NCBI RefSeq assembly: GCF_900107995.1
Contig: NZ_FNUM01000006.1
Span: forward strand, 62,001-126,000
Reading direction: 5' to 3'
Source: Alcanivorax sp. DSM 26293
GTDB lineage: Bacteria; Pseudomonadota; Gammaproteobacteria; Pseudomonadales; Alcanivoracaceae
Length of the DNA: 64,000 nt
The first letter of the stretch is position 1, and the number at the start of each line of letters is the position of its first letter. Positions 1-64,000 of this stretch are shown here, piece by piece. A program made the translations under genes and the position numbers. Under the pieces are notes generated by a model. That model was not told where the DNA came from. It searched no databases and saw nothing but the letters and a program-made list of their open reading frames with translations.

Positions 1-1
1 A

Positions 2-1063
2 TCAAACGATGACGCATTCCGGCCGACCGGTGATCTGACAGAACAACTCATAGCTGATGGTGCCACAGGCGCGGGCGACCTTGTCCACGTCCACGGCATC
101 GCCCCACAGCTCGACCTCATCACCAATGTCGGCCTGGATGCCGGTCAGGTCAATCGTCAGCATATCCATGGAGACACGGCCCACCAGCACGGTGGGCTGG
201 CCATTGACGGCGACGGGAGTCCCGCTGGGAGCGTGGCGCGGATAGCCATCACCGTAACCGGCGGCTACCACGCCGATACGACCGGGGCGTTCGGCGGTCC
301 AGGTGGCACCGTACCCCACCGTGTCACCGGGCTGAATCTGGTTGATGGCAATCAGACGGGCGGTGAAACGGTGACTCACCCTCAGCGCCAGTTGTGCGGC
401 GCTTTGCCAGTCGAACGGCGACGATCCATACAACATGATGCCTGGCCGCACACGCTGGGCCCGGGCATGGGGGTAACGGATCAGCGCCGCGGAGTTGGCC
501 GTAGACAGGGGCAACCCCAGGGCATCGGCAACCTGAACGGCCTGGCGCAGCTGACTCTCCGTACGACCATCTTCGGCGTCGTCCGCACAGGCAAAATGGG
601 TCATCACGCCCACTGGCGTCATCCCGGCAGCGATCAGCTGCTGCGCCGCTTCCAGCGCCATGTCCGGACGCAGGCCCAGCCGGTTCATACCCGTATTCAG
701 CTTCAACCAGATACGCGACGGACCGGGATGCTCGAGCAACAGAGCCACTTGCCAGGCAGAGTGCACCACCACTTCCAATGACAGCGCCCGGGCCTGCTCA
801 AGCTCGTCCCGGTCGAAAAACCCTTCCGCCACCAGAATCGGGGCGCTGACGCCGTGTTCGCGCAGAACCAGGGCCTCTTCCAGCACCGCCACACCGAAGC
901 CATCCACCTCCCCGGCCATGGCGTCTGCGGCCAACACCAGCCCATGGCCATAACCATTGGCCTTGACCATGGCAAACACCTGAGCGCCCTGCGCCAGGGC
1001 TGTCGCCCGACTGGCGTTATGCCGGAGCGCCCCGGGGCGGATTTCGATACGGGTTCCTCTCAC
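2..1063 (-). CDS. alr: Alanine racemase
   Basis: Pyridoxal-phosphate enzyme converting L-alanine to D-alanine for peptidoglycan synthesis in the cytoplasm. The 353-aa product has the family's normal length. The PLP lysine lies in MVKANGYGHG near residue 34, and the catalytic tyrosine region is in GRVSMDM in the C-terminal barrel domain. The stop codon falls at bases 2-4, so the gene is complete at the window edge. The start is GTG at 1061-1063, with a GGGAG ribosome-binding site nine bases upstream; no nearby ATG gives a better N terminus. It follows dnaB by 94 bases on the same strand, the usual dnaB-alr order, with no clear terminator between them. Confidence 0.96.
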   Translation of the reverse strand: MRGTRIEIRPGALRHNASRATALAQGAQVFAMVKANGYGHGLVLAADAMAGEVDGFGVAVLEEALVLREHGVSAPILVAEGFFDRDELEQARALSLEVVVHSAWQVALLLEHPGPSRIWLKLNTGMNRLGLRPDMALEAAQQLIAAGMTPVGVMTHFACADDAEDGRTESQLRQAVQVADALGLPLSTANSAALIRYPHARAQRVRPGIMLYGSSPFDWQSAAQLALRVSHRFTARLIAINQIQPGDTVGYGATWTAERPGRIGVVAAGYGDGYPRHAPSGTPVAVNGQPTVLVGRVSMDMLTIDLTGIQADIGDEVELWGDAVDVDKVARACGTISYELFCQITGRPECVIV

Positions 1064-1157
1064 AACGAGACGCTCCCAAACCGCCAGGCCTCAACCGGAT
1101 TGAGCAACCCGCAGCCGCGCTCTCCCTGGATTTTGCCTTGTGAAATTTGCAACTCGC

Positions 1158-2552
1158 TCACTCATCCATCGATGCCAGCTGGGCATAGTATTCCGGCGCC
1201 AGATCATCAAAACGCGAAAATTGCCCCTGGAAGGCCAGCCGGACCGTGCCGATAGGGCCGTTACGCTGCTTGCCGATGATCACCTCGGCAACACCTTTTT
1301 CGTTGGTGTCCTTGTTATACACCTCGTCCCGGTACAGGAACGTAATCAAGTCAGCATCCTGTTCGATCGCCCCGGATTCCCGCAAATCCGACATTACCGG
1401 CCGCTTGTTGGGGCGCTGTTCAAGGGAGCGGTTAAGCTGCGACAGCGCCAGTACCGGACAATTCAGCTCCTTGGCCAGGCCTTTCAGCGAGCGGGAGATC
1501 TCGGAGATTTCATTTACCCGGTTATCCACCCCCGGCACCTGCATCAGCTGCAGGTAATCCACCATGATCGCCCCCAGTTCGCCACCGCATTCGCGGGCAA
1601 CCCGGCGGGCCCGAGCGCGCATTTCCAGCGGGCTGAGCGCGGGCGTGTCATCGATAAAGAACTTTTGCTCACTGAGCATATGAATGGCAGAGGTAATCCG
1701 CGGCCAGTCATCCTTTTCCAGCTGACCGGAACGAATGGATGTCTGGTTAATGCGGCCCAGGGACGCCAGCATCCGCATGACGATGGAATCGGCGGGCATC
1801 TCCATGGAGAACACCAGCACCGGCTTCCCCGCCTTGATCGCCACGTTTTCACACAGGTTCATGGCAAAGGTGGTCTTACCCATGGAAGGACGACCGGCGA
1901 TCACGATCATGTCCGAGGGCTGCAAGCCACCGGTCATCTTGTCCAGTTCGTCAAACCCGGTCGTCACCCCGGTGATGGCACTCTTGTTCTTGTAGAGCTC
2001 ATCAATGCGATCCACGGTTTTCTTGAGGACCGATTTGATGTCCTGGGGGCCCGAGCCTTTCTTCTGCTGCTCGGCAATCTCGAAAATGGCGGATTCCGCC
2101 TTGTCGAGAATTTCCAGGGATTTGCGCCCTTCCGGCTTGAACGCACTGTCGGCCACATCATGGGACACATTGATCAGCTGCCGCAGAATGCTCCGCTCGC
2201 GAACAATTTCCGCATAGGCGGTGATATTCGCCGCACTGGGTGTATTGCGCGCCAGCTCGGAGAGATAGGTCATGCCGCCAATCCCCTCCAGCTGCCCCAA
2301 CTGGGTCAGGGCCTGGGAGACGGTGACCAGGTCACAGGGATTCTCCTCTTCCACCAGCTGCGCAATCACCTCAAAAATCTGCCGGTGAGCCTTGCGGTAG
2401 AAATCGCGGGCACCCACGCGTTCCGCCACATCATCCCAGGCACTGTTATTGAGAAGCAGACCACCGAGAATGGCCTGTTCCGCTTCCAGGGAATTGGGGG
2501 GAATCCGGAGGTTTTCCGGCAGGTGTTTATCCAGCGGCAAAGGTTCGTTCAT
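1158..2552 (-). CDS. dnaB: Replicative DNA helicase DnaB
   Basis: Hexameric 5'-3' helicase that unwinds DNA at the replication fork and recruits primase. The N-terminal DnaB domain (NSLEAEQAILGGLL) precedes a RecA-like domain with Walker A GRPSMGKTT and Walker B MVDYLQLM. I chose ATG at 2550-2552 (MNEPLPLDK, 464 aa), close to the usual 460-470 aa. An in-frame GTG at 2567 would add five residues, and neither start has a strong ribosome-binding site. A heptamer inverted-repeat element lies immediately upstream (2581-2734), separating it from rplI. Confidence 0.95.
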   Translation of the reverse strand: MNEPLPLDKHLPENLRIPPNSLEAEQAILGGLLLNNSAWDDVAERVGARDFYRKAHRQIFEVIAQLVEEENPCDLVTVSQALTQLGQLEGIGGMTYLSELARNTPSAANITAYAEIVRERSILRQLINVSHDVADSAFKPEGRKSLEILDKAESAIFEIAEQQKKGSGPQDIKSVLKKTVDRIDELYKNKSAITGVTTGFDELDKMTGGLQPSDMIVIAGRPSMGKTTFAMNLCENVAIKAGKPVLVFSMEMPADSIVMRMLASLGRINQTSIRSGQLEKDDWPRITSAIHMLSEQKFFIDDTPALSPLEMRARARRVARECGGELGAIMVDYLQLMQVPGVDNRVNEISEISRSLKGLAKELNCPVLALSQLNRSLEQRPNKRPVMSDLRESGAIEQDADLITFLYRDEVYNKDTNEKGVAEVIIGKQRNGPIGTVRLAFQGQFSRFDDLAPEYYAQLASMDE

Positions 2553-2580
2553 CGGGAATACCAGCACTCATGGGACTGTG

Positions 2581-2734
2581 AGTTGAAAGTTCAAAGTTTA
2601 AAGTTGAAACACCATCAAGGCACGCGTCAGCAGCGAAAGGCTGCGGACCGCGAAATGGCTCAAGTCGCGGACTCCAACATACAAAAACCGCCAGTGCTAC
2701 CCGCGTTTTAGCTTTAAACTTTCAACTTTGAACT
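2581..2734. repeat. Heptamer inverted-arm element A
   Basis: Two 28-base arms, 2581-2608 and 2707-2734, face each other across about 98 bases. Each arm is four tandem 7-base units: AGTTGAA and AGTTCAA-type units in the left arm and the same words in reverse complement in the right arm. The spacer holds a smaller CCGCGA/TCGCGG hairpin. It lies between rplI and dnaB and does not overlap either gene. It belongs to the same structural class as the elements at 5860, 42727, 49089, 52300 and 60401. Confidence 0.7.
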
Positions 2735-2745
2735 GCTCTGCAACG

Positions 2746-2776
2746 AAAAAGGGCACTGCCCTCGCGGACAATGCCC
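2746..2776 (-). terminator. Terminator after rplI
   Basis: Read on the minus strand, AGGGCA and TGCCCT arms enclose a 16-base loop and are followed by five T residues. It lies 55 bases past the rplI stop and would end the rpsF-priB-rpsR-rplI transcript before dnaB. The short stem is topped by a loop that can pair further. Confidence 0.65.
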
Positions 2777-2830
2777 TGATTCTGTCACCGCGCCCCGCAA
2801 GGGGCAAACCGGTTGTCGGTCAACTGTCGA

Positions 2831-3283
2831 TTACTCGGCAGGAACCACAGCCAGCTTGATGGTCACGGTCACGTCGGCGTGGAGAACCACGTCGATTTCG
2901 TACTCACCGGTGTTGCGCAGCGCGCCGTGGGGCAGCTTCACTTCCGATTTTTCCACTTCCACGCCGGTTGCAGCGGTAATGGCTTCGGCGATGTCGCGGG
3001 TACCCACGGAACCGAACAGCTTGCCTTCGTCACCGGCCTTGGAAGACACGGTTACGCTGGCTTCGTTCAGTTTTTCACCACGTTCCTGGGCAGCGGCCAG
3101 CTGCTCGGCGGCGTGCTTCTCGAGCTCGGCGCGGCGCTGTTCCACTTCGGCCAGGTTGTCTTTGGTGGCCGGCAGGGCTTTGCCTTGCGGGATCAGGAAG
3201 TTACGGCCGTAACCGGAACGTACATCCACCACAGCACCCAGGTCGCCCAGGTTCTTGATCGTTTCCAGCAGGATCACTTGCAT
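2831..3283 (-). CDS. rplI: 50S ribosomal protein L9
   Basis: Large-subunit protein that binds 23S rRNA at the base of the L1 stalk. The 150-aa product begins [13 protein letters not shown] and has the two-lobed L9 layout: a small N-terminal RNA-binding domain with [13 protein letters not shown], a long charged connecting helix (residues 45-75), then a C-terminal domain. GAGGGGA upstream of ATG 3283 is a good ribosome-binding site. It is the last gene of the rpsF-priB-rpsR-rplI operon, 15 bases after rpsR. Confidence 0.97.
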
Positions 3284-3298
3284 GATGGTCCCCTCGGC

Positions 3299-3529
3299 TT
3301 AATTGTCGTGGCTGTCAGTGTACGGCAGCAGCGCCAGGAAGCGGGCCTGCTTGATCGCAGAGGCCAGCTGACGCTGATAACGTGCCTTGGTGCCGGTGAT
3401 ACGGCTGGGCACGATCTTGCCGGTTTCGGTGATGTAGGCTTTCAGGGTGTCGAGATCTTTGTAATCGATGTACTCAACACCTTCCGCGGTAAAGCGGCAG
3501 AACTTGCGGCGGCGATAAAAACGGGCCAT
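3299..3529 (-). CDS. rpsR: 30S ribosomal protein S18
   Basis: Small-subunit platform protein that forms a heterodimer with S6. The 76-aa product carries the conserved core [20 protein letters not shown] and [14 protein letters not shown]. The start ATG at 3529 is preceded by AGGAG at good spacing. It lies between priB and rplI in the standard operon. Confidence 0.97.
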
Positions 3530-3544
3530 TGGATAATCTCCTCT

Positions 3545-3859
3545 CTAATCCTGGTTGAGGGTGTCCAGCGTCTGGGCAATCAGTTGCAAACGATCCCGGG
3601 CATCACCTTTGTAACCGGCGCGACTCAGGCAGCCGGTCACTTTAATGCGCTGACCTTCTTTCAGGCCCTGGGCCTGTCGGGTCATCCCGCCTGCCAGTAT
3701 CACGGCAATGCGAGCCTGGACCTCTCTGGGATGGCCGTCTTCCAGTTGCCGGGAGCGATGCTCCAGCCACAGGCGTTGACGGGGTACCCCAGCCGGTGTC
3801 AGTGCCACTTTTTCCAACGTGACGATTACACCGGTGAGTTCACAGCGATTGCTTTCCAA
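3545..3859 (-). CDS. priB: Primosomal replication protein N (PriB)
   Basis: Single-stranded-DNA-binding OB-fold protein that helps PriA and DnaT reload DnaB at stalled forks. The length of 104 aa equals that of the E. coli protein, and the core with WLEHRSRQ and GQRIKVTGCLS matches the PriB OB-fold. The start codon appears to be TTG at 3857-3859, two bases after the rpsF stop, which implies translational coupling; no ATG fits. Its place between rpsF and rpsR is the classical one. Confidence 0.9.
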   Translation of the reverse strand: MESNRCELTGVIVTLEKVALTPAGVPRQRLWLEHRSRQLEDGHPREVQARIAVILAGGMTRQAQGLKEGQRIKVTGCLSRAGYKGDARDRLQLIAQTLDTLNQD

Positions 3860-3861
3860 AA

Positions 3862-4203
3862 TCAGCTGGCAGCCCCCTCCTTCTCGTCGTTCTTCGCCAG
3901 CGGCGACGGCTCGGTAACGGCATTGTCGCGACGAATCACGAGGTGACGGATTACGGCATCGTTAAAGCGGAAAGTGTTTTCCAGCTCGCCCAGGGTCTCG
4001 CCGTCACATTCGATGTTCAGCATCACGTAGTGGGCTTTGTGGATCTTGTTGATCGGGTAAGCCAGCTGACGACGGCCCCAATCTTCAAGACGGTGGATGG
4101 TGCCCTTACCATCAGTCACGATCGCGCTGTAACGCTCGATCATGGCCGGCACCTGTTCGCTCTGGTCCGGGTGAACCAGGAACACAACTTCGTAATGACG
4201 CAT
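3862..4203 (-). CDS. rpsF: 30S ribosomal protein S6
   Basis: Small-subunit protein that pairs with S18. The 113-aa product begins [18 protein letters not shown] and contains [13 protein letters not shown] and [11 protein letters not shown], both typical. The acidic and lysine-rich tail is the variable part of the family. ATG 4203 is preceded by AAGGAG. It is the first gene of the operon; a promoter and a leader hairpin lie upstream at 4289-4355. Confidence 0.97.
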
Positions 4204-4288
4204 ATTAGCTCCTTACGGTTGCGATACCTCACGGCATCAATTCAGCTTCCCATCCGCATAGGCGTGACGGTGAAGCAAGGAGACCTGC

Positions 4289-4309
4289 CCGACAGTTAAT
4301 CCCTGTCGG
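4289..4309 (-). promoter_or_regulatory. Leader hairpin upstream of rpsF
   Basis: Perfect 7-bp arms, CCGACAG and CTGTCGG, enclose seven bases in the 5' leader of rpsF. S6-S18 leader structures that bind the S6:S18 dimer are known in several bacterial groups, so autoregulation is plausible. I cannot confirm the conserved bulge of that motif by eye. Confidence 0.4.
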
Positions 4310-4325
4310 ACGCAGGAAGCGCGCG

Positions 4326-4355
4326 ATTCTATCCCATAGCACGCCCCTTCCTCAA
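4326..4355 (-). promoter_or_regulatory. Sigma-70-type promoter for rpsF
   Basis: On the minus strand a -35 box TTGAGG (4350-4355) is followed 18 bases later by a -10 box TAGAAT (4326-4331). Transcription would start near 4318 and run through the leader hairpin into rpsF. Confidence 0.55.
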
Positions 4356-4446
4356 GGTATATCCGTTGCCATCCGGCAAAGACGGACGTATGCTCAGAAG
4401 AAACAAAACGCTACAAACGCTTACAAGAAGCGTCGTTAACCCTAAG

Positions 4447-4463
4447 CCCCTGAAATACAGGGG
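4447..4463. promoter_or_regulatory. CCCCTG-N5-CAGGGG palindrome
   Basis: A perfect 6-bp palindrome with a 5-base AT spacer lies 25 bases upstream of the start codon of the exported protein at 4489. It could be an operator or a hairpin in the leader. Arms containing the same CCCCTG and CAGGGG bases recur at 57916-57948, with a longer spacer. Confidence 0.35.
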
Positions 4464-4488
4464 AAAACAACAAGAACGGGATACGACC

Positions 4489-5223
4489 ATGAAATTCAGC
4501 GCTCTGGCCACCGGCCTGTGCAGCATTTTTCTGCTGAGCCCCCTGTCCGCCCAGGAACCGGCCCCGCCACCCTGTGGCAGCCCGGTGTCCGTACCAAGCA
4601 AGCCAGCCCTCGAGGATTACCCGGATTACTCGGATTTCCTGTTGCAGGTCATGCAGTACAAGCAAGCCAATCGCAGCCGGGCCGCCCATCAGGCCGCCTG
4701 CCCCCAGGATTATCAGCCGGAGCCGGTGACCAGCAGTGACCCCACCGTGATCGAGCAGCCGGAAACCCTGGACAGCGCCCTGGCCCGTACCGAGCGCCTG
4801 AGCCCCATTGATTATCAGCGCAACCGAACCTGGTACGACCGGTCCACCTCGCAGAGCTTTGGCCTGCCCGCCCTGCCCGGCAACTCCCTGTCGGGGGAGC
4901 ATATCCGCACCCTGCTCGGCAATGCCGGCTCCGATACCCCCCTGGTGCTGCCCATGACCATTGTCGGCATGCAACTGGACGGGCTGAACGACGGCGGTGA
5001 CGCCAGAAATCTGCTCACCGAACAGCTTTACCGAAACCTGTTTAACGAAGAGCGCAAGGCAGACCTGGCCACCCTGCTGGCCAGCAATCCCAATGCCATC
5101 GTCGAGATATCCCGCAACGGCAACCTGATGCTCTATCTGGATCTGAACGATGAGGCCGTGCTGACCACTGGCATCATTGAAGTGGAAAGCTGTTTGAGCA
5201 GCGGCTGCGACAGTTCCCCCTAG
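4489..5223 (+). CDS. Exported protein of unknown function
   Basis: I do not recognise the family. The 244-aa product has a clear signal peptide (MKFSALATGLCSIFLLSPLSAQ, predicted cleavage before EPAPPP). The mature part is proline-rich at first, then contains DYPDYSDFLLQVMQYKQ and a later segment RSTSQSFGLPALPGN. I start at ATG 4489, because the longer open frame from 4366 would put the signal peptide internally. Only 41 bases separate it from the next plus-strand gene, whose product resembles it in arrangement and in short motifs, so the two look like diverged tandem paralogues in one operon. A palindrome sits just upstream of the start. Confidence 0.75.
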   Translation: MKFSALATGLCSIFLLSPLSAQEPAPPPCGSPVSVPSKPALEDYPDYSDFLLQVMQYKQANRSRAAHQAACPQDYQPEPVTSSDPTVIEQPETLDSALARTERLSPIDYQRNRTWYDRSTSQSFGLPALPGNSLSGEHIRTLLGNAGSDTPLVLPMTIVGMQLDGLNDGGDARNLLTEQLYRNLFNEERKADLATLLASNPNAIVEISRNGNLMLYLDLNDEAVLTTGIIEVESCLSSGCDSSP

Positions 5224-5264
5224 CGCCGCCGGAGACACGAAGGAGAGAAGCCCCGGAGCACATC

Positions 5265-5858
5265 ATGACCCTGATCCGCTTTATTGCCTTTCTTGCCCTG
5301 CTGGGCCCGATGTTGCCAGCGGCCACGTTGGCGGCCGGTGACAACGGGCTGAGCCAAGGTCAGCAACAGGCTCTTGAGCAGGCCCTGGGGCCTCGCCCGG
5401 ACATCCAGAACTACCGCCGTCAGGACCAGTTCGTCACCGACTTGCTGGCCTGGCAGCAACGCAAAACCCGCCTGACCGCCAGGCTGTCCCGCGGTGAGTC
5501 CATCACCCCGCCCCGACCCAGTACACCCAACGATTGGCACCATGTCACCGGCCCTGAGGACCTGGATACCGCCGTGCGCAATGCCCATGGCTATGTACAG
5601 CCCACCTACCGGGAACCGATCCGCTTCAACCGCACCACCCATGTCAGTTTCCCGCTGGCGCCCCTGCCCGGCCAGCAACTGGCCGACAAGGCGCTCAGCG
5701 TGCCCGGCACTTTGCCGGACAACCACGATGATGAAATCCCCGAGATATTGCTGGAGGACAACGTGCGCATCCAGCGGGAACTCTCCGCCCGCCGCACCCC
5801 GCTACCACTGCCCACACTGGAACGCGAAACCGTCGTCAACCAGGCTGAGCTGCGGTAG
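5265..5858 (+). CDS. Exported protein, likely paralogue of the upstream gene
   Basis: A 197-aa protein of unknown function with a signal peptide ending around ATLAAG. The mature part contains QDQFVTDLLAWQQRK and RTTHVSFPLAPLPGQQL, which parallel YSDFLLQVMQYKQ and RSTSQSFGLPALPGNSL of the upstream protein in the same order. This is weak similarity seen by eye. Its stop codon TAG is followed after one base by the heptamer element at 5860. It is convergent with rlmB. Confidence 0.7.
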   Translation: MTLIRFIAFLALLGPMLPAATLAAGDNGLSQGQQQALEQALGPRPDIQNYRRQDQFVTDLLAWQQRKTRLTARLSRGESITPPRPSTPNDWHHVTGPEDLDTAVRNAHGYVQPTYREPIRFNRTTHVSFPLAPLPGQQLADKALSVPGTLPDNHDDEIPEILLEDNVRIQRELSARRTPLPLPTLERETVVNQAELR

Positions 5859-5859
5859 C

Positions 5860-6008
5860 AGTTAATAGTGAACAGTGAATCGTTAATCGCGGGTCAGTCT
5901 TGTGGCTTCCAAACGCATGGGGCCGCGACCAGAATCTGGTCGCGGCCCCATGCGTTTGGAAAACCGAAAACCGTTGCTCGCGCAACTATTCACTGTTAAC
6001 TATTCACT
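5860..6008. repeat. Heptamer inverted-arm element B
   Basis: Arms of four 7-base units (AGTTAAT and AGTGAAC type) lie at 5860-5887 and, inverted, at 5981-6008. The left arm starts two bases after the stop of the plus-strand gene. The right arm covers the last codons of rlmB, including its TAG at 6000-6002. The spacer holds a 55-base perfect palindrome. Position and symmetry suggest it serves, or was inserted, as a boundary between convergent genes. Confidence 0.75.
5907..5961. repeat. 55-base perfect palindrome (27-bp arms)
   Basis: Bases 5907-5933 and 5935-5961 are exact reverse complements around the single base 5934. The arms are GC-rich in the middle (ATGGGGCCGCGACCAGA). There is no T tract on either side, so it is not a textbook terminator. 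In RNA it would form an extremely stable hairpin, and in DNA it could extrude as a cruciform. Confidence 0.9.
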
Positions 6009-6767
6009 GCTCTCCCGCTGCGCCCGTACATGAAACAGCATCACCCCCGTGGCCACGGACACGTTCAGGCTCTGCACTTCCCCAGCCATGGGAATTTCCA
6101 GTAGCTGGTCGCACTTGTCCCGGGTCAGCCGTTTCAGGCCGGCACCTTCCGCCCCCATCACGACGGCCAGGGCATCCGGGGCCTGGAACGCAAACAGGGA
6201 CTCACTGCGCTCCTCGAGGGCGGTACCGACTACCCAGACCCCTCTTTCCCGCAGCTGATCCAGCAGGTTGGCCAGGTTGCCCACTTCGTAATACGCCAGG
6301 CTTTCCGCCGCTCCCACCGCGGTACGACAGGCCACCGGGGTGAGCCCGGCAGCGTTGCGACGCGGAACAATCACCGCATCCACCCCGGCCGCATCGGCAC
6401 TGCGCAGGCAGGCCCCCAGATTATGGGGATCAGTGACGTTCTCCAGAATCAGCAGCCAGGGGCGGGCGGGCTTGCCATCCAGCCACTTGAGCAGACCACT
6501 CTCATCACCGGGTTTGCGCGGTCGCGCCCGGGCCACGATGCCCTGATGCTGAGGACCCGCGTGCTTTTCCAGCACCTCGCGCCGGGCACGCTGTACCGCA
6601 ATGCCGAAATCCCGGGCCGACTGTATCATGGCCGCCAGGCGGGGCTCCTCACGCTCGGCACGGCTGTCCTGCACAAACAGCTCAAGCACCGCCTCCGGGC
6701 GATGCCGCAACAGGGCGTCCACCGCATGGAAGCCGGAATACATCAGGGGTTTCTGGGGTTTGCTCAT
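6000..6767 (-). CDS. rlmB: 23S rRNA (guanosine(2251)-2'-O)-methyltransferase
   Basis: SPOUT-class methyltransferase that modifies G2251 in the P-loop of 23S rRNA. Conserved segments are VTDPHNLGACLRSADAAG, VMGAEGAGL and IPMAGEVQSLNVSVATG, which form the knotted AdoMet site. The start is ATG 6767 (MSKPQKPLMYSGFHAV), aligning with the E. coli N terminus; a longer frame from 6800 is unlikely. The final residues SSE and the stop are encoded inside the right arm of heptamer element B. Confidence 0.94.
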   Translation of the reverse strand: MSKPQKPLMYSGFHAVDALLRHRPEAVLELFVQDSRAEREEPRLAAMIQSARDFGIAVQRARREVLEKHAGPQHQGIVARARPRKPGDESGLLKWLDGKPARPWLLILENVTDPHNLGACLRSADAAGVDAVIVPRRNAAGLTPVACRTAVGAAESLAYYEVGNLANLLDQLRERGVWVVGTALEERSESLFAFQAPDALAVVMGAEGAGLKRLTRDKCDQLLEIPMAGEVQSLNVSVATGVMLFHVRAQRESSE

Positions 6768-6820
6768 TGGGACGCCTGCACGCTTCATGCACCGCGCCAT
6801 ACGCGGTGAAAAAATAACGC

Positions 6821-6847
6821 TGCAGGAGCGGCGCCCGGGTCGCGAAC
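6821..6847. repeat. REP-like sequence
   Basis: The sequence TGCAGGAGCGGCGC followed by CCGGGTCGCGAAC resembles the GTAGGAGC-type repeats at 47232 and 52433. It lies in the 254-base gap between rnr and rlmB. I see no inverted partner with confidence, nor any other feature in this gap. Confidence 0.45.
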
Positions 6848-7021
6848 ACCCAGGAACCCGGAATGTTCACGGCTCATACTCGCAGAGCAGAGCGCGCGCC
6901 ACGCCTGCAGAGGGTTAGGGACCCCCTGAATAACTCCATGCACTCTCAGCGTGACCTGAAGCGGCCCCGGATTGCGAACCGGCCCGAAAGCCTGATTGGC
7001 AAGGAGTTATTGACGGGCTTT

Positions 7022-9439
7022 CTAGCTTTTCTTGCTTCGCCGGGCCGCCTTCTTGCCGCGGGGCGGGCCCTTGCGCTTGGCCTTGGGCTTGGGAATCTCG
7101 CCCTTGGCCAGCTTTTCCCGTTCGCTGGTGCCGCCTCTGCGATTACCGCCACCGGCTTTCTTGCTGCCGCCCTTGGGGCGCCCCTTGCCGGACGGGGTGG
7201 AGGATTCCAGCTGAAGGTCAATCTTGCGGTCCTCGGTATGCACTGCCGCTACCCGCACGGTCACCCCATCACCAAGCCCGAATTTGCGGCCACTGCTTTC
7301 CCCGGTGAGGGTCAGATTGACCTCGTCGAAGTGGTAGTAGTCGCTGTCCAGATTGGCCACGTGCACCAGACCGTCGATATGCAGTTCATTGAGCTGCACA
7401 AACAGACCAAAGTTGGCCACGCCACTGATCACACCTTCGAACACATCACCGATGTGCGATTCCATGAACTGACACTTGAGCCAGGACACCACATCACGGG
7501 TGGCATCGTCTGCCCGGCGCTCGGTCATGGAGCACTGCTCACCAATGGCCACCATGTCCGCCTGGCTGTAGGGAATGATCTTCTCGCGGGGAATCTTCGG
7601 CAGCTTGCCGGGATTGTCCACGTGATTGGGCTCACCCTCACTGCGGATCAGGAAGCGGATGGCCCGGTGCACCAGCAGGTCCGGGTAACGGCGAATCGGC
7701 GAGGTGAAATGGGTATAGGCCTTGTAGGCCAGCCCGAAGTGCCCCTTGTTCTCGGCTTCGTATTTGGCCTGGGTCATGGAACGCAACATCATCGTCTGGA
7801 TCACGTTGCGATCCGGGCGCTCCAGGATCTGCTCGCGCAAATCCTGATAGACATGGGGCCGGGGCGCCCCTTCGGACCAGGCCAGGCTCAGGCCCAGGCC
7901 ACCCAGGAATTGCTGCAACTTGCTCAGTCGCTCTTCCTTGGGGGGCTCGTGGTTACGGAACAGGGCCGGCACGCCGGCCTTTTCCAGCAGCTTGGCGGAG
8001 CAGATGTTGGCGGCCAGCATGGCCTCCTCGATCATGATGTGCGCCACGTTGCGGGTCACCGGCACAATGGCCTGAATCTTCTGGTTTTCATCGTAGATGA
8101 TACGGGTGTCATCGCTGTCGAAGTCGATGGCACCCCGTTCCGCCCGGCGCTTGCGCAGGGCCAGGAACATTTCATGGAATGACCAGATCATGTCCAGGGA
8201 TTCGTCGTCCAGACTGGCCACGGTGTCCTGGGCCAGCTGGGAATCCGGTTCCTCGATCATGGCGCCGACCTTGTTGTAGGTCAGGCGGTGCCGTGAACGC
8301 ATCACCCCTTCGCGGAACACGAAGCGAGTCAGGCGGCCGTTGGCAGAAATTTTCATGTCGCAGTACAGGCACAACCGGTCCACATGGGGGTTGAGCGAGC
8401 AAAGGCCGTTTGACAGGGCCTCTGGCAGCATCGGAACCACCCGGTTGGGGAAGTACACCGAGTTGCCCCGGGTAGCCGCTTCCCGATCCAGCGCGGAACC
8501 GGGATGCACATAATGGCTGACATCGGCGATGGCGACGATCAGACGCCAACCGCCCCGGGGGCGGCGCTCCACATAGACCGCATCGTCAAAATCCCGGGCG
8601 GTCTCGTCATCAATGGTGACCAGTGGCAGATCACGGAGATCGACCCGGTGGGCCTTGGCCTTGTGGGGGACGCTGTCGCCGAACCGCTCGGCCTCGGCTT
8701 CCACTCCCTCCGGCCAGACGTGGGGGATCTCGAAACGGCGCAGGGCCACTTCGATTTCCATACCGGCCTGGTCCGGCGTGGCAATAATTTCCTCCAGACG
8801 CACCAGCACATGGTGATCGCGGCTGGGGTACTGGGTAATCGTGGCGCGCACGTGGTCGCCCGGGTTGGGCTGGAGGCCGTTCTTGTCCTCCACCAGCACT
8901 TCCTTGGTGATACGGCGGTTTTCCGGTTCCACAAAGCTGATACCGGCCTCACGGCGGTAGCGGCCCACCACTTCGGTGGCGACCCGCTCGGTAATCTCCA
9001 CGATACGGGCTTCTTTCTTGCCGAAGCGGTTGTAACCGGCATCACTGACCAGAACCCGGTCCCCGTCCATGACCTTTTCCATCTGCCGTGGGCCGAGGAA
9101 CAGGTCGCTCTGGGTCTTGTCATCCGGAATCAGGAAGCCGAAACCGTCCTTGTGGCCCTGCACACGACCGGGAATCAGGTCCATGCGCGACACCACACCC
9201 AGCTTGCCATTGCGGTTCTGCACCAGCTGGGCATCACGAAGCATGGCCTTCAGGCGGCGCTCGAGACCGACTTCTCCGTCTTCATCCACCTCCAGCAGGG
9301 AGGCGATTTGCTCGAACTCCATGGGCTTGCCATGGTCGTTGAGCACTTCCAGGATCAGCTCCCGGCTGGGGACGGGGTTCTCGTAATTTTCGGCCTCACG
9401 ATCGGCATGGGGGTCGCGGTAACGTTTTTTAGGGGGCAT
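7022..9439 (-). CDS. rnr: Ribonuclease R
   Basis: Processive 3'-5' exoribonuclease of the RNB family, active on structured RNA in mRNA and rRNA quality control. Order: N-terminal helix-turn-helix and cold-shock domains, RNB catalytic domain with the acidic motif ARDFDDAVYV near residue 280, S1 domain (GDVFEGVISGVANFGLFV) and a lysine/arginine-rich tail typical of RNase R. I chose ATG 9439 (MPPKKRYRDPHADREAENYENP, 805 aa), which fits the family N terminus. The in-frame ATG 9469 would overlap the -35 box of the divergent tRNA promoter; neither has a strong ribosome-binding site. It lies upstream of rlmB, as in related genomes. Confidence 0.94.
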   Translation of the reverse strand: MPPKKRYRDPHADREAENYENPVPSRELILEVLNDHGKPMEFEQIASLLEVDEDGEVGLERRLKAMLRDAQLVQNRNGKLGVVSRMDLIPGRVQGHKDGFGFLIPDDKTQSDLFLGPRQMEKVMDGDRVLVSDAGYNRFGKKEARIVEITERVATEVVGRYRREAGISFVEPENRRITKEVLVEDKNGLQPNPGDHVRATITQYPSRDHHVLVRLEEIIATPDQAGMEIEVALRRFEIPHVWPEGVEAEAERFGDSVPHKAKAHRVDLRDLPLVTIDDETARDFDDAVYVERRPRGGWRLIVAIADVSHYVHPGSALDREAATRGNSVYFPNRVVPMLPEALSNGLCSLNPHVDRLCLYCDMKISANGRLTRFVFREGVMRSRHRLTYNKVGAMIEEPDSQLAQDTVASLDDESLDMIWSFHEMFLALRKRRAERGAIDFDSDDTRIIYDENQKIQAIVPVTRNVAHIMIEEAMLAANICSAKLLEKAGVPALFRNHEPPKEERLSKLQQFLGGLGLSLAWSEGAPRPHVYQDLREQILERPDRNVIQTMMLRSMTQAKYEAENKGHFGLAYKAYTHFTSPIRRYPDLLVHRAIRFLIRSEGEPNHVDNPGKLPKIPREKIIPYSQADMVAIGEQCSMTERRADDATRDVVSWLKCQFMESHIGDVFEGVISGVANFGLFVQLNELHIDGLVHVANLDSDYYHFDEVNLTLTGESSGRKFGLGDGVTVRVAAVHTEDRKIDLQLESSTPSGKGRPKGGSKKAGGGNRRGGTSEREKLAKGEIPKPKAKRKGPPRGKKAARRSKKS

Positions 9440-9462
9440 TAAACTTTTTTCGGAAAGAGGGT

Positions 9463-9490
9463 TTGACATCCGGCCATCATATACTAGAAT
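9463..9490 (+). promoter_or_regulatory. Promoter of tRNA-Leu
   Basis: A consensus -35 box TTGACA (9463-9468) is followed by a 16-base spacer and a -10 box TAGAAT (9485-9490), about 80 bases upstream of the mature tRNA 5' end. This leaves a leader to be removed by RNase P. Confidence 0.75.
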
Positions 9491-9569
9491 GCACGCGCTT
9501 TCGCGATGAACCGGCCGGAAACGGTAAGAAACTTTACCTTATCTACAAGGGTCCGGTACAGCACGAAAC

Positions 9570-9656
9570 GCCGAGGTGGTGAAATTGGTAGACACGCTAG
9601 CTTCAGGTGCTAGTGGGGGCAACCCCGTGGAGGTTCAAGTCCTCTCCTCGGCACCA
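9570..9656 (+). tRNA. tRNA-Leu (anticodon CAG)
   Basis: An 87-base class II tRNA. The acceptor stem GCCGAGG pairs with CCTCGGC, followed by discriminator A and an encoded CCA. The anticodon loop TTCAGGT (9602-9608) has stems CTAGC/GCTAG, giving anticodon CAG, which reads CUG. The long variable arm GGGG-CAA-CCCC and the T loop GGTTCAAGTCC are as expected. Next to it are genes not found here in the conserved synteny I know, so the tRNA may mark an insertion site. Confidence 0.97.
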
Positions 9657-9661
9657 ATTCA

Positions 9662-9689
9662 AAGGGCTCCCAGACGGGGGCCCTTTTTC
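9662..9689 (+). terminator. Terminator of tRNA-Leu
   Basis: AAGGGCTCCC and GGGGGCCCTT pair (nine of ten) around a four-base loop and run into five T residues, five bases past the CCA end of the tRNA. Confidence 0.85.
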
Positions 9690-9739
9690 GTTTCAGGCCA
9701 AACACCGCCAGCCGTCCCAGAGCCAAGGTGCAGAAAGCC

Positions 9740-9967
9740 ATGAAAATCCTACGTTCCCTGATCGCCACCGTCGTATTGGCCACCAGCCTGTTCCTGGCAC
9801 CGGTTGCCACCTACGCCGAAGCGGATAGTGCCAAACATCCCGCCATCCAGCAGGCCGACGCCCAGCGCGAGAAAGAAGCCAGCCGCAAACGCTACCTGCT
9901 GGTGTTTCCGGCTGCCGTGGTGGGCATCACCGTGGCACTGATCATTATTACCCGCCGCCGCAAGTAA
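9740..9967 (+). CDS. Small exported/membrane protein of unknown function
   Basis: A 75-aa protein with two hydrophobic ends. An N-terminal signal-like segment (MKILRSLIATVVLATSLFLA, likely cleaved after TYA) is followed by a polar stretch (AEADSAKHPAIQQADAQREK) and a C-terminal transmembrane helix YLLVFPAAVVGITVALIII ending in RRRK. I chose ATG 9740; GTG 9728 adds four residues. The orientation is probably type I, with the basic tail in the cytoplasm. It is convergent with tatC, and no function can be assigned. Confidence 0.6.
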   Translation: MKILRSLIATVVLATSLFLAPVATYAEADSAKHPAIQQADAQREKEASRKRYLLVFPAAVVGITVALIIITRRRK

Positions 9968-10083
9968 CCCTGCCAGCAGAGGGCGCATTGCTGGAACGCA
10001 AGGCGCCACCCCGGCAACCAGGTTCGGATGGCTGCCCGGCCCTGTTCCGCGCCCTGCCCATCCACGTTCGGCAGAGCGACATT

Positions 10084-10818
10084 TCAGGTCAGGGCCTCAC
10101 TGTCTTCGGCCAAAGGCTGCACCCAGCGCGAACACAGCAGTCCTGCTTCAAACAAGCCCCACATGGGGATAGCCAGCAAGCTCTGGGAAATAATGTCCGG
10201 CGGTGTAAGCAGCATGCCTGCCACAAAACACCCCACCACCACATAGGCCCGTGCCGCCGACAAGGCGGCCGGCGTGGTTATGCCGGACGCCACCAGCAAC
10301 ACCACCGCAACCGGCAACTCGAATGCCATACCGAACGCCATGACAAATGTCATGGTGAAGCCCAGCCAGGCGCCGATATCTGTCATCACCGCGACCCCCT
10401 CCGGGGCCACCGAAATAAAGAAGGCAAACAACAACGGCATGACCACGAACCAGGCAAACAGGGCACCGAGATAGAACAACAACACGCTGGCAAGCAGTAA
10501 CGGTCGCGCAAAACGTTTCTCTCGCCGATACAGCCCCGGCGACACAAAGCTCCAGCATTGATGCAGCAGAAACGGCATGGCCAGCAACATACTCAAATAC
10601 AACGCCAGCTTGAAGGGCACCAGAAATGGCGCGGTCACATCCGTGGCGATCATGCTGCCACCCTCAGGCAAGGCCTGCATGAGAGGCTGCGCCAGGTGGG
10701 TATAAATCTCCCCGGCAAACATGAACAGGGGAATAAAGACCAGCACGATGGCAATCACAGAACGCAGCAGCCGCTGGCGCAATTCCAGCAAATGGCGAGT
10801 CAACGGCATGGCATTCAT
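10084..10818 (-). CDS. tatC: Sec-independent translocase subunit TatC
   Basis: Polytopic inner-membrane receptor for twin-arginine signal peptides. The 244-aa product has six predicted membrane segments, the conserved first cytoplasmic loop after HLLELRQRL, and SFVSPGLYRREKRF in the second. It is slightly shorter than E. coli TatC (258 aa). The start ATG overlaps the tatB stop by four bases (ATGA). It is the last gene of tatABC. Confidence 0.95.
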   Translation of the reverse strand: MNAMPLTRHLLELRQRLLRSVIAIVLVFIPLFMFAGEIYTHLAQPLMQALPEGGSMIATDVTAPFLVPFKLALYLSMLLAMPFLLHQCWSFVSPGLYRREKRFARPLLLASVLLFYLGALFAWFVVMPLLFAFFISVAPEGVAVMTDIGAWLGFTMTFVMAFGMAFELPVAVVLLVASGITTPAALSAARAYVVVGCFVAGMLLTPPDIISQSLLAIPMWGLFEAGLLCSRWVQPLAEDSEALT

Positions 10819-11102
10819 GGGGATTCCACGTCTTTCAACGGTAGCGACTTCTGTGCCGCTTCCTTTTCAACCGGATTGCCCTGCAACAATGCCAACTCAC
10901 GCTGGATCTTTTCGCGCCGCTCTTTCATATCCAGGTTGCGCGCCTCATTCTCCAGCTGTTGCTGCATCTGCTTCATCATTGCTCGCCCTCGCCCCACCCA
11001 CTGGCCCAGGGTGCGCACCAGCCTGGGCAGCTTTTCCGGCCCCAGCACCACCAGCGCCACCACGCAGACCAGCAGTATTTCCATGAAACCGAAGTCGAAC
11101 AT
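10815..11102 (-). CDS. tatB: Sec-independent translocase subunit TatB
   Basis: A 95-aa membrane protein that forms the substrate-receptor complex with TatC. The N-terminal membrane segment MFDFGFMEILLVCVVALVVLG carries the glutamate expected at position 8 of TatB. The PEKLPRLVRTLG hinge and an amphipathic helix follow. It starts eight bases after the tatA stop codon and overlaps tatC by four. Confidence 0.94.
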   Translation of the reverse strand: MFDFGFMEILLVCVVALVVLGPEKLPRLVRTLGQWVGRGRAMMKQMQQQLENEARNLDMKERREKIQRELALLQGNPVEKEAAQKSLPLKDVESP

Positions 11103-11109
11103 GTTCCTG

Positions 11110-11337
11110 TCAGCTCCGTACCGTATCTTTCTGCTTGTTCATGTCATTGGAGACCAATGTGCCCTGGTCATCCTGCTCCGACTGCAGGCTTTTTTCGCCA
11201 TCCTTTACGGCATCACGGAAGCCCTTGAAAGCGCCACCCAGATCCGAACCAAGACTGCGGATACGCTTGGTACCGAACAGCATGATGACGATGACCAGAA
11301 CAATAAGAAGTTGCCAGAGACTGATACCGGAAAGCAT
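11110..11337 (-). CDS. tatA: Sec-independent translocase subunit TatA
   Basis: A 75-aa pore-forming component. One membrane helix ([18 protein letters not shown]) is followed by the [24 protein letters not shown] amphipathic region typical of TatA, then a polar tail. I use ATG 11337 (MLSGISLWQ), preceded by AGGTG; the longer open frame from 11418 adds a non-homologous cysteine-rich stretch. It is the first gene of tatABC. Confidence 0.94.
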
Positions 11338-11465
11338 GGGATTCACCTGTGTTTGCCTGATGGGATAATCTGCATTGTCATGGCTCTGCATGACTCCGGG
11401 ATGACAGCAACACACCACCCCGGCAGCACCTGTTGCCTTTACAAAAAACAGGCCACAGAAAAAGA

Positions 11466-11494
11466 AAAACCGCCCACACAGGGTGGGCGGTTTT
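11466..11494 (-). terminator. Terminator between phoX and tatABC
   Basis: A perfect inverted repeat (AAAACCGCCCAC against GTGGGCGGTTTT) with a short loop, followed by a T-rich stretch on the minus strand. It lies 19 bases beyond the phoX stop, so the tat genes must have their own promoter in 11338-11465. The flanking T and A runs would let it work on both strands. Confidence 0.85.
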
Positions 11495-11512
11495 GGTGTT
11501 GCATCGACTCAC

Positions 11513-13669
11513 CTACACCGCGATCTCACCATTGTCTTCGCGGGTGATCACGATGGTGGCCGAGCGGGGACGACTGACGCCATTACCCAGCGCCAGGGCA
11601 TCGCCGTTGGGGTTGGGCCAGGTGCTCACATCCGTATTGAAGTTGGCGGCAGAGCCCCCTTCACCGGGGTGCTGCACATTGATGAACAGGCTGCGGCCAT
11701 CCGGGGTCATGGTGATACCGGTAATCTCGCAACCCTTGGGACCAACCAGGAAACGGCGCAGGTCCACCGCGGACGCATCCTTGCCAACGAAGGTGGTATT
11801 TTCCTCACCACCAAAATCATTGATAAAGGTCAGCATGCCGCCATCACCCACTTCCCCCGGAATAGCCACCAGCATCTGGTTATTCACGGTATCGCGGTAA
11901 GCGCCATCATCCGTCTGAATCCACAGCAAACCACGATGGTCGAAGTAGAGACCGTCCGGGCTGGAGAAATCATTGTCCGCAGTCAGGCCGGACAGGTTGA
12001 TGCTCTGGGCATCCTTGTCCGCAGGGGACCCGAACAGGAACACATCCCAATCGAAGCGGGTCGCGCTATGGTCGCCGCCCTCTTCGCGCCAACGGATGAT
12101 ATGGCCGTTGGGGTTGCCACCCGAGCCGCCATAGGTACGCGGGTTGGGCCCGTCAACGGTATCCGGATTACGATTGCTGCCGCGGTTGTTGGTCAGGGTA
12201 AGGTAGCACTCACCATTGATCGGGTTGACAGCTGCCCACTCCGGGCGATCCATTTTGGTCGCACCGACGTGATCTGCGGCAAGGCGAGTCGCCAGCATCA
12301 CATCCCCCTGACTGGAGAAAGGATACAGAGGGTTCATTGCATCCAGCCCATTGACCCCAACGCTCAGCTCTTTCCACTCGCCGGTACCGTCATTATTGAA
12401 CACGGCCACGTACAGCTTGCCGTCATCCAGGTACTTGTTGCCCGCAGCCGTACCGGTACCCACATCAGCGGGATCCCAGTTGGCCGCACTGACGAACTTG
12501 TAGAGATATTCGTTGCGGGAATCATCGCCCATGTAATAGACCAGCGGCTTGCCGGCTTCGGCAGGAGCGAAGATCGCCCCTTCATGGGCAAAGCGCCCCA
12601 TGGCCGTCCGTTTGACCGGTTTGCTGGCGGTGTCGAAAGGATCGACTTCCACAATATAGCCAAAGGTGTTCGGCTCATTGCGGAAATCCTCCGTGGCTGA
12701 GGCGCCAGTGACACTGATATTGAAGCGCTGGTACATGTCGCCGGCCACAGTGTCCCATTCCCGATAGGAGAAGCCTTTGCTCACCAGCCCCATGCCGTAG
12801 CGCGCGAACAAATCATTCTCGGTCGCACTGCGCGCATCAGACGCGTCGTTGCGATTGAAATAAGAAAACCAGTTTTCTTCACAGGTCAGGTAGGTACCCC
12901 AGGGAGTGCGGCCGCTGGCACAGTTATTAAGGGTGCCGAAACCCTTGTCGCCGGCAGGGCTCAGTTTGGTTTTCAAGGCGTCATGACCCGCGCAGGGGCC
13001 TGAAATCACCGCTTCAGTGGCGCCGGTAACACGACGGTTGAATGCGGAATCCTTGACGTAACGCCACTGGCCATCCTCTTTGACCACTTCCAGACATGCC
13101 ACACCATGGGCAAGAATTTCCCGGTCAATCTCTACCTGCGGGCGGGCGCCACCATTATCGGCGGCAGCGGTCACACCATTCTCATGCAAGGTGTCATCTT
13201 CCAGATTCTCGTGGTTCATGCACAACACACCACGCTCTGACGCATTCGGATCCCAGGCCCCGTCGGCACCCAGACCGAAGTACTCCATGCCATCGTGCTC
13301 ATCACCGGAACGCTTGTCGAAATCCTCACCGCTGCCATCGTTCTGATAATCCGCAATATCAGAAAACAGCGCATCACCCTTGGCGATCAGAACACTGGCC
13401 CGGTAGCCTTCCGGCAGCACCACGCGATCCTCCAGCGAACGCGGAACTGCAGCAAAGCCCAGCTCGGTGGGCACCTGGCCACCGGCATCGCCGCCATTAC
13501 CGCGATTGTTGCTGTCACCACCACAGGCCACCAGACTGGCACCGGCCACCATGGTGGCCGCAGTCGCACCGCCACGCAGAATCTGGCGACGGGAAAGGTG
13601 CTGTTCCAGCACAGTATTGATGGTGGTGTTGTCGGAACGGTTACTGTCTTCTACGGGATGGTGGCCCAT
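11513..13669 (-). CDS. PhoX-family (DUF839) alkaline phosphatase, Tat-exported
   Basis: Calcium/iron-dependent phosphomonoesterases of this family release phosphate outside the cytoplasm. The 718-aa product (start ATG 13669 with GGAG upstream) has a twin-arginine signal SRRQILRGGATAATMVAG ending in a possible lipobox LVAC. The conserved TPWGTYLTCEENWF motif lies near residue 290, and further family motifs follow to the C terminus. The length fits large PhoX proteins. It stands next to tatABC, its expected export machinery. A partial Pho-box-like sequence lies upstream (13756-13773). The exact substrate is not shown by sequence. Confidence 0.85.
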   Translation of the reverse strand: MGHHPVEDSNRSDNTTINTVLEQHLSRRQILRGGATAATMVAGASLVACGGDSNNRGNGGDAGGQVPTELGFAAVPRSLEDRVVLPEGYRASVLIAKGDALFSDIADYQNDGSGEDFDKRSGDEHDGMEYFGLGADGAWDPNASERGVLCMNHENLEDDTLHENGVTAAADNGGARPQVEIDREILAHGVACLEVVKEDGQWRYVKDSAFNRRVTGATEAVISGPCAGHDALKTKLSPAGDKGFGTLNNCASGRTPWGTYLTCEENWFSYFNRNDASDARSATENDLFARYGMGLVSKGFSYREWDTVAGDMYQRFNISVTGASATEDFRNEPNTFGYIVEVDPFDTASKPVKRTAMGRFAHEGAIFAPAEAGKPLVYYMGDDSRNEYLYKFVSAANWDPADVGTGTAAGNKYLDDGKLYVAVFNNDGTGEWKELSVGVNGLDAMNPLYPFSSQGDVMLATRLAADHVGATKMDRPEWAAVNPINGECYLTLTNNRGSNRNPDTVDGPNPRTYGGSGGNPNGHIIRWREEGGDHSATRFDWDVFLFGSPADKDAQSINLSGLTADNDFSSPDGLYFDHRGLLWIQTDDGAYRDTVNNQMLVAIPGEVGDGGMLTFINDFGGEENTTFVGKDASAVDLRRFLVGPKGCEITGITMTPDGRSLFINVQHPGEGGSAANFNTDVSTWPNPNGDALALGNGVSRPRSATIVITREDNGEIAV

Positions 13670-13755
13670 CTCTGTTCTCCCTGTTTCTGTTTGCGTTGCC
13701 TGCCTGGAGCCGGACACACCGGCCACGGAGTCGGTAAAAGTACGAAACCGAGCTT

Positions 13756-13773
13756 AGGCAGAACGAATGACAG
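13756..13773 (-). promoter_or_regulatory. Possible partial Pho box upstream of phoX
   Basis: On the minus strand one perfect CTGTCAT half (13767-13773) is followed after four bases by the degenerate half TCTGCCT. A PhoB box needs two such 7-base halves in tandem. It lies about 90 bases upstream of the phoX start, a suitable place, but the second half is poor. Confidence 0.25.
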
Positions 13774-13871
13774 AAAGGGGTACGACGCATGTCATTTTCA
13801 ATGCATGGATGTGTCTATCAAAAGACAATCGTCAGGGAAGGAGAGGAGGGAGAAAAACAGGCATAAAGCGG

Positions 13872-13911
13872 TCACGTCACCGGGCACCCTGGCGGGGACC
13901 CGGGGACGTGA
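13872..13911 (-). terminator. Hairpin downstream of purA
   Basis: TCACGTC and GACGTGA are the ends of a long imperfect stem that continues with CCGGG and CCCGG, just 12 bases past the purA stop. No T tract follows immediately, so it may be a weak terminator or an RNA-stabilising hairpin. Confidence 0.4.
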
Positions 13912-13922
13912 TGAAGCGGCGA

Positions 13923-15275
<1,353 letters not shown>

Positions 15276-15280
15276 TCACC

Positions 15281-15304
15281 CCGGGCTGGCGAATGCCAGC
15301 CCGG
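15281..15304. repeat. 10-bp-stem hairpin between hisZ and purA
   Basis: CCGGGCTGGC and GCCAGCCCGG are perfect complements around the loop GAAT. It lies 66 bases upstream of the purA start. No T tract follows, so it is more likely an RNA structural element than a terminator. Confidence 0.7.
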
Positions 15305-15315
15305 AGGTTGTACCA

Positions 15316-15337
15316 GACACTTCCCCGGGGAAGTGTC
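15316..15337. repeat. 22-base perfect palindrome abutting hisZ stop
   Basis: GACACTTCCCC and its exact complement GGGGAAGTGTC meet with no spacer. The palindrome ends one base before the hisZ stop codon (15338-15340). With the neighbouring hairpin at 15281 it fills most of the hisZ-purA gap. The dyad symmetry would suit a dimeric DNA-binding protein. Confidence 0.7.
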
Positions 15338-16516
15338 CTAGGAAATATCCTGGATTACCCAGCGGCTGCCATCCTGCACCAGCCGGCGCTGGCATCCCAG
15401 TTCCTGCGGGTCATTATCTGCCCCGGTCAGCGCCAGCACCACCCGCTCACCGGCATCGCGCAAGGCGCTCACCTTGTCGGCGAAGCCCGCGTCTTGCAAA
15501 GAGCCTTCCGCCAGGATGCCGTTGAGTGCGGCGGCGTCAGTACGCGCGGCCAGCATTTTCAGGTCGGCACTGAATCCGGTAGCCGGGCGGGCCCGACCAA
15601 ACACTTCACCGATATGGTCATAACGGCCACCCTTGGCCACCGGCTCGCTCTCGCCGGGCAGGTAGGCGGCAAAGACACAACCCGTGTGATAGTGATAACC
15701 CCGCAACTCACCCAGATCCAGGTGCAACTGCACACCGCGGGCATCCAGGACGCCGGCCAGCACAGCCAGTTCATCCAGGGCGGCCAGGGCACCGGGGAAA
15801 TCACCAAGCAGGGTGCGGGCCTGGTCGAGAATGCCGATGCCCCCTGCCAGCCAGGGCAGCGCCGCCAGGGCACGAGCCGCCGGCGCTGGCAGGTCGCGTT
15901 CTGCCAGGAAGGCATCCAGCTCCACCCGTGCCTTGCGGACATAGATATCTTCCAGCTGGCCCTGTTCGGCATCGCTCAGGTCACAGGCGTCCAGCAACCC
16001 GCGGAACAGGCCCACATGCCCCAAATCCAGCACCACCTGATCGGCCACCCCGGCCAGGGCCAGGGTGTCCAGCAGCAGGGTCATCACTTCCAGATCGCTG
16101 TCGCTGCCGGCATGGCCGAAGAGTTCCACGCCCAGCTGGTAAGGGAGCCGGGTGGCGCCGGCCACCGCCGGGCGGGTGCGCAGGGCACTGGAGCAGTAAC
16201 ACAGTCGGGAGGGAGCCGAACGGCGCAGACTATGGGCATCCATGCGCGCCACCTGGGGAGTGATATCCGCGCGAACGCCCATCAGACGGCCGGTCAGTTG
16301 GTCGGTGATCTTGAAGGTTTCCCGTTCCAGGTCACGGCCTGCGCCGTTGAGGAGGGATTCGAGAAATTCGATCAGCGGGGGAAAAACCAGTTCATAGCCC
16401 CAGCGCTGGTAAAGATCCAGCGTCTGTCGGCGTAATTGCTCAATGGCCCGGGCTCGCCCCGGGAGAACCTCTTCCACCCCGTCGGGCAGTAGCCACTGTT
16501 CTTCCTGGTTCATCAT
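15338..16516 (-). CDS. hisZ: ATP phosphoribosyltransferase regulatory subunit
   Basis: Paralogue of histidyl-tRNA synthetase that lacks aminoacylation activity and serves as the regulatory subunit of short-form HisG in histidine synthesis. The 392-aa product has class II synthetase-like motifs (motif 2 region TDQLTGRLMGVRADITPQVAR, then YHYHTGCVFAAYLPG and GGRYDHIGE). The C-terminal anticodon-binding domain is absent, as expected for HisZ. It starts immediately after the DUF2065 gene. Confidence 0.94.
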   Translation of the reverse strand: MMNQEEQWLLPDGVEEVLPGRARAIEQLRRQTLDLYQRWGYELVFPPLIEFLESLLNGAGRDLERETFKITDQLTGRLMGVRADITPQVARMDAHSLRRSAPSRLCYCSSALRTRPAVAGATRLPYQLGVELFGHAGSDSDLEVMTLLLDTLALAGVADQVVLDLGHVGLFRGLLDACDLSDAEQGQLEDIYVRKARVELDAFLAERDLPAPAARALAALPWLAGGIGILDQARTLLGDFPGALAALDELAVLAGVLDARGVQLHLDLGELRGYHYHTGCVFAAYLPGESEPVAKGGRYDHIGEVFGRARPATGFSADLKMLAARTDAAALNGILAEGSLQDAGFADKVSALRDAGERVVLALTGADNDPQELGCQRRLVQDGSRWVIQDIS

Positions 16517-16708
16517 TTACGACCGCATCAGTAGTAACAGGCCGGCACCCAACATCATCAGCACCAGCCCCAGAATTCTCAGTGTTCGCCCGGACATGCG
16601 GGCAACCTGCAAGGCCGCCTCTCGGGCACGATTAGGCGCCAGAAACAGCGGAATGCCCTCGATCACCAATACCAGGCACAGGGCCTTGATCAATAAGCTG
16701 AAGTCCAT
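16517..16708 (-). CDS. DUF2065 family inner-membrane protein
   Basis: A 63-aa protein with two membrane segments: MDFSLLIKALCLVLVIEGIPLFLAP, then a short basic cytoplasmic loop, and TLRILGLVLMMLGAGLLLLM. This matches the YjeT/DUF2065 family, normally found between hflC and hisZ/purA. Here its usual upstream neighbour hflC is about 19 kb away, with the surface-protein block in between. Its stop codon abuts the hisZ start region. The function of the family is unknown. Confidence 0.88.
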   Translation of the reverse strand: MDFSLLIKALCLVLVIEGIPLFLAPNRAREAALQVARMSGRTLRILGLVLMMLGAGLLLLMRS

Positions 16709-16727
16709 TGTTCCTGCCAGACAGCCA

Positions 16728-16758
16728 CAAAAAAACCGGGAGCCTCGGCCCCCGGTTG
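16728..16758 (-). terminator. Terminator closing the surface-protein block
   Basis: On the minus strand AACCGGG and CCCGGTT enclose a 10-base GC-rich loop and run into eight to nine T residues. It lies 90 bases past the last gene of the block and 20 bases before the DUF2065 start, so it insulates the block from hisZ-purA. Confidence 0.85.
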
Positions 16759-16847
16759 CAGCATTCTACCACGGTCGTCCGGCGGCGGACAGGTTCCGGG
16801 CGCCCCTTCCGCCACAGGCCGGCAAGGGGCCAGAACCGCAGCCTGGT

Positions 16848-19800
16848 CTAGTCCTCGCTCACCCGCACGTCATAGCTGACCACCCCCTGGGCACCGGGTT
16901 GCAACTCGCCGGTAAACCGCCACTCCAGACCGCCCTGATAGCCAATGCCATTACTGCCATCCGGTGTGGACAAGGCACAGGCACTGAGACCCGCCGGCAG
17001 TGACGCCGGACACGCCGCCGGCGCACTGAGTGCGCTGTAAGCCGGGGTGCTGTCGGTAATGATGACTTCGCTGAGCGCGTTCGTGCCCTGGTTACGGAAT
17101 GTCAGCCGGTATCGCAGCACATCTCCCGGCGCAGCCTGGTTGGCGGTGGTAGCTGCCGTATCCACATCGTCACCGGAATCGGCGACCCCGTCCGGGCCAA
17201 TGTTGCGCACCTGCTTTTCCAGTTGCAGCTGGCCGGCAGCGACACGCGTGGTGTCCGTTACCCTGGCAACAGCCTGGAAGGCGGTACCGGTATAACTCTG
17301 GGTCGCCGCCAGCGGCCGGCTGTGCAGGGCCTCGACCGGGGCATCCGCAGGCGCAAACACTTTCACCAGCAGGCAAAGCTGGTCTCCGGCCTGCACATTG
17401 ACTGCGGTAACAGGCAGGGACGCATCGGCGCCGTCCAGTTCGCCGTTACAGTTATCATCCCGGTACAGGGTATCGTTCCAGGCCGGTGCGGCCGGGCTGG
17501 TGGCGGCTGCCTCAAGGGCGAAATCCACACTACCAGCGCTTCTGGCGGTAAAGCGGTGGAGGTAGAAACGGCTGCCGCCCGGCGCCACTACGCCCTGCTG
17601 GTCCGGCTCCAGGATGGGCAGCCCCGCATCGCCGAATAACAGCCCTGTCACTGTTGTACCAGGGGCCGGCAAGGTCAAAGTCTGCCTATCATCATCCGCA
17701 GCCCCTGTTGTGGCAGGCAGCGAGCCACCGCTTTCGCTGACCGACACGAAGCCCGAGGGTGTCTGAGTTACCAGGCAAACGTCTTTCCCGGTGTCCGTTG
17801 GTGCAATCGACAGGACAAAACGCCCGTCACCCGAGGTCTGATCCGATGCCAGCACCGGATCACCATCGACACACTCGCCATTGCCATCCGTATCATGAAA
17901 GAGAGTCACCGACTGATTGGCAAAACCCGGCTCGCTCTCTCCTTTGACGCCATCATGAGCGGTCGCACCAACTCCATTGTCTTCGAACACCCATCCGGAA
18001 AGGGTGATATTCAGAATATCGAATCCAAAATTATTGTCGCTGGTGATTAACTCATCTTGCACAAGGATGCCCGTCAGGGGGCTGGCCGTACCCAGGGTCG
18101 CACCGGCAGGCAGATCCGGATCATTATCATTCACCTCAACTCGATAGGTCTGGGCCCCGAGCACCGAAGGGAAGAGGTAATCCCCATTGGTGTCGGTGTC
18201 GACACTGCCAACCAGCACGTCATCCGCAAAATTACCCGGGGTACCCCCGTCCCTGTAAAGCCTAACCTCAATATCAGCCAGCCCGGGCTCTCCATTGTCG
18301 AAGGTATCTGACCCGTCAACATCCTGATAGACCTTGCCTGACACCCCACCCAATGGAACAGGGGCTTCACCGCGACAGAAGGCACCATCATTGATACCAC
18401 CAACGGAATTAGTACTGTTCGCCAGCAAGACTCGGCTCCCGGAACCCGAGCCATCCACCCCCACATCAAAGAAATAGAGGCTGTCACTGTTATTTTCATA
18501 GGCATAAAAGCGGCCATCTTCATCAAACCACTGTGCCCCGTAGCTGCCACCGGGTATTGGCGGACCGAAGCGAGTCACCAGTCCCGTCGCTAGGTTGATC
18601 CAGGCCAGGCGGTTAGCAGTTTGATCAATGGCGTAGACACGCCCATCAACCGGGTTGAACGCCATATCGATAAAGTTGAGCGAGACGCTGAGATTGATAT
18701 CCCCCTGATAGGACGGCGGGGAAGACGTCAGATCAATAACACTTAGGCGGTTATTGCTGGTCTTGTAGATCATGCGCCCGTCGGGCAACACATCTCCAGC
18801 ATTGCTGCCATTGCGTCCATTGGGCAAGCCTGCCGGGGAGCCATTACTGTAAAAAATGCCACTGGCATCAATAAACCACAGCTCGGCTGTCCCAGACCTC
18901 AAGCCATGAATAAAACCGTCCTGGTCGTTGTAGCCCCAACCCGCATTCAGGCCCTGTCCCGCCCCTGGGCCCACATCCACAAAACTGGCCGAACTACCGG
19001 CGAAGTCAATGCGTCGTAACTGGGAGATTGGCGTAGCCACCTGATAAAGGGTGTTGATGCACTGGAATGGCACAGGGCCTATCGTGACGCGGTAGTCTTC
19101 TACCTCACCATCCTGGGCGCCGTCCTCAGCATTCAGACCGGACTGGCTGGACCAACGAAAACGGGCATAGGAATCACCGGGTAATGCCCCTGCTGGCGGC
19201 GTATTGGCTGTTATCTGGATCAAGCCATCACCATCATCATCCTGAAGATCTGTGGCTATGCGCTCTTCTTCCGAAAAAACGCCATCCTGATTCCAATCGA
19301 TCCAGGCCTGCAAATAACCATCTGCTCCGGATACTTCAACCTCCACGGGCGAGTCGTTGGGAAAGTCCCCAGGAAAAGTCACACCATCATCAAAGTTGTC
19401 CGCAAGAGCATCCGGATCGTTAAAACCCGAAGTCTCCTCATCCACGGCTGCACCGAGCACCAACCCTGCCCCCAGGATATGGGAGGGCTCTCCAAAAGAA
19501 CTTGGGGCATCACCGTAATCGGTGAGCACCTGTGGAGGGGAGGCAGTAATACAAACCTTTTGCTCGTTGAATGAGCCGCCGGTGGCAGCAGCAAACCCAA
19601 AATACACATTTGGATTCCCGGCAAAGACCGATTCGACAAAGTCTATATCCGTACTGCCGACAAGATTGCCATCGAAAGAGTAAGACAAGGTGTGAGAAGC
19701 GGCATCCCACTCAAGCTGAACACTGTGCCATTGAGCATCCTCAATATTTCCCAGGCTCACCGTAGGGGTATATTGCTGTCCACCCGAGCTGAACTCGCCG

Positions 19801-21698
19801 TAATTCTGCGGGTCATAAATCATGGTGTGATCATCCGCAATATCATTGTAGCCGGCACCGTTATTCCAGGTATCGAACTCCACAGCAACGGCGGGACTCA
19901 ACCCCCCTACACCAAGAGCACCACCGAACTCCCCAATCGCTCCATTACCTGCCGGGTCATCCTGGAAAGCGAACGCAATGCCATCGGCGCCATTGGCATC
20001 AATGGCGCCCAGATACACATCAAACTCGAGGGAAAAGTCTGACAACAAACTGATCTGGTTTTCTGACCAGGCATAGCCGCGCCGATTGCCAGCCTCGGGC
20101 GTCAAGGTAATCTCGCCGGTACCAGCATCACGTGTGGCATCCCCCCCCAGCTGCATGGTCAAGGACTGAGCGTGACAGACATTAGGCAGTTTTTCGTCGC
20201 CGAAATTGAGGCCCGACCATTCACTTCCCCCCTCCGGCACGGTGAACTCCATGCGGTCATCCGTTACATCACCTGTGCTGACCTGGCCCGCTGGCGCATC
20301 CCCGGAAGATTCACTGGTAGACTCATAACCCCATGAAGGAGCATCACTTTCCAGGCAAACCGCATCGCCCACATATTCGCCCGACAACTGGAGCTGCCAG
20401 GCGCCATCCGGATCCGTCTGAGTCTCTGCCAGTACTGTTCCCGCATCACATTGGCCGCTTCCATTCTTTGCAAGAATCCGCACGCCGATATTGTTTAAAC
20501 CCGGCTCACTGCCCTCTTTCAGGCCATTACCCGGCGTCGCCGCCACACCACTACCATCGTCCTCAAAGACATACCCAGAGAACAAAGGAGTATCCTGCAG
20601 GGTAAACCGCGACACCGCATTACCTGAGGCACCACAGGCCTGAGAGGAAACCAGATTGTAATCATCATCATTTTGGCTCAGCTCAATCTCGAACCATTTC
20701 TCCTCATCGATCTGGCCATTTTCGGCACGCACTGTTATCGGTATATCGACAACATATTCCTCATACTCACCCGCAGGCACCGTCACAGAAAAACTGGGAT
20801 TGCTATTACCATCAATCCAGTAGTCCTCGCCAATCACCGCCGTCGATTCGGGTTTCACATTAAAATTAAGTGTCAGCCCTCCCGCAGGTACCGCACCTAT
20901 CACCACCACATTGACGTTCGTTACCGACGTATCTCCTTCAGTGCCACGGTATTGCTGAGACTGGAATTCAATAATAGGTTTCAGAACCAGCTGGATATCA
21001 TCCAGAAAGTTACCGTTGGTGGACGTACCTCCAGCACTCTCAAAACCAACAACGGTATCCCCGGTAGGATCGTTGTAGGCAAAAGAGCCACTGTAGTCCG
21101 CCCAGCGAGTTTGCCCCCCCGTTGTCATCTGCTGCGACTGCACCGGATTACAGGTCCCCGAAAAACAGTTCAGGATTGCACCGCTACCGGTTCGACTAGT
21201 CTGTGCACGAATCACATTCTGATTGCCAACACTAAAAATCATCGTGTCAGGACTTGCGTTTCGGCCATTGTGACTGAAACGCCACTCTACCTGCTCCCCT
21301 TGAATCAAACAGATATCCTGAGTGAGTTTGGATAACGCTTCAGCGTTAAGCTCTGCAAATTGCACGCCACTTCTCGCCGCAATCTCGCCCTGGCCGGAAC
21401 TCACCGAGCGGGGGCCTCGCCAAAGCTCGATAATCCGCGCATTTCCTGAATATGGAGGGCCGGTATACCCTGGGGGACAACTGATATTCTGGGTATCGAG
21501 AGGATGATCCGTCACCCAGCCCGGGATCAATTCAAAGCCAATGGATGCGCGGCAAGGCGCGGCGGAGGAAATCACAGGAGATTCGAAACCCAGATTGACG
21601 AACCCGCGCTGAACCGCTCCGACAGCATGATCTGAAAACAGCAGGAACAGCGCCAAAAACCGACATAACCACAGGAAGAGTCTGAAAGAGCGCATCAT
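16848..21698 (-). CDS. Giant multidomain lectin-like exported protein (1616 aa)
   Basis: Probably secreted to the cell surface; function unknown. Layout by eye: signal peptide 1-29; jelly-roll-like module with GWVTDH and FAELNAEA (30-245); Calx-beta-like module (246-368); SdrD B-like module (372-505); L-type lectin-like domain with GIAFAFQDDP, VAVEFDTWNN and WHSVQLEWD (507-720); GEVED-type module (725-874); propeller-like repeats as in DUF6923 (880-1112); two SdrD B-like modules (1118-1360); a DUF11 module (1480-1616) ending SYDVRVSED. It starts at ATG 21698 with GGAG overlapping the end of the upstream gene; GTG 21701 directly follows that stop, so translation is coupled. The region 18000-21700 is visibly more AT-rich than its neighbours (24 G/C in the 60 bases from 20641), suggesting a separate origin. 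Confidence 0.85.
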   Translation of the reverse strand: MMRSFRLFLWLCRFLALFLLFSDHAVGAVQRGFVNLGFESPVISSAAPCRASIGFELIPGWVTDHPLDTQNISCPPGYTGPPYSGNARIIELWRGPRSVSSGQGEIAARSGVQFAELNAEALSKLTQDICLIQGEQVEWRFSHNGRNASPDTMIFSVGNQNVIRAQTSRTGSGAILNCFSGTCNPVQSQQMTTGGQTRWADYSGSFAYNDPTGDTVVGFESAGGTSTNGNFLDDIQLVLKPIIEFQSQQYRGTEGDTSVTNVNVVVIGAVPAGGLTLNFNVKPESTAVIGEDYWIDGNSNPSFSVTVPAGEYEEYVVDIPITVRAENGQIDEEKWFEIELSQNDDDYNLVSSQACGASGNAVSRFTLQDTPLFSGYVFEDDGSGVAATPGNGLKEGSEPGLNNIGVRILAKNGSGQCDAGTVLAETQTDPDGAWQLQLSGEYVGDAVCLESDAPSWGYESTSESSGDAPAGQVSTGDVTDDRMEFTVPEGGSEWSGLNFGDEKLPNVCHAQSLTMQLGGDATRDAGTGEITLTPEAGNRRGYAWSENQISLLSDFSLEFDVYLGAIDANGADGIAFAFQDDPAGNGAIGEFGGALGVGGLSPAVAVEFDTWNNGAGYNDIADDHTMIYDPQNYGEFSSGGQQYTPTVSLGNIEDAQWHSVQLEWDAASHTLSYSFDGNLVGSTDIDFVESVFAGNPNVYFGFAAATGGSFNEQKVCITASPPQVLTDYGDAPSSFGEPSHILGAGLVLGAAVDEETSGFNDPDALADNFDDGVTFPGDFPNDSPVEVEVSGADGYLQAWIDWNQDGVFSEEERIATDLQDDDGDGLIQITANTPPAGALPGDSYARFRWSSQSGLNAEDGAQDGEVEDYRVTIGPVPFQCINTLYQVATPISQLRRIDFAGSSASFVDVGPGAGQGLNAGWGYNDQDGFIHGLRSGTAELWFIDASGIFYSNGSPAGLPNGRNGSNAGDVLPDGRMIYKTSNNRLSVIDLTSSPPSYQGDINLSVSLNFIDMAFNPVDGRVYAIDQTANRLAWINLATGLVTRFGPPIPGGSYGAQWFDEDGRFYAYENNSDSLYFFDVGVDGSGSGSRVLLANSTNSVGGINDGAFCRGEAPVPLGGVSGKVYQDVDGSDTFDNGEPGLADIEVRLYRDGGTPGNFADDVLVGSVDTDTNGDYLFPSVLGAQTYRVEVNDNDPDLPAGATLGTASPLTGILVQDELITSDNNFGFDILNITLSGWVFEDNGVGATAHDGVKGESEPGFANQSVTLFHDTDGNGECVDGDPVLASDQTSGDGRFVLSIAPTDTGKDVCLVTQTPSGFVSVSESGGSLPATTGAADDDRQTLTLPAPGTTVTGLLFGDAGLPILEPDQQGVVAPGGSRFYLHRFTARSAGSVDFALEAAATSPAAPAWNDTLYRDDNCNGELDGADASLPVTAVNVQAGDQLCLLVKVFAPADAPVEALHSRPLAATQSYTGTAFQAVARVTDTTRVAAGQLQLEKQVRNIGPDGVADSGDDVDTAATTANQAAPGDVLRYRLTFRNQGTNALSEVIITDSTPAYSALSAPAACPASLPAGLSACALSTPDGSNGIGYQGGLEWRFTGELQPGAQGVVSYDVRVSED

Positions 21699-21701
21699 CA
21701 C

Positions 21702-24569
21702 TTACTCCACCCGCAAACCGAAAATCAGCACAGCGGCTTCACCGGCACCCAACAGGCCGACCTCCGCAGAAACATCGCCAGTCCCCGCATCCGGCGGCGC
21801 CGTCACACTGCAGGGCCCGGCCGGAGCCACACAGCTGGTTGCCGCCGCCAGCATACGGGTAAACGGTTGTGTACGATCATTGATAGTGACCTGGTACATG
21901 GGCTCGGCGCCGGTATTGGTCGCCGTGAGCCGGTAAATGACACACTGCTCGCCGGGCGTGACCTCGAAACGGGTGAAGACAAAACAGTCGTCCCCACTGC
22001 AGCTACCAGGGCCATCGGGGACACCATTGCAGTCCGAGTCCAGCGCCTGCTCTTTGGTGATCGCCACATCCGTATTATTGGTGGTGGTGGTATCCGTTGC
22101 CGAGTCCGTGACACTCTGACCGGCACCGTCCGCCGTTACCGTCAGCGTTTTCACATTGGTGATGCCGTAGGCCACTGACGCCGGCGCAAAAATCTTGGAG
22201 AAAATCGCCAGACTTTCGCCCACCTCAAGAACGCCGTCATCGCCTGCTGTTTGCAGTGCCACGCTGTCATTGATCACAGCATCAGCCGGATCCCAGATAC
22301 CATTGCCGTTCGAGTCTTCATATAGCACGATCGACCAGCCGTTATCTGCCGCCGCATCAGGAGTGCCCGCCAGCAACACATTATTTAACGGCACATTACC
22401 GGTATTGGTCAGTTGATGGGTATAGACCACCGAGCTACCTGGCTCCACCTGCCCCACCTGATCCGGGGTCAGCGCCAGGGCAGGGCCGGCCACCACGACT
22501 ACCGCATCCAGCTTGATATCACTGGCGCCGCTGGTCGGCGACAAGGCACGGAAATACACGGAGAGGGTATCGCCCCCTTGTGCTTCTGCCGGTGCAGTGA
22601 TCTGGGCACAGATCAGCCGGTTATCACCGGCGGGGATCAGTCCGGTGTTGTTGAGCCCCGCACCCAGTGAGGCGCAGTCACCGTTACCGCCGTCGCGATA
22701 AAAACTCACTTGCCACCCCGAAGGTAGCTGACCCGGTGCAAAGTCCGTATCGCTGACAGCCAGATCATAGGAGTCCTGACGGGCGCCGGTATTATTCACC
22801 ACCAGACGCAGTACCGCCTGCTCGCCGGGGGCCGCATTCACGGTCTGCACCGGTGAGGCTTCCGGACCGGCGCCCTCACCGGGAGCCCCGCCATTGACCG
22901 GGGAATCATTGGTCAGGTCCACGCGATTGGCCAGGATACTGGTGAGCACATCACTGACCGCATTGCTCACCTGGGGGTCCGTCACTGAACGGGCAACCTT
23001 GGTGACTTCAAACGGCCCTCCGAGGGCATCCGGAGGCAAGGTAGCCTGCAGCACCACACGCACACCACAGGCCAGATTCAGGCTGTCGGTCACAAACCGT
23101 GGCGGACATTGGCCTCCCGCATCCGGTAGCGGGATCGGCCCCGTATCGGGCACCCCATTGCCGTCGGTATCCACCAGCGGCGTTCCCCCATCACTCTTGT
23201 AGAGCTGGAACACGGTGGCTGCAGGGAAGGGATTGGCCAACGCCACACCCAATCGATCTACCGAGGGTTCTACCAGCATGTCGAAGGTATCTTCGCCATC
23301 CCCCCGGTTCCAGATCACATTGCTGAAGGATGCCACGCCCCCCTGCCCCAGGGATGCCAATTCCACCCGGTTGCCGGTATTGCTGGCATCATCTTCACCG
23401 GTCTGACTGTCAGTCTCGCTGTTGTTGGCAACCACCGCGGGCAACAGTGCCCGGTCGATAATCCGGTAATCCACGGTATTGGTGGCGAAGGGACCGAAGT
23501 TGGTGCTGCCATCATTATTCTGATAGCTCAGTGTTGCCTGATTGCGGACCCGGTCGCCGGCATCAAGCCCGCTGTCGATGTTGACATCGAAGGTCAGGGA
23601 GCCCACTGCGCCCGGTGGCAATTGCGCCAGCACCGCACGAACACGATCATGGCAATCGCTGTTGGCGGCACCGGGATCGTAGGCACAGAATTCAATCAGA
23701 TCCGGGCCGCTGCCCTGGCTACCGTCATCACCGTCATCCGTGAGCTCGGTGCTGCCGGTGACGGTCCAGCGTGCCGAACCCGGCACATAGGTCATGCCCG
23801 CATTCACGCCGTCCACGGAGAACAGGGGCAGAACATCCTCGATTTCTATCTGCGTGGCGATCTGGTCAGAAGGATTGCGGTACGACAGGGTGACCGTCAC
23901 CGGCCCGGATGGAGAGCGGCCCTGACGGGCACTGAGCGACTTCACCACTTCCAGTACCGGACCATCAATCAGGTTGATGGTATCGGTATTGCTCGCGGTC
24001 AGTGCCGCATTGCTATGACTGGCAGCCTCCACATCCAGTGCCAGAGATTGTCCGCTAATGGCGGCGCCACTGACCTGCGCTTCAATGACCAGGCCATAGC
24101 TGTCACCGGCCAGCAGGTCCGACGTCAACGCATCCCAGCAACCATCCGGATCCGAATCGGTAAACAGTGGCGCACCACTGTCCGGCTGACCATCACCGTT
24201 CCCGTCCGGGAATACGGACCACGCGGCAATATTGCCATCCACATTTTCCAAGCAGAGCTGGTAGCGATCACGGCCGTTGCCGGTATTGGTGAGGGTATGG
24301 GGGAAATACACCACGCCCCCGGGGAGAGAAGGCTTGTTCTGGGCGCTGACCAGCTCAATGCCCGGCACCGCCTGTATCAGGGTTTCGACCAGGTTGGAGG
24401 TGACACGCTGGGCCTCGGCCAAACGGGTACAGGCATCATCCAGACAGGCCCGATAGCTGGCCGATGCCTGGTTCTTGATGACGGTGCCCGCCACGGGTGC
24501 CGCCGCCTTGACAGCCACGGCCGTCAACAGCAGCAACACTATTCCCAGAGACTTGCGCATCAGCATCAT
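21702..24569 (-). CDS. DUF11-repeat exported protein (955 aa)
   Basis: Function unknown; probably a surface or periplasmic subunit. Signal peptide (MRKSLGIVLLLLTAVAVKAA), then an N-terminal module with AGTVIKNQASASY and HTLTNTGNGRDRYQL shared with the 991-aa and 2091-aa proteins. Several beta-rich DUF11-like modules follow. Aspartate/asparagine/glycine loops such as DGNGDGQPDSG and DSNGNGIWDP look like calcium-binding loops. The last module (PGEQCVIYRLTATNTGAEP ... VLIFGLRVE) ends at the final residue. ATG 24569 has GAGGT upstream, four bases after the OmpA-type gene. Four closely spaced genes here form one transcription unit. Confidence 0.88.
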   Translation of the reverse strand: MMLMRKSLGIVLLLLTAVAVKAAAPVAGTVIKNQASASYRACLDDACTRLAEAQRVTSNLVETLIQAVPGIELVSAQNKPSLPGGVVYFPHTLTNTGNGRDRYQLCLENVDGNIAAWSVFPDGNGDGQPDSGAPLFTDSDPDGCWDALTSDLLAGDSYGLVIEAQVSGAAISGQSLALDVEAASHSNAALTASNTDTINLIDGPVLEVVKSLSARQGRSPSGPVTVTLSYRNPSDQIATQIEIEDVLPLFSVDGVNAGMTYVPGSARWTVTGSTELTDDGDDGSQGSGPDLIEFCAYDPGAANSDCHDRVRAVLAQLPPGAVGSLTFDVNIDSGLDAGDRVRNQATLSYQNNDGSTNFGPFATNTVDYRIIDRALLPAVVANNSETDSQTGEDDASNTGNRVELASLGQGGVASFSNVIWNRGDGEDTFDMLVEPSVDRLGVALANPFPAATVFQLYKSDGGTPLVDTDGNGVPDTGPIPLPDAGGQCPPRFVTDSLNLACGVRVVLQATLPPDALGGPFEVTKVARSVTDPQVSNAVSDVLTSILANRVDLTNDSPVNGGAPGEGAGPEASPVQTVNAAPGEQAVLRLVVNNTGARQDSYDLAVSDTDFAPGQLPSGWQVSFYRDGGNGDCASLGAGLNNTGLIPAGDNRLICAQITAPAEAQGGDTLSVYFRALSPTSGASDIKLDAVVVVAGPALALTPDQVGQVEPGSSVVYTHQLTNTGNVPLNNVLLAGTPDAAADNGWSIVLYEDSNGNGIWDPADAVINDSVALQTAGDDGVLEVGESLAIFSKIFAPASVAYGITNVKTLTVTADGAGQSVTDSATDTTTTNNTDVAITKEQALDSDCNGVPDGPGSCSGDDCFVFTRFEVTPGEQCVIYRLTATNTGAEPMYQVTINDRTQPFTRMLAAATSCVAPAGPCSVTAPPDAGTGDVSAEVGLLGAGEAAVLIFGLRVE

Positions 24570-24573
24570 CCCG

Positions 24574-25158
24574 TTACCTCACCGGCTCGGGGGCCTGGAA
24601 GCTGTCGCCGCCACTTCGGTCAAAGTCCACCCGCAATACCAGCGGACGCCCCTGGGCATCCAGTGGCATCAATTCCACACGGCGGTTGACGATACGATCC
24701 TGCTCACTATCACTTGGCAGAATGGGAAGCTCCTTACCCAGGGGGGCAGATTTTATTCGTGAAGCATCCAGACCGTTGGCTTGCAGATAATCATTGACCC
24801 GCTGCATCCGTTTCTCTGCCAATACCCGGTTGTATTGTTTGCCACCGCGCTGATCCGTGAATGCCTGAACGCTTACCTGTAGCGTCGGGTACTGTTTGAG
24901 AATGGCCAGATTCCGGTCCAGGCGTTGGCTTTCTTCTTCGCCCAGCCCATGCTGGTCAAAACCAAAATACACTGCCGGCTCCCACAGCTGTCCCTGCGAC
25001 TGGGAAGCCAGTCCCGTCACCATCACCATACCGGTATCGGTGACGCTGGCCTTTACCGGGCAGACCTCATCGTATTCCGCGTAGAGCGCTTCCGTGCTGA
25101 CGCAACCGGACAGTATGCCTCCCAGCAACAGTGCTGCGGCCATCACAAAACGGTTCAT
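24574..25158 (-). CDS. OmpA-family peptidoglycan-binding lipoprotein
   Basis: A 194-aa outer-membrane lipoprotein. The signal ends in lipobox LSGC (Cys 19). An OmpA-like domain at about residues 60-170 carries YFGFDQHGL, VQAFTDQRGGKQYN and the NRRVEL region, the features that bind peptidoglycan. An aspartate and a basic residue are present where OmpA domains contact diaminopimelate. It overlaps the 2091-aa barrel gene by four bases (ATGA) and is followed by the two DUF11 genes, so it is a likely cell-wall anchor for the surface complex. Confidence 0.9.
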   Translation of the reverse strand: MNRFVMAAALLLGGILSGCVSTEALYAEYDEVCPVKASVTDTGMVMVTGLASQSQGQLWEPAVYFGFDQHGLGEEESQRLDRNLAILKQYPTLQVSVQAFTDQRGGKQYNRVLAEKRMQRVNDYLQANGLDASRIKSAPLGKELPILPSDSEQDRIVNRRVELMPLDAQGRPLVLRVDFDRSGGDSFQAPEPVR

Positions 25159-28100
25159 TGCGCGTCTCCCATATAACTGCGCTGACCCGCAGCTTTGCTG
25201 CCCAGCCAGCCCAGATCATCTTCATCAAACTTGTATTCCAGGCCGATGTAGAGGCCTTCCACGTTGTAGCCTTCCGGGTCCAGGTCGTCGTCACGGAAAC
25301 CGGAGAAGTTATAGCCCACGCCCATGCGCAGATTGCGGCGAACCAGCGCGTTGACTCCCACACCATAGCTGTAGCGTCGCTCGCTGACACCTTCAGTGGT
25401 CAGCGCCCCGCCATGCAGATCCAGATCAAAGCGGCGGGAGATGTCCCAGATAATGCGACCATCCGCCACGTAGGCATCGGTCTCCACATCCAGATTGCCC
25501 AATTCGGTCTGCTGCCACTTGGCACCGATACGACCGGAGAAAATCCAGTCGTCATGGGGCTGGAAGTTGTGGTGATTGGAAAGAATGTGAACCCTGCGAT
25601 CACTGGCCGCGTCCCCACCCCACTGGGTTTTCCACTTGTACATGAACAGCATGTGGTGGCGGTTATCCAGACGCGGGCGACGTGCCATGCCCAGGGTGAC
25701 GATATTGTCCCCCTGTTTGGGCTGGCCATCGAAATACTGCAGACGCAGGTCATCACGGACCACCGCAGACCAGTCCAGGTTTACCCGCCAGATATTGGCG
25801 GCACTCAGACCGTAATAGGTGCGCTCGTCACCAAAGCGGGTTTCCACCCGACCCAGAGTACGGCGATTGGGATTGCGCTTGTCTTCCGCCGCCAGGGACA
25901 GGGCCGTGGAGTCCTGGCTGGTGCTACCTTCCAGCGTTTCGATCCATTCCGCCGAGGGGCTGAATGTGAGGCCCGGTTCAATCTCGAAATGGGAGCGAAC
26001 ACCGTTGGCGGCAGCCACATCACGACCATCCTGGGCACCCCGCAGACGGTATTCCGAAAACACATCCGTGCTGCGGCTCAGGGCGGAGCGAACACCGAAG
26101 GTAAATTGCCGGGTTTCCACATCGTTGTTCAGCAGGTTCACGCCGCTGAGGCTGTTGATCAGCTCATAGCGGCCATACAGGCTGGTCTTGTCAGTGATAC
26201 CCAGATCCGCATCAGCGGCAATACGGCGGCGGTCGCGGTCATTGAAGGCCTGCTCGTACTCCGACCCTACCGTCAGCGGCTTGCCAAACACACTGGTGCC
26301 CTGACTGGCGCCGAGAATCCAGGTGGCAAAGCGATCACTGCCTTCGTCATCCTGCTGCTCGATACCACGCGCACCGGCACGCAACTGGGTGGCACCGATC
26401 TGCTTCTTGCCGATCACACCCAGGCTACTCTGCGCATCGTCATTCTCCAGGGACTGGGAATGCACGGCTTCCACCTGAGCAGACAGGCTGCGTGACAATA
26501 CCTGCTCATGATCCAGGCGCATTTCCTCACGGGATTCGGCAATCCCTGCCGCCGGATTACGGAAACCTTCCTCGGCACGGGCCCAGCGCAAATCGGTACT
26601 GGAACCATTCTGCCAGCGCCACTGGCTGCCCAGGCTGAACGCCCCCCCTTCCATACCGTCATCGTTGTTTTCCATGGTGGCCGAGGAGGCATAAATACTG
26701 TTTTGTTCAGTCAGCGCGTACTCCGCCGCCACACTGGTCAGATCAAAACCTTCGCTGTCATGTTCGTCCCGGGTGCGGCTGGCACTGACCGTCAACTTGT
26801 CATTGAGTTGATAGCGGAAGCGGGCGCCCAGCACGTTGTACTCCTCGGCATCCGACGCTTCCACGTTGTAGCTGGCGCGGATAAAGACCGGGTTCAGGTT
26901 TTCGTCCACGGAGGGAATCACGTCGTGGAAGCGGATATCCCCGGTGAAGTAATTCACCGAGTAATCCACATAGCGTGTCAACGGCTGAGTCGAGATCACC
27001 AGGCCCGGGTTATCCCGGTCCCGGACTATCAGTTCCAGGGTTTCGCTGTCCCGTGCCGGGCGATTGGCCAGGGTGAACAACAGCGCCGTGCCGTTACCGG
27101 GAATTTCCTCGCTGACCTGTTCGTATTCCGGCCGCGCGCCGAACACCTGGAAACGGGCCCGATCATTTTCGTAAATGGCATTGAGGCCGGTAAGGGTGCG
27201 CTGCACACGTCCCAGGTCCTGAAAATCGTAATTGGGGTCGGTCAGGTAATCCCCCCACAACAGGCTGCTACGATCTTTTTCCAGCTTGGCGTACAGCTTG
27301 CTACGACTGCGCGCGTCATAACCCCGCACCGAGGCGTCGCCCGCAATCGGGTAGGAATCCGACGGGTTCAGATCACGACGAATTTCTTCATCGTCATCCA
27401 GGTCATTATCCGTATCGTAGGCCAGGGTCAGATGGGCACCGCCCCGGACTGCCCCTTTCAGGAACACCGCACCATTGGCATCCAGCCCTTCCTCGGGCAG
27501 GGAGTCACCAATCTCGGTGGGCGCATTGCCGTTATCACGCACATTGCCGCCAAAGCCCTGACGCAGTTGCACATAGCCGGTGGCCACCAGCGGACGCAAC
27601 GGGGCAACCTGTTCCACCCGGGCGGTGGCGACAAAGTCTTCCACCAGAGCCCGCAGGCGGATCGGACCGGTGTATTCGGTACTGCGCAGATGGACCAGAC
27701 CCTCGCCATCGCTGACCCGCACCTGATGGCCGGGATTCTCCGGTTGCAGATCCTCTTCCAGCCAATCGCCCTTGTCGTTTTCCAGGGTGACGAAATAGGT
27801 TCCCCGGGCCGGATTGCCCCGGGCATCCTGCATCCGTACCCGGATAGCCAAAGTGGAGCGGCCACCATCGGCTGCCAGGGTGGGCTCTTGCGGTTCCAGC
27901 GTCAGGCTGCGCGGTGCTTCCGGACGCAGGATCTCGGTGCTCGCCAGCACTCGCTCATTGCCGAAAGGATCCATGGCCCGGACTTCCACCTGGTTGTCAC
28001 CTTCTTCCAGGGAAACCCCGTACCAGCTCAGTACCTGGGCTTTCTCGCGACGGTTGAGCACCTGCTCACCCAACTGGCTGCGTGGCACTTTCTTGTCGTT

Positions 28101-31100
28101 TACATAGAGATGCGGTTCTACCCCGCCGCGCACCACCACCTGCAGACGGCCATCACGACTGATGCCATCCCGTGGCCACAGCCAGGTACCGGCCACGGCC
28201 TGCTCGCGGGTTACATTGGCCGCCATGTCCTTGGTGGCCCCCATTTGCGCTTCCTCGGCAGGTGCCTGGGTCAACTCTGGCCGGGCCGCCGGCTGGCTGC
28301 GGCTCACCTGTTCCCAGACCTCGGTCAGGTTGGCATCACCGGTCTGGGTGTACACACCGCTCCCCAGATCCCCGCTGCCATCCGCCTGACGCAGGCGGTT
28401 GTTCACGTTGTTCTGGCGCAGGGGATCGAAGCGGGCGGCTTCATCCAGCATCCAGTCACCGGACAGGGACGCATTACGGGCCTTCAGGTTTTCCACGATG
28501 GCATCACGCTGGTCCGCCGTGGGGCACATGGCGGCAAAATCCGCCCGGTGATACTCCCCGGGGCGCAGATCCAGAAAACGGCTTTGCGGATCCGCCGCAT
28601 GACGATTATCGATGGGCTTGAGTTTCAGCCCTTCCGGCAGCGTCAGCGGGTCCACCTTGATGGTGTGCAGCCCCGGGCGCAGCCCATAAAGGCTGTACTG
28701 GCCATTCTCATCGGTAATGACCCAGGAGCCATCGGACAGGTACAGCTTCACGCCGCCCACCGGATATTCGCCGTCGTTCTGCAGGTTGTTACAGTCGTTG
28801 TCCACGTAGATCTTGCCGAACACCATGGCCCGGTCAGACAGCACGCCTTCATTACGCACCTGGACTTTCGCTTCACCCTGGTTGGAGAAATAGGTGAATC
28901 CGGAAGCAGTATTTGCCTGGGCGGTAGCCCGGTTGATGCCATCACTGTCCACCGCACCGGCGGAAAGACGCAGACCGTAATGCAGCGTGACGGTACTGCC
29001 CGGCTGCAACGGCAAAGGCTGCGGACCGCTGGCGGTCTGCTGCTGGATCACAAAGGTCAACTGGTTACCGCCATTGTTGGTGGGATCCGGAATCTCGATA
29101 CGCTGATCGTTGATCTCCAGCCAGGCACTGTCCTCGATATACCGGAACCCGTAAGGCAGCCGGTCCACGATACGGGCAGCGAATAGCTCCGCGTCATGAT
29201 TGCTGGTCAGGTCAATCCGGTAAGCCAGGACATCACCCACCGCCGCTCGCTCCGCTTCGACCTGCTTGTCCAGCACCAGCACGCCTGCGGTGGTTGCCGT
29301 GGAGGGGTCCAGGGGAATATCCACAAACACATCGGCCAGGCCCAGCAGGAAGGCACCCGGGTTGTTCACAGCAGCCATGCGCGCCGCTGCCCGACCCACC
29401 GGGGCCACATCCGGATCATAGCCCCCCAACCCATAGGAGCTTTGCGAGATATTGCTGAAAAAGACTTTGGCCGCTGCGGGGGATACCGCAGAGGGGAAGG
29501 AATATCCCTCCGGGGGAACCACATCCAGATAATAACAATGACCGGGGGTCGCCAGAGGAAACTGGTAACGGCCCGGTTGCTGGGTATTATCCGCCGCCGT
29601 CGCGTTGGTGTTTTCCGTTGGCAGCACGTCCCCGGTAAAGGGATGCAAGGCACGCTCGTAGCCGCTTTCCGGCAAGGCCGCACAACTGGCCAGCCCGGTA
29701 TCCGCCAAGGGCTGACGGGACTGGTACAGGGTCACCACCGCATCCGGCAAGGGGCGGCCGTTACTGGAGTCATACACGGTGCCCGCCGGGTCCACAGCGG
29801 CCAGAGCCGTGACGGTCTGGACATTCACCACGCTGCCATCCGGACCAAAGGTGGGCACCGAGAAGGTGGCCGTGATCCGATCCTCGGCGCCGGTTTGCAG
29901 CACACAGCCCAGGCCCAGCACCTCATTGAGCGTGGTGCTGCCGGAGTACTGGGCCAGACTGTTCTCGTTGGCCGTTGCCGGGCACAGCCCACCGGCCCCG
30001 GACCGGGATTCATTAAGGGAGAACGGGTATACACTGCGGAAAACCCCGGTATTCACGCCGGTTTCCCGCACCGCCATCACCAGGGAGTCGCCGGTGAGAC
30101 GGGAGTTCAGTGACACCTGCAACAACCGCTCACCGCCGGGGGTGGTCTGCACAAAATCCCGGTCCGCCAGCACCTGATTCAACTGGGATGCCGTCACCCG
30201 CAGGTAGACGCCGTCCAGAAGGATACGCTGACTCGCCTCGGGCAACAGGGGATAGATGGCCGCATCGACAAAATCATTGTCATTGCCATGCTCCGGCGCC
30301 CGGTTCTGCTGGAAAACCGCATTGGAGGGCCGCTGGAAAGTAATGCCCGGAGACAAGGTCGCCGCCACCCGGTGGCAGACGCGGTTACTTTCCACGTCAG
30401 CCAGCCCATCACCGTCCAGGTCCACGCTGGCCCGGTTGAACAGCAAAGTGCCCTGGGTCAGGCCACTGTTGATCAACACCTCAAAGGAGAACCCGCCGGT
30501 CTGGTTATTCCGAATCTGGTCGGCAGGGATGAGCAGACCGACCCGATCCACCGTTCCATTGCCGGTCCAGTCAGCGTAACGCTGCCAGACATCCGCCGAG
30601 TCGCCAGCAAGATGCACCACAGGCAACGCCTGCAAGGGGGCAATATCCGCCATCGAGGCCGCCAGCAAGGTCACGTTGCCTGGCAAGGCATCTTCCACCA
30701 GAACGCCCTGCTCCGCTTGCCCCCCCACTTGCAAGGTGCGCTCCACGGGGGCGCTGTTGCCCACGTTGGTGACCGAAACCTGGTAGTCGATGATGGCCCC
30801 TTCCTGCTGCGGCACGTCACAACTCAGGCTCGAGGATTTGCTCAGCACCAGGGAGGCACCATCAGCAATCACCACCCGGTCCAGCACCGCATCCGTGAGG
30901 GTCCCGTTCAGCTGGGACTGGGCGTCCAGGGACAAACGAATCTCATCACCACTGACCAGCGAGGCGGGAACCGTGCCGCTGATGACCAGATTGACTGTCA
31001 CCCCGGGAAGCACCGAGGGCAATTCCGTCACCGCCGGCTCGCCCGGGTCGGCAACACCATTGCCATTGCTGTCCAGATAAATCGTCAGCCCCTGCAGGTC

Positions 31101-31430
31101 ACCCGCATCGCCGCCCAGATTGGTCAGCGACAGGGAATAACCGTCAGTCACATTACCGGTATTGGTCAGGGTATGGTCGATGCTGATGGACTGCCCCGGC
31201 GACGCGGCCCGGGTCTTGTCTTGATCCAGTTCAAACGCGGGGCTTTCCGCCACCATGACCCGGGAAATATTGGAACGCACGACCACAACCCGCCCTTCCA
31301 GCGGATCGAAATAACGCATTTCCGCCTGATTCAACAACGCGGTGCCCGGCGCCGTGGCAGCATGCAGCAGCACGCTGGTCATGACCAGCATGCTGATAAC
31401 AGCAATGCGAATGGCGGCAAGCAGTTTCAT
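25155..31430 (-). CDS. Giant protein with adhesin-like modules and outer-membrane beta-barrel (2091 aa)
   Basis: Signal peptide 1-25, then the shared N-terminal module (PGTALLNQAEMRY, HTLTNTGNVTDGY, calcium-type loop YLDSNGNGVADPGE). An internal DUF11-like module follows near 717-850 (VLVLDKQVEAERAAVGDVL), an SdrD B-like module near 870-930 (FGKIYVDNDCNN ... GVKLYLSDG) and an Ig-like module near 1180-1275. From about 1280 to 2080 the sequence is a succession of short amphipathic strands with aromatic girdles and charged loops (for example YNVLGARFRYQLNDKLTVSA, YNVEGLYIGLEYKF), as in a large outer-membrane barrel. The barrel ends about 20 residues before the C terminus. It is the best candidate for the outer-membrane core of the locus. 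I do not recognise a named family for the whole protein. Confidence 0.85.
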   Translation of the reverse strand: MKLLAAIRIAVISMLVMTSVLLHAATAPGTALLNQAEMRYFDPLEGRVVVVRSNISRVMVAESPAFELDQDKTRAASPGQSISIDHTLTNTGNVTDGYSLSLTNLGGDAGDLQGLTIYLDSNGNGVADPGEPAVTELPSVLPGVTVNLVISGTVPASLVSGDEIRLSLDAQSQLNGTLTDAVLDRVVIADGASLVLSKSSSLSCDVPQQEGAIIDYQVSVTNVGNSAPVERTLQVGGQAEQGVLVEDALPGNVTLLAASMADIAPLQALPVVHLAGDSADVWQRYADWTGNGTVDRVGLLIPADQIRNNQTGGFSFEVLINSGLTQGTLLFNRASVDLDGDGLADVESNRVCHRVAATLSPGITFQRPSNAVFQQNRAPEHGNDNDFVDAAIYPLLPEASQRILLDGVYLRVTASQLNQVLADRDFVQTTPGGERLLQVSLNSRLTGDSLVMAVRETGVNTGVFRSVYPFSLNESRSGAGGLCPATANENSLAQYSGSTTLNEVLGLGCVLQTGAEDRITATFSVPTFGPDGSVVNVQTVTALAAVDPAGTVYDSSNGRPLPDAVVTLYQSRQPLADTGLASCAALPESGYERALHPFTGDVLPTENTNATAADNTQQPGRYQFPLATPGHCYYLDVVPPEGYSFPSAVSPAAAKVFFSNISQSSYGLGGYDPDVAPVGRAAARMAAVNNPGAFLLGLADVFVDIPLDPSTATTAGVLVLDKQVEAERAAVGDVLAYRIDLTSNHDAELFAARIVDRLPYGFRYIEDSAWLEINDQRIEIPDPTNNGGNQLTFVIQQQTASGPQPLPLQPGSTVTLHYGLRLSAGAVDSDGINRATAQANTASGFTYFSNQGEAKVQVRNEGVLSDRAMVFGKIYVDNDCNNLQNDGEYPVGGVKLYLSDGSWVITDENGQYSLYGLRPGLHTIKVDPLTLPEGLKLKPIDNRHAADPQSRFLDLRPGEYHRADFAAMCPTADQRDAIVENLKARNASLSGDWMLDEAARFDPLRQNNVNNRLRQADGSGDLGSGVYTQTGDANLTEVWEQVSRSQPAARPELTQAPAEEAQMGATKDMAANVTREQAVAGTWLWPRDGISRDGRLQVVVRGGVEPHLYVNDKKVPRSQLGEQVLNRREKAQVLSWYGVSLEEGDNQVEVRAMDPFGNERVLASTEILRPEAPRSLTLEPQEPTLAADGGRSTLAIRVRMQDARGNPARGTYFVTLENDKGDWLEEDLQPENPGHQVRVSDGEGLVHLRSTEYTGPIRLRALVEDFVATARVEQVAPLRPLVATGYVQLRQGFGGNVRDNGNAPTEIGDSLPEEGLDANGAVFLKGAVRGGAHLTLAYDTDNDLDDDEEIRRDLNPSDSYPIAGDASVRGYDARSRSKLYAKLEKDRSSLLWGDYLTDPNYDFQDLGRVQRTLTGLNAIYENDRARFQVFGARPEYEQVSEEIPGNGTALLFTLANRPARDSETLELIVRDRDNPGLVISTQPLTRYVDYSVNYFTGDIRFHDVIPSVDENLNPVFIRASYNVEASDAEEYNVLGARFRYQLNDKLTVSASRTRDEHDSEGFDLTSVAAEYALTEQNSIYASSATMENNDDGMEGGAFSLGSQWRWQNGSSTDLRWARAEEGFRNPAAGIAESREEMRLDHEQVLSRSLSAQVEAVHSQSLENDDAQSSLGVIGKKQIGATQLRAGARGIEQQDDEGSDRFATWILGASQGTSVFGKPLTVGSEYEQAFNDRDRRRIAADADLGITDKTSLYGRYELINSLSGVNLLNNDVETRQFTFGVRSALSRSTDVFSEYRLRGAQDGRDVAAANGVRSHFEIEPGLTFSPSAEWIETLEGSTSQDSTALSLAAEDKRNPNRRTLGRVETRFGDERTYYGLSAANIWRVNLDWSAVVRDDLRLQYFDGQPKQGDNIVTLGMARRPRLDNRHHMLFMYKWKTQWGGDAASDRRVHILSNHHNFQPHDDWIFSGRIGAKWQQTELGNLDVETDAYVADGRIIWDISRRFDLDLHGGALTTEGVSERRYSYGVGVNALVRRNLRMGVGYNFSGFRDDDLDPEGYNVEGLYIGLEYKFDEDDLGWLGSKAAGQRSYMGDAQ

Positions 31431-31468
31431 TGAGCGTTCTGTACCCGTTGTTTTTATGCCTCAGGGGC

Positions 31469-31522
31469 TTTTCCAGACCCGGCGCACCGGCCCTGGAAAA
31501 GCCCTCCCCCGAAGGGGAGGGC
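31469..31522 (-). terminator. Hairpin pair between the 991-aa and 2091-aa genes
   Basis: On the minus strand a perfect 9-bp stem GCCCTCCCC/GGGGAGGGC (31501-31522) with a TTCG-containing loop is followed by TTTT. Just beyond it, TTTTCCAG and CTGGAAAA (31469-31500) can form a second stem that shares those T residues. This looks like an intra-operon attenuator that would let the first genes be expressed more than the barrel. Confidence 0.65.
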
Positions 31523-31538
31523 AATGCCTGGGGGAGCG

Positions 31539-34514
31539 TTAGTTCACTTCGACACAGAACTGGGCGGTGGCACTGTTACCCGGCACCAGAGTACCGATTG
31601 CCCATTCCACCACCGGCAAACCCGAGGTATCCGCAGGCGCGGTACCACCAGAGGCAATAACCGCCTCGTTCGCCACCAAATTGGAGGTAAACTCGGTTTG
31701 CTCATCGGTGATCACCACCTCATTGGCAGGGGTCGCCCCTTCGTTGGTGGCGGTCAGCTGCCACACCACACACTCGCCAGGTGCAACCGGATTGGATTGC
31801 ACCGCCGCGAAACCGGCGTCATCGATAGCGGGCCAGGTACCCCCCGCACAATCACAGGCCGTATCAATCGCCGCCTGCTTGTCCAGACGCACCTGGCCGA
31901 CCACCACTTCAGTGGTGTCGGTGGCGGAGTCAGACACATTGGCGTTGCTGGCGGTCAGGGTGTAGGTGTCTACCGTGCCGGCAGGCGCATTGGACGGTGC
32001 AAACACGGTAACGCGCACATCCAGGCGCTCACCGGGTTGCAGGGTCACCAGCGGGTTGGCTCCGCCATTGTCGATATCCACCAGGATGGTGTTGCCATTG
32101 GGGGTACGAACGGCCACATCCGTTGCCGTCGGCAGGTTCGCCAGCTGCACCCAGGAATCCGGGGTACCGTCACTGGTGGTGTCGATGAACAACTGGGTAT
32201 TGTTGCTCCAGCCATTACCGGCCAGGGAGTTCACTCCGGTGATTTCCACGGCTTCGGTAGTGTTACCACCATTGGCGATCACATGGGTGTAATCCACATT
32301 ACCACCGGGCTGCACCTGGTTGGCGCCATCCGGGGAAACGGTGACATTGCGGTTGGCGATCACATCCACCGCATCCAGCTTCTGGTCGGTAATGGTGCCA
32401 TCAGAGGTAGACACCACCGTAAAGCGAATCGGGTAGTCCCCGTCGCTGTCACCGTTGCCGTCCACATCATCCAGACCGGAGCTGGCGACAGTGCCTTCGA
32501 AGTTGGACAGGGCCTGAGCCACCTGGCTGGAGACCTGGACCAGGGCTTCGTACTGGTACACCGCACCGGCAGGCAGGCTCGGCGTGGCGGTCACCACGTT
32601 GCCCGCATTGCTGGTGTTATCTGCCGTGCCGTCACCGTTGGTGTCCACACCCACCTCACGGAAGGTCACCGACCAGCCCGCGGGCAGATCCGCACCCAGG
32701 GTAAAGGATTGGGCATTACCGGAATTGTTGGCCACGAACAGCGGGAAGGTGGCAACACCACCGACAGCAACTGGCGTGGTCGTGGTCGGCGCCGCCGCAT
32801 TGAACGCATCCGCGTCGATACCGGCATCCGTCAGATCGGCAGTAAAGCTGTTAGCCAAATCCACTGCCGGGGCTACGATTTCACTCAGCACTTCCAGCTT
32901 GTCATCACTGACGCTGTTGTCGCCGAAGGAGGTGGCAACCATGGTCGCCACAAAGGGCCCCGTGCCGCTGACACCAGCAGGCAGCTGGGCACGCACGGTG
33001 ATGCGACGATCCGCACCCGCCGCAATGGTGCCAGTATCCGGCACACCATTACCGTTGGTGTCGGTCAGCTGGGTATTGTTGGTCGCGTTCCAGAAGGTGA
33101 ACAGCGTGCCTGCCGGGAAAGCCTGGGCACCCGCCGGGACTGTGCCCGCGCCGCCGTAAGTCGCACCGGCATTGTTATTGATGCTCAGGTCAAAGACATC
33201 ACTGCCGTTACCGTTGTTGGCAACGATGTTGGCAAACGCCACCACAGCGCCGGAGTTGGCTTCATCCTGCAGCGCAACGTCGTTCAGCGTCGCATCCGCA
33301 TCGGCCCCATCGCCGGTATCGGTTGCGTCCACGGCATAGGTCTGCTGGATAGTGGTGGTGGTGGTGTTGGATGTGGACGGGTCATCCGGATTGCCGTCGC
33401 CATCCAGATCCCCTTCTGCCGCAAAGGTGTTGCGGATCTGGGTACCGGAGGCCAGGGTGCCATCGAAGTCGACCTTATAGACCACGGTCACGGTGGTGTT
33501 CACGCCCATGATGGCATCACGGAAGTTGATACCTTTCAGGGTTTCACCGGTAGTGCCGTTACCGTCCAGGTCCACACCCGCAGGCTCAGTCACATCTGCC
33601 AGATCTGCCACACCGGCATAGGAGTGGGGCAGGGACTGCAACGCACCCGTGTTATCCAGCCACTGGTCACCACTGGAGGCGAGCAGACCGTTCACGGAAA
33701 CAATTTCCGCGAAGGTAGCATTGGCAGGGATCGGGTCGAAGATGTCCACATCTTCCGCCGCCCGGCCACCGTTGTTCTTCACTTCCAGGGTGTAGGTGAT
33801 GGTGTTGTCGGTGAAGTTGGGCACTGCGGTTTTGCTGAGCTGCAGTACCGCGTCGGTGGTTACCGTCACCACATTGTTGTTGGTGTCGTTACCGTCCGGG
33901 GTGCTGTCTCCGTCGGCATCGTAAGTGCCGGCATCGCCGTTGGCACCAATATCCTCAACGGTACCTGCACCGCCACCGTTGGACTCCACCAGCAGGGTAG
34001 ACTCGATCGTGTCGCCGGCACTGGCGCCGGCTGGCACGGGTACCGCAACAATCAGTTCAGCCTGTTGTCCTGCATTCAGGTTGACGCTGGTAACCGCAGA
34101 CTCACCGGCATCCGGCACACCGTTACCGTTGGCATCCAGATACACCGTGTAGGTCGATGCACCGGTAGCAGCGTCCAGACCGGCCAGGCCGTCAACACTG
34201 AAGCTGTCGGCAGCATTACCGGTATTGGTCAGGGTGTGAGTGAAGTAGACAGTCTCACCGGGCGCACCGGATTTGCTGCCATCGTTTTCCAGGGTCGCCG
34301 CATACACTTCCGCAACGGTTACCGTGGATTCATTGGACTGGGCCGAATAGCTGTTGCCGTTGGCGTCCTCATAGGTCACCGTCGCCCGGTTGTTAATGTC
34401 GGTCCCGGCAGGTGTCAGAGCCAGTGTTTGCCCGGCGGCAAGCACCAACCCCAACCCCATGACCGAGGCGGACACACGCGCAGACAACAGGCCCCTTTGA
34501 AAGGCGAGTTTCAT
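31539..34514 (-). CDS. DUF11-repeat exported protein (991 aa), likely major subunit
   Basis: Function unknown. Signal peptide about 33 residues long (MKLAFQRGLLSARVSASVMGLGLVL... ending ALA), then AGTDINNRATVTYED and HTLTNTGNAADSF, the N-terminal module shared with two other proteins of the locus. Several beta-sandwich modules follow, with calcium-type loops YLDANGNGVPDAGE and DTNGNGVPDTG. The composition is very rich in Asn, Thr, Asp, Gly and Ala and poor in Lys. The last DUF11 module ends AQFCVEVN at the C terminus. I chose ATG 34514, preceded by AAGGA; the longer frame from 34637 lacks a signal peptide at its start. A strong hairpin follows the stop, consistent with this being the most abundant product. 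Confidence 0.88.
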   Translation of the reverse strand: MKLAFQRGLLSARVSASVMGLGLVLAAGQTLALTPAGTDINNRATVTYEDANGNSYSAQSNESTVTVAEVYAATLENDGSKSGAPGETVYFTHTLTNTGNAADSFSVDGLAGLDAATGASTYTVYLDANGNGVPDAGESAVTSVNLNAGQQAELIVAVPVPAGASAGDTIESTLLVESNGGGAGTVEDIGANGDAGTYDADGDSTPDGNDTNNNVVTVTTDAVLQLSKTAVPNFTDNTITYTLEVKNNGGRAAEDVDIFDPIPANATFAEIVSVNGLLASSGDQWLDNTGALQSLPHSYAGVADLADVTEPAGVDLDGNGTTGETLKGINFRDAIMGVNTTVTVVYKVDFDGTLASGTQIRNTFAAEGDLDGDGNPDDPSTSNTTTTTIQQTYAVDATDTGDGADADATLNDVALQDEANSGAVVAFANIVANNGNGSDVFDLSINNNAGATYGGAGTVPAGAQAFPAGTLFTFWNATNNTQLTDTNGNGVPDTGTIAAGADRRITVRAQLPAGVSGTGPFVATMVATSFGDNSVSDDKLEVLSEIVAPAVDLANSFTADLTDAGIDADAFNAAAPTTTTPVAVGGVATFPLFVANNSGNAQSFTLGADLPAGWSVTFREVGVDTNGDGTADNTSNAGNVVTATPSLPAGAVYQYEALVQVSSQVAQALSNFEGTVASSGLDDVDGNGDSDGDYPIRFTVVSTSDGTITDQKLDAVDVIANRNVTVSPDGANQVQPGGNVDYTHVIANGGNTTEAVEITGVNSLAGNGWSNNTQLFIDTTSDGTPDSWVQLANLPTATDVAVRTPNGNTILVDIDNGGANPLVTLQPGERLDVRVTVFAPSNAPAGTVDTYTLTASNANVSDSATDTTEVVVGQVRLDKQAAIDTACDCAGGTWPAIDDAGFAAVQSNPVAPGECVVWQLTATNEGATPANEVVITDEQTEFTSNLVANEAVIASGGTAPADTSGLPVVEWAIGTLVPGNSATAQFCVEVN

Positions 34515-34678
34515 GGCTGTTTCCTTTAATTGGAGTTTGAGTTTCGGACTACTTCTGATCTGAAAGCCTTGCCAGAGCGACCCTCCACACGCGGTGTGAG
34601 CCACTCCCCCAGTGCGACATACAAGTCGCTCGCACAAGACTTCCCGGGCCAGGGTGGGCCCTGATCATGTTCCTCCGG

Positions 34679-35149
34679 TTACTGCACCTTTACCCGGTAC
34701 CGGTATTCCAGTACCTGGCCTGGCTGGATTCCGCTTTGCGGAACCCAGCGCAGCTGGGTGTAGTCACTCGGAGGAACAATGACGTTCTGTGTCTGGCCAT
34801 CAGGGCCAGTGATTGAGCGCGTAACCGGCTCCGCCTCAAAACTGCTGCCATCATCGATGCTGACAGTAAATACTGCCTCCACATCGGTGTCGGCCGAGTT
34901 GGCGAGGTAAGCGGTATTGGCGGGAATCGGCCCGGTGATTTCCAGGCCGGAAAGCGGTTGTTCCGACTGGTTGGTATAGATCAGTCGGTATTCGATCACA
35001 TCACCGGGAGACGCTTCCTCAGTGACGGTCATTACTTCCTGGCCATCCTTTTCAGCCACCAGGTAGGTTTCCATTTGGCTGGTCAGTGGGCCATCCGCCC
35101 ACAAGGTGGTTGCCCAGCACAGCAAAGCCCCAAGAATAAAGCGGTTCAT
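34679..35149 (-). CDS. Small exported single-module DUF11-like protein (156 aa)
   Basis: First gene of the surface locus. Signal peptide MNRFILGALLCWATTLWA, then one DUF11-like module (SPGDVIEYRLIYTNQSEQP ... GLEITGPIPANTAYL) ending GQVLEYRYRVKVQ at the C terminus, the same ending as in three larger proteins of the locus. It is therefore the minimal form of that C-terminal module. I chose ATG 35149 (GGGAT upstream); the longer frame from 35209 has no signal peptide at its start. The 164 bases to the next gene contain a short CACAC-GCG-GTGTG hairpin (34586-34598). Confidence 0.8.
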   Translation of the reverse strand: MNRFILGALLCWATTLWADGPLTSQMETYLVAEKDGQEVMTVTEEASPGDVIEYRLIYTNQSEQPLSGLEITGPIPANTAYLANSADTDVEAVFTVSIDDGSSFEAEPVTRSITGPDGQTQNVIVPPSDYTQLRWVPQSGIQPGQVLEYRYRVKVQ

Positions 35150-35421
35150 CTGGCGATCCCCTATGATCTTGGCAGGCTTTTCTTTTCTGGTCCCAACACC
35201 AGTTAACAAGGCATCCTGCCGGATTCGGTACGCGAAAATTGTTTTTCGGCTTGTTACATCACGTCAAAACTGTGACTCAGGTCGAATTTTGCACGTTTTT
35301 TGTGTTGTTTTCATGTGAAGATTGTAAAAAACAAGGTAGGGAATTTACATTTTGAGCGCAATTCAGGAAAAACCTAAGTAAAAACAATGAGATCGCCAGC
35401 AATCACAACATCGTAGAGCCC
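35150..35421 (-). promoter_or_regulatory. AT-rich upstream region of the surface locus
   Basis: A 270-base gene-free stretch, strikingly AT-rich compared with the rest of the window, lies between the hflC terminator and the first surface gene. It must hold the promoter. Candidates on the minus strand include a TTGACG-like -35 box (35261-35266) and others, none convincing. Long A and T runs (around 35296-35312 and 35325-35335) would favour curved DNA or binding by nucleoid proteins. Confidence 0.4.
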
Positions 35422-35450
35422 AAAAAAAACCCGCCGAAGCGGGTTTTTTT
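35422..35450 (-). terminator. Terminator of the hfl operon
   Basis: CCCGC and GCGGG form a 5-bp stem, extended by A-T pairs, around a TTCG loop (minus strand), flanked by runs of seven to eight T and A residues. It lies 17 bases past the hflC stop. It isolates hflC from the surface-protein locus. Confidence 0.9.
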
Positions 35451-35466
35451 CAGGCTTTTTAAGTGC

Positions 35467-36531
35467 TTACTGCCCCTGAGAACCTTTCAGATAGCGGAAA
35501 AACTCGCCGTCCGGCTCCAGGATCAGCACATCTTCCTTGTCCTTGAAGCTCTCCTTGTAGGCCTGGAGGCTGCGGTAGAACCGGAAGAATTCCTTATCCT
35601 GGTTATAGGCCTTGGCGTAGGTCGCCGCGGCCTTGGCATCCCCCTCACCACGGATGGCCTGGGCTTTGCGGTAGGCCTCGGCCAGAATCTCGCTGCGCTG
35701 GCGATCCGCGCCGGCACGGATTTTCTCTGCCTCTTCCCGGCCCTGGGACCGATGCGCCGCCGCATCACGCTGACGCTCTGCGCGCATGCGATCAAACACC
35801 CGGCCACGAACCTGGTCCGGCCAGTCCACTTGCTTCACGCGAATATCCACCACTTCGATACCCAGATCTTCCAGGGTGGATTCGTTCACTTTCTCACGAA
35901 CCTGATCCATCAGGGCTTCACGTTGGTCGTTGGCCATTTTCAGGTTGTCGCCGGCCGGCTTATCGGCACCGCTTTCACCTTCCGCCTCACGAATGATGGA
36001 CTCATCCAGCTGGTCGCGGGGTACCTCGGTCATTTCACCGGTCACCGGATCCCGCAGCACCGCCTTATCGCCTTCAAGCTTTTCCACATTGCTTTCACCG
36101 GCAACCACCTGGAATACCGTCCGCGAGGCAAACTCGTTCCGCAGGGCCTCATTCACACGCGGGTCCAGGAGCTGGCGGGCACGCCCTTCCATGACCTGGG
36201 CATTGGAAGAACCGCCCCCCACACTGACGATATAGCGTTGCACGTTGTTGACCCGCCATACCACGAAGGCATCCACGTTGAGCAGCTTTTTCTCGGCGGT
36301 CAGGAAAGACTGGGTGGGCACGTCATACACCAGGGCACGACCATCTACCCGGACCACTTCTTCCACCAACGGCCATTTGAAGTAAATGCCCGGCTCCACA
36401 TCAGCCTTGTCGATCCGACTGAACTGTTTGAGCACCGCTTTTTCGGCCTGGTTCACAATAAAGAAGGAATCCAGCGCCAGCAGGGCCAGAACCCCGAAAG
36501 CCAGCAGCGCCAACCATCCACGATTATTCAT
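35467..36531 (-). CDS. hflC: Protease modulator HflC
   Basis: SPFH-domain membrane protein that, with HflK, encloses FtsH and modulates its proteolysis. The 354-aa product has an N-terminal membrane segment (WLALLAFGVLALLALDSFFIV), the SPFH domain (QAEKAVLKQFSRID onward) and a C-terminal coiled region with GEGDAKAAATYAKAY. It is longer than E. coli HflC (334 aa) because of an acidic insert around residues 145-200 (LDESIIREAEGESGADKPAGD). Its start overlaps the hflK stop in TAATG. Confidence 0.96.
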   Translation of the reverse strand: MNNRGWLALLAFGVLALLALDSFFIVNQAEKAVLKQFSRIDKADVEPGIYFKWPLVEEVVRVDGRALVYDVPTQSFLTAEKKLLNVDAFVVWRVNNVQRYIVSVGGGSSNAQVMEGRARQLLDPRVNEALRNEFASRTVFQVVAGESNVEKLEGDKAVLRDPVTGEMTEVPRDQLDESIIREAEGESGADKPAGDNLKMANDQREALMDQVREKVNESTLEDLGIEVVDIRVKQVDWPDQVRGRVFDRMRAERQRDAAAHRSQGREEAEKIRAGADRQRSEILAEAYRKAQAIRGEGDAKAAATYAKAYNQDKEFFRFYRSLQAYKESFKDKEDVLILEPDGEFFRYLKGSQGQ

Positions 36532-37700
36532 TAGCGCAACTCCCGATTTGGTGTGCTGTAGAGGCTGCGAGAAGCCTCGCGACCACTGCCGCCATCATCC
36601 GCGCCTGCGGATGAGCCAGTGCTCTGGCTGGCGCCGCTCTGCTCCAGCACCTGGGTCTTGGCATTGCGGCCCTTGACCAGCTGCTCCAGTGGCAGGTAGA
36701 TCAGGCTGTTGCCTTTCTCCACATCCACCAGCACCTTGCTGGTAGCACTGTAAACACCGGTCATGGTTTCCAGATAGAGACGCTCGCGGGTCACATCCGG
36801 GGCCTTGCGGTATTCCGTCAACAGGTCGGTAAATCGCTCCGCATCACCCTCGGCGCTGTCGATAAGACGGTTCCGGTAAGCTTCCGCTTCCTCCTCCAGG
36901 CGCTTGGCTTCACCCCGAGCCTGGGGGATCACCGCGTTACGGTAGGCTTCAGCTTCTTTCTTGAAACGGTCTTCGTCTTCCTTGGCCCGGGACACATCAT
37001 CAAAGGCATCACGCACCTCATCCGGTGCCTGGGTGCGATCCAGCACCACCTGTTTAAGTACCAGGCCCGTGTCATAACGGTTCAGGTATTCATCCAGACG
37101 CTCGCGGACCCGTACCCGGATCGCCTCCCGGTTATCCTTGAGCACATCATCCATGGTGGAGGAGCCCACCACATGACGCAGGGCGGAACTGGTCGCGTGT
37201 TCCAGGATGGTTTCCGGTCGGGCGACTTTCAGCAGGAACGGGATCGGATCCAGCACCTGGTACTGCACCTGCAAGGTCACGCTGACGATGTTGGTATCAC
37301 GGGTCAGCATGGCTTCGGTAATTTCGAAGCGGCGATTCTGCTCCACGTCCACTTTCTGGTACTGCTCGATGATCGGAGCGCGCCAGCGCAGACCCGGATC
37401 CACGGTGCGATTGTATTCACCGAAACGCAGCACCACGGCCCGCTCCCGTTGATCCACCTGGAAAAAGCCGACCAGGCCATACACTACGGCAGCGATCACG
37501 GCAGCGATAATCAGCATCGGCCAGGGAGACCCACCGCCACTGCCGGCGCCACCACCGGGCTTGCCGCCCTTGCCGCCGAATACACTGTTGATCTTGTCTT
37601 TCAGGTTTTTCAGGGCTTCATCCAGATCCGGCGGTCCCTGGTCACCGCCTCCACCCCAAGGGTCCTTCGGCTTGTTGCCGCCGGGTTCATTCCACGCCAT
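36531..37700 (-). CDS. hflK: Protease modulator HflK
   Basis: Partner of HflC in the FtsH-associated membrane complex. The 389-aa product has a glycine- and proline-rich N terminus (MAWNEPGGNKPKDPWGGGG), one membrane helix (WPMLIIAAVIAAVVYGLVGFF), an SPFH domain beginning RERAVVLRFGEYN, and a coiled-coil C terminus. ATG 37700 has GGAG seven bases upstream; the in-frame ATG at 37712 is less likely. It is followed directly by hflC. Confidence 0.96.
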   Translation of the reverse strand: MAWNEPGGNKPKDPWGGGGDQGPPDLDEALKNLKDKINSVFGGKGGKPGGGAGSGGGSPWPMLIIAAVIAAVVYGLVGFFQVDQRERAVVLRFGEYNRTVDPGLRWRAPIIEQYQKVDVEQNRRFEITEAMLTRDTNIVSVTLQVQYQVLDPIPFLLKVARPETILEHATSSALRHVVGSSTMDDVLKDNREAIRVRVRERLDEYLNRYDTGLVLKQVVLDRTQAPDEVRDAFDDVSRAKEDEDRFKKEAEAYRNAVIPQARGEAKRLEEEAEAYRNRLIDSAEGDAERFTDLLTEYRKAPDVTRERLYLETMTGVYSATSKVLVDVEKGNSLIYLPLEQLVKGRNAKTQVLEQSGASQSTGSSAGADDGGSGREASRSLYSTPNRELR

Positions 37701-37738
37701 GTAGGTCTCCAATCGGTCCGGGCCCTGGGCCCACCGGA

Positions 37739-39112
37739 TTATTGATGGCTCGCATCGTGCGAGCGTTGTGAATTGTAGGAAGGGGCATCCTCCCCTGCAA
37801 CCGCAGGGGCCGGCACCACCAGCTCATCTTCTGTTAGTCCCTGCTCACGCAACAGACGTTCAAAATGCACCCGGTTCACATTGATGCGCAGCAGCATGCT
37901 GCCATCCAGGGCCGCCTGCTCCTCCAGCACTTCGCCGGCTTCATGCAGGCGGGCGCGCAAACGCCCTGCGGTTGCGGGGAGACGCACCCAACAGTCCACC
38001 CAGCCTGCGGCCAATCGCTCTGCAATGGCCTGGAACAGCAGATCAAAGCCGTCGCCAGTCTGGGCGGAAATCCATACACGCCAGGGGAGCCCATGCTCAT
38101 CCCGGTCGATCTTCGGCGGATGCCCCAGGTTATCCACCTTGTTGTAGACATGCAGCACGGGCAGTTTATCGCCGCCGATTTCTTCCAATACCTCATTCAC
38201 CGCCGCCACGTTGCTGTCGCGCTCCTCGGCACTGCAATCTGTCACATGCAACAGCAAGGTGGCGTTAACGGTTTCTTCCAGCGTGGCGCGAAACGCCTGC
38301 ACCAAACGGTGGGGCAAGTGACGGATAAAGCCCACCGTGTCCGCCAGAATGGCGGGACCCACACCCGGCACCTTCACCTTGCGCAAGGTCGGATCCAGAG
38401 TGGCGAACAGTTGGTCGGCCACATAGACATCACCGGTGGTGATGGCATTGAAGAGGGTCGATTTACCGGCGTTCGTGTAGCCCACCAGGGAAATCAGTGG
38501 CGTCTCGGAGCGCTGCCGGGCCCGCCGTCCCTGGGCCCGCTGTTTACGGACCTTCTCCAGGCGCGATTCAATGGCACGGATACGATCGCGCAGCAGCCGT
38601 CGGTCGGTTTCCAGCTGGGTTTCCCCGGGGCCGCGCAGACCAATGCCCCCCTTCTGCCGCTCCAGGTGAGTCCAGCCTCTCACCAGCCGGGACGACAAGT
38701 GGCGTAACTGGGCGAGCTCTACCTGCAGCCGGCCTTCATGGGTACGAGCGCGCTGGGCAAAGATATCCAGGATCAGGCCGGTGCGATCCAGCACCCGGCA
38801 TTTGACTACCCGTTCCAGGTTGCGCTCCTGGGCAGGACTCAAGGCATGATTGAACAGCACCACATCCGCTTTGATCTCGCTGACCAATGCGGCCAGCTCG
38901 TCGCTCTTGCCGGTGCCGATGAACAGGGCCGGATCGGGTCGATCGCGCTTGCCGGTGAGCTCCGCCGCCGGCTCCACGCCGCTGGAGGTAACCAGATGGT
39001 AGAACTCATCCAGGTCTTCGCGCCCCATGGCGTCAGGAAGGTCCAAATGCACCAGAACGGCACGTTCACCGGCGCCGGTTCGGGTTTGCTCTGTGCGATC
39101 AAATAGGTCCAT
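37739..39112 (-). CDS. hflX: GTPase HflX
   Basis: Ribosome-binding GTPase that splits stalled ribosomes. The N-terminal HflX domain (LFIGTGKSDELAALV, GLILDIFAQRARTHEGRLQVELAQL, GGIGLRGPGETQLE) is followed by the G domain with GYTNAGKST, DTVGFI and NKVD. I use ATG 39112 (MDLFDRTEQ, 457 aa); the longer frame from 39202 adds 30 non-conserved residues. It lies between hfq and hflK in the standard order, with a hairpin terminator after hfq. Confidence 0.95.
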   Translation of the reverse strand: MDLFDRTEQTRTGAGERAVLVHLDLPDAMGREDLDEFYHLVTSSGVEPAAELTGKRDRPDPALFIGTGKSDELAALVSEIKADVVLFNHALSPAQERNLERVVKCRVLDRTGLILDIFAQRARTHEGRLQVELAQLRHLSSRLVRGWTHLERQKGGIGLRGPGETQLETDRRLLRDRIRAIESRLEKVRKQRAQGRRARQRSETPLISLVGYTNAGKSTLFNAITTGDVYVADQLFATLDPTLRKVKVPGVGPAILADTVGFIRHLPHRLVQAFRATLEETVNATLLLHVTDCSAEERDSNVAAVNEVLEEIGGDKLPVLHVYNKVDNLGHPPKIDRDEHGLPWRVWISAQTGDGFDLLFQAIAERLAAGWVDCWVRLPATAGRLRARLHEAGEVLEEQAALDGSMLLRINVNRVHFERLLREQGLTEDELVVPAPAVAGEDAPSYNSQRSHDASHQ

Positions 39113-39221
39113 AAAGAACTGACATGGGGGATGAGACCGCCAGTTTAAACCAGTCAGAGCAAGAAGACAGGGAAACCGGCGGGAAAAGTATCGATCAGGC
39201 ACCGATAGAGGCCTGAACGCA

Positions 39222-39247
39222 AAGAGCCACCCGAAGGTGGCTCTTTA
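39222..39247 (-). terminator. Terminator between hfq and hflX
   Basis: A perfect 11-bp stem (AAAGAGCCACC against GGTGGCTCTTT) with a TTCG tetraloop on the minus strand. The T run is only three long before GCG. It probably lets some transcripts read into hflX, so that hfq is the more abundant message. Confidence 0.7.
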
Positions 39248-39265
39248 CTGGGCCTGCGGCAACGA

Positions 39266-39556
39266 TTACTGGTTGCCGAAACCCTCATCGGCAACAGGCG
39301 CGCCCGGGGCACCGGCACCGGTGGAGGTCATCGCCGGGTTGCCGCCACCGCGAGGGTTGCGAGCAGGCACGACGGTGGAAATCGCATGTTTGTATACCAT
39401 CTGGCTGACTGCATTTTTCAGCAGCACGACATATTGGTCAAAAGACTCAATCTGCCCCTGCAGCTTTATTCCATTCACCAGAAAGATAGAAACCGGAATA
39501 CGCTCTTTACGAAGCGCGTTGAGAAAAGGGTCTTGTAGCGAGTGCCCCTTTGACAT
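39266..39556 (-). CDS. hfq: RNA chaperone Hfq
   Basis: Hexameric Sm-like protein that pairs small RNAs with mRNAs. The 96-aa product has the invariant core ([50 protein letters not shown]). After it comes a short glycine/alanine-rich tail ending DEGFGNQ. ATG 39556 has GGAG at good spacing. It lies between miaA and hflX, as in E. coli and Pseudomonas. Confidence 0.98.
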
Positions 39557-39589
39557 GGCAAGTCTCCTTGAAATAACAGTAAAAAGTAG

Positions 39590-39607
39590 TGCCCAACACT
39601 TCGGGCA
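39590..39607 (-). promoter_or_regulatory. Hairpin in the hfq leader
   Basis: On the minus strand TGCCC and GGGCA form a short stem 34 bases upstream of the hfq start, followed a few bases later by five T residues. It could be a weak attenuator. A TTGACA-like box lies further upstream (39681-39686) without a clear -10 partner. Confidence 0.3.
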
Positions 39608-39809
39608 ATCAGCGCTGTAACACAGTGAAACCGTCCCATGCGGTCACTGCCTTCACCCGATGCGCTATCGGGCAAATTTTTGTCAACAACCCAGCAAATT
39701 GGTTCCAGGTCCCGACCCAACACATTCTGCGCCGTGTGTCTCAAATCACCGCAAAATGGCCTAAAATCCGTGTCCGGGACATTATAAACCAAAAAGTCCA
39801 GAAACAGGG

Positions 39810-40832
39810 CTAACTAAACACAGATTTACAGATCTTCGCAAGCCGCTCAATTAGCCGCTGTCGTTGTGACGGATCGTTACTGTCCACGCTGTCCAGATAG
39901 GGCCATTTTCGCAGCCAGGTGAACTGTCGCTTGGCCAGTTGCCGGGTGGCCACAATCCCCTTCTCTACCATAGTGTCGTAATCATGCTGGCCATCCAGGT
40001 AGTCCCACACCTGCCGGTAGCCCACCGCTTTCATGGCTGGCAGATCCCGGTGCACTCCGGGCCGCTGACGCAGGGCCTGCACTTCCTCCACCAGACCCTG
40101 TTCCAGCATCTGCAGGAAACGCTGCGCGATCATGTCATGCAGCCAGGCACGGTCCGGGGGTAACAGGGCCGCACTGTACACCGGCCAGGGCAAGGCGCTG
40201 AACTCACTCAAACCATCCCGGTTCTGTGTGACAGTTGTATGATGCTCTTCGTGGAAGGCAGAGAGGGGCCGACCGGTGACCCGATACACTTCCAGTGCCC
40301 GTTGCAAACGCTGACGGTCCGTGGGCTTGAGCCGCTCGGCACTGACCGGGTCCACTTGCGCCAGGGCCCCGTGCACTGCCGCCCAGCCTTGCGCCTCGGC
40401 CAGGTCAGCAATCTCGGCGCGCACCACCGGATCCGCCTCGGGCAGGGGCGCCAGCCCCTCCACCAGTGCCTTGAAATACAGAATGGTGCCGCCCACCAGT
40501 AGGGGCAGTCTGCCCCTGGCATGAATCGCTTCGATTTCCCGCAGGGCATCGGCGCGGAAATCCGCCGCCGAGTAAGGCGCATCCAGCTCACGGAACCCCA
40601 TCAGCCGGTGCGGCGCCGCCGCCAGCTCCTCGTCGCTGGGCCGGGCCGCTCCGATGTCCAGGCCCCGATAGACCAGCGCGGAATCCACATTGATGATTTC
40701 GATGGGCAGGGTTTGTGCCGCCTCAATGGCCAACGCGGTCTTGCCGGAACAGGTGGGCCCCATCAGCAGCAGCACCGGCAACCTCTGATCGGCCTGGCTC
40801 TCAGCGGACGATACCGGGCTTTCAGGCGCCAT
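39810..40832 (-). CDS. miaA: tRNA dimethylallyltransferase
   Basis: Adds dimethylallyl to A37 of tRNAs that read UNN codons. The 340-aa product has the P-loop [11 protein letters not shown] at residue 25, followed by [29 protein letters not shown] and [10 protein letters not shown], all standard. The start ATG directly follows the mutL stop codon (TAA-ATG), so translation is coupled. A 250-base gap precedes hfq, holding the hfq promoter region. Confidence 0.97.
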
Positions 40833-42659
40833 TTACTGTCCCCGCATGAACAAGCGGTCCAGATCCTTCAGGCTCATCTGGGTCCAGGTGGGACGGCCAT
40901 GGTTACACTGGCCGGAACGCTCGGTGGCTTCCATGTCCCGCAGCAGGGCGTTCATTTCCGGGAGGGTCAGGCGACGATTGGCGCGCACACTGCCGTGGCA
41001 GGCCATGGTGGAGAGCAACTCATCCAGCTTTTGTTCGATCCGCTCACTGCTACCCTGGGCCAGCAGGTCGGAAAGCACATCCCGGACCATCGCCTCGCTG
41101 TCACTGTCTCGCAGCATGGCAGGCACTTCACGCACCACCAGGGTCTCCGGCCCGGCACGATCCACCATAAACCCCAGCCGGGAAAACACCTCCGGCTGCT
41201 GCTCGGCAAAATCCGCCTCCCGGGAAGACACCGCCAGCGACACCGGCACCAGCAGCGGCTGGCTGCGGACCTTATCCTCGGACCAGCTCTGTTTCAGCCG
41301 TTCGTAGGTAATACGCTCGTGGGCGGCGTGCATATCCACCACCACCAGCCCCTGCTGGTTCTCGGCGAGAATGAAGATGCCATGCAACTGCGCCACCGCA
41401 TACCCCAGTGGCGGCACGGTTTCCTGGTCGGATGCCGGCGGCATCACCGGATTTTCCGCCACCTGGGGCCGCACCAGGGCGCCGTAGGCATCCGCCTGCC
41501 GCAGGCCCTGACCGTAGCCGAAATCCTTTCCCGTCGGTGGTGCATAGGAGGGACGCCCCGCCGGGGCCGACAGGGACATGCTGGCCTGGCTGGGCTCCAT
41601 GGCCGGCATCGCCGCCTCCCCCTCGTCCACCACCGTGGCCGCTGGCGACTGCCCCGGGCGCACCTCCGCAATGGCACGATGCAAAGAGCTGTATAGGAAG
41701 CCGTGAACCATGCGCTGCTCACGGAAGCGCACTTCGTGTTTGGTGGGATGCACGTTCACATCCACCTGGGCCGGGTCCAGCTCCAGAAACAACACATAGG
41801 CGGGATGACGCCCATGATAGAGCACATCCGCATAGGCCTGACGGACCGCATGGCTGACCACCTTGTCGCGAATCACCCGGCCATTCACGTAGAAATACTG
41901 CAGGTCTGCCTGGGAACGGGAGAACGTGGGCAGCCCCATCCAGCCGTGCAGGCGGATGCCGTCACGTTCCACATCCACCGGTATGGCCTGCTCCATGAAC
42001 CCCTTGCCGCACAGCTTCGCCACCCGCGCGGCGCGCAGGGTGTCATCCAGACCCGCGGGTAACTGATGAATCACCTTCTGATTGTGGGTAAGACGGAAGG
42101 CGGTATTGAACTCGCTCAGGGCAATGCGGCGGAACACCTCTTCCAGGTGGTTGAACTCTGTCTTTTCGGTGCGCAGAAACCGCCGTCGAGCCGGGGTATT
42201 GAAGAACAGATCACGCATGGTCACGGTGGTACCACGGGGGTGCCCGGCGGGCGTCACGGTCGGCGCCATATCGCGCCCTTCCACCTGCACCTGCCAGCCT
42301 TCCGCTTCACCTTCCACATTGCTGGCCAGGGTCAGCCGGGATACCGAACTGATCGCAGCCAGCGCCTCACCACGAAACCCCAGGGTGCCGATGGCTTCCA
42401 GATCATCCAGCCCGCGAATCTTGCTGGTGGCATGGCGTGACAGGGCCAAAGGCAGATCATCACGATCAATACCGCTGCCATTATCGCGCACCCGCACCAG
42501 CTTTACGCCGCCCTGTTCCACATCCACGCTGATGGATTCCGACCCGGCATCCAGGGCATTTTCCAGCAACTCTTTCAATACCGAGGCCGGGCGTTCCACC
42601 ACCTCACCGGCGGCGATCTGGTTGGCAAGGCGGGAATCAAGCAGTTGAATCTTTGTCAC
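40833..42659 (-). CDS. mutL: DNA mismatch repair protein MutL
   Basis: GHKL ATPase that links MutS to downstream repair. The 608-aa product has the N-terminal ATPase with [14 protein letters not shown] and [13 protein letters not shown]. The C-terminal domain contains [12 protein letters not shown], which fits the endonuclease motif DQHA-x2-E-x4-E with M in place of [10 protein letters not shown] and CNHGRP, which complete the metal site, are also present. It is therefore probably a nicking MutL, unlike the E. coli protein. It abuts miaA. Confidence 0.97.
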
Positions 42660-42726
42660 GGGCGTCTCTGTTGATGGGGTTCAGGTAACGATACGGGTTA
42701 TGCAGAAGCGATCTGACAGGCCAGTG

Positions 42727-42791
42727 GCGAGAAACGAGTGACGAGGAGCGAAAGTCAAAACCGGTTTTGCTTTTCGCAACGCGTTACTCGC
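42727..42791. repeat. Heptamer inverted-arm element E
   Basis: The left arm 42727-42754 has four 7-base units of GCGAGAA or ACGAGTG type. The right arm 42771-42791 has three such units in reverse complement, and a fourth is degenerate. The spacer is only about 16 bases and contains AAAACCGGTTTT. It lies between mutL and amiB, touching neither gene. Confidence 0.6.
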
Positions 42792-42838
42792 AACCTGTGT
42801 CCAATATTGCCCCCACACAACGCTGCACTTCTGGCCAT

Positions 42839-44191
42839 TCACGAACCGGGAATTTTCAGCACCTGCCCGACCACAATGCGATCGCCACTCAAGGCATTGG
42901 CATTGCGGATCGCCTGTTCGGACACACTGTACTGACGGGCAATTTCCGACAGTGTATCACCGGGCTGAATGCGGTATTGCTCACCATGTTCACGCCGCTG
43001 GGCCGCATACCAGCTATGCGGTGCGGGATGGTTACGGAAATAGGCATCTACCCCGTTAACGATGGAGCGGGCCAGTTTATCCTGGTGAGCGGAAGAGCGC
43101 AGATTTCGCTCTTCTGTCGGATTGGAAATGAAACCGGTCTCCACCAGGATCGATACCATCTCCGGCTCCTTGAGCACCGCAAAACCGGCTTGCTCTACCC
43201 GGTCACGGTTGCCATGTAACTTGGTCACCTTGCCCATTTCCAAAAGCACTTGCCGCCCCAGATAAAGGCTGCCGGCCATGGAGCCGTTCATGCGCAGATC
43301 CGCCAATACGCTGAGCAAGGAACTGTCGTCTTTCTCTTCCTCGTAGACCCCGGCCACCCGGTCGGATTCGTTGGCAATCTTGGCAAGATAGCGTGCCCGG
43401 GCACTGGTGGCGCCGCTGCTGGAAAGAGCGAACACGGAAGCACCGTTGGCGCGGGCATCCGTAAAGGCATCCGCGTGGATGGAAATAAATACATCCGCAC
43501 CATGATCTTCCCGGGCGATGCGGCGACGCTCGGCGAGGGGCACATAGTAATCACCGTCACGCACCATCACCGCCCGCATGCCAGCCTGATCATTGACCCG
43601 CTTCTCCACCTTCCTGGCAATCTGCAGCACCAGGGTTTTCTCATAAACGCCGCTGGGACCACGGGCTCCGGGATCTTCGCCACCATGGCCGGCATCAATA
43701 GCCACCACCATCAAACGGGGCTCGCTGGGTGCCTCCTTTTTCTTTTCCGGTTCCGGGCTGGTCTTGGCAGGGCTCTGCAGTTCGCTGTCAAACAGGTCCA
43801 CCACCAGACGCCAGCCATGGGGCTCAATGGGCTTGAGCAGGTTGGTGCGGGTACGCACACCGTCTTTCATGTCAAAGACCACACGGGTCTTGTCACTGTG
43901 CTTGCCCACACGAATGTTGGCGATGGGGCTGCTGGCGTAGTCCAGGGTGTTGACGTCGAACCCCAGGCTGGCATCCAGCAGATCCAGCACGATGCGATCC
44001 GGGTTAGCCAGCTTGTCGAGTTTGTGATGCACCGGCGCGGGCAGATCGAAAACGATACGGGTGTGATCCGGCGCCCGGTGCAGACGCACGGAATCGATGC
44101 TGGTTTCGGCAAATGCCAGGCTCATCCAGAAGCCACTGACCAGAAGGACGAACAGTGCCGTCAGTTTGTTGTTATTGTCACGATGCATCAT
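42839..44191 (-). CDS. amiB: N-acetylmuramoyl-L-alanine amidase with AMIN and LysM domains
   Basis: Zinc amidase that splits septal peptidoglycan during cell division in the periplasm. The 450-aa product has a signal peptide (LTALFVLLVSGFWMSLAFA), an AMIN domain that binds the wall (about 30-135), a proline/lysine linker, an Amidase_3 domain with zinc ligands in IDAGHGGEDPGA, SIHADAF and VETGFISN, and a C-terminal LysM (YRIQPGDTLSEIARQYSVSE). I chose ATG 44191, which overlaps the end of tsaE by 14 bases. It corresponds to AmiB/AmiC; the symbol follows its place next to mutL. Confidence 0.93.
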   Translation of the reverse strand: MMHRDNNNKLTALFVLLVSGFWMSLAFAETSIDSVRLHRAPDHTRIVFDLPAPVHHKLDKLANPDRIVLDLLDASLGFDVNTLDYASSPIANIRVGKHSDKTRVVFDMKDGVRTRTNLLKPIEPHGWRLVVDLFDSELQSPAKTSPEPEKKKEAPSEPRLMVVAIDAGHGGEDPGARGPSGVYEKTLVLQIARKVEKRVNDQAGMRAVMVRDGDYYVPLAERRRIAREDHGADVFISIHADAFTDARANGASVFALSSSGATSARARYLAKIANESDRVAGVYEEEKDDSSLLSVLADLRMNGSMAGSLYLGRQVLLEMGKVTKLHGNRDRVEQAGFAVLKEPEMVSILVETGFISNPTEERNLRSSAHQDKLARSIVNGVDAYFRNHPAPHSWYAAQRREHGEQYRIQPGDTLSEIARQYSVSEQAIRNANALSGDRIVVGQVLKIPGS

Positions 44192-44627
44192 AGGCCCAAT
44201 CCAGGGTCGCCTTTCTTCCATGGCCGTCAACGGCCAGTGTAATGGTCAAATCCGGCGAAGGCACCACCCCGGCGCCCCGCTCCGGCCACTCCAGCAAGCA
44301 CAGGCTGTCGGGGGAGAAATAATCACGCACACCGATCATTTCCAGCTCTTCCGGATCAGCCAGACGATACAGGTCGAAGTGATAGATATTGACGCCGCCA
44401 AGCTCGTAGGGTTCCACAATCGTATAAGTGGGGCTTTTTACTGCACCCTCATGCCCCAGGCCACGCAGCATTCCCCGCACCAGGGTCGTCTTGCCGGCAC
44501 CCAGGTCCCCCTGCAGATAGACGCAGCCACCTGCAGCAAGACGCTTTGCCAGACTGGCACCCAGTGCCAGAGTGGCCGCTTCATCGGGCAGGTCCACATG
44601 CTCAACAGTCATCGACGCTCTCGTCAT
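44178..44627 (-). CDS. tsaE: tRNA threonylcarbamoyladenosine biosynthesis ATPase TsaE
   Basis: P-loop ATPase needed with TsaB and TsaD to make t6A37 in tRNA. The 149-aa product has Walker A GDLGAGKTTLVRG and the conserved VKSPTYTIVEPY, HFDLYRL and LLEWPERG. It overlaps nnrD by four bases upstream and amiB downstream. An alternative start lies five residues in (MTVEHVDLP). Confidence 0.95.
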   Translation of the reverse strand: MTRASMTVEHVDLPDEAATLALGASLAKRLAAGGCVYLQGDLGAGKTTLVRGMLRGLGHEGAVKSPTYTIVEPYELGGVNIYHFDLYRLADPEELEMIGVRDYFSPDSLCLLEWPERGAGVVPSPDLTITLAVDGHGRKATLDWAYDAS

Positions 44628-46135
44628 TCAGCCAGACAGGTTTCATTCAACTCGGTTCGCAAATACGGCAACAGGTCCGTAGCCAGCATCCCTCTGGGGC
44701 CTCGCCGGGCAGCGCAGGCATCGGCGGCGCGGGCGTGAATCATGGCTCCCAGCCGCGCCGCATCATAGCTTGTCAGACCCTGGCCACGTAAGGCGGCGAT
44801 CACGCCGGTGAGCACATCGCCCATGCCTCCGGAGGCCATTCCCGGATTGCCCTCACGAATCAGGGCGCGTCCCTGCTGGCCCTGGTGGTCCTCTCCCTGA
44901 ATGACAGTACCAAGGCCTTTCAGTAATACCGTGCCGCCATAGCGGGCCGCCAGACTCTCCAGGGCGGCAAAGCGATCCCGTTGAATCTCCGCTGCGGACA
45001 CCCCAAGCAGGCGACCGGCCTCTCCCGGGTGGGGCGTCAGCACCCAATCCCCCTGGCCGATACGATCATCAGCGGCCATCAGGGACAGGGCATCCGCATC
45101 CACCACCAGCGGTTTACCACTTTCCAGGGCCAGAGCGAGTAGCGCCTGCCCCCAGTCACTGCGGCCCAGGCCCGGCCCAATGGCAATCACCGTGGCCGCT
45201 TCAAGCAGGGGCTGCGCCTCGCTGGCGTTTTCTATGCCGCGAACCATGATCTCCGGTTGCCGTATCAGCGCCACTGCCACATGCTCCGGGCGGGTAATCA
45301 GGCTCACCTTGCCGGCCCCGCAGCGGGCAGCGGCCTGGGCACTCATTACCGGGGCGCCGGCAAAGCCATGGTCGCCGCCGATAACCAGCACATGGCCATA
45401 ATGACCCTTGTGGCCATCGGCCCGTCTCGGCGGCAGCAAGGCAGCCAGGTCCGCGGGCTCCGGCACCCGGCAATTCGCAGGCACCCGGGAATACACCTCC
45501 CGATCAACCTGCAGATCAAAAAAGTACAATTCGCCGCTGTACACCGGGCCCTCACCGGTGAGCAGGCCGCGCTTGAGGCCGATAAAGGTACAGGTCAGAT
45601 CCGCCGCCAGCACCGCCCCCAGCGGCACGCCGGTGTCGGCCCCCAGGCCAGAGGGAATATCCAGCGCCATTCGCGGTACCGGCAAGGCATTCAGTGCGGT
45701 CAGCAAGGCCGCCATTTCATCGCGCAGCGCACCGCTCAGCCCGGTGCCCAACAACCCGTCCACCAGTACATCCACTCCCTCCGGCAGGCTGTCCAGGGTC
45801 AGCGGGGTCATGGGAATGCCGGCATCCCGGCAACGGTCGGCCATGGTCAGGGCATCCCCCTTGAGCGTGTCCCGCGGCGTGGTGAAATGTATCTGTGGCG
45901 CCAGCCCGGCGGCATGGGCCAACCGCGCCACCACATAACCGTCACCCCCGTTATTGCCACCGCCACACAGCACCGCGATACGTCGGGCTTCCGGCCAACG
46001 CTCACACAACGTATCGAAAGCCGCCTGCCCGGCTCGGGCCATCAGTTCAGCCCCCGGGGTACCGGCAGCAATCGCCAGCCGGTCCAGTTCGCGGGTCTGG
46101 GCTGCGGTATAGAGAGCCTTCGGCAGTGTCGTCAT
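44624..46135 (-). CDS. nnrD: Bifunctional NAD(P)HX epimerase/dehydratase
   Basis: Repairs hydrated NADH and NADPH. The 503-aa product joins an N-terminal YjeF epimerase domain (CGGGNNGGDGYVVARL, DGLLGTGLSG) to a C-terminal ADP-dependent dehydratase of the carbohydrate-kinase fold (GGDHGFAGAPVMSAQAA, TPHPGEAGRLL, GNPGMASGGMGDVLTG). This is the same fusion as in E. coli Nnr/YjeF. It is the first gene of its operon and divergent from queG, with only 45 bases between the start codons. Confidence 0.95.
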   Translation of the reverse strand: MTTLPKALYTAAQTRELDRLAIAAGTPGAELMARAGQAAFDTLCERWPEARRIAVLCGGGNNGGDGYVVARLAHAAGLAPQIHFTTPRDTLKGDALTMADRCRDAGIPMTPLTLDSLPEGVDVLVDGLLGTGLSGALRDEMAALLTALNALPVPRMALDIPSGLGADTGVPLGAVLAADLTCTFIGLKRGLLTGEGPVYSGELYFFDLQVDREVYSRVPANCRVPEPADLAALLPPRRADGHKGHYGHVLVIGGDHGFAGAPVMSAQAAARCGAGKVSLITRPEHVAVALIRQPEIMVRGIENASEAQPLLEAATVIAIGPGLGRSDWGQALLALALESGKPLVVDADALSLMAADDRIGQGDWVLTPHPGEAGRLLGVSAAEIQRDRFAALESLAARYGGTVLLKGLGTVIQGEDHQGQQGRALIREGNPGMASGGMGDVLTGVIAALRGQGLTSYDAARLGAMIHARAADACAARRGPRGMLATDLLPYLRTELNETCLAE

Positions 46136-46180
46136 GTTACGCTTTGCTCCTCATTTCCCGGCATTATATCCCTTCAAACC

Positions 46181-47236
46181 ATGGACCTGCAGGCACTGAA
46201 AGAAAAGATCCAGCTCTGGGGCCGGGAGCTCGGCTTCCAGCAAATCGGCATTGCCGACACGGATCTGCATGCTGCGGAAAGCGACCTGAAAGCCTGGCTG
46301 GAAAAAGGCTACCAGGGCCAGATGAACTGGATGGCCGCCCACGGCAACAAACGTTACCGCCCGGAGGCACTGGAGCCCGGCACACTGCGGGTGATTTCCG
46401 CACGGATGGATTATCTGCCGCCGGATACCCAACCGGTAAAAATCCTGCAGCAAAAAGACAAGGCCTACGTATCCCGCTACGCCCTGGGCCGCGACTATCA
46501 CAAGCTGATTCGCAAGCGCCTGGCCACCCTGGCCGCCCGCATTCGCCAGGAGGTGGCCGACAGCCAGCTGGCCCGCGCCTTTGTGGACAGCGCTCCGGTG
46601 ATGGAGAAACCCCTGGCCGCCAAAGCGGGGCTGGGCTGGCAGGGCAAGCACACTCTGGTGCTGAATCGCGAGGCGGGAAGCTGGTTCTTTCTTGGCGAAA
46701 TCTATACGGATATTCCGCTGCCGGTGGACCTGCCCGGCGAAGACCATTGTGGCAAGTGTCGGGCCTGCATCACCGTCTGCCCCACGGACGCTATTGTCGC
46801 CCCCTATGAACTGGATGCCCGGCGCTGTATTTCCTACCTGACCATCGAGCATGAAGGCAGCATCCCTGAAGACCTGCGCGAAGGAATCGGCAACCGCATT
46901 TTCGGTTGCGACGACTGCCAGCTCATGTGCCCGTGGAACCGCTTCGCCCAGCATACCGGGGAAGGGGATTTTCATCCCCGTCACGGGCTGGACGACAGCG
47001 ATCTGGTGACCCTGTTTTCCTGGAGCGAGGAAGAATTTCTGGAGCGCACCGCCGGCAGCGCCATTCGCCGGGCCGGATACACCAAATGGCTGCGGAATAT
47101 CGCCGTGGCGCTGGGCAATGCACCGGGATCAGATCACGTCATCGACGCCCTCAAGGCACGGCAGGATTACCCGGATGAGACGGTGCAGGAGCATGTGCAG
47201 TGGGCGCTGGAACAACACATCCCACCCCAACCGTAG
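46181..47236 (+). CDS. queG: Epoxyqueuosine reductase
   Basis: Cobalamin and iron-sulfur enzyme that makes the last step of queuosine synthesis in tRNA. The 351-aa product has both ferredoxin-like clusters, CGKCRACITVCP near residue 192 and CDDCQLMCPW near residue 245, and the QueG-typical VDSAPVMEKPLAAKAGLGWQGK. The start is ATG 46181 (MDLQALKEKIQLWG); a longer open frame running back to 45257 is antisense to nnrD. The stop codon TAG is part of a REP-like sequence (47232). Confidence 0.96.
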   Translation: MDLQALKEKIQLWGRELGFQQIGIADTDLHAAESDLKAWLEKGYQGQMNWMAAHGNKRYRPEALEPGTLRVISARMDYLPPDTQPVKILQQKDKAYVSRYALGRDYHKLIRKRLATLAARIRQEVADSQLARAFVDSAPVMEKPLAAKAGLGWQGKHTLVLNREAGSWFFLGEIYTDIPLPVDLPGEDHCGKCRACITVCPTDAIVAPYELDARRCISYLTIEHEGSIPEDLREGIGNRIFGCDDCQLMCPWNRFAQHTGEGDFHPRHGLDDSDLVTLFSWSEEEFLERTAGSAIRRAGYTKWLRNIAVALGNAPGSDHVIDALKARQDYPDETVQEHVQWALEQHIPPQP

Positions 47237-47404
47237 GAGCGTCGCTCGCGGCGCGATCACCCAACCCCGGAAAAGCAGATTTACCCCAGAGGTCAAAGAC
47301 CTCACCGAGGAAAAGACAGGGTTTTCTCTGTGCCTCTGTGTGCTCTGTGGTGAAAGGACTTTTGATCCTGGTGTTTTATCGCGCCGCCAGCGATGCTCCT
47401 ACGG
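47232..47404. repeat. Inverted REP-like pair after queG
   Basis: Bases 47232-47257 (CGTAGGAGCGTCGCTCGCGG...) and 47378-47404 are imperfect inverted copies of one REP-like sequence, about 120 bases apart. The queG stop TAG lies in the first copy. The region between holds a CTCTGTG-rich stretch (47321-47350) and no gene. The second copy points towards the end of orn. Confidence 0.7.
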
Positions 47405-47446
47405 CGAAGATTTTGCATGCCCCGTGTTGCGTATCGCGTGCAAACA

Positions 47447-47992
47447 TCAGCAATCAATAAAGTGCTCACGGTAGTACTGCAGCTCGGCGATGGATTCACG
47501 GATGTCGTCCAGCGCCAGATGCTTATTTTCCTTTTTAAAGCCGTCCAGAATTTCCGGTTTCCAGCGTCGCGCCAGTTCTTTCAGGGTCGACACATCCAGA
47601 TTGCGATAGTGAAAGAAGGCTTCCAGCTCGGGCATGTAGTTGGCCAGAAAACGCCGGTCCTGGCAGATACTGTTACCGCACATGGGTGACATCCCGGCTT
47701 CCACATACTCTTTGAGGAAATCCAGGGTCTGGGCCTGTGCCTGCATCTCGCTGATGCGGCTTTCCTTTACCCGCGCCACCAGACCGGAGTTGTTGTGGTG
47801 TTCGGTATTCCACTCATCCATCCCGTCCAGCAGGTCGTCGCTCTGATGCACCGCCAGCACCGGCCCTTCCGCCAGCGGGTTCAGCTGGGCATCGGTGACA
47901 ATGGTGGCAATTTCGATGATGCGGTCTTGCTCCGGGCTCAGGCCGGTCATTTCCAGATCAATCCAGATCAGATTGTTGCGCTTGTCAGTCAT
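47447..47992 (-). CDS. orn: Oligoribonuclease
   Basis: DEDDh exonuclease that degrades very short RNAs, including pGpG from cyclic-di-GMP turnover. The 181-aa product has the four acidic residues and histidine in [33 protein letters not shown] and [11 protein letters not shown]. It is divergent from rsgA, with 67 bases between the starts, the common gammaproteobacterial arrangement. Confidence 0.97.
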
Positions 47993-48059
47993 GGGGATTC
48001 CGTATCATGGCTTTGTACCGGCATGGTAGCATGCAGCCACCAATCAACCGGAATACCTC

Positions 48060-49094
48060 GTGGCCAAACGCAAGCTCAACCGGCGCCAACGCTGGCGCAT
48101 TGAAAAAATCCAGGCAGAGAAACGCCAGCGGGCCCAGCGCCGTAACGCGGAGCTGGAGACCCTGGTGGCGGACGACCTGGGCGACGAGCAGATCGGCACC
48201 ATCACCGCCCATTTCGGCCAGCAGGTGGGCGTGGAAAGCGCCGACGGGGATGCCATGCGCTGCCATTTCCGCGCCACCCTGGAGCAACTGGTGGTGGGCG
48301 ACCGGGTCATCTGGCAGCCGCCGAAAAGTGAAGGCCTGGGCGTGGTGGTGGCCATCGAGCCACGGCAAACGGTACTGAAACGGCCGGACATGTACGGCAA
48401 CCTGAAACCGGTGGCCGCCAATGTGGAGCAGATGCTGGTGGTATTCGCCCCTTTGCCGACACCCTCCAGTGCCCTCCTGGACCGCTACCTGGTGGCCGCA
48501 GAACTCTCTGACATTCCTGCCACCCTGGTGCTCAACAAGGCGGATCTGATCGATGAGGAGGTGCGGCCCTTTATCGACGAATTGAAAGCCCTGTACCAGC
48601 GCCTGGGCTATCCCGTGCTGGAAGTGAGCGCCCATGACAGCCGCGGACTGGCCCCGCTACAGGACGCCCTGGTGGGCAAGACCAGTGTGTTCGTGGGGCA
48701 ATCCGGTGTCGGCAAGTCCTCCCTGGTCAATGCGGTGTTGCCGGAAGCCGACCTGCAGGTGGGCGACCTGTCCGCCAGTTCCGGCCTGGGCCAGCACACC
48801 ACGGTCACCGCCCGGCTCTTCCACCTGCCCACCGGCGGTGAGCTGATCGATTCCCCCGGCATTCGCGAATTCGGTCTCTGGCACATCAGCGAAGACGAGC
48901 TGCTGCATGGCTACCGTGAGCTGTCCGACCTGGCCGGCCACTGCAAATTCCGCAACTGCTCCCACCGCAACGAGCCCGGCTGCGCCCTGATCATGGCGGC
49001 AGAAAGCGGCGACATCAGCGAGGAACGGCTGGCCAATTTTTACCAGATCGCCGATACGCTGGATGAAGACGGGCGGGAACGCTACTCAAGTTGA
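48060..49094 (+). CDS. rsgA: Small ribosomal subunit biogenesis GTPase RsgA
   Basis: Circularly permuted GTPase that helps 30S maturation. The 344-aa product has a basic N terminus, an OB fold, then the G motifs in permuted order (NKAD, GQSGVGKSSLV, DSPGIREFG) and a C-terminal zinc site CKFRNCSHRNEPGC. The start is GTG at 48060 with CGGAA upstream. The last serine codon and the TGA stop come from the left arm of heptamer element C (49089). Confidence 0.96.
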   Translation: MAKRKLNRRQRWRIEKIQAEKRQRAQRRNAELETLVADDLGDEQIGTITAHFGQQVGVESADGDAMRCHFRATLEQLVVGDRVIWQPPKSEGLGVVVAIEPRQTVLKRPDMYGNLKPVAANVEQMLVVFAPLPTPSSALLDRYLVAAELSDIPATLVLNKADLIDEEVRPFIDELKALYQRLGYPVLEVSAHDSRGLAPLQDALVGKTSVFVGQSGVGKSSLVNAVLPEADLQVGDLSASSGLGQHTTVTARLFHLPTGGELIDSPGIREFGLWHISEDELLHGYRELSDLAGHCKFRNCSHRNEPGCALIMAAESGDISEERLANFYQIADTLDEDGRERYSS

Positions 49095-49222
49095 CAGTTG
49101 ATAGTGGACAGTTGACAGCGAAACCCGGCTACCAGAACGTGGTTATATAAGGAATAATGGGTCGCTCCAAGACGCTCTGTTTTGACTTTTAGCTGTCAAC
49201 TTCCAACTGTCCACTATCAACT
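49089..49222. repeat. Heptamer inverted-arm element C
   Basis: Arms of four 7-base units (AGTTGAC, AGTTGAT, AGTGGAC type) lie at 49089-49116 and inverted at 49195-49222. A 22-base stretch (49093-49114) is an exact reverse complement of 49204-49225. The left arm contains the rsgA stop. The right arm ends seven bases before the rhodanese start codon. There is no gene in the 79-base spacer. Confidence 0.75.
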
Positions 49223-49229
49223 GTCTTTT

Positions 49230-50045
49230 ATGCTTCCTTTGCTGCTCGAACCCGCCGACCTCGCCACACATCTGGGCGATGACAAGCTGCTCATTATTGA
49301 CCTGAGCAAGCCCACCATCTATGTCCAGGCCCATGTGCCCGGGGCCATTCACCTGGATTTCAAGCGGTTGCAGACCGGCGCCCAGCCGGCACCGGGCATG
49401 TTGCCCGATGACGACACCCTCAGTGACCTGTTTTCCCAGCTGGGGCTGACGCCGGATACCCATGTGGTCGCCTACGATGACGAGGGCGGCGGCTGGGCCG
49501 GCCGGCTGCTGTGGACACTGGATGCCATTGGCCACAAGCATTACAGCTACCTCAACGGCGGCATCCATGCCTGGCTGGCGGAGGGACACCCCACCAGCAG
49601 CGAATCCACCGAACCGACCCCCAGCGACTATGAAGTGGGTGAACATGATCCGCTGACCGAGGTGAACCTGGCGTATCTGCAGGACCATTATCAGGACCCG
49701 GCGGTGGCGATCTGGGATTCGCGCTCGGAAGAGGAGTTCTCCGGGGTACGCGCCTTTGCCCAGAAGGCCGGCCATATTCCCGGCGCGATCCACTATGAGT
49801 GGACCGATCCCATGGACAAGCAGAACAACCTGCGCCTGCGCCCGCTGGATGAGATCCGCGCCGAACTGGAAGCCCGCGGCATCACCCCCGACAAGGAAGT
49901 GATCTGCCATTGCCAGACCCACCATCGCTCCAGCTTTTCCTGGCTGGTGGGCAAGATCCTCGGCTACCCCACCCTGCGCGGCTATGCCGGGTCCTGGGCA
50001 GAATGGGGCAACCACCCCGATACCCCGGCGGAAAAATCCGAATAA
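49230..50045 (+). CDS. Two-domain rhodanese-like sulfurtransferase
   Basis: Sulfurtransferase of the thiosulfate/3-mercaptopyruvate type. The 271-aa product has an inactive first rhodanese domain and a catalytic second one, with the active-site cysteine in ICHCQTHHRSSF near residue 225. The loop CQTHHRS resembles neither the classical CRxGxR nor the CGSGVT loop exactly. I place the start at ATG 49230 (MLPLLLEPADL) because the longer frame from 49182 encodes repeat sequence. No ribosome-binding site is visible just upstream, since the repeat arm occupies that place. It is followed by psd, as in pseudomonads. Confidence 0.88.
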   Translation: MLPLLLEPADLATHLGDDKLLIIDLSKPTIYVQAHVPGAIHLDFKRLQTGAQPAPGMLPDDDTLSDLFSQLGLTPDTHVVAYDDEGGGWAGRLLWTLDAIGHKHYSYLNGGIHAWLAEGHPTSSESTEPTPSDYEVGEHDPLTEVNLAYLQDHYQDPAVAIWDSRSEEEFSGVRAFAQKAGHIPGAIHYEWTDPMDKQNNLRLRPLDEIRAELEARGITPDKEVICHCQTHHRSSFSWLVGKILGYPTLRGYAGSWAEWGNHPDTPAEKSE

Positions 50046-50064
50046 CCCACGTTAAGGACATCTC

Positions 50065-50943
50065 TTGAACAACTGGCGCGACAAGCTCTTCGTTACTCTG
50101 CAATACCTGATTCCCCAGCATGGTTTGTCCCGACTGGTGGGCATGCTGGCGCGTAGCGAAGTACCGTGGATCAAGACCACCTTCATCAGCCTCTTTATGA
50201 AACGCTTCGGCATTGACCTGTCCGAAGCCCAGATCGAGGACCCGGACCAGTTCGAGACTTTCAACGCCTTCTTTACCCGGGCGCTGAAGCCGGACGCCCG
50301 GCCGCTGGAAGCGTCTGACGCCGCCGACATCGCCTGCCCGGCGGACGGGGCGGTAAGCCAGCTTGGTGCCATTCGTGCCAATCAGGTGTTCCAGGCCAAG
50401 GGGCACGACTATTCCCTGTACGACCTGCTCGGCGGCGACAGCGCCCTGGCCAGCGAATTCACCAATGGCCAGTTCGCCACCATCTATCTGTCTCCCCGGG
50501 ACTATCACCGCGTGCACATGCCGGTGACCGGCACCCTGCGCGAAACCCGCTATGTGCCCGGCGACCTGTTTTCGGTGAACGAAGCCACCGCCAATGGCGT
50601 CCCCAATCTGTTCGCCCGCAACGAGCGACTGGTGTGCATTTTTGACACCGAGCACGGCCCGGCGGCGGTGATTCTGGTGGGAGCCATGATTGTGGCCGGC
50701 ATCGAAACCGTATTCAGCGGTCAGGTCACGCCCCTGCCCAAGCAGGTGGTGACTACTGACTACCAGCGCACCGCCCCCATTACCCTGGAAAAAGGCGACG
50801 AACTGGGCCGCTTCCTGCTCGGTTCCACCGTGGTATTGCTGTTCCCTGAAGGCAAGGCCCGCTTCGAGCCGGACCTGAAAGCCGGCAGTCTGGTCAGGGT
50901 GAAAGGCAAGCTGGGACAATACAACCAAGACAACCCGGCCTGA
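50065..50943 (+). CDS. psd: Phosphatidylserine decarboxylase proenzyme
   Basis: Membrane-associated pyruvoyl enzyme that makes phosphatidylethanolamine. The 292-aa product contains [13 protein letters not shown] with the catalytic histidine and the LGST self-cleavage site near residue 257 ([11 protein letters not shown]), where the serine becomes the pyruvoyl group. The start appears to be TTG at 50065-50067, with AAGGA six bases upstream, giving the usual [10 protein letters not shown] terminus. It lies 19 bases after the rhodanese gene. Confidence 0.95.
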
Positions 50944-50953
50944 TTGGGCGCGG

Positions 50954-50978
50954 CGGGCCGATACCACCGGCCCGTTTC
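50954..50978 (+). terminator. Terminator after psd
   Basis: CGGGCC and GGCCCG form a stem with a 9-base loop, followed by TTTCTG, just after the psd stop. The rest of this 209-base gap holds two further small palindromes (51041-51057 and 51063-51076) and the promoter region of the next gene. Confidence 0.55.
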
Positions 50979-51152
50979 TGCCCTCGGGCAGGAACATTTC
51001 CCTCCCTGTCGTCTACCTCATCTCGCCCGATCATTCAATGACCCGGATTGACCGGGTGTCCCGCCTGACATCAGGCCCGGTCCGCAAAGCAACTGCAGCC
51101 TGACGCATCTTCCCTACAATAGCCGCCCAATGAATTCATCGCCGGTGGAACC

Positions 51153-52298
51153 ATGATCACTGACACCCTGCAACAGGCTCTCCACAACACCACCCGCCCC
51201 TGGCGGCAACGCCTGGATAACGGCCGCGCCCGTCTGTTCCAGGCCGACGCCCTGAGCCAGGCGGAACAAACGCCCTACGAGACCCTGTTCGACGACGGTC
51301 TTGTGAAACTGCGCTACTACCCACCGCTGCAGGAAAACGCCATCCCTCTCACCGATGGCACCGTCATGTCCGTGAGCCGGGACACACCGCGGACTCCGCT
51401 GGTGCTGGTGGCACCGCTGGCGGTGAACATGCTGATCTACGATCTGTTCCCGCAACGTAGCCTGGTGCGCTACCTGCGTGCCCGCGGCTTCGAGCTCTAC
51501 ATGGTGGACTGGGGCCGGCCCGGCAAATACCACAACCACCTGAGCCTGAGCAGTTATTTTGCCGACTACCTGCCCAAACTGCTGGTGCAGGTCCGCCAGC
51601 ATAGTGGCAAGCAGCAACTCAGCCTGCATGGCTGGAGTTTCGGCGGTCTGTTCAGCCTCTGCTACACCGCGCTGGGGCGGGACCCGGATATCAAGAATCT
51701 GGTACTGGTGGGCGCGCCCACGGATTACCATCGCAACGGCGCCCTGGGTGCCCAGTACCGTCGCTTCAGTCGTCGCGCCAAATGGATTCGCCGCAGCACC
51801 GGGCTGCGCATTCATGACGTACCGGCAGGGCTGTTGCGCTCCCCTGGCTGGGTGAACAGCCTGGCCTTCAAACTGACCAATCCGGTGGGCAGCCTGCAGG
51901 GCTACTGGAATCTGGTGAAGAACCTGCACGACCGGGATTTCGTCTCCGCCCATGCCACCAACGGCGCCTTTCTGGATGACATGGTGGCCTACCCCGGCGG
52001 CGTGATTCAGGACATCATCCGTTACCTGTGGACCGATAATGTGGTGGCCCATGGCCAGCTTCCCATGGAAGGCACCGACGGCCACCTGAACCGGGTGACT
52101 GCCAACGTGCTCAACGTTACCGGCGCCAGCGATCCCATCGTCACACCGGAATGCAGCCAGGCCATGGAGCCTCTGATCCGCAGCAAGGACAAGACCTTCA
52201 TTACCATCGAAGGGGGCCACATGGGCATCCTGGGCAGCGCCGCAGCCCAGAAGCAAAGCTGGGGCCGCATTGCTGACTGGTTGATTGAGCGGGATTGA
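51153..52298 (+). CDS. PhaC-like alpha/beta hydrolase with serine nucleophile
   Basis: The 381-aa product resembles polyhydroxyalkanoate synthases: LVLVAPLAVNMLIYDLFPQRSLVRYLRARGFELYMVDWG, then a nucleophile elbow GWSFGG near residue 162, GASDPIVTP with the aspartate and GGHMGIL with the histidine. True PhaC enzymes have cysteine in the elbow; here it is serine. It therefore more likely acts as an esterase, acyltransferase or depolymerase-type enzyme than as a polymerase. No PhaC partner gene is adjacent. It ends one base before heptamer element F. Confidence 0.75.
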   Translation: MITDTLQQALHNTTRPWRQRLDNGRARLFQADALSQAEQTPYETLFDDGLVKLRYYPPLQENAIPLTDGTVMSVSRDTPRTPLVLVAPLAVNMLIYDLFPQRSLVRYLRARGFELYMVDWGRPGKYHNHLSLSSYFADYLPKLLVQVRQHSGKQQLSLHGWSFGGLFSLCYTALGRDPDIKNLVLVGAPTDYHRNGALGAQYRRFSRRAKWIRRSTGLRIHDVPAGLLRSPGWVNSLAFKLTNPVGSLQGYWNLVKNLHDRDFVSAHATNGAFLDDMVAYPGGVIQDIIRYLWTDNVVAHGQLPMEGTDGHLNRVTANVLNVTGASDPIVTPECSQAMEPLIRSKDKTFITIEGGHMGILGSAAAQKQSWGRIADWLIERD

Positions 52299-52299
52299 A

Positions 52300-52649
52300 A
52301 GCAGCGGCGAGCGGCTAGCGACTAGTCGGGCATGGCCGTGCCCATCGAATTGTGCCGTGCTGACGAACAGCCGGGATGCAAGAGCGTCGCTGGCGGCGCG
52401 ATTCGAGCCCTGGCAAGGATTTGAGGATTCAATGTAGGAGCACCGCTTGAGGTGCGAACCGAGCGTAGCGAGGGGACAGAGGCGTGGGCTGCTGCATTGT
52501 TTGAAACCTGTCGAGCCCTGATATTCCTGATCGCCCTGCGGGCGATTTCCGCGCAAGCGCGGTTCGCGGCTCAAGCGCCGCTCCTACAGCGGCTTCGTGG
52601 AAATGCCGGGGGCCGCCCCCCCTATCCAATCGAGCGTAGCTCATAGCTG
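52300..52649. repeat. Composite repeat region: heptamer element F with nested REP-like sequences
   Basis: This 400-base gene-free gap is filled with repeats. A left arm of four 7-base units (AGCAGCG, GCGAGCG, GCTAGCG type) lies at 52300-52327, and a weaker inverted arm at 52629-52649. Between them are REP-like copies: one at 52378-52405 and an inverted pair at 52433-52460 and 52561-52588 (TGTAGGAGCACCGCTTGAGG against its partner). An open frame at 52452-52646 crosses the REPs and is not credible as a gene. Confidence 0.6.
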
Positions 52650-52700
52650 CCTGTTGTCATGTAACCGACACGCAATCCCCCTAGGCTGTTATGCCATGTT

Positions 52701-53783
52701 ATGGATAACCGTCTGCCTGTCATGTCCCGCCTGTTGATTCTTTTTCCCTGCAGCCACATGGGCAATCTGCTGATAGCCCTGCCGCACCTGCGTGCCATGC
52801 TGGCGGCACATCCCGAATCACTGCTGATGGTGAATCAGCGCTATCAGACGCTGGTGGAGCAGAGCCTGCCCGGTGAGTCGCGATTGCTGTATTACCCGGA
52901 ACAGTCCCTGTCACGACAGGTGCCGTTGTTTCAGCGCGTCCACAGTTACCTGAAACTGGTCATGACCATGCGTCGCTTCCATTCCAAGGTGGTCGTGGAT
53001 ATCGAGGGGGAGCAAAAGTCTGCCACCCTGGCGCGACTCAGTGGCGCCGCAGAGCGCATCGGCCCGCATCGCCGCCATGGCCAGTGGTTCTATACACAGC
53101 AGCCACAGGTAGACTGGTCCGGCCATCGCTGGCAAGCCTACGCCAGCCTGAGCCGGCCGGCGGCACACTCACCGGCACACTATCTACCACTGAATGACAG
53201 CCCGGCGGGCCAGGCTGAACTGGACAGCATCCTCAGCGACGGACCGGCAAACGACAATCTGGTGGCCATTCATGCCGGCGCCACCAAGACCTACAAGATC
53301 TGGCATGCGGAGCAATTTGCTGCCCTGTGCCAACAGTTGCGACGAGCCGGTCTCACTCCGCTGCTGATTGGCGCTGGCCAGAAAGACCGCCAACAAATTG
53401 CCCGCATCCAGGGCTTTCTCAGTGACCCGGTGATGGATTTGTGCGACCAACTGAGTCTGGCCGGTCTGGTGGCCTTGCTGAAACGCAGCCGGGGGTTTAT
53501 CGGTAACGACAGCGGCCCCATGCATCTGGCCGCCGCCTGCGGGGTTGCCACCGTGGCCCTGTTCGGCCCCACCGATGACACCCTCTGGCACCCCCTGTCT
53601 CCCCATGCACGGGTACTGCGGTGGCAGCATTGTCTGCGCAATTGCGAACGCAGCAGCTGCGCCCTGGACAGCTACCCGTGTCTGCAACGGATCACCATAG
53701 ACCGGGTAATCCGTACCCTGGACGAACTGGGCGTGATGCCTGACGCCCACCTGGGCGCGCTGAAGACATTGCGTATTTCCTGA
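52701..53783 (+). CDS. Glycosyltransferase family 9 (heptosyltransferase-like)
   Basis: Cytoplasmic GT-B enzyme of the ADP-heptose:LPS heptosyltransferase family, likely acting on lipopolysaccharide core. The 360-aa product has the N-terminal HMGNLLIALPHLRAML and the donor-binding GNDSGPMHLAAACGVATVALFGPTD near residue 275. WaaC, WaaF and WaaQ types cannot be told apart by eye. It stands alone between repeat-filled gaps. The start is ATG 52701, with ATG 52722 (MSRLLILF) as a reasonable alternative. Confidence 0.85.
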   Translation: MDNRLPVMSRLLILFPCSHMGNLLIALPHLRAMLAAHPESLLMVNQRYQTLVEQSLPGESRLLYYPEQSLSRQVPLFQRVHSYLKLVMTMRRFHSKVVVDIEGEQKSATLARLSGAAERIGPHRRHGQWFYTQQPQVDWSGHRWQAYASLSRPAAHSPAHYLPLNDSPAGQAELDSILSDGPANDNLVAIHAGATKTYKIWHAEQFAALCQQLRRAGLTPLLIGAGQKDRQQIARIQGFLSDPVMDLCDQLSLAGLVALLKRSRGFIGNDSGPMHLAAACGVATVALFGPTDDTLWHPLSPHARVLRWQHCLRNCERSSCALDSYPCLQRITIDRVIRTLDELGVMPDAHLGALKTLRIS

Positions 53784-53800
53784 CGCGACACACCTTCCCG

Positions 53801-53883
53801 GTTGGAGCCTTGCTTGCAAGGCGAAGGGTCAAAACCACCCCGGAGCCTGCTGATACCATCGCTTTGCAAGCAAAGCGCCAACG
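53801..53883. repeat. Inverted REP-like pair
   Basis: GTTGGAGCCTTGCTTGCAAG (from 53801) and its inverted imperfect copy at 53858-53883 enclose about 30 bases, between the glycosyltransferase gene and the terminator at 53900. The motif differs from the GTAGGAGC type at 47232, so at least two REP classes exist in the window. Confidence 0.65.
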
Positions 53884-53899
53884 AGCGCTTTCCCCTGTC

Positions 53900-53934
53900 A
53901 AAAAAAACCGCGAGGCGTTTCCACCTCACGGTTT
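53900..53934 (-). terminator. Terminator of the phosphatase operon
   Basis: On the minus strand AAACCGTGAGGT pairs with GCCTCGCGGTTT around a 6-base loop and runs into eight T residues, 36 bases past the stop of the metallophosphatase gene. Confidence 0.85.
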
Positions 53935-53969
53935 ATGGACAAGGAAGACGGCTTTTTTGTTATTGGAAA

Positions 53970-56081
53970 TCAGAACCCATCCAGTAGCCCGGCCAGCAGA
54001 TCGGTAACCGGAGATAACAAATCCAGCAAGGGGGCCAGGGGACTGAGGAGACGCTCATCCAGTTGCTCAGTCACTTCCCGCACCACGATCAGCAGTCCGG
54101 AAGACAAGGCATCGCCGGGCAAGGTGGAGTATTCCTCGGCACCGGGGATCTGGTTGAGCCAGAGCACATCATTGACCAGGTTTTCCAGGGTTTGCTGCAC
54201 CGTGCCCACCAGTTGCTCACCGGTGGCGCTGGTATCCAGCAGCACCAGCTGCTCCAGGGTATTGGCCAGCCCCAGGGACACCGTGGACAGCACCGAGGTC
54301 AGACCGGCAAACACCGGCACCTCTGCCGGCACCTGTTCTTCGATGCCGTCGAGGATGTTATTCAGGTTGCGGGACAGCGCCACCAACGGGCCGGCGATAA
54401 AGGCGATGTCTTCCACCGTGCTGCCATCACCCGCGTCGCTGCCATCGCCGCCAAAACCGTCTGCCAGGGCATCAAAGGCACTGCCCAGCTGATCAAAAGG
54501 TGCCGGCAAACTGCGGGTATCGATGGCCTGCAATTGCTCCGCCGCCGCCAGCACCGCCTGCACGGACTGGCTCATCTCGCTGCTGTCGCCTTCCAGGATG
54601 GCAGCCGTGGCCGCGTCCAGCGCATTGAAGAGAATGTCGGTGCCGGCAATCATCTGATCAAAGACCTGACGCTGCTCTTCGGGCAGGTCTGCTCCCACCT
54701 GTGTGAAGCCGGAAACCAGGGTTTCACGGAGTTCTTTCAGTGGCCCGGTAAAGTCCGCATCAAAGCCATCCGGCAAGGGCAGCGGCAAGGCACCTTCCCC
54801 CAGTGGCAAGCCGGAGAAGTCATTACCCGGAGCAATACCCGCCATGGGCTGTTTGTCATAGCAATGGGTATAGGCCGGCGTCAGTTCGCCATCGCTGATC
54901 ACACCGAGCCCCTCCGCCTCCGGATCCACCACGTAGGCATCCAGGCAGAGCCTGGCCGGCGCCAGCGTGGCCGGGTCGGCTTCGGTGGCCTTCATCCAGA
55001 AGAAGCCATAGACATCGCCCTGCTGGAAGCGGGCCACATTGCGCTCCGGGTCATCAATGGAGCGAGTCTTGCCCGCCGCACCACTGACCACGAATTCGGT
55101 ACGACCACACTCCGGTACCGCTTCAAGCACCTGCAGGTCATGATCGTGACCGGCAAAGAAAAAGTCGGTCTGATCACAGACCGCTTCTTCCATAAAGGCT
55201 TTCCACCGCTCGCCGGCCAGCACTGGCAGGATCTCACTGGGCACACCATCGTAGTTACCGGCATTACCGTGAGTGCCGTTGGACAGGTAGGGGTGGTGGG
55301 CCATGGCGATCTTGAAGACCGCATTGGAGCCGGCCAGCGTATTGACCACCCAGTTACGCTGATCAACGCCGTAGGTGTGGTAGGCATAGGCGATATCCGG
55401 ATCGCCAAAGCCGCCGGCAATCGGATTGGAATCCAGTGCGACAAAATCCACCAGCGGGCGCGGGTTGGTGTGGGTGGTGCCGGCACTGTGCAGGAAGTAA
55501 CGATCCGGCATGTTCCAGCGGTTGGACAGTTTGCCGTCAAAGTAGGTGTAATCCACCTGGAACTCGCCACGGGCATTACCGGCGCCATCACCGCCCACAT
55601 AGGCCGTGTTGTCGTGGTTGCCAAGCACCATGTAGAAAGGCAGTTGCACCGGCTCGAAAGGCTTTTCGAATTTTTCCGCGAACTGGGGATCATCCACGCT
55701 GGTGACACCGGATTCATAGATATTGTCACCCAGACCGACGACAAGATCACAACCCGGGAACGCCATATCACCCACGAACTCATCTTTTTCCTCGCAGACG
55801 CTGGCGATGGCTTTACCTACCGCATACTGACCGGCGGAGCCACTGCCGGAATCGCCGATCACGATAAACCGCACGGCTGCCGGCGGGTTGCTGGCCACCG
55901 GATTGTCGCCCCCGTCATCATCGCTGTCTCCGTCACCCGGCTGGGACGGATTGTTTGGGGTTTCCGTATTCCCCCCCGAGCCATCGTTATTGGCGGGGTT
56001 GGAACCGGAAGATCCCCCGCCGCCGCAGGCAGTCAGCGTCAGTGCCGCCACCAGGGGCAGCAATTTCCAGGGAAAAGTCAT
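53970..56081 (-). CDS. Metallophosphoesterase lipoprotein with helical C-terminal domain
   Basis: A 703-aa lipoprotein: lipobox LTAC (Cys 19), then a Gly/Ser/Asn/Asp-rich linker to about residue 65, then a purple-acid-phosphatase-like domain with metal ligands in GDSGSG, GDNIYESG, GNHDN, AHHPYLSNG and AGHDHD. The catalytic part ends near residue 390. The remaining 300 residues have no recognised domain and look amphipathic-helical, ending DLLSPVTDLLAGLLDGF. It overlaps the upstream PhoD gene by four bases, so the two are co-expressed. The substrate is unknown; a phosphate-scavenging role is inferred. Confidence 0.85.
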   Translation of the reverse strand: MTFPWKLLPLVAALTLTACGGGGSSGSNPANNDGSGGNTETPNNPSQPGDGDSDDDGGDNPVASNPPAAVRFIVIGDSGSGSAGQYAVGKAIASVCEEKDEFVGDMAFPGCDLVVGLGDNIYESGVTSVDDPQFAEKFEKPFEPVQLPFYMVLGNHDNTAYVGGDGAGNARGEFQVDYTYFDGKLSNRWNMPDRYFLHSAGTTHTNPRPLVDFVALDSNPIAGGFGDPDIAYAYHTYGVDQRNWVVNTLAGSNAVFKIAMAHHPYLSNGTHGNAGNYDGVPSEILPVLAGERWKAFMEEAVCDQTDFFFAGHDHDLQVLEAVPECGRTEFVVSGAAGKTRSIDDPERNVARFQQGDVYGFFWMKATEADPATLAPARLCLDAYVVDPEAEGLGVISDGELTPAYTHCYDKQPMAGIAPGNDFSGLPLGEGALPLPLPDGFDADFTGPLKELRETLVSGFTQVGADLPEEQRQVFDQMIAGTDILFNALDAATAAILEGDSSEMSQSVQAVLAAAEQLQAIDTRSLPAPFDQLGSAFDALADGFGGDGSDAGDGSTVEDIAFIAGPLVALSRNLNNILDGIEEQVPAEVPVFAGLTSVLSTVSLGLANTLEQLVLLDTSATGEQLVGTVQQTLENLVNDVLWLNQIPGAEEYSTLPGDALSSGLLIVVREVTEQLDERLLSPLAPLLDLLSPVTDLLAGLLDGF

Positions 56082-57802
56082 GACATCACCTCATTGGAAC
56101 TCGGTACAGGGGGGTGGAAAAACGCGGTGCGCAGCGCACGGGGACGCGAGGGCGGCAGGTCTTCGACAATGCGACTATCACCGCTTTTCACCGCCACCAC
56201 CTTGGTTTTGCCGGTATCAATCTGGCCGCGCAGGTCGAAGGACTCGATGCTCTGCGCGTAATAGAACTCGCCCTGGGTTCGCTGGCGATCCACATCCACC
56301 AGAATGAAACCGCGGGATTTGGCTTCCACATAACGGATATGCGGGTTGACCACCGGAATCAGTGCGCCGGCCACTTCCGCGGCACCATCCGGGAAGCCCG
56401 GGCTGGTCACCGCCGGGGTGACCAGTTCTGCCGCCAGCGGCTTGTCGAAGAGATCCCCGAGCAGCGAGCCCGGATTGCGGTAGATTTCACTGGCCCAGGA
56501 GGTGTGAATATCCCCGGTGAGAATCACCACATTGTCGATACGGTTGTCATCGATATGGTTGAGAATTTTCAGCCGGTCTGCCGCATAGCCATCCCATTGA
56601 TCCATATTGATGGCGGACAGATTGCCGCGCAGCTGGGCACTACGCTCATCCAGGGTTGGCAGCTCGGCAATATTGAGCTGGGCAAACATGACCTGCTGAC
56701 CGATGAAGCGCCACTGGCTGGTGGAGGCGCTCAGGCTGTCGAGCAGAAAGTCCATCTGCTCGGTACTGATCAGATGGCGATCTTCACTGTTGCGGGCCGG
56801 GTCAGCGGGGATCGTCAGTTGCTCGTCACGGCCTTCCAACCGCGTATCGAGCATGGTGAGGTCCAGCAGATCACCGAACTGGAAGCGGCGATAGATCACA
56901 CTGTTATTCCCCGGCTCGCGGGGACGAATGGGCAACCATTCAAAATAGGCCTGCTGGGCAATCTGCTTGCGGGTCTCCCAATCGCCTTCGGTGAGCGGCT
57001 GGTGATTCTCGGCGCCGTCGCGGTAACTGTCGTTGGTAGATTCGTGATCGTCCCAGACAGCAATCATGGGGAATTGCTGATGCACCGCTTGCAGATCCTG
57101 GTCGGTCTTGTATTGGGCATGGCGCTGGCGGTAATCGCTCAGGGACACCATTTCATGGGGCGGCTGGGGATCCCGCTCCGGGAAGTTGCCGTATTCACCG
57201 GCACCGTACTCGTAAATGTAATCCCCCAGGTGCAGAACAAAATCCAGATCCGCCTGATTGGCCACCGCCCGGTAGACGGAGAAGAAACCATTGGGGTAAT
57301 TGGAACAGGACACCACCGCGAAACGGGCACGGTCCGCAAAGCGATCGGCGGCCGGGAAAGTCCGGGTACGCCCCACCGGGGAGATCTGCTTGCCCACCGA
57401 GAATTGATAGTAGTACCAGCGGTCCGCCTGCAGGCCGGTCGCATCCACCTTCACACAATAATCCGCTGCCGCTGAAGCGGTGACCCCATAGGAGGCAACG
57501 GTCTGCTGCATGGCCGGGTCACTGGCAACAGTGACGGTCACAGCCACATCCTCACCGTTGCCCAGGTCCGGGGTGACCCGGGTCCACAGAATCACCCGGT
57601 CAGCAAGCGGGTCTCCGGAGGCCACACCATGCAAAAAGGAGACGCCGGGCAAGGCATCAGGCTGATCCGGTACGTCCGGCTGATTGGGTGTGGGCGTATT
57701 GACCGGTGCCGGTGATGAGCTGCTGCCCCCGCCACAGCCCGCCAGTGCCAGGGTGCTGCCTGCTCCCAGCGCCTGCACCAGACGACGTCGTTTGCGATCC
57801 AT
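56078..57802 (-). CDS. PhoD-type alkaline phosphatase/phosphodiesterase lipoprotein
   Basis: The 574-aa product has a basic start MDRKRRRLVQALGAGSTLALAGC, which combines an arginine-rich (possibly Tat) n-region with a lipobox LAGC. The PhoD N-terminal domain begins FLHGVASGDPLADRVILWTRV. Catalytic motifs LHLGDYIYEYG, WDDHESTNDSY and LTGDIHTSW give the metal site. These enzymes cleave phosphodiesters and monoesters outside the cytoplasm and are commonly phosphate-regulated. No convincing Pho box is visible upstream. It is followed by a second phosphatase with ATGA overlap. Confidence 0.9.
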   Translation of the reverse strand: MDRKRRRLVQALGAGSTLALAGCGGGSSSSPAPVNTPTPNQPDVPDQPDALPGVSFLHGVASGDPLADRVILWTRVTPDLGNGEDVAVTVTVASDPAMQQTVASYGVTASAAADYCVKVDATGLQADRWYYYQFSVGKQISPVGRTRTFPAADRFADRARFAVVSCSNYPNGFFSVYRAVANQADLDFVLHLGDYIYEYGAGEYGNFPERDPQPPHEMVSLSDYRQRHAQYKTDQDLQAVHQQFPMIAVWDDHESTNDSYRDGAENHQPLTEGDWETRKQIAQQAYFEWLPIRPREPGNNSVIYRRFQFGDLLDLTMLDTRLEGRDEQLTIPADPARNSEDRHLISTEQMDFLLDSLSASTSQWRFIGQQVMFAQLNIAELPTLDERSAQLRGNLSAINMDQWDGYAADRLKILNHIDDNRIDNVVILTGDIHTSWASEIYRNPGSLLGDLFDKPLAAELVTPAVTSPGFPDGAAEVAGALIPVVNPHIRYVEAKSRGFILVDVDRQRTQGEFYYAQSIESFDLRGQIDTGKTKVVAVKSGDSRIVEDLPPSRPRALRTAFFHPPVPSSNEVMS

Positions 57803-57915
57803 GGAATTCCCCCTGATTGAAACGTCAGCGCTTCACGCGATAACGACTCAAGATTAGGCAGGAAATTGCATCGCAACAGTGGGCCTTGGGTAGTTGCACT
57901 GTAGTGCTATGTAGC

Positions 57916-57948
57916 CCCCTGTAACTGCCCAGTTAAAGGTGACAGGGG
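57916..57948. promoter_or_regulatory. Palindromic site between bioD and phoD-type gene
   Basis: CCCCTGT and ACAGGGG are perfect complements with a 19-base spacer that itself contains AACT-GCCC-AGTT. It lies 114 bases upstream of the PhoD start and 39 bases past the bioD stop. It may be an operator or an RNA hairpin ending the bio transcript; there is no T tract. Confidence 0.4.
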
Positions 57949-57986
57949 CATGACCGGGCATTGAAGCGCTGATGATTTTTGCGGCT

Positions 57987-58631
57987 TCAGAGGACCGCAA
58001 AGGCGCCGGGTAAGTGCTGACGCAGCGTAAGCAGGTTCTCTTCCTGCACCGCCATGGGACCAAAACAATTGGCCATGGTGCCGGCATAGCGCAATCCGTC
58101 TTTCTGGATCGCTTCAGCGGTAAGCAGGGCATGATTGATGCAGCCCAGCTTCATGCCCACCACCTGAATCACCGGCAGCTCCAGTTCGGCAGCAAGGCCG
58201 GACAGCATTTCCCGATCATTGAGCGGCACCCGCCAACCACCGGCACCTTCGATCAGGATCAGGTCCGCCTTGTGGGCACTCAGGGCACCACGTACATAGC
58301 CCGCCAGACGCGCCAGGGTAACCGCTTTGCCTTCCTGCTGGGCGGCGATATGTGGCGCTACTGGCGCTTTCAGTGCCACCGGATTAACCAGCTCATAGGG
58401 CAATGTCACCGAGCTGGCCGCCATCAGCTGCAGGGCGTCATCATTGCGCCAGCCCTCCGCCGTTTCCTCACAACCCGCCGCCACCGGCTTGAGCCCATAG
58501 CAGCTCAACCCGGCCTCACGGGCCCGCTCCAGGAGACGACAACTTACCCAGGTCTTGCCGACTTCGGTGTCGGTACCGGTGACGAAGAAGATGCCCTTGA
58601 GGGCAGGAAGGGGTGGCTTCTGATTTTCCAT
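57987..58631 (-). CDS. bioD: Dethiobiotin synthetase
   Basis: ATP-dependent enzyme that closes the ureido ring of dethiobiotin. The 214-aa product has the P-loop GTDTEVGKTWVSC and LIEGAGGWRVPLN. I start at ATG 58631 (MENQKPPLP), preceded by AAGGA; a longer frame from 58706 crosses a REP-like sequence. It is the last gene of the bio cluster, separated from bioC by 156 bases containing that REP-like sequence. Confidence 0.95.
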   Translation of the reverse strand: MENQKPPLPALKGIFFVTGTDTEVGKTWVSCRLLERAREAGLSCYGLKPVAAGCEETAEGWRNDDALQLMAASSVTLPYELVNPVALKAPVAPHIAAQQEGKAVTLARLAGYVRGALSAHKADLILIEGAGGWRVPLNDREMLSGLAAELELPVIQVVGMKLGCINHALLTAEAIQKDGLRYAGTMANCFGPMAVQEENLLTLRQHLPGAFAVL

Positions 58632-58693
58632 AGCTATCCTTGGATTGAACTTATCGCTTTGATCACCCTGCGGTCGATTCCGTGCTTCGCACG

Positions 58694-58722
58694 GTTCGTC
58701 CCTCAAGAGGAACGCCTACAAG
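58694..58722. repeat. REP-like sequence
   Basis: GGTTCGTCCCTCAAGAGGAACGCCTACA resembles the inverted GTAGGAGC repeats (52561-52588) in length and ends. A small GTGCTTCGCAC hairpin precedes it. It lies in the bioC-bioD gap. Confidence 0.4.
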
Positions 58723-58787
58723 CGGCCTCGTAGACACTTCTGACCCCCCGCGAACGTCCGGGCCTTTCTTAATCCAATCAGCGCAGC

Positions 58788-59567
58788 TCAAAGCTTTTCC
58801 GCTTCCAGAAACAACACATTCCACGTCAACGGCAAGCCCTGACCGGTTCTTTTGGTTTCATACTCGGCCACCATGGCTTGCCAGGCATGCTTGCCGGTCA
58901 GGCCGCTGGCGCCACTGACATGGTCGGCGCCGGTGGCCTTGAGGCGGCGGGCAATCTGTTTGACCGATTCGTAATATTCCACCATCACCTGTTGCTGAAT
59001 TTGCACGTCAGCTAACCCGGCCCGCAGTGAGGCTTCTTGCCAGTCGCCCAACGTTGGCAAGGCATTCACATGGGGGCGATGATTCACCGCTTGCCAGCTC
59101 TGGCTCAATTCCCGCAGGGAGCCCGCCAACGGCACCGCCAGCAACAGTCGGCCGCCCGGTGCCAGCACCCGGTGCACTTCCGCCATCACCCGGGTCGGGT
59201 CACACCATTGCAAGGCAAAACAGGAAAAGACCAGCCCCTGGGACCCACTCTCCACGGGCAGCGATTCCGCATCGGCGCACAGAGGCCGGTATTGGTCGTT
59301 GAGTCGGCCCCGTTCAGCGGCCTCATTCAGCATATCGGAAGACAGATCCACCGCCTGCCACAATACGCCTGGCAGGGCCTGTTGCTGGGCGCGGGCAAAC
59401 GGTGCGGTGGCGCAGCCCAGATCCAGTGCAGCCGGTATCGCCAGCTGCGCAGGCAAGCGCTGCACCAGGGAGCGCCCTACCGCCAGCTGCAACGCCGCAT
59501 GGGCATCATAGCTGCGCGCGGCGCGACTGAAGTGCTGGCTGACCGCCGTCTTGAGAGGTCTGTCCAC
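58788..59567 (-). CDS. bioC: Malonyl-[ACP] O-methyltransferase BioC
   Basis: AdoMet enzyme that methylates malonyl-ACP so that fatty-acid synthesis can build the pimeloyl chain. The 259-aa product has SRAARSYDAHAALQ, the AdoMet loop ALDLGCATAPFA and FSCFALQWCDP. I chose GTG 59567 (MDRPLKTAVSQHFSRA), because GAGG lies five bases upstream, overlapping the bioH stop, and the N terminus then aligns with E. coli BioC. ATG 59609 would lengthen it by 14 residues into bioH. Confidence 0.88.
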   Translation of the reverse strand: MDRPLKTAVSQHFSRAARSYDAHAALQLAVGRSLVQRLPAQLAIPAALDLGCATAPFARAQQQALPGVLWQAVDLSSDMLNEAAERGRLNDQYRPLCADAESLPVESGSQGLVFSCFALQWCDPTRVMAEVHRVLAPGGRLLLAVPLAGSLRELSQSWQAVNHRPHVNALPTLGDWQEASLRAGLADVQIQQQVMVEYYESVKQIARRLKATGADHVSGASGLTGKHAWQAMVAEYETKRTGQGLPLTWNVLFLEAEKL

Positions 59568-59574
59568 GGCAGCC

Positions 59575-60387
59575 TCAGTGGACCAGTTGATGGTCGCGAT
59601 AGAAGTCATAGACCGCCCGGGTAAAGGTATCGGGAGCGGACAGGAAAGGCACATGGGCCACCTGTTCGATCAGTGCGGTGCGACCCTTCTGGATCAGGGG
59701 TTCCACCGCCGCCATGGCCGCCGCCGGTACGATATGGTCGTGCTCGCCAAACACCATCAGCACCGGCATGGGCAACGATGGCAGGGTACTGCGCAGATCC
59801 GTATCACGCAGGATATCGAGCCCGCCGCGCAACGCCCTGGGGGCAGGCAAACCACAAAAATAGAGAATTTCCTTCAAGCGCGCCGTGTCCTCACGCATGG
59901 CCACGCTTCCCTTGCAGTTGAGGGCCAGGAAGCGCACCAGGGTGCCTTCATTATCTTCATCGAACAGCTCGGCAAACTTGGCCAGGATGTCCGCCTTCAT
60001 GGCCGGCTCCCAATCCGCTGCCGCGGTAAAGCGCGGAGAGGTGGCCACGGTGACCACGGACTGCACCCGCTGCGGCGCCTTCTCGGCCATGGCCAGTGCC
60101 ACCAGCCCCCCCAGGGACCAGCCCAGCAGGTGAGCGTTTTTCGGCATGATGGCCAACACCTGGTCGGCGAGGAAGTCCAGGGTGTAATCATCATTGGGTA
60201 GCGGGCTTTGCCCCATGCCCGGCAGATCCACCACGGTGACCCGGAACCGCTCCAGCAATGCCGGCACAATGTCGTCAAAGACAATGGCATGCAGACCCCA
60301 ACCATGGATCAGCACCACGTCCTGGGCATCCGCATCCGCGACGCCAGTGGCTTTGTAGGTGTTATGGAAAGGGACCAGCTTTGGCAT
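59575..60387 (-). CDS. bioH: Pimeloyl-[ACP] methyl ester carboxylesterase BioH
   Basis: Alpha/beta hydrolase that removes the methyl group to end pimeloyl-ACP synthesis. The 270-aa product has oxyanion motif HGWGLHA, nucleophile elbow GWSLGG near residue 90, the aspartate in FGEHDHIVP and the histidine in VAHVPFLSAP. ATG 60387 has AAAGGA upstream. Heptamer element D ends right where this ribosome-binding site begins. It is followed by bioC with seven bases between the genes. Confidence 0.92.
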   Translation of the reverse strand: MPKLVPFHNTYKATGVADADAQDVVLIHGWGLHAIVFDDIVPALLERFRVTVVDLPGMGQSPLPNDDYTLDFLADQVLAIMPKNAHLLGWSLGGLVALAMAEKAPQRVQSVVTVATSPRFTAAADWEPAMKADILAKFAELFDEDNEGTLVRFLALNCKGSVAMREDTARLKEILYFCGLPAPRALRGGLDILRDTDLRSTLPSLPMPVLMVFGEHDHIVPAAAMAAVEPLIQKGRTALIEQVAHVPFLSAPDTFTRAVYDFYRDHQLVH

Positions 60388-60400
60388 TCGAGTTCCTTTG

Positions 60401-60495
60401 GTCAGACGTCTGACGTCGGAGGCCTGACGACAAAAACAAACAACATAATCCGGCTATCGTGGTTAGCGTCCGACGTCAGACGTCCGACATCCGAC
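60401..60495. repeat. Heptamer inverted-arm element D
   Basis: The left arm 60401-60428 has four 7-base units of GTCAGAC, GTCTGAC, GTCGGAG type. The right arm 60468-60495 has the same words in reverse complement, with a 39-base spacer. The right arm lies wholly inside the 3' end of bioF and encodes its last residues CRTSDVGR. The left arm stops just before the bioH ribosome-binding site. Confidence 0.75.
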
Positions 60496-61635
60496 CTTTT
60501 CCAGCGCCGCCAGCAACGCATCCACGTCGCTTTCTTCATGGGCCGCCGACAGGGTGACCCGCAACCGGGCTTGCCCGTCCGGCACTGTGGGCGGGCGAAT
60601 GGCGGTGATCAGAAAGCCCTGCTCGCGCAGTTGCTGGCTAAGGACCATGGCCTGCTGATCAGCGCCGATCAGCAAGGGCTGGATCGGGGTAGCCGAGTCC
60701 ATCAGGGTGAAACCCAATTGCGCGGCTCCGGCCCGAAAACGCTGAATCAACACAACCAGTTTTTCGCGACGCCAATGCTCTTCACGGGCCTTGGACAGAC
60801 TCACCAGGGTGGCTGACGCCACCGCTGCCGGCATGGCGGTGGTATAGATATAGGTCCGCGCGAATTGTATCAGGGTCTCGATCAATACATGGCTGCCAGC
60901 CACAAAGGCACCGGCGGTACCCAGCCCCTTGCCGAGCGTGCCCATCAGTACCGGCACCCGCTCATTGACGCCCTGTGCAACGACACTGCCACGCCCCTGG
61001 GCATCCAGTACGCCCAGACCATGGGCATCGTCCACCATCAACCAGGCATCATTGTCGTCGCAGGCAGCGGCATAGTCAGACAACGGCGCCACGTCGCCAT
61101 CCATGCTGAACACACCGTCAGTGACCACCAGCTTGCGGCGCGCATCACTGCGCTGCAGCTGACCCCGCAGGGCGGATGCATCATTGTGGGCAAAACGGCG
61201 AAACCGGGCGCCACTGAGCAACCCGCCATCCAGCAGGGAGGCATGGTTCAGGCGATCATGAAAAACCGCATCGCCCTTGCCCAGCAAGGCGGTCATCACC
61301 CCCAGATTGGCCATGTAACCGTTGGAAAACAGCAACGCGCTTTCGCGACCGAGATGATCGGCCAGCGCCTCTTCCAGCTGTTGGTGGGGGCGCTGATGAC
61401 CGCAGACCAGGTGGGAGGCACCACTGCCCACACCCCAGTCTGCCACGGCCCCCTGAAAGGCGTTGATCACCGCCGGATCATTGGCCAGCCCCAGGTAGTC
61501 GTTGCTGCAAAAATTCAGATAGCGGCGTCCCTCGACCACCGCATAACGGCCACAGGGGCCGTCCTGAATCACGGGTTGGCGGTAACGGTGCTGCTCACGG
61601 CGGGCCGCCAGGTCGGCAGCCAGATCGAAAGCCAT
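60463..61635 (-). CDS. bioF: 8-amino-7-oxononanoate synthase
   Basis: PLP enzyme that condenses pimeloyl-ACP with alanine. The 390-aa product has [26 protein letters not shown], the cofactor aspartate in [10 protein letters not shown] and the Schiff-base lysine in [12 protein letters not shown]. The last ten residues ([10 protein letters not shown]) are not family sequence: they are encoded by heptamer element D. The gene follows bioB by three bases. Confidence 0.95.
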
Positions 61636-61638
61636 GGC

Positions 61639-62802
61639 TCAATGTTCGGTGGCAGCGGGACGGCCGGTGTCCTTGTCCAGCACATGTTTGGCCGGTCGTT
61701 TGCCGCCCTCGCTCTGCGCCATGGCGTTATAGAACAGCCCGGCGTCTTCTGCCTGTTGCTCGGCCACCTGGGCCTTGATCACCTCTTCGTGGGCCTCGTC
61801 GGAGGCTTCATGGCGGAGGTCCAGAGGGTGAATGCCCAGCCTGTTGAACAGCTGCTTGTCGTGGCTGGCTTCCGGGTTGTCCGTGGTCAACAACCGCTCG
61901 CCGTAGAAGATGGAATTGGCACCGGCCAGGAAACACAGGGCCTGGGCCTCATCATTCATCTCCTGGCGACCGGCGGACAGGCGCACATAGGATTCCGGCA
62001 TCAGAATACGGGCCACCGCCACGGTGCGGACAAACTCGAACGGGTCCAGATCATCCACATCCGCCAGCGGTGTCCCTTCGATCTTCACCAGCATATTGAT
62101 GGGCACGGATTCCGGATGGTGCGGCAGATTCGCAAGCTGCTGCAGCAGACCGACCCGGTCATCACGCTGCTCGCCCATGCCAACGATACCGCCACAGCAC
62201 ACTTTCATGCCCGCATCGCGCACGTTGGCCAGGGTTGAGAGACGGTCGTTATAGGTGCGGGTTGTAATGACCTGGCCATAGTATTCCGGCGAGGTGTCCA
62301 GGTTGTGGTTGTAGTAATCGAGGCCGGCATCCGCCAACGCTTCCGCCTGTCCCGGATCCAGCATGCCCAGGGTCATGCAGGTTTCCAGCCCCAGGGATTT
62401 CACCTGACGCACCATATCCAGCACGTAAGGCATGTCCTTGTCGCGGGGGCTACGCCAGGCGGCGCCCATACAGAAACGCGAGGCGCCCTTGTCACGGGCG
62501 GCCCGGGCTTCTTCCACTACCCGCGCCACTTCCAGCAGCTTTTCCTTTTCCAGCTCGGTGTTGTAGTGGCCGGACTGGGAGCAGTATTTGCAGTCCTCCG
62601 GGCAGGCCCCGGTCTTGATCGACAGCAGCGTACTCACCTGCACCGCATTGGGATCGAAATGGGCCCGATGCACGCTGGCTGCCTGAAACAGCAAATCGTT
62701 GAATGGCAGGGCAAACAGGGCGTCGATCTCACTGCGTTTCCAGTCATGGCGTACAGCAACGTCAGTAGCTGACGATTGGGCGGGGCTGGCGGTTGCGGGC
62801 AT
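61639..62802 (-). CDS. bioB: Biotin synthase
   Basis: Radical-SAM enzyme that inserts sulfur into dethiobiotin. The 387-aa product has the cluster motif CPEDCKYC near residue 67 and the [2Fe-2S] ligand regions CMTLGMLD and [24 protein letters not shown] and the YVRLSAGR motif follow. The C-terminal tail is longer than in E. coli. ATG 62802 is preceded by GGAGAAG. It is the first gene of bioBFHCD, under the promoter and candidate BirA operator at 62830-62885. Confidence 0.96.
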
Positions 62803-62829
62803 GCTTCTTCTCCATTCGGGAATCCAAGC

Positions 62830-62885
62830 AGGCTAGGGAGCAACATGGCATCTGTCAACTTGATAGAGGTAACAAAAGTTTACTG
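62830..62885 (-). promoter_or_regulatory. bioB promoter with candidate BirA operator
   Basis: On the minus strand TTGACA (62853-62858) and TAGCCT (62830-62835) are 17 bases apart. The -35 box lies in one half of an imperfect palindrome, CTGTCAACT (62852-62860), 16 bases, AGTTTACTG (62877-62885). Spacing and half-sites resemble the BirA operator TTGTAAACC-N16-GGTTTACAA of E. coli, with seven of nine symmetric positions. The site is also upstream of comF. Confidence 0.65.
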
Positions 62886-62889
62886 CAGT

Positions 62890-63573
62890 ATGATTTTTAA
62901 CCAATCATGCCAGTGCCTGCTCTGCGGGCAGACACAGCGCTCCCCGGTTTGTCCGCTGTGCCTGGCAATGCTGGCCCGTCTGGATGGCCCGCTGTGCCGA
63001 TGCGGCCTGCCCCACCCCGCCGGTGATCCCGGCAACCCCCTCCCTGCTCCGCTATGCGGGCGCTGCCTGAAGCGCCCGCCATCCTTTACCGTCAGTCAGG
63101 CCCCGCTGCATTACCGTTTCCCGCTGGATCACTTGATTCGTCGCTACAAGTACCGCGGTGACCTGGTCGCCGAAAGGGGCATCGAAAAATTACTGGAGGA
63201 CACACCCTGCCCCTGGCCAGAGATGGATGCCCTGTGCCCCCTCCCCGCGCATTGGTACCGTCGCTGGTGGCGGGGGTTTGACCAGAGCCAGCGACTGACC
63301 GACCGCCTGGCGACGCTGTGGAAAATACCCTGCTTACCGGCATTGCAACGTCGCCAATCGACCCCCATGCAGCAGGGCCTCAGTCGTAGCCAGCGGCAAC
63401 GCAATCTTCGCGGCGCCTTCGCCTGTACACGACCGGTCAGTGGTCTGAGGCTGATACTGGTGGATGACGTCATGACCACCGGCAGCAGCGCCCGCGCCGC
63501 CAGCGATTGCCTGCTGCGCCAGGGTGCCGCGGAAGTACGGGTGTGGACCCTGGCGCGGACACCGGAGCGTTAA
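62890..63573 (+). CDS. comF: ComF family phosphoribosyltransferase-like protein
   Basis: A 227-aa protein with an N-terminal four-cysteine zinc-finger region (CQCLLCGQTQRSPVCPLC, then CRCGLP and CGRCLK) and a C-terminal type I phosphoribosyltransferase fold with LILVDDVMTTGSSA near residue 190. ComF is needed for DNA uptake in competent bacteria, and in other bacteria its role is unclear (GntX-like). I use ATG 62890, since the longer frame from 62776 runs through the bioB start. It is divergent from bioB across the candidate BirA site. Confidence 0.9.
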   Translation: MIFNQSCQCLLCGQTQRSPVCPLCLAMLARLDGPLCRCGLPHPAGDPGNPLPAPLCGRCLKRPPSFTVSQAPLHYRFPLDHLIRRYKYRGDLVAERGIEKLLEDTPCPWPEMDALCPLPAHWYRRWWRGFDQSQRLTDRLATLWKIPCLPALQRRQSTPMQQGLSRSQRQRNLRGAFACTRPVSGLRLILVDDVMTTGSSARAASDCLLRQGAAEVRVWTLARTPER

Positions 63574-63795
63574 ATGCGCAATTGCGCTCACTGCGCAAAC
63601 GCCGCCTTATGCGCTGTATTTCACCTGCCTGTTAGGCATAATGATGCCCAGCAGTTGCAGCATCGCCCCCTTGAGGAAAAAGGGGCACAACTTTGAAGGT
63701 GTCTGTCCACCCATCGAAACGCTCACCTTCAAGAACGGCCATAACGAGTACGCCAGGGGCTTTTCAACAGCCTGCCGGTTCACGGAGGGATACCC

Positions 63796-64000
63796 ATGAG
63801 AACAATAATAAGCGCGATAACCCTGTTTTTTCTGTCCACTACCTTTGCCAGCCATGCTTATGCGGAAGACCGCTATAGCGGTGTTACCCTGATCCGTGGC
63901 ACCGTTGTCTCGGTGGGCCGTGTCGACCCCACCGAAAATGTGGACACCGGTTTCTTTGTGGACGCCAACTACACCAGCGTGGCCATCAATGCAGGCATTG
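63796..64000 (+). CDS. Exported protein, partial at the window end
   Basis: The start codon ATG 63796 is preceded by GGAGGG at good spacing and opens a frame that continues past base 64000. The visible 68 residues begin with a signal peptide (MRTIISAITLFFLSTTFASH, likely cleaved after AYA), followed by EDRYSGVTLIRGTVVSVGRV and VDTGFFVDANY, which look beta-rich. I do not recognise the family. The 222 bases before it contain only a small inverted repeat (TTTGAAGGTG near 63692 against CACCTTCAAG) and no gene. Confidence 0.7.
   Translation, partial: MRTIISAITLFFLSTTFASHAYAEDRYSGVTLIRGTVVSVGRVDPTENVDTGFFVDANYTSVAINAGI

Follow-up and report, generated by a model that had tools for sequence, protein, structure and literature searches.

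In chaperone-usher pili, every new subunit brings an N-terminal donor that completes the preceding subunit, and the adhesin at the tip is devoid of a donor. These pili grow at the base, on a large outer-membrane barrel with a plug, and have a small Ig-type periplasmic partner. The threads of Sulfolobus acidocaldarius are not known to start from an outer membrane or barrel. They are reported as head-to-tail assemblies that rely on donor-strand complementation and in which isopeptide bonds are proposed to connect subunits n and n+2, through Asn57 and the N-terminal Asp24; they are made of one main subunit and a putative cap (PMC9715654). Intra-domain bonds are reported in PMC12617251 for B9T28_05395 of Acinetobacter silvestris (structure 9IFR), a CLIPPER (DUF11) fibrillar adhesin made as one chain. 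Finally, the SpyTag/SpyCatcher and DogTag/DogCatcher pairs are reported to have been engineered from Streptococcus surface proteins (PMC6539128, PMC8878318).

Here, we describe an operon of Alcanivorax sp. DSM 26293, an oil degrader of the sea, that we consider, with moderate confidence, to encode a hair-like surface fibre assembling by a natural split isopeptide domain. The window, that is the whole stretch of 64,000 nucleotides analysed, contains six open reading frames in the order P0006-P0005-P0004-P0003-P0002-P0001, all found on the minus strand within 16848-35149. The genes and their putative flanking signals are as follows.

35238-35267, minus strand: promoter-like site 5' of P0006 (consensus match only)
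34679-35149, minus strand: P0006, small exported protein with a single DUF11-type domain, 156 aa from the ATG
31539-34514, minus strand: P0005, DUF11 linker, 991 aa from the ATG, with an N-terminal donor and a C-terminal acceptor
25155-31430, minus strand: P0004, outer-membrane protein of 2091 aa
24574-25158, minus strand: P0003, OmpA-type lipoprotein of 194 aa
21702-24569, minus strand: P0002, DUF11 linker of 955 aa carrying donor and acceptor
16848-21701, minus strand: P0001, tip protein of 1617 aa, starting at a GTG or at the next ATG
16734-16757, minus strand: terminator-like hairpin 3' of P0001 (10 pairs, T tail; pattern match only)

The reading frame of P0006 opens at 35209, upstream of its ATG. 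P0004 and P0003 overlap by 4 bases, P0003 and P0002 are 4 bases apart and P0002 and P0001 abut; wider gaps separate P0005 from P0004 (108 bases) and P0006 from P0005 (164 bases). In a comparison with shuffled sequences, promoter-like sites were rarer than in the shuffles and terminator-like ones about equal. Signal peptides were called by eye or with a crude script. A first-pass annotation of this DNA had described six same-strand, mostly tightly packed genes, and all of these are present. It had also recognised DUF11 subunits and a lectin-type tip protein, in agreement with the Pfam and NCBIfam matches: the NCBIfam DUF11 repeat model scores above cut-off in five proteins, all except P0003, and Pfam DUF11 (PF01345) itself in P0005 only. 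No named system was known to it with this gene set, and none was matched in the libraries or papers searched.

By sequence and models, a single isopeptide-forming DUF11 (CLIPPER) domain is distributed over the subunits as two halves. The acceptor half, at the C-terminus of P0001, P0005 and P0002, is a DUF11/CLIPPER body with Lys and Asp, the last strands of which are missing. The donor half, a hairpin bearing an Asn, opens the mature chains of P0005, P0002 and P0004. Two profiles were built, A7 for acceptors and A9 for donors, both containing the window's own sequences.

34272-34415, minus strand: P0005 donor hairpin (GTDINNRATVTY...SNESTVTV), mature N-terminus, included in A9
31542-31904, minus strand: P0005 acceptor domain, C-terminus, with reactive Lys and Asp, last strands missing
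31209-31355, minus strand: P0004 donor hairpin (GTALLNQAEMRY...SNISRVMV), mature N-terminus, included in A9
24336-24497, minus strand: P0002 donor hairpin, included in A9
23508-23918, minus strand: P0002 internal unsplit domain, residues 218-354, an acceptor-like body, 3 residues, then a donor-like strand
21705-22076, minus strand: P0002 acceptor domain, included in A7
16851-17240, minus strand: P0001 acceptor domain, included in A7

For the C-terminal domains, the Lys-Asp-Asn triad is not found within one domain of one chain: the chain ends before the Asn strand, and the motif Asn is at the N-termini. Indeed, the Pfam DUF11 match of the C-terminal domain of P0005 stops at position 84 of 114, which is the end of the protein. 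The DUF11 score of this acceptor, 33.7 bits alone, rises to 41.9, 41.7 and 40.0 bits when the donor hairpin of P0005, of the barrel protein or of P0002 is appended, as compared with 34.7-36.6 bits for controls carrying other N-termini or a scramble. Appending a donor gives the tip acceptor 11.4 bits over its one control and the P0002 acceptor 4.4 bits; the donor peptides alone (48-55 aa) have no Pfam match. An unsplit counterpart occurs inside P0002, where an A7 match (23574-23918, E 1.1e-4) abuts an A9 match (23508-23564, E 0.41), although the internal donor-like matches are each weak (E 0.41 and 0.89). The CLIPPER crystal structure 9IFR is retrieved (E 2.9e-6) with a profile built from unsplit internal domains, whose Asn and Lys align with the bonding Asn806 and Lys715 of PMC12617251, and the aligned Asp, at chain position 44, is one off the published Asp748. 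When the two profiles were run against all of the genome, neither the acceptor profile (E 0.01) nor the donor profile (E 0.1) matched anything beyond the operon, and the three strong matches of each are its own rows.

Outside Alcanivoracaceae, the gain on rejoining is weak, four of five pairs gaining 2.0-3.0 bits and one losing 1.2. With an in-house profile of unsplit domains, which scores low, the donor beats a control N-terminus at 35 of 51 loci (23 of 39 outside the Alcanivorax type) and a shuffled donor at 40 of 51 (29 of 39 outside that type).

The same head-to-tail complementation might also operate non-covalently, as in chaperone-usher or type V pili, Lys, Asp and Asn then being structural remnants. 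We regard this as unlikely, even if the evidence for a split fold does not depend on any chemistry, because the subunit C-termini keep Asp in 129/129 cases and Lys in 118/129, counts that do not depend on the acceptor pattern, whereas most members of the P0006 family, which have the same fold, have lost both residues (just 5 of 62 retain Asp). In a set of 46 pattern-selected acceptors, Lys never varies but Asp does, one tip (locus L117) being devoid of it. On the donor side, Asn is present in 155/160 cases and in 46/46 barrels matching the donor profile, a count that is partly circular because the seed pattern, applied to the first 110 residues, permitted N or K at this place.

Taken by itself, the acceptor is confidently modelled by AlphaFold2 (pLDDT 89.0), the chain ending inside its last strand. 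The model superposes on 9IFR with Z 8.3 and 2.0 Å over 90 of 121 residues, spanning 91 positions of the 123-residue chain; a clathrin adaptor domain scores higher than 9IFR (Z 9.4) and is its top structural match, and a Foldseek search on its own returns nothing at E 0.001. A confidently folded acceptor would suit a reading with no polymer at all, in which P0001, P0002 and P0005 are separate surface proteins close to an OmpA-anchored barrel, the C-terminal domain is complete and the N-terminal motif is packed against the first domain of the same chain. However, the motif is similar to the strands that end internal DUF11 domains, where they stand directly behind an acceptor-like body, and visual inspection shows that, in P0005, strands of the first domain itself already occupy that place; this reading is in our opinion quite unlikely.

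In P0004, the donor hairpin is followed by an arm of DUF11 and SdrD_B domains, a weak Invasin_D3-like domain (16.8 bits against a Pfam cut-off of 33) and a C-terminal barrel. An inverse autotransporter of the intimin/invasin kind was rejected, as the barrel is C-terminal here (1280-2091) whereas it is N-terminal in the known kind. Two features of this region come from the AlphaFold2 model.

25158-27593, minus strand: barrel domain, P0004 residues 1280-2091 (AlphaFold2)
26862-27041, minus strand: plug-like insertion, model residues 185-244 (DSSP of the model)

The barrel, only suspected from the first reading of the sequence, is predicted with roughly 36-39 strands, a mean pLDDT of 77.4 and a pTM of 0.66, and this model upholds the earlier suspicion. 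After about eight barrel strands, DSSP shows an insertion of five short strands; its position and possible role as a plug are our own reading of the strand list. The barrel has no dedicated Pfam family, the Pfam matches being partial and below cut-off, and no NCBIfam family was found; neither P0004 nor P0005 nor the barrel profile matched any PDB sequence (at E 10 for the profile). Realignment by fold ranks FimD first (Z 17.0, 5.8 Å, 317 aligned residues) and porins next at 14.8, a ranking that is the sole basis on which the barrel may be called usher-like. A porin-like surface layer built mainly of the barrel protein and coated by the DUF11 proteins, comparable with Deinococcus SlpA, is very improbable: complexes of SlpA (the S-layer deinoxanthin-binding complex) are indeed Foldseek matches 1, 2 and 5 (8agd, 7zgx and 8ae1, E 1e-7 to 6e-7), but with TM-scores of only 0.25-0.26 by query length and, after realignment, below FimD (Z 14.1 versus 17.0), and such a layer leaves the polarity of tip and linkers unexplained. 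SprA of type 9 secretion (8gl6, E 1e-6) is also among the Foldseek matches and shares a very large barrel, the TM-score being about 0.1-0.2 only. The name “TonB-dependent receptor” is carried by distant relatives in 6 of 16 plasmid records. A receptor of this type was dropped since no receptor or TonB-plug family is found among the Pfam matches (the best 25 of 27 families for one listing).

The tip protein P0001 starts with a variable N-terminus, followed by L-type lectin, GEVED, DUF6923 and SdrD_B-like domains and by the C-terminal acceptor; it has no donor. Its Lys1496 and Asp1550 are unchanged in 12/12 orthologues, and the lectin domain is assigned by PF18483 (E 4.1e-53).

19545-20156, minus strand: L-type lectin domain, P0001 residues 516-719

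P0006 resembles the body of an acceptor, minus the reactive Lys and Asp, and perhaps serves as a cap or chaperone for donor strands. Its family is present at 67 of 95 barrel loci, and the donor motif is carried by 0/62 of the small proteins and by 0/24 of the OmpA proteins. P0003 has an OmpA domain (PF00691, E 1.2e-13) and, by eye, a lipobox, and is probably the peptidoglycan anchor.

The 95 loci were recovered by barrel similarity and include 12 close Alcanivorax-type loci as well as contigs cut at their ends; a duplicate (L165, identical to L094) was removed from the grammar and OmpA counts on these loci and retained in the residue, donor-motif and gene-order counts. At 47/95 loci the barrel protein itself contains the OmpA domain and at 22/95 a neighbouring gene encodes it, never both at once, which strengthens the role of anchor already assigned to P0003 by the first-pass annotation. 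The full grammar (tip, linker, small protein, donor barrel), with an acceptor pattern that demands Lys and Asp, is found at 25/95 loci, 12 of which are of the Alcanivorax type; it is missing at the other 70, partly because contigs are cut. Moreover, the donor profile misses 38 of 84 complete barrel ORFs, about ten of which show the motif by eye while a few start late. The barrels of the B-type and C-type of Alcanivoracaceae and those of beta-proteobacteria are without donor motif; therefore, anchoring by the barrel is not universal.

In the genus, 10/17 genomes carry all six genes and 7/17 have an empty site: the block is gained or lost as a whole, and the expectation that these genes travel together is verified. 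The cultivable strain Alcanivorax jadensis T9 is a carrier (locus L062). The six-gene order is repeated at 12/12 loci with a close barrel relative, the window's own locus included, and Photobacterium phosphoreum has the same kinds of genes at 41% barrel identity with the tip gene placed in front. Hence, the gene set is more than a chance grouping. Barrel relatives are present in 52 of 369 sampled genomes of Gammaproteobacteria. Neither this wide spread nor the split-domain logic had been seen in the earlier annotation.

Because the half-domains are at opposite ends of the subunits, a covalent head-to-tail chain running from the tip P0001 through the linkers to the barrel protein P0004 is predicted, with P0005 as the probable major subunit. 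The donor of an incoming subunit would complete the acceptor of the preceding one, and the completed domain would form a spontaneous Lys-Asn bond between the two; since each piece carries half of a self-bonding domain, such end-to-end snapping would be possible without an enzyme. P0006 might hold donors non-covalently until assembly, and the subunits would probably exit, by analogy with ushers, through the very wide, plugged barrel. Growth would stop once the base is closed by the donor of the barrel protein itself, fixing the fibre in the outer membrane, and P0003 would tie the barrel to peptidoglycan. We infer covalent bonding, the fibre itself and export from these features. With export so tentative, the view of the first-pass annotation that the six genes supply all parts of an anchored fibre or layer is not supported. 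The full proposal, a new fibre class in which split-CLIPPER Lys-Asn bonds join tip, linkers and barrel, the OmpA protein provides the tether and a dead acceptor, P0006, blocks premature ligation, is tentative and in our view somewhat short of an even chance.

As compared with type 1 and P pili, the donor logic, the donor-less tip, base growth, the plugged barrel and the small partner would be alike, whereas the C-terminal barrel is larger here, the donor takes the form of a hairpin carrying a reactive Asn, there is a peptidoglycan anchor and the subunits reach 955-1617 aa. An ordinary chaperone-usher locus was rejected: 0/43 barrel members match the Usher family PF00577 at E 0.1, and neither Pfam nor NCBIfam yields a PapD-type chaperone match at E 1 for any of the six proteins (for P0003, among the best 25 of 34 NCBIfam matches). 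The same genome holds a true usher elsewhere (PF00577, 1.1e-167). In sortase pili, an LPXTG motif, a membrane segment and a basic tail would be looked for; by reading, the C-termini of P0001, P0002, P0005 and P0006 are strand-like and have none of these. As for type V pili (FimA/Mfa1), no fimbrillin family is present in the Pfam and NCBIfam matches and, again by reading, P0001, P0002 and P0005 have no lipobox. B9T28_05395 has in common with the present proteins a CshA_NR2-like and GEVED-like tip, a CLIPPER stalk, an OmpA-like anchor and Lys/Asp/Asn. However, unlike in that one-chain OmpA-anchored fibrillar adhesin, tip, stalk and anchor are encoded here by separate genes, with a domain split between proteins and a dedicated barrel. 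The SpyTag and DogTag systems share the split of an isopeptide domain, with one reactive residue in the tag and the other in the catcher, but here the split would be natural, the fold CnaA-like and the proposed outcome a fibre. Compared with archaeal threads, we propose a completed Lys/Asp/Asn domain, not an Asn57-Asp24 bond.

In the openly licensed literature, we found no paper on this gene set or on a natural split DUF11 domain, and no Gram-negative fibre joined by spontaneous isopeptide bonds (for long listings, among the matches listed). A search of that literature for Alcanivorax adhesins listed nothing on this locus, and binding to oil droplets was dropped, with no evidence either way. 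If the proposal is true, nature already uses the tag/catcher principle of engineers, building covalent fibres on the outside of Gram-negative cells without sortase. A new class would then join the chaperone-usher, type IV, type V and curli fibres, many candidate tag/catcher pairs would become available, and a function could be given to a barrel family that recurs in 52 of the 369 sampled gammaproteobacterial genomes.

The first-pass annotation had claimed a locus of six same-strand genes; all six open reading frames were confirmed, on the minus strand.

16848-35149, minus strand: six-gene block, in transcription order P0006 (small protein, 156 aa from ATG), P0005 (linker, 991 aa), P0004 (barrel protein, 2091 aa), P0003 (OmpA lipoprotein, 194 aa), P0002 (linker, 955 aa) and P0001 (tip, 1617 aa)
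9570-9656: tRNA-Leu (cag), about 7 kb away from the block

A promoter-like site is found upstream of P0006 and a 10-pair terminator-like hairpin downstream of P0001, both by pattern match only. Pfam detects an OmpA domain in P0003 and L-type lectin, GEVED and DUF6923 domains in P0001. Its DUF11 model scores above cut-off in P0005 only, and the NCBIfam DUF11 repeat model does so in the five proteins other than P0003. P0001, P0002, P0005 and P0006 all end in a strand-like stretch. The block is placed between genes for a HisZ-like and an HflC-like protein (names by sequence reading), not at the tRNA gene.

The search for barrel relatives covered 57 genomes from this genus, family and order, the window's own among them. 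The same six genes occur in the same order in 12 of 12 loci, the window's and those of its 11 close relatives, whose barrels match at 67-97%; in one ORF listing, some genes of L036, L040, L043 and L046 are masked by longer opposite-strand ORFs. The block is carried by 10 of the 17 genomes of the genus, and in the other seven the flanking genes are direct neighbors, none of the six genes being detected in between. Both genomes closest by identity of the HisZ-like protein (97 and 96%) have the empty site. Four genomes (G002, G004, G009, G011) are empty here but harbor other barrel types elsewhere. Complete and in order at all 12 loci, and all-or-none at this site in the 17 genomes, the six genes do travel together, as had been supposed, and the block is mobile as a unit.

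The C-terminal domain of P0005 matches Pfam DUF11 at positions 8-84 of 114, and the match ends with the protein. Recent work has established DUF11 as an isopeptide domain, named CLIPPER; in the crystal structure 9IFR, Lys715 is bonded to Asn806, with Asp748 presumably assisting (PMC12617251). Nine unsplit internal domains of related loci, picked by a pattern demanding Lys, Asp and Asn, gave a profile that matches 9IFR at E 2.9e-6. Its Lys and Asn fall on chain positions 10 and 101, which one offset converts to 715 and 806, and its Asp on position 44, one beyond the place expected for 748. Once mature, P0004, P0005 and P0002 begin with a stretch built around the same motif, IxNxA, that holds the Asn in these unsplit domains (xAGTxIxNxAxxxY...SNxxxVxV). 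With seeds that were themselves N-terminal, a profile of this N-terminal motif gives 180 matches, of which 172 fall in the first 120 residues; of the 173 proteins matched, 164 belong to barrel operons. Asn occupies its place in 155 of 160 cases and Ser in five. In the aligned C-terminal domains of subunits, Asp is present in 129/129 and Lys in 118/129, eight of the remaining Lys places being gaps. The relatives of P0006 share the fold, with Asp in 5/62, Asn or Gly in 53/62 at that place, and Lys outside the eight commonest letters (covering 58/62) at its own.

Halves and reactive residues are distributed over the subunits in a polar manner. The tip P0001 has only an acceptor, the C-terminal body with Lys and Asp; the linkers P0005 and P0002 have both an acceptor and a donor, the N-terminal hairpin with Asn; the barrel protein has only a donor. 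From its sequence, P0006 looks like a dead acceptor. In the tip, the N-terminal part varies between species and the acceptor is fixed: among P0001 orthologues no column of residues 2-581 is invariant, Lys1496 and Asp1550 are, and GEVED occurs in 12/12, L-type lectin in 10/12 and CshA_NR2, absent in the window, in 10/12. Over 95 loci recovered by barrel similarity, 36 have the small protein, a linker and a donor-bearing barrel protein, 25 of these with a tip (12 of the 25 being Alcanivorax-type loci). The acceptor pattern matches 3/224 opposite-strand ORFs and, in 6/67 loci, the small protein; the donor profile misses 38 of 84 complete barrel ORFs, about ten of which show the motif by eye. The tip of L117 lacks the Asp.

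Rejoining the halves raises the Pfam DUF11 score of the P0005 acceptor from 33.7 bits to 41.9 with the P0005 donor (8-113), 41.7 with that of the barrel protein (8-102) and 40.0 with that of P0002 (8-98), vs. 35.8, 35.8 and 34.7 with the N-termini of P0006, P0001 and P0003 and 36.6 with a scramble. The P0001 acceptor reaches 35.1 bits (9-113) with a donor vs. 23.7 (9-47) with its own N-terminus, and that of P0002 21.2 vs. 16.8. In five loci outside Alcanivoracaceae the changes are +2.0, +2.7, +2.6, +3.0 and -1.2 bits. With an in-house profile, the donor beats the control in 35 of 51 loci; when Alcanivorax-type loci are left aside, it does so in 23 of 39.

The 3.7-Mb genome was also searched with separate profiles of acceptors and donors, each including the window's three. 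The acceptor profile matches P0002, P0001 and P0005 (E 1.9e-31 to 3.7e-28) and, more weakly, P0006 (6.6e-10) and three stretches inside P0005 and P0002 (1.8e-6 to 0.002); nothing beyond the operon appears at E 0.01. Two further DUF11 proteins outside the window (C7:315071-315331 and C7:578154-578486, in open frames of 1890 and 656 aa) are likewise not matched at this threshold. The donor profile matches the barrel protein, P0005 and P0002 (1.1e-22 to 7.7e-18), with three weak matches at E 0.4-0.9, two internal to P0002 and P0005 and the third at another place, where the frame is short and contains a stop. Inside P0002 the acceptor-like match stops three residues ahead of the donor-like one; inside P0005 the two, the acceptor-like one partial, lie 65 residues apart within one domain. 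Since these internal matches run in sequence, the terminal halves succeed each other in unsplit domains. We weigh this result most heavily, although the donor-like internal matches are individually weak.

Modeled alone, the P0005 acceptor (pLDDT 89.0, pTM 0.81) has seven strands, and its final strand runs to residue 120 of 121. On realignment 9IFR ranks third, with 90 residues aligned at 2.0 A (Z 8.3). Model residues 1-121 correspond to chain positions 19-109, or 91 of the 123 in the chain; when Lys is placed on Lys, this span stops short of Asn806 (by the inferred offset). Clathrin adaptor domains reach Z 9.4 and the pilin BcpA 8.2; because the fold class is common, the model supports the split without proving it.

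The outer-membrane barrel suspected in the first-pass annotation is predicted by AlphaFold2 at the P0004 C-terminus (43 sequences, pLDDT 77.4, pTM 0.66). By our own count it has 39 strands plus five short ones (model 185-244) after the first eight, which we read as a barrel plus plug, some strands possibly lying outside the wall. Pfam gives only partial, below-cut-off matches for the window barrel (OMP_b-brl, Porin_4); over 43 members Porin_4 is commonest, in 10, and Usher occurs in none. NCBIfam yields no barrel family for it, a PDB sequence search with the family profile finds nothing up to E 10, and the genome search uncovered no other member of the P0004 barrel family. The top Foldseek matches (Deinococcus SlpA complexes, LptD, TonB receptors, T9SS translocon) have low TM-scores. 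On realignment the top seven are all FimD ushers (Z 17.0 to 15.2), ahead of porins at 14.8. These matches indicate a large barrel that is possibly usher-like, and they do not demonstrate homology.

Of 95 loci, 47 have an OmpA domain inside the barrel protein itself and 22 a separate same-strand OmpA gene within 3.5 kb. The two never occur together; the remaining 26 loci show neither, five of these having a cut barrel ORF. Of 24 barrel proteins sampled, 12 have a Pfam OmpA match at E 0.01. Fused domain and neighboring gene are therefore equivalent, and because they never coexist, P0003 and the barrel look like one functional unit. The fused domain precedes the barrel, mostly behind a DUF11 arm, which would therefore either be periplasmic, seizing the fiber from below, or thread the pore.

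Beyond the genus, genome contigs searched with a 900-aa barrel query yielded 64 named loci. Among these, identity is 96% over the query in Alcanivorax jadensis T9, 41% in Photobacterium phosphoreum and 23-35% in beta-, alpha- and deltaproteobacteria, Nitrospirae and Troglogloeales; 52 of 369 sampled Gammaproteobacteria genomes have this barrel at E 1e-10. Photobacterium and L174 and L175, from one other genus of the class, have the window's kinds of genes with a tip gene in front (their tip genes, and P0002 in L174, extend past the fetched stretches). A frequent alternative comprises a DUF11 protein of 320-420 aa, a ~165-aa P0006 relative, another DUF11 protein of 350-480 aa and a barrel protein of 1700-2480 aa.

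Other arrangements were also observed. The mobilizable Acinetobacter haemolyticus plasmid p4 (L176, CP085288, 2987-16494) carries a related locus with a hypothetical protein of 156 aa, short ORFs (DUF11 and others), a 2008-aa DUF11 barrel protein, OmpA and a 978-aa DUF11 protein, the expected linker-gene stretch being annotated as several short ORFs. A second Alcanivorax barrel type (L056-L061, 1730-1760 aa) has three OmpA-like domains preceding the barrel, no donor motif, and a giant DUF11 protein in front (1578 to >2400 aa, 5/6 cut by the stretch). In Comamonadaceae/Burkholderiaceae (L073, L076, L080, L081, L110, L113, L116) the barrel protein is short (1081-1127 aa in the four complete cases) and has an OmpA gene downstream in 6/7; at two of the loci, L073 and L076, it is preceded by a giant protein (3051 aa or at least 3208 aa). 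This looks like a one-chain form of the same fiber. Tip-like acceptor-ending proteins are encoded next to the barrel operon, but on the other strand, at L086:2217-2690, L107:12653-13084 and L118:1048-1428 (minus strand).

In the mechanism we propose, the donor of subunit n+1 would complete the acceptor of subunit n, and a Lys-Asn bond would form between the joined subunits. P0006 would protect donors, subunits would be exported through the barrel, the fiber would grow at its base, and the donor of the barrel protein would end the chain. The barrel and the acceptor fold are themselves predicted; what the data show directly is the gene set, its mobility as a unit, the equivalence of fused and separate OmpA, and how halves and residues are distributed.

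Such a system would resemble chaperone-usher pili in logic and SpyTag/SpyCatcher in chemistry, but by our tests belongs to neither. The Acinetobacter silvestris CLIPPER adhesin has the same tip, stalk and anchor modules in a single chain, here divided among proteins. The closest precedent found for donor strands combined with proposed inter-subunit isopeptide bonds is that of Sulfolobus threads (PMC9715654); the residues differ. For sporesilk, PMC12617251 cites a bond between subunits that forms autocatalytically in a helical-hairpin fold. The literature-search matches listed include no description of this gene set, which may represent a new class of surface fiber, a proposal that stands or falls with the inferred steps. 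Finally, since the same genome also encodes a true usher of the chaperone-usher type (PF00577, E 1.1e-167) and fragments of another, outside the window (C15:275449-277098 and C7:530701-532084), the present system would be an addition to classical pili and not a replacement for them.
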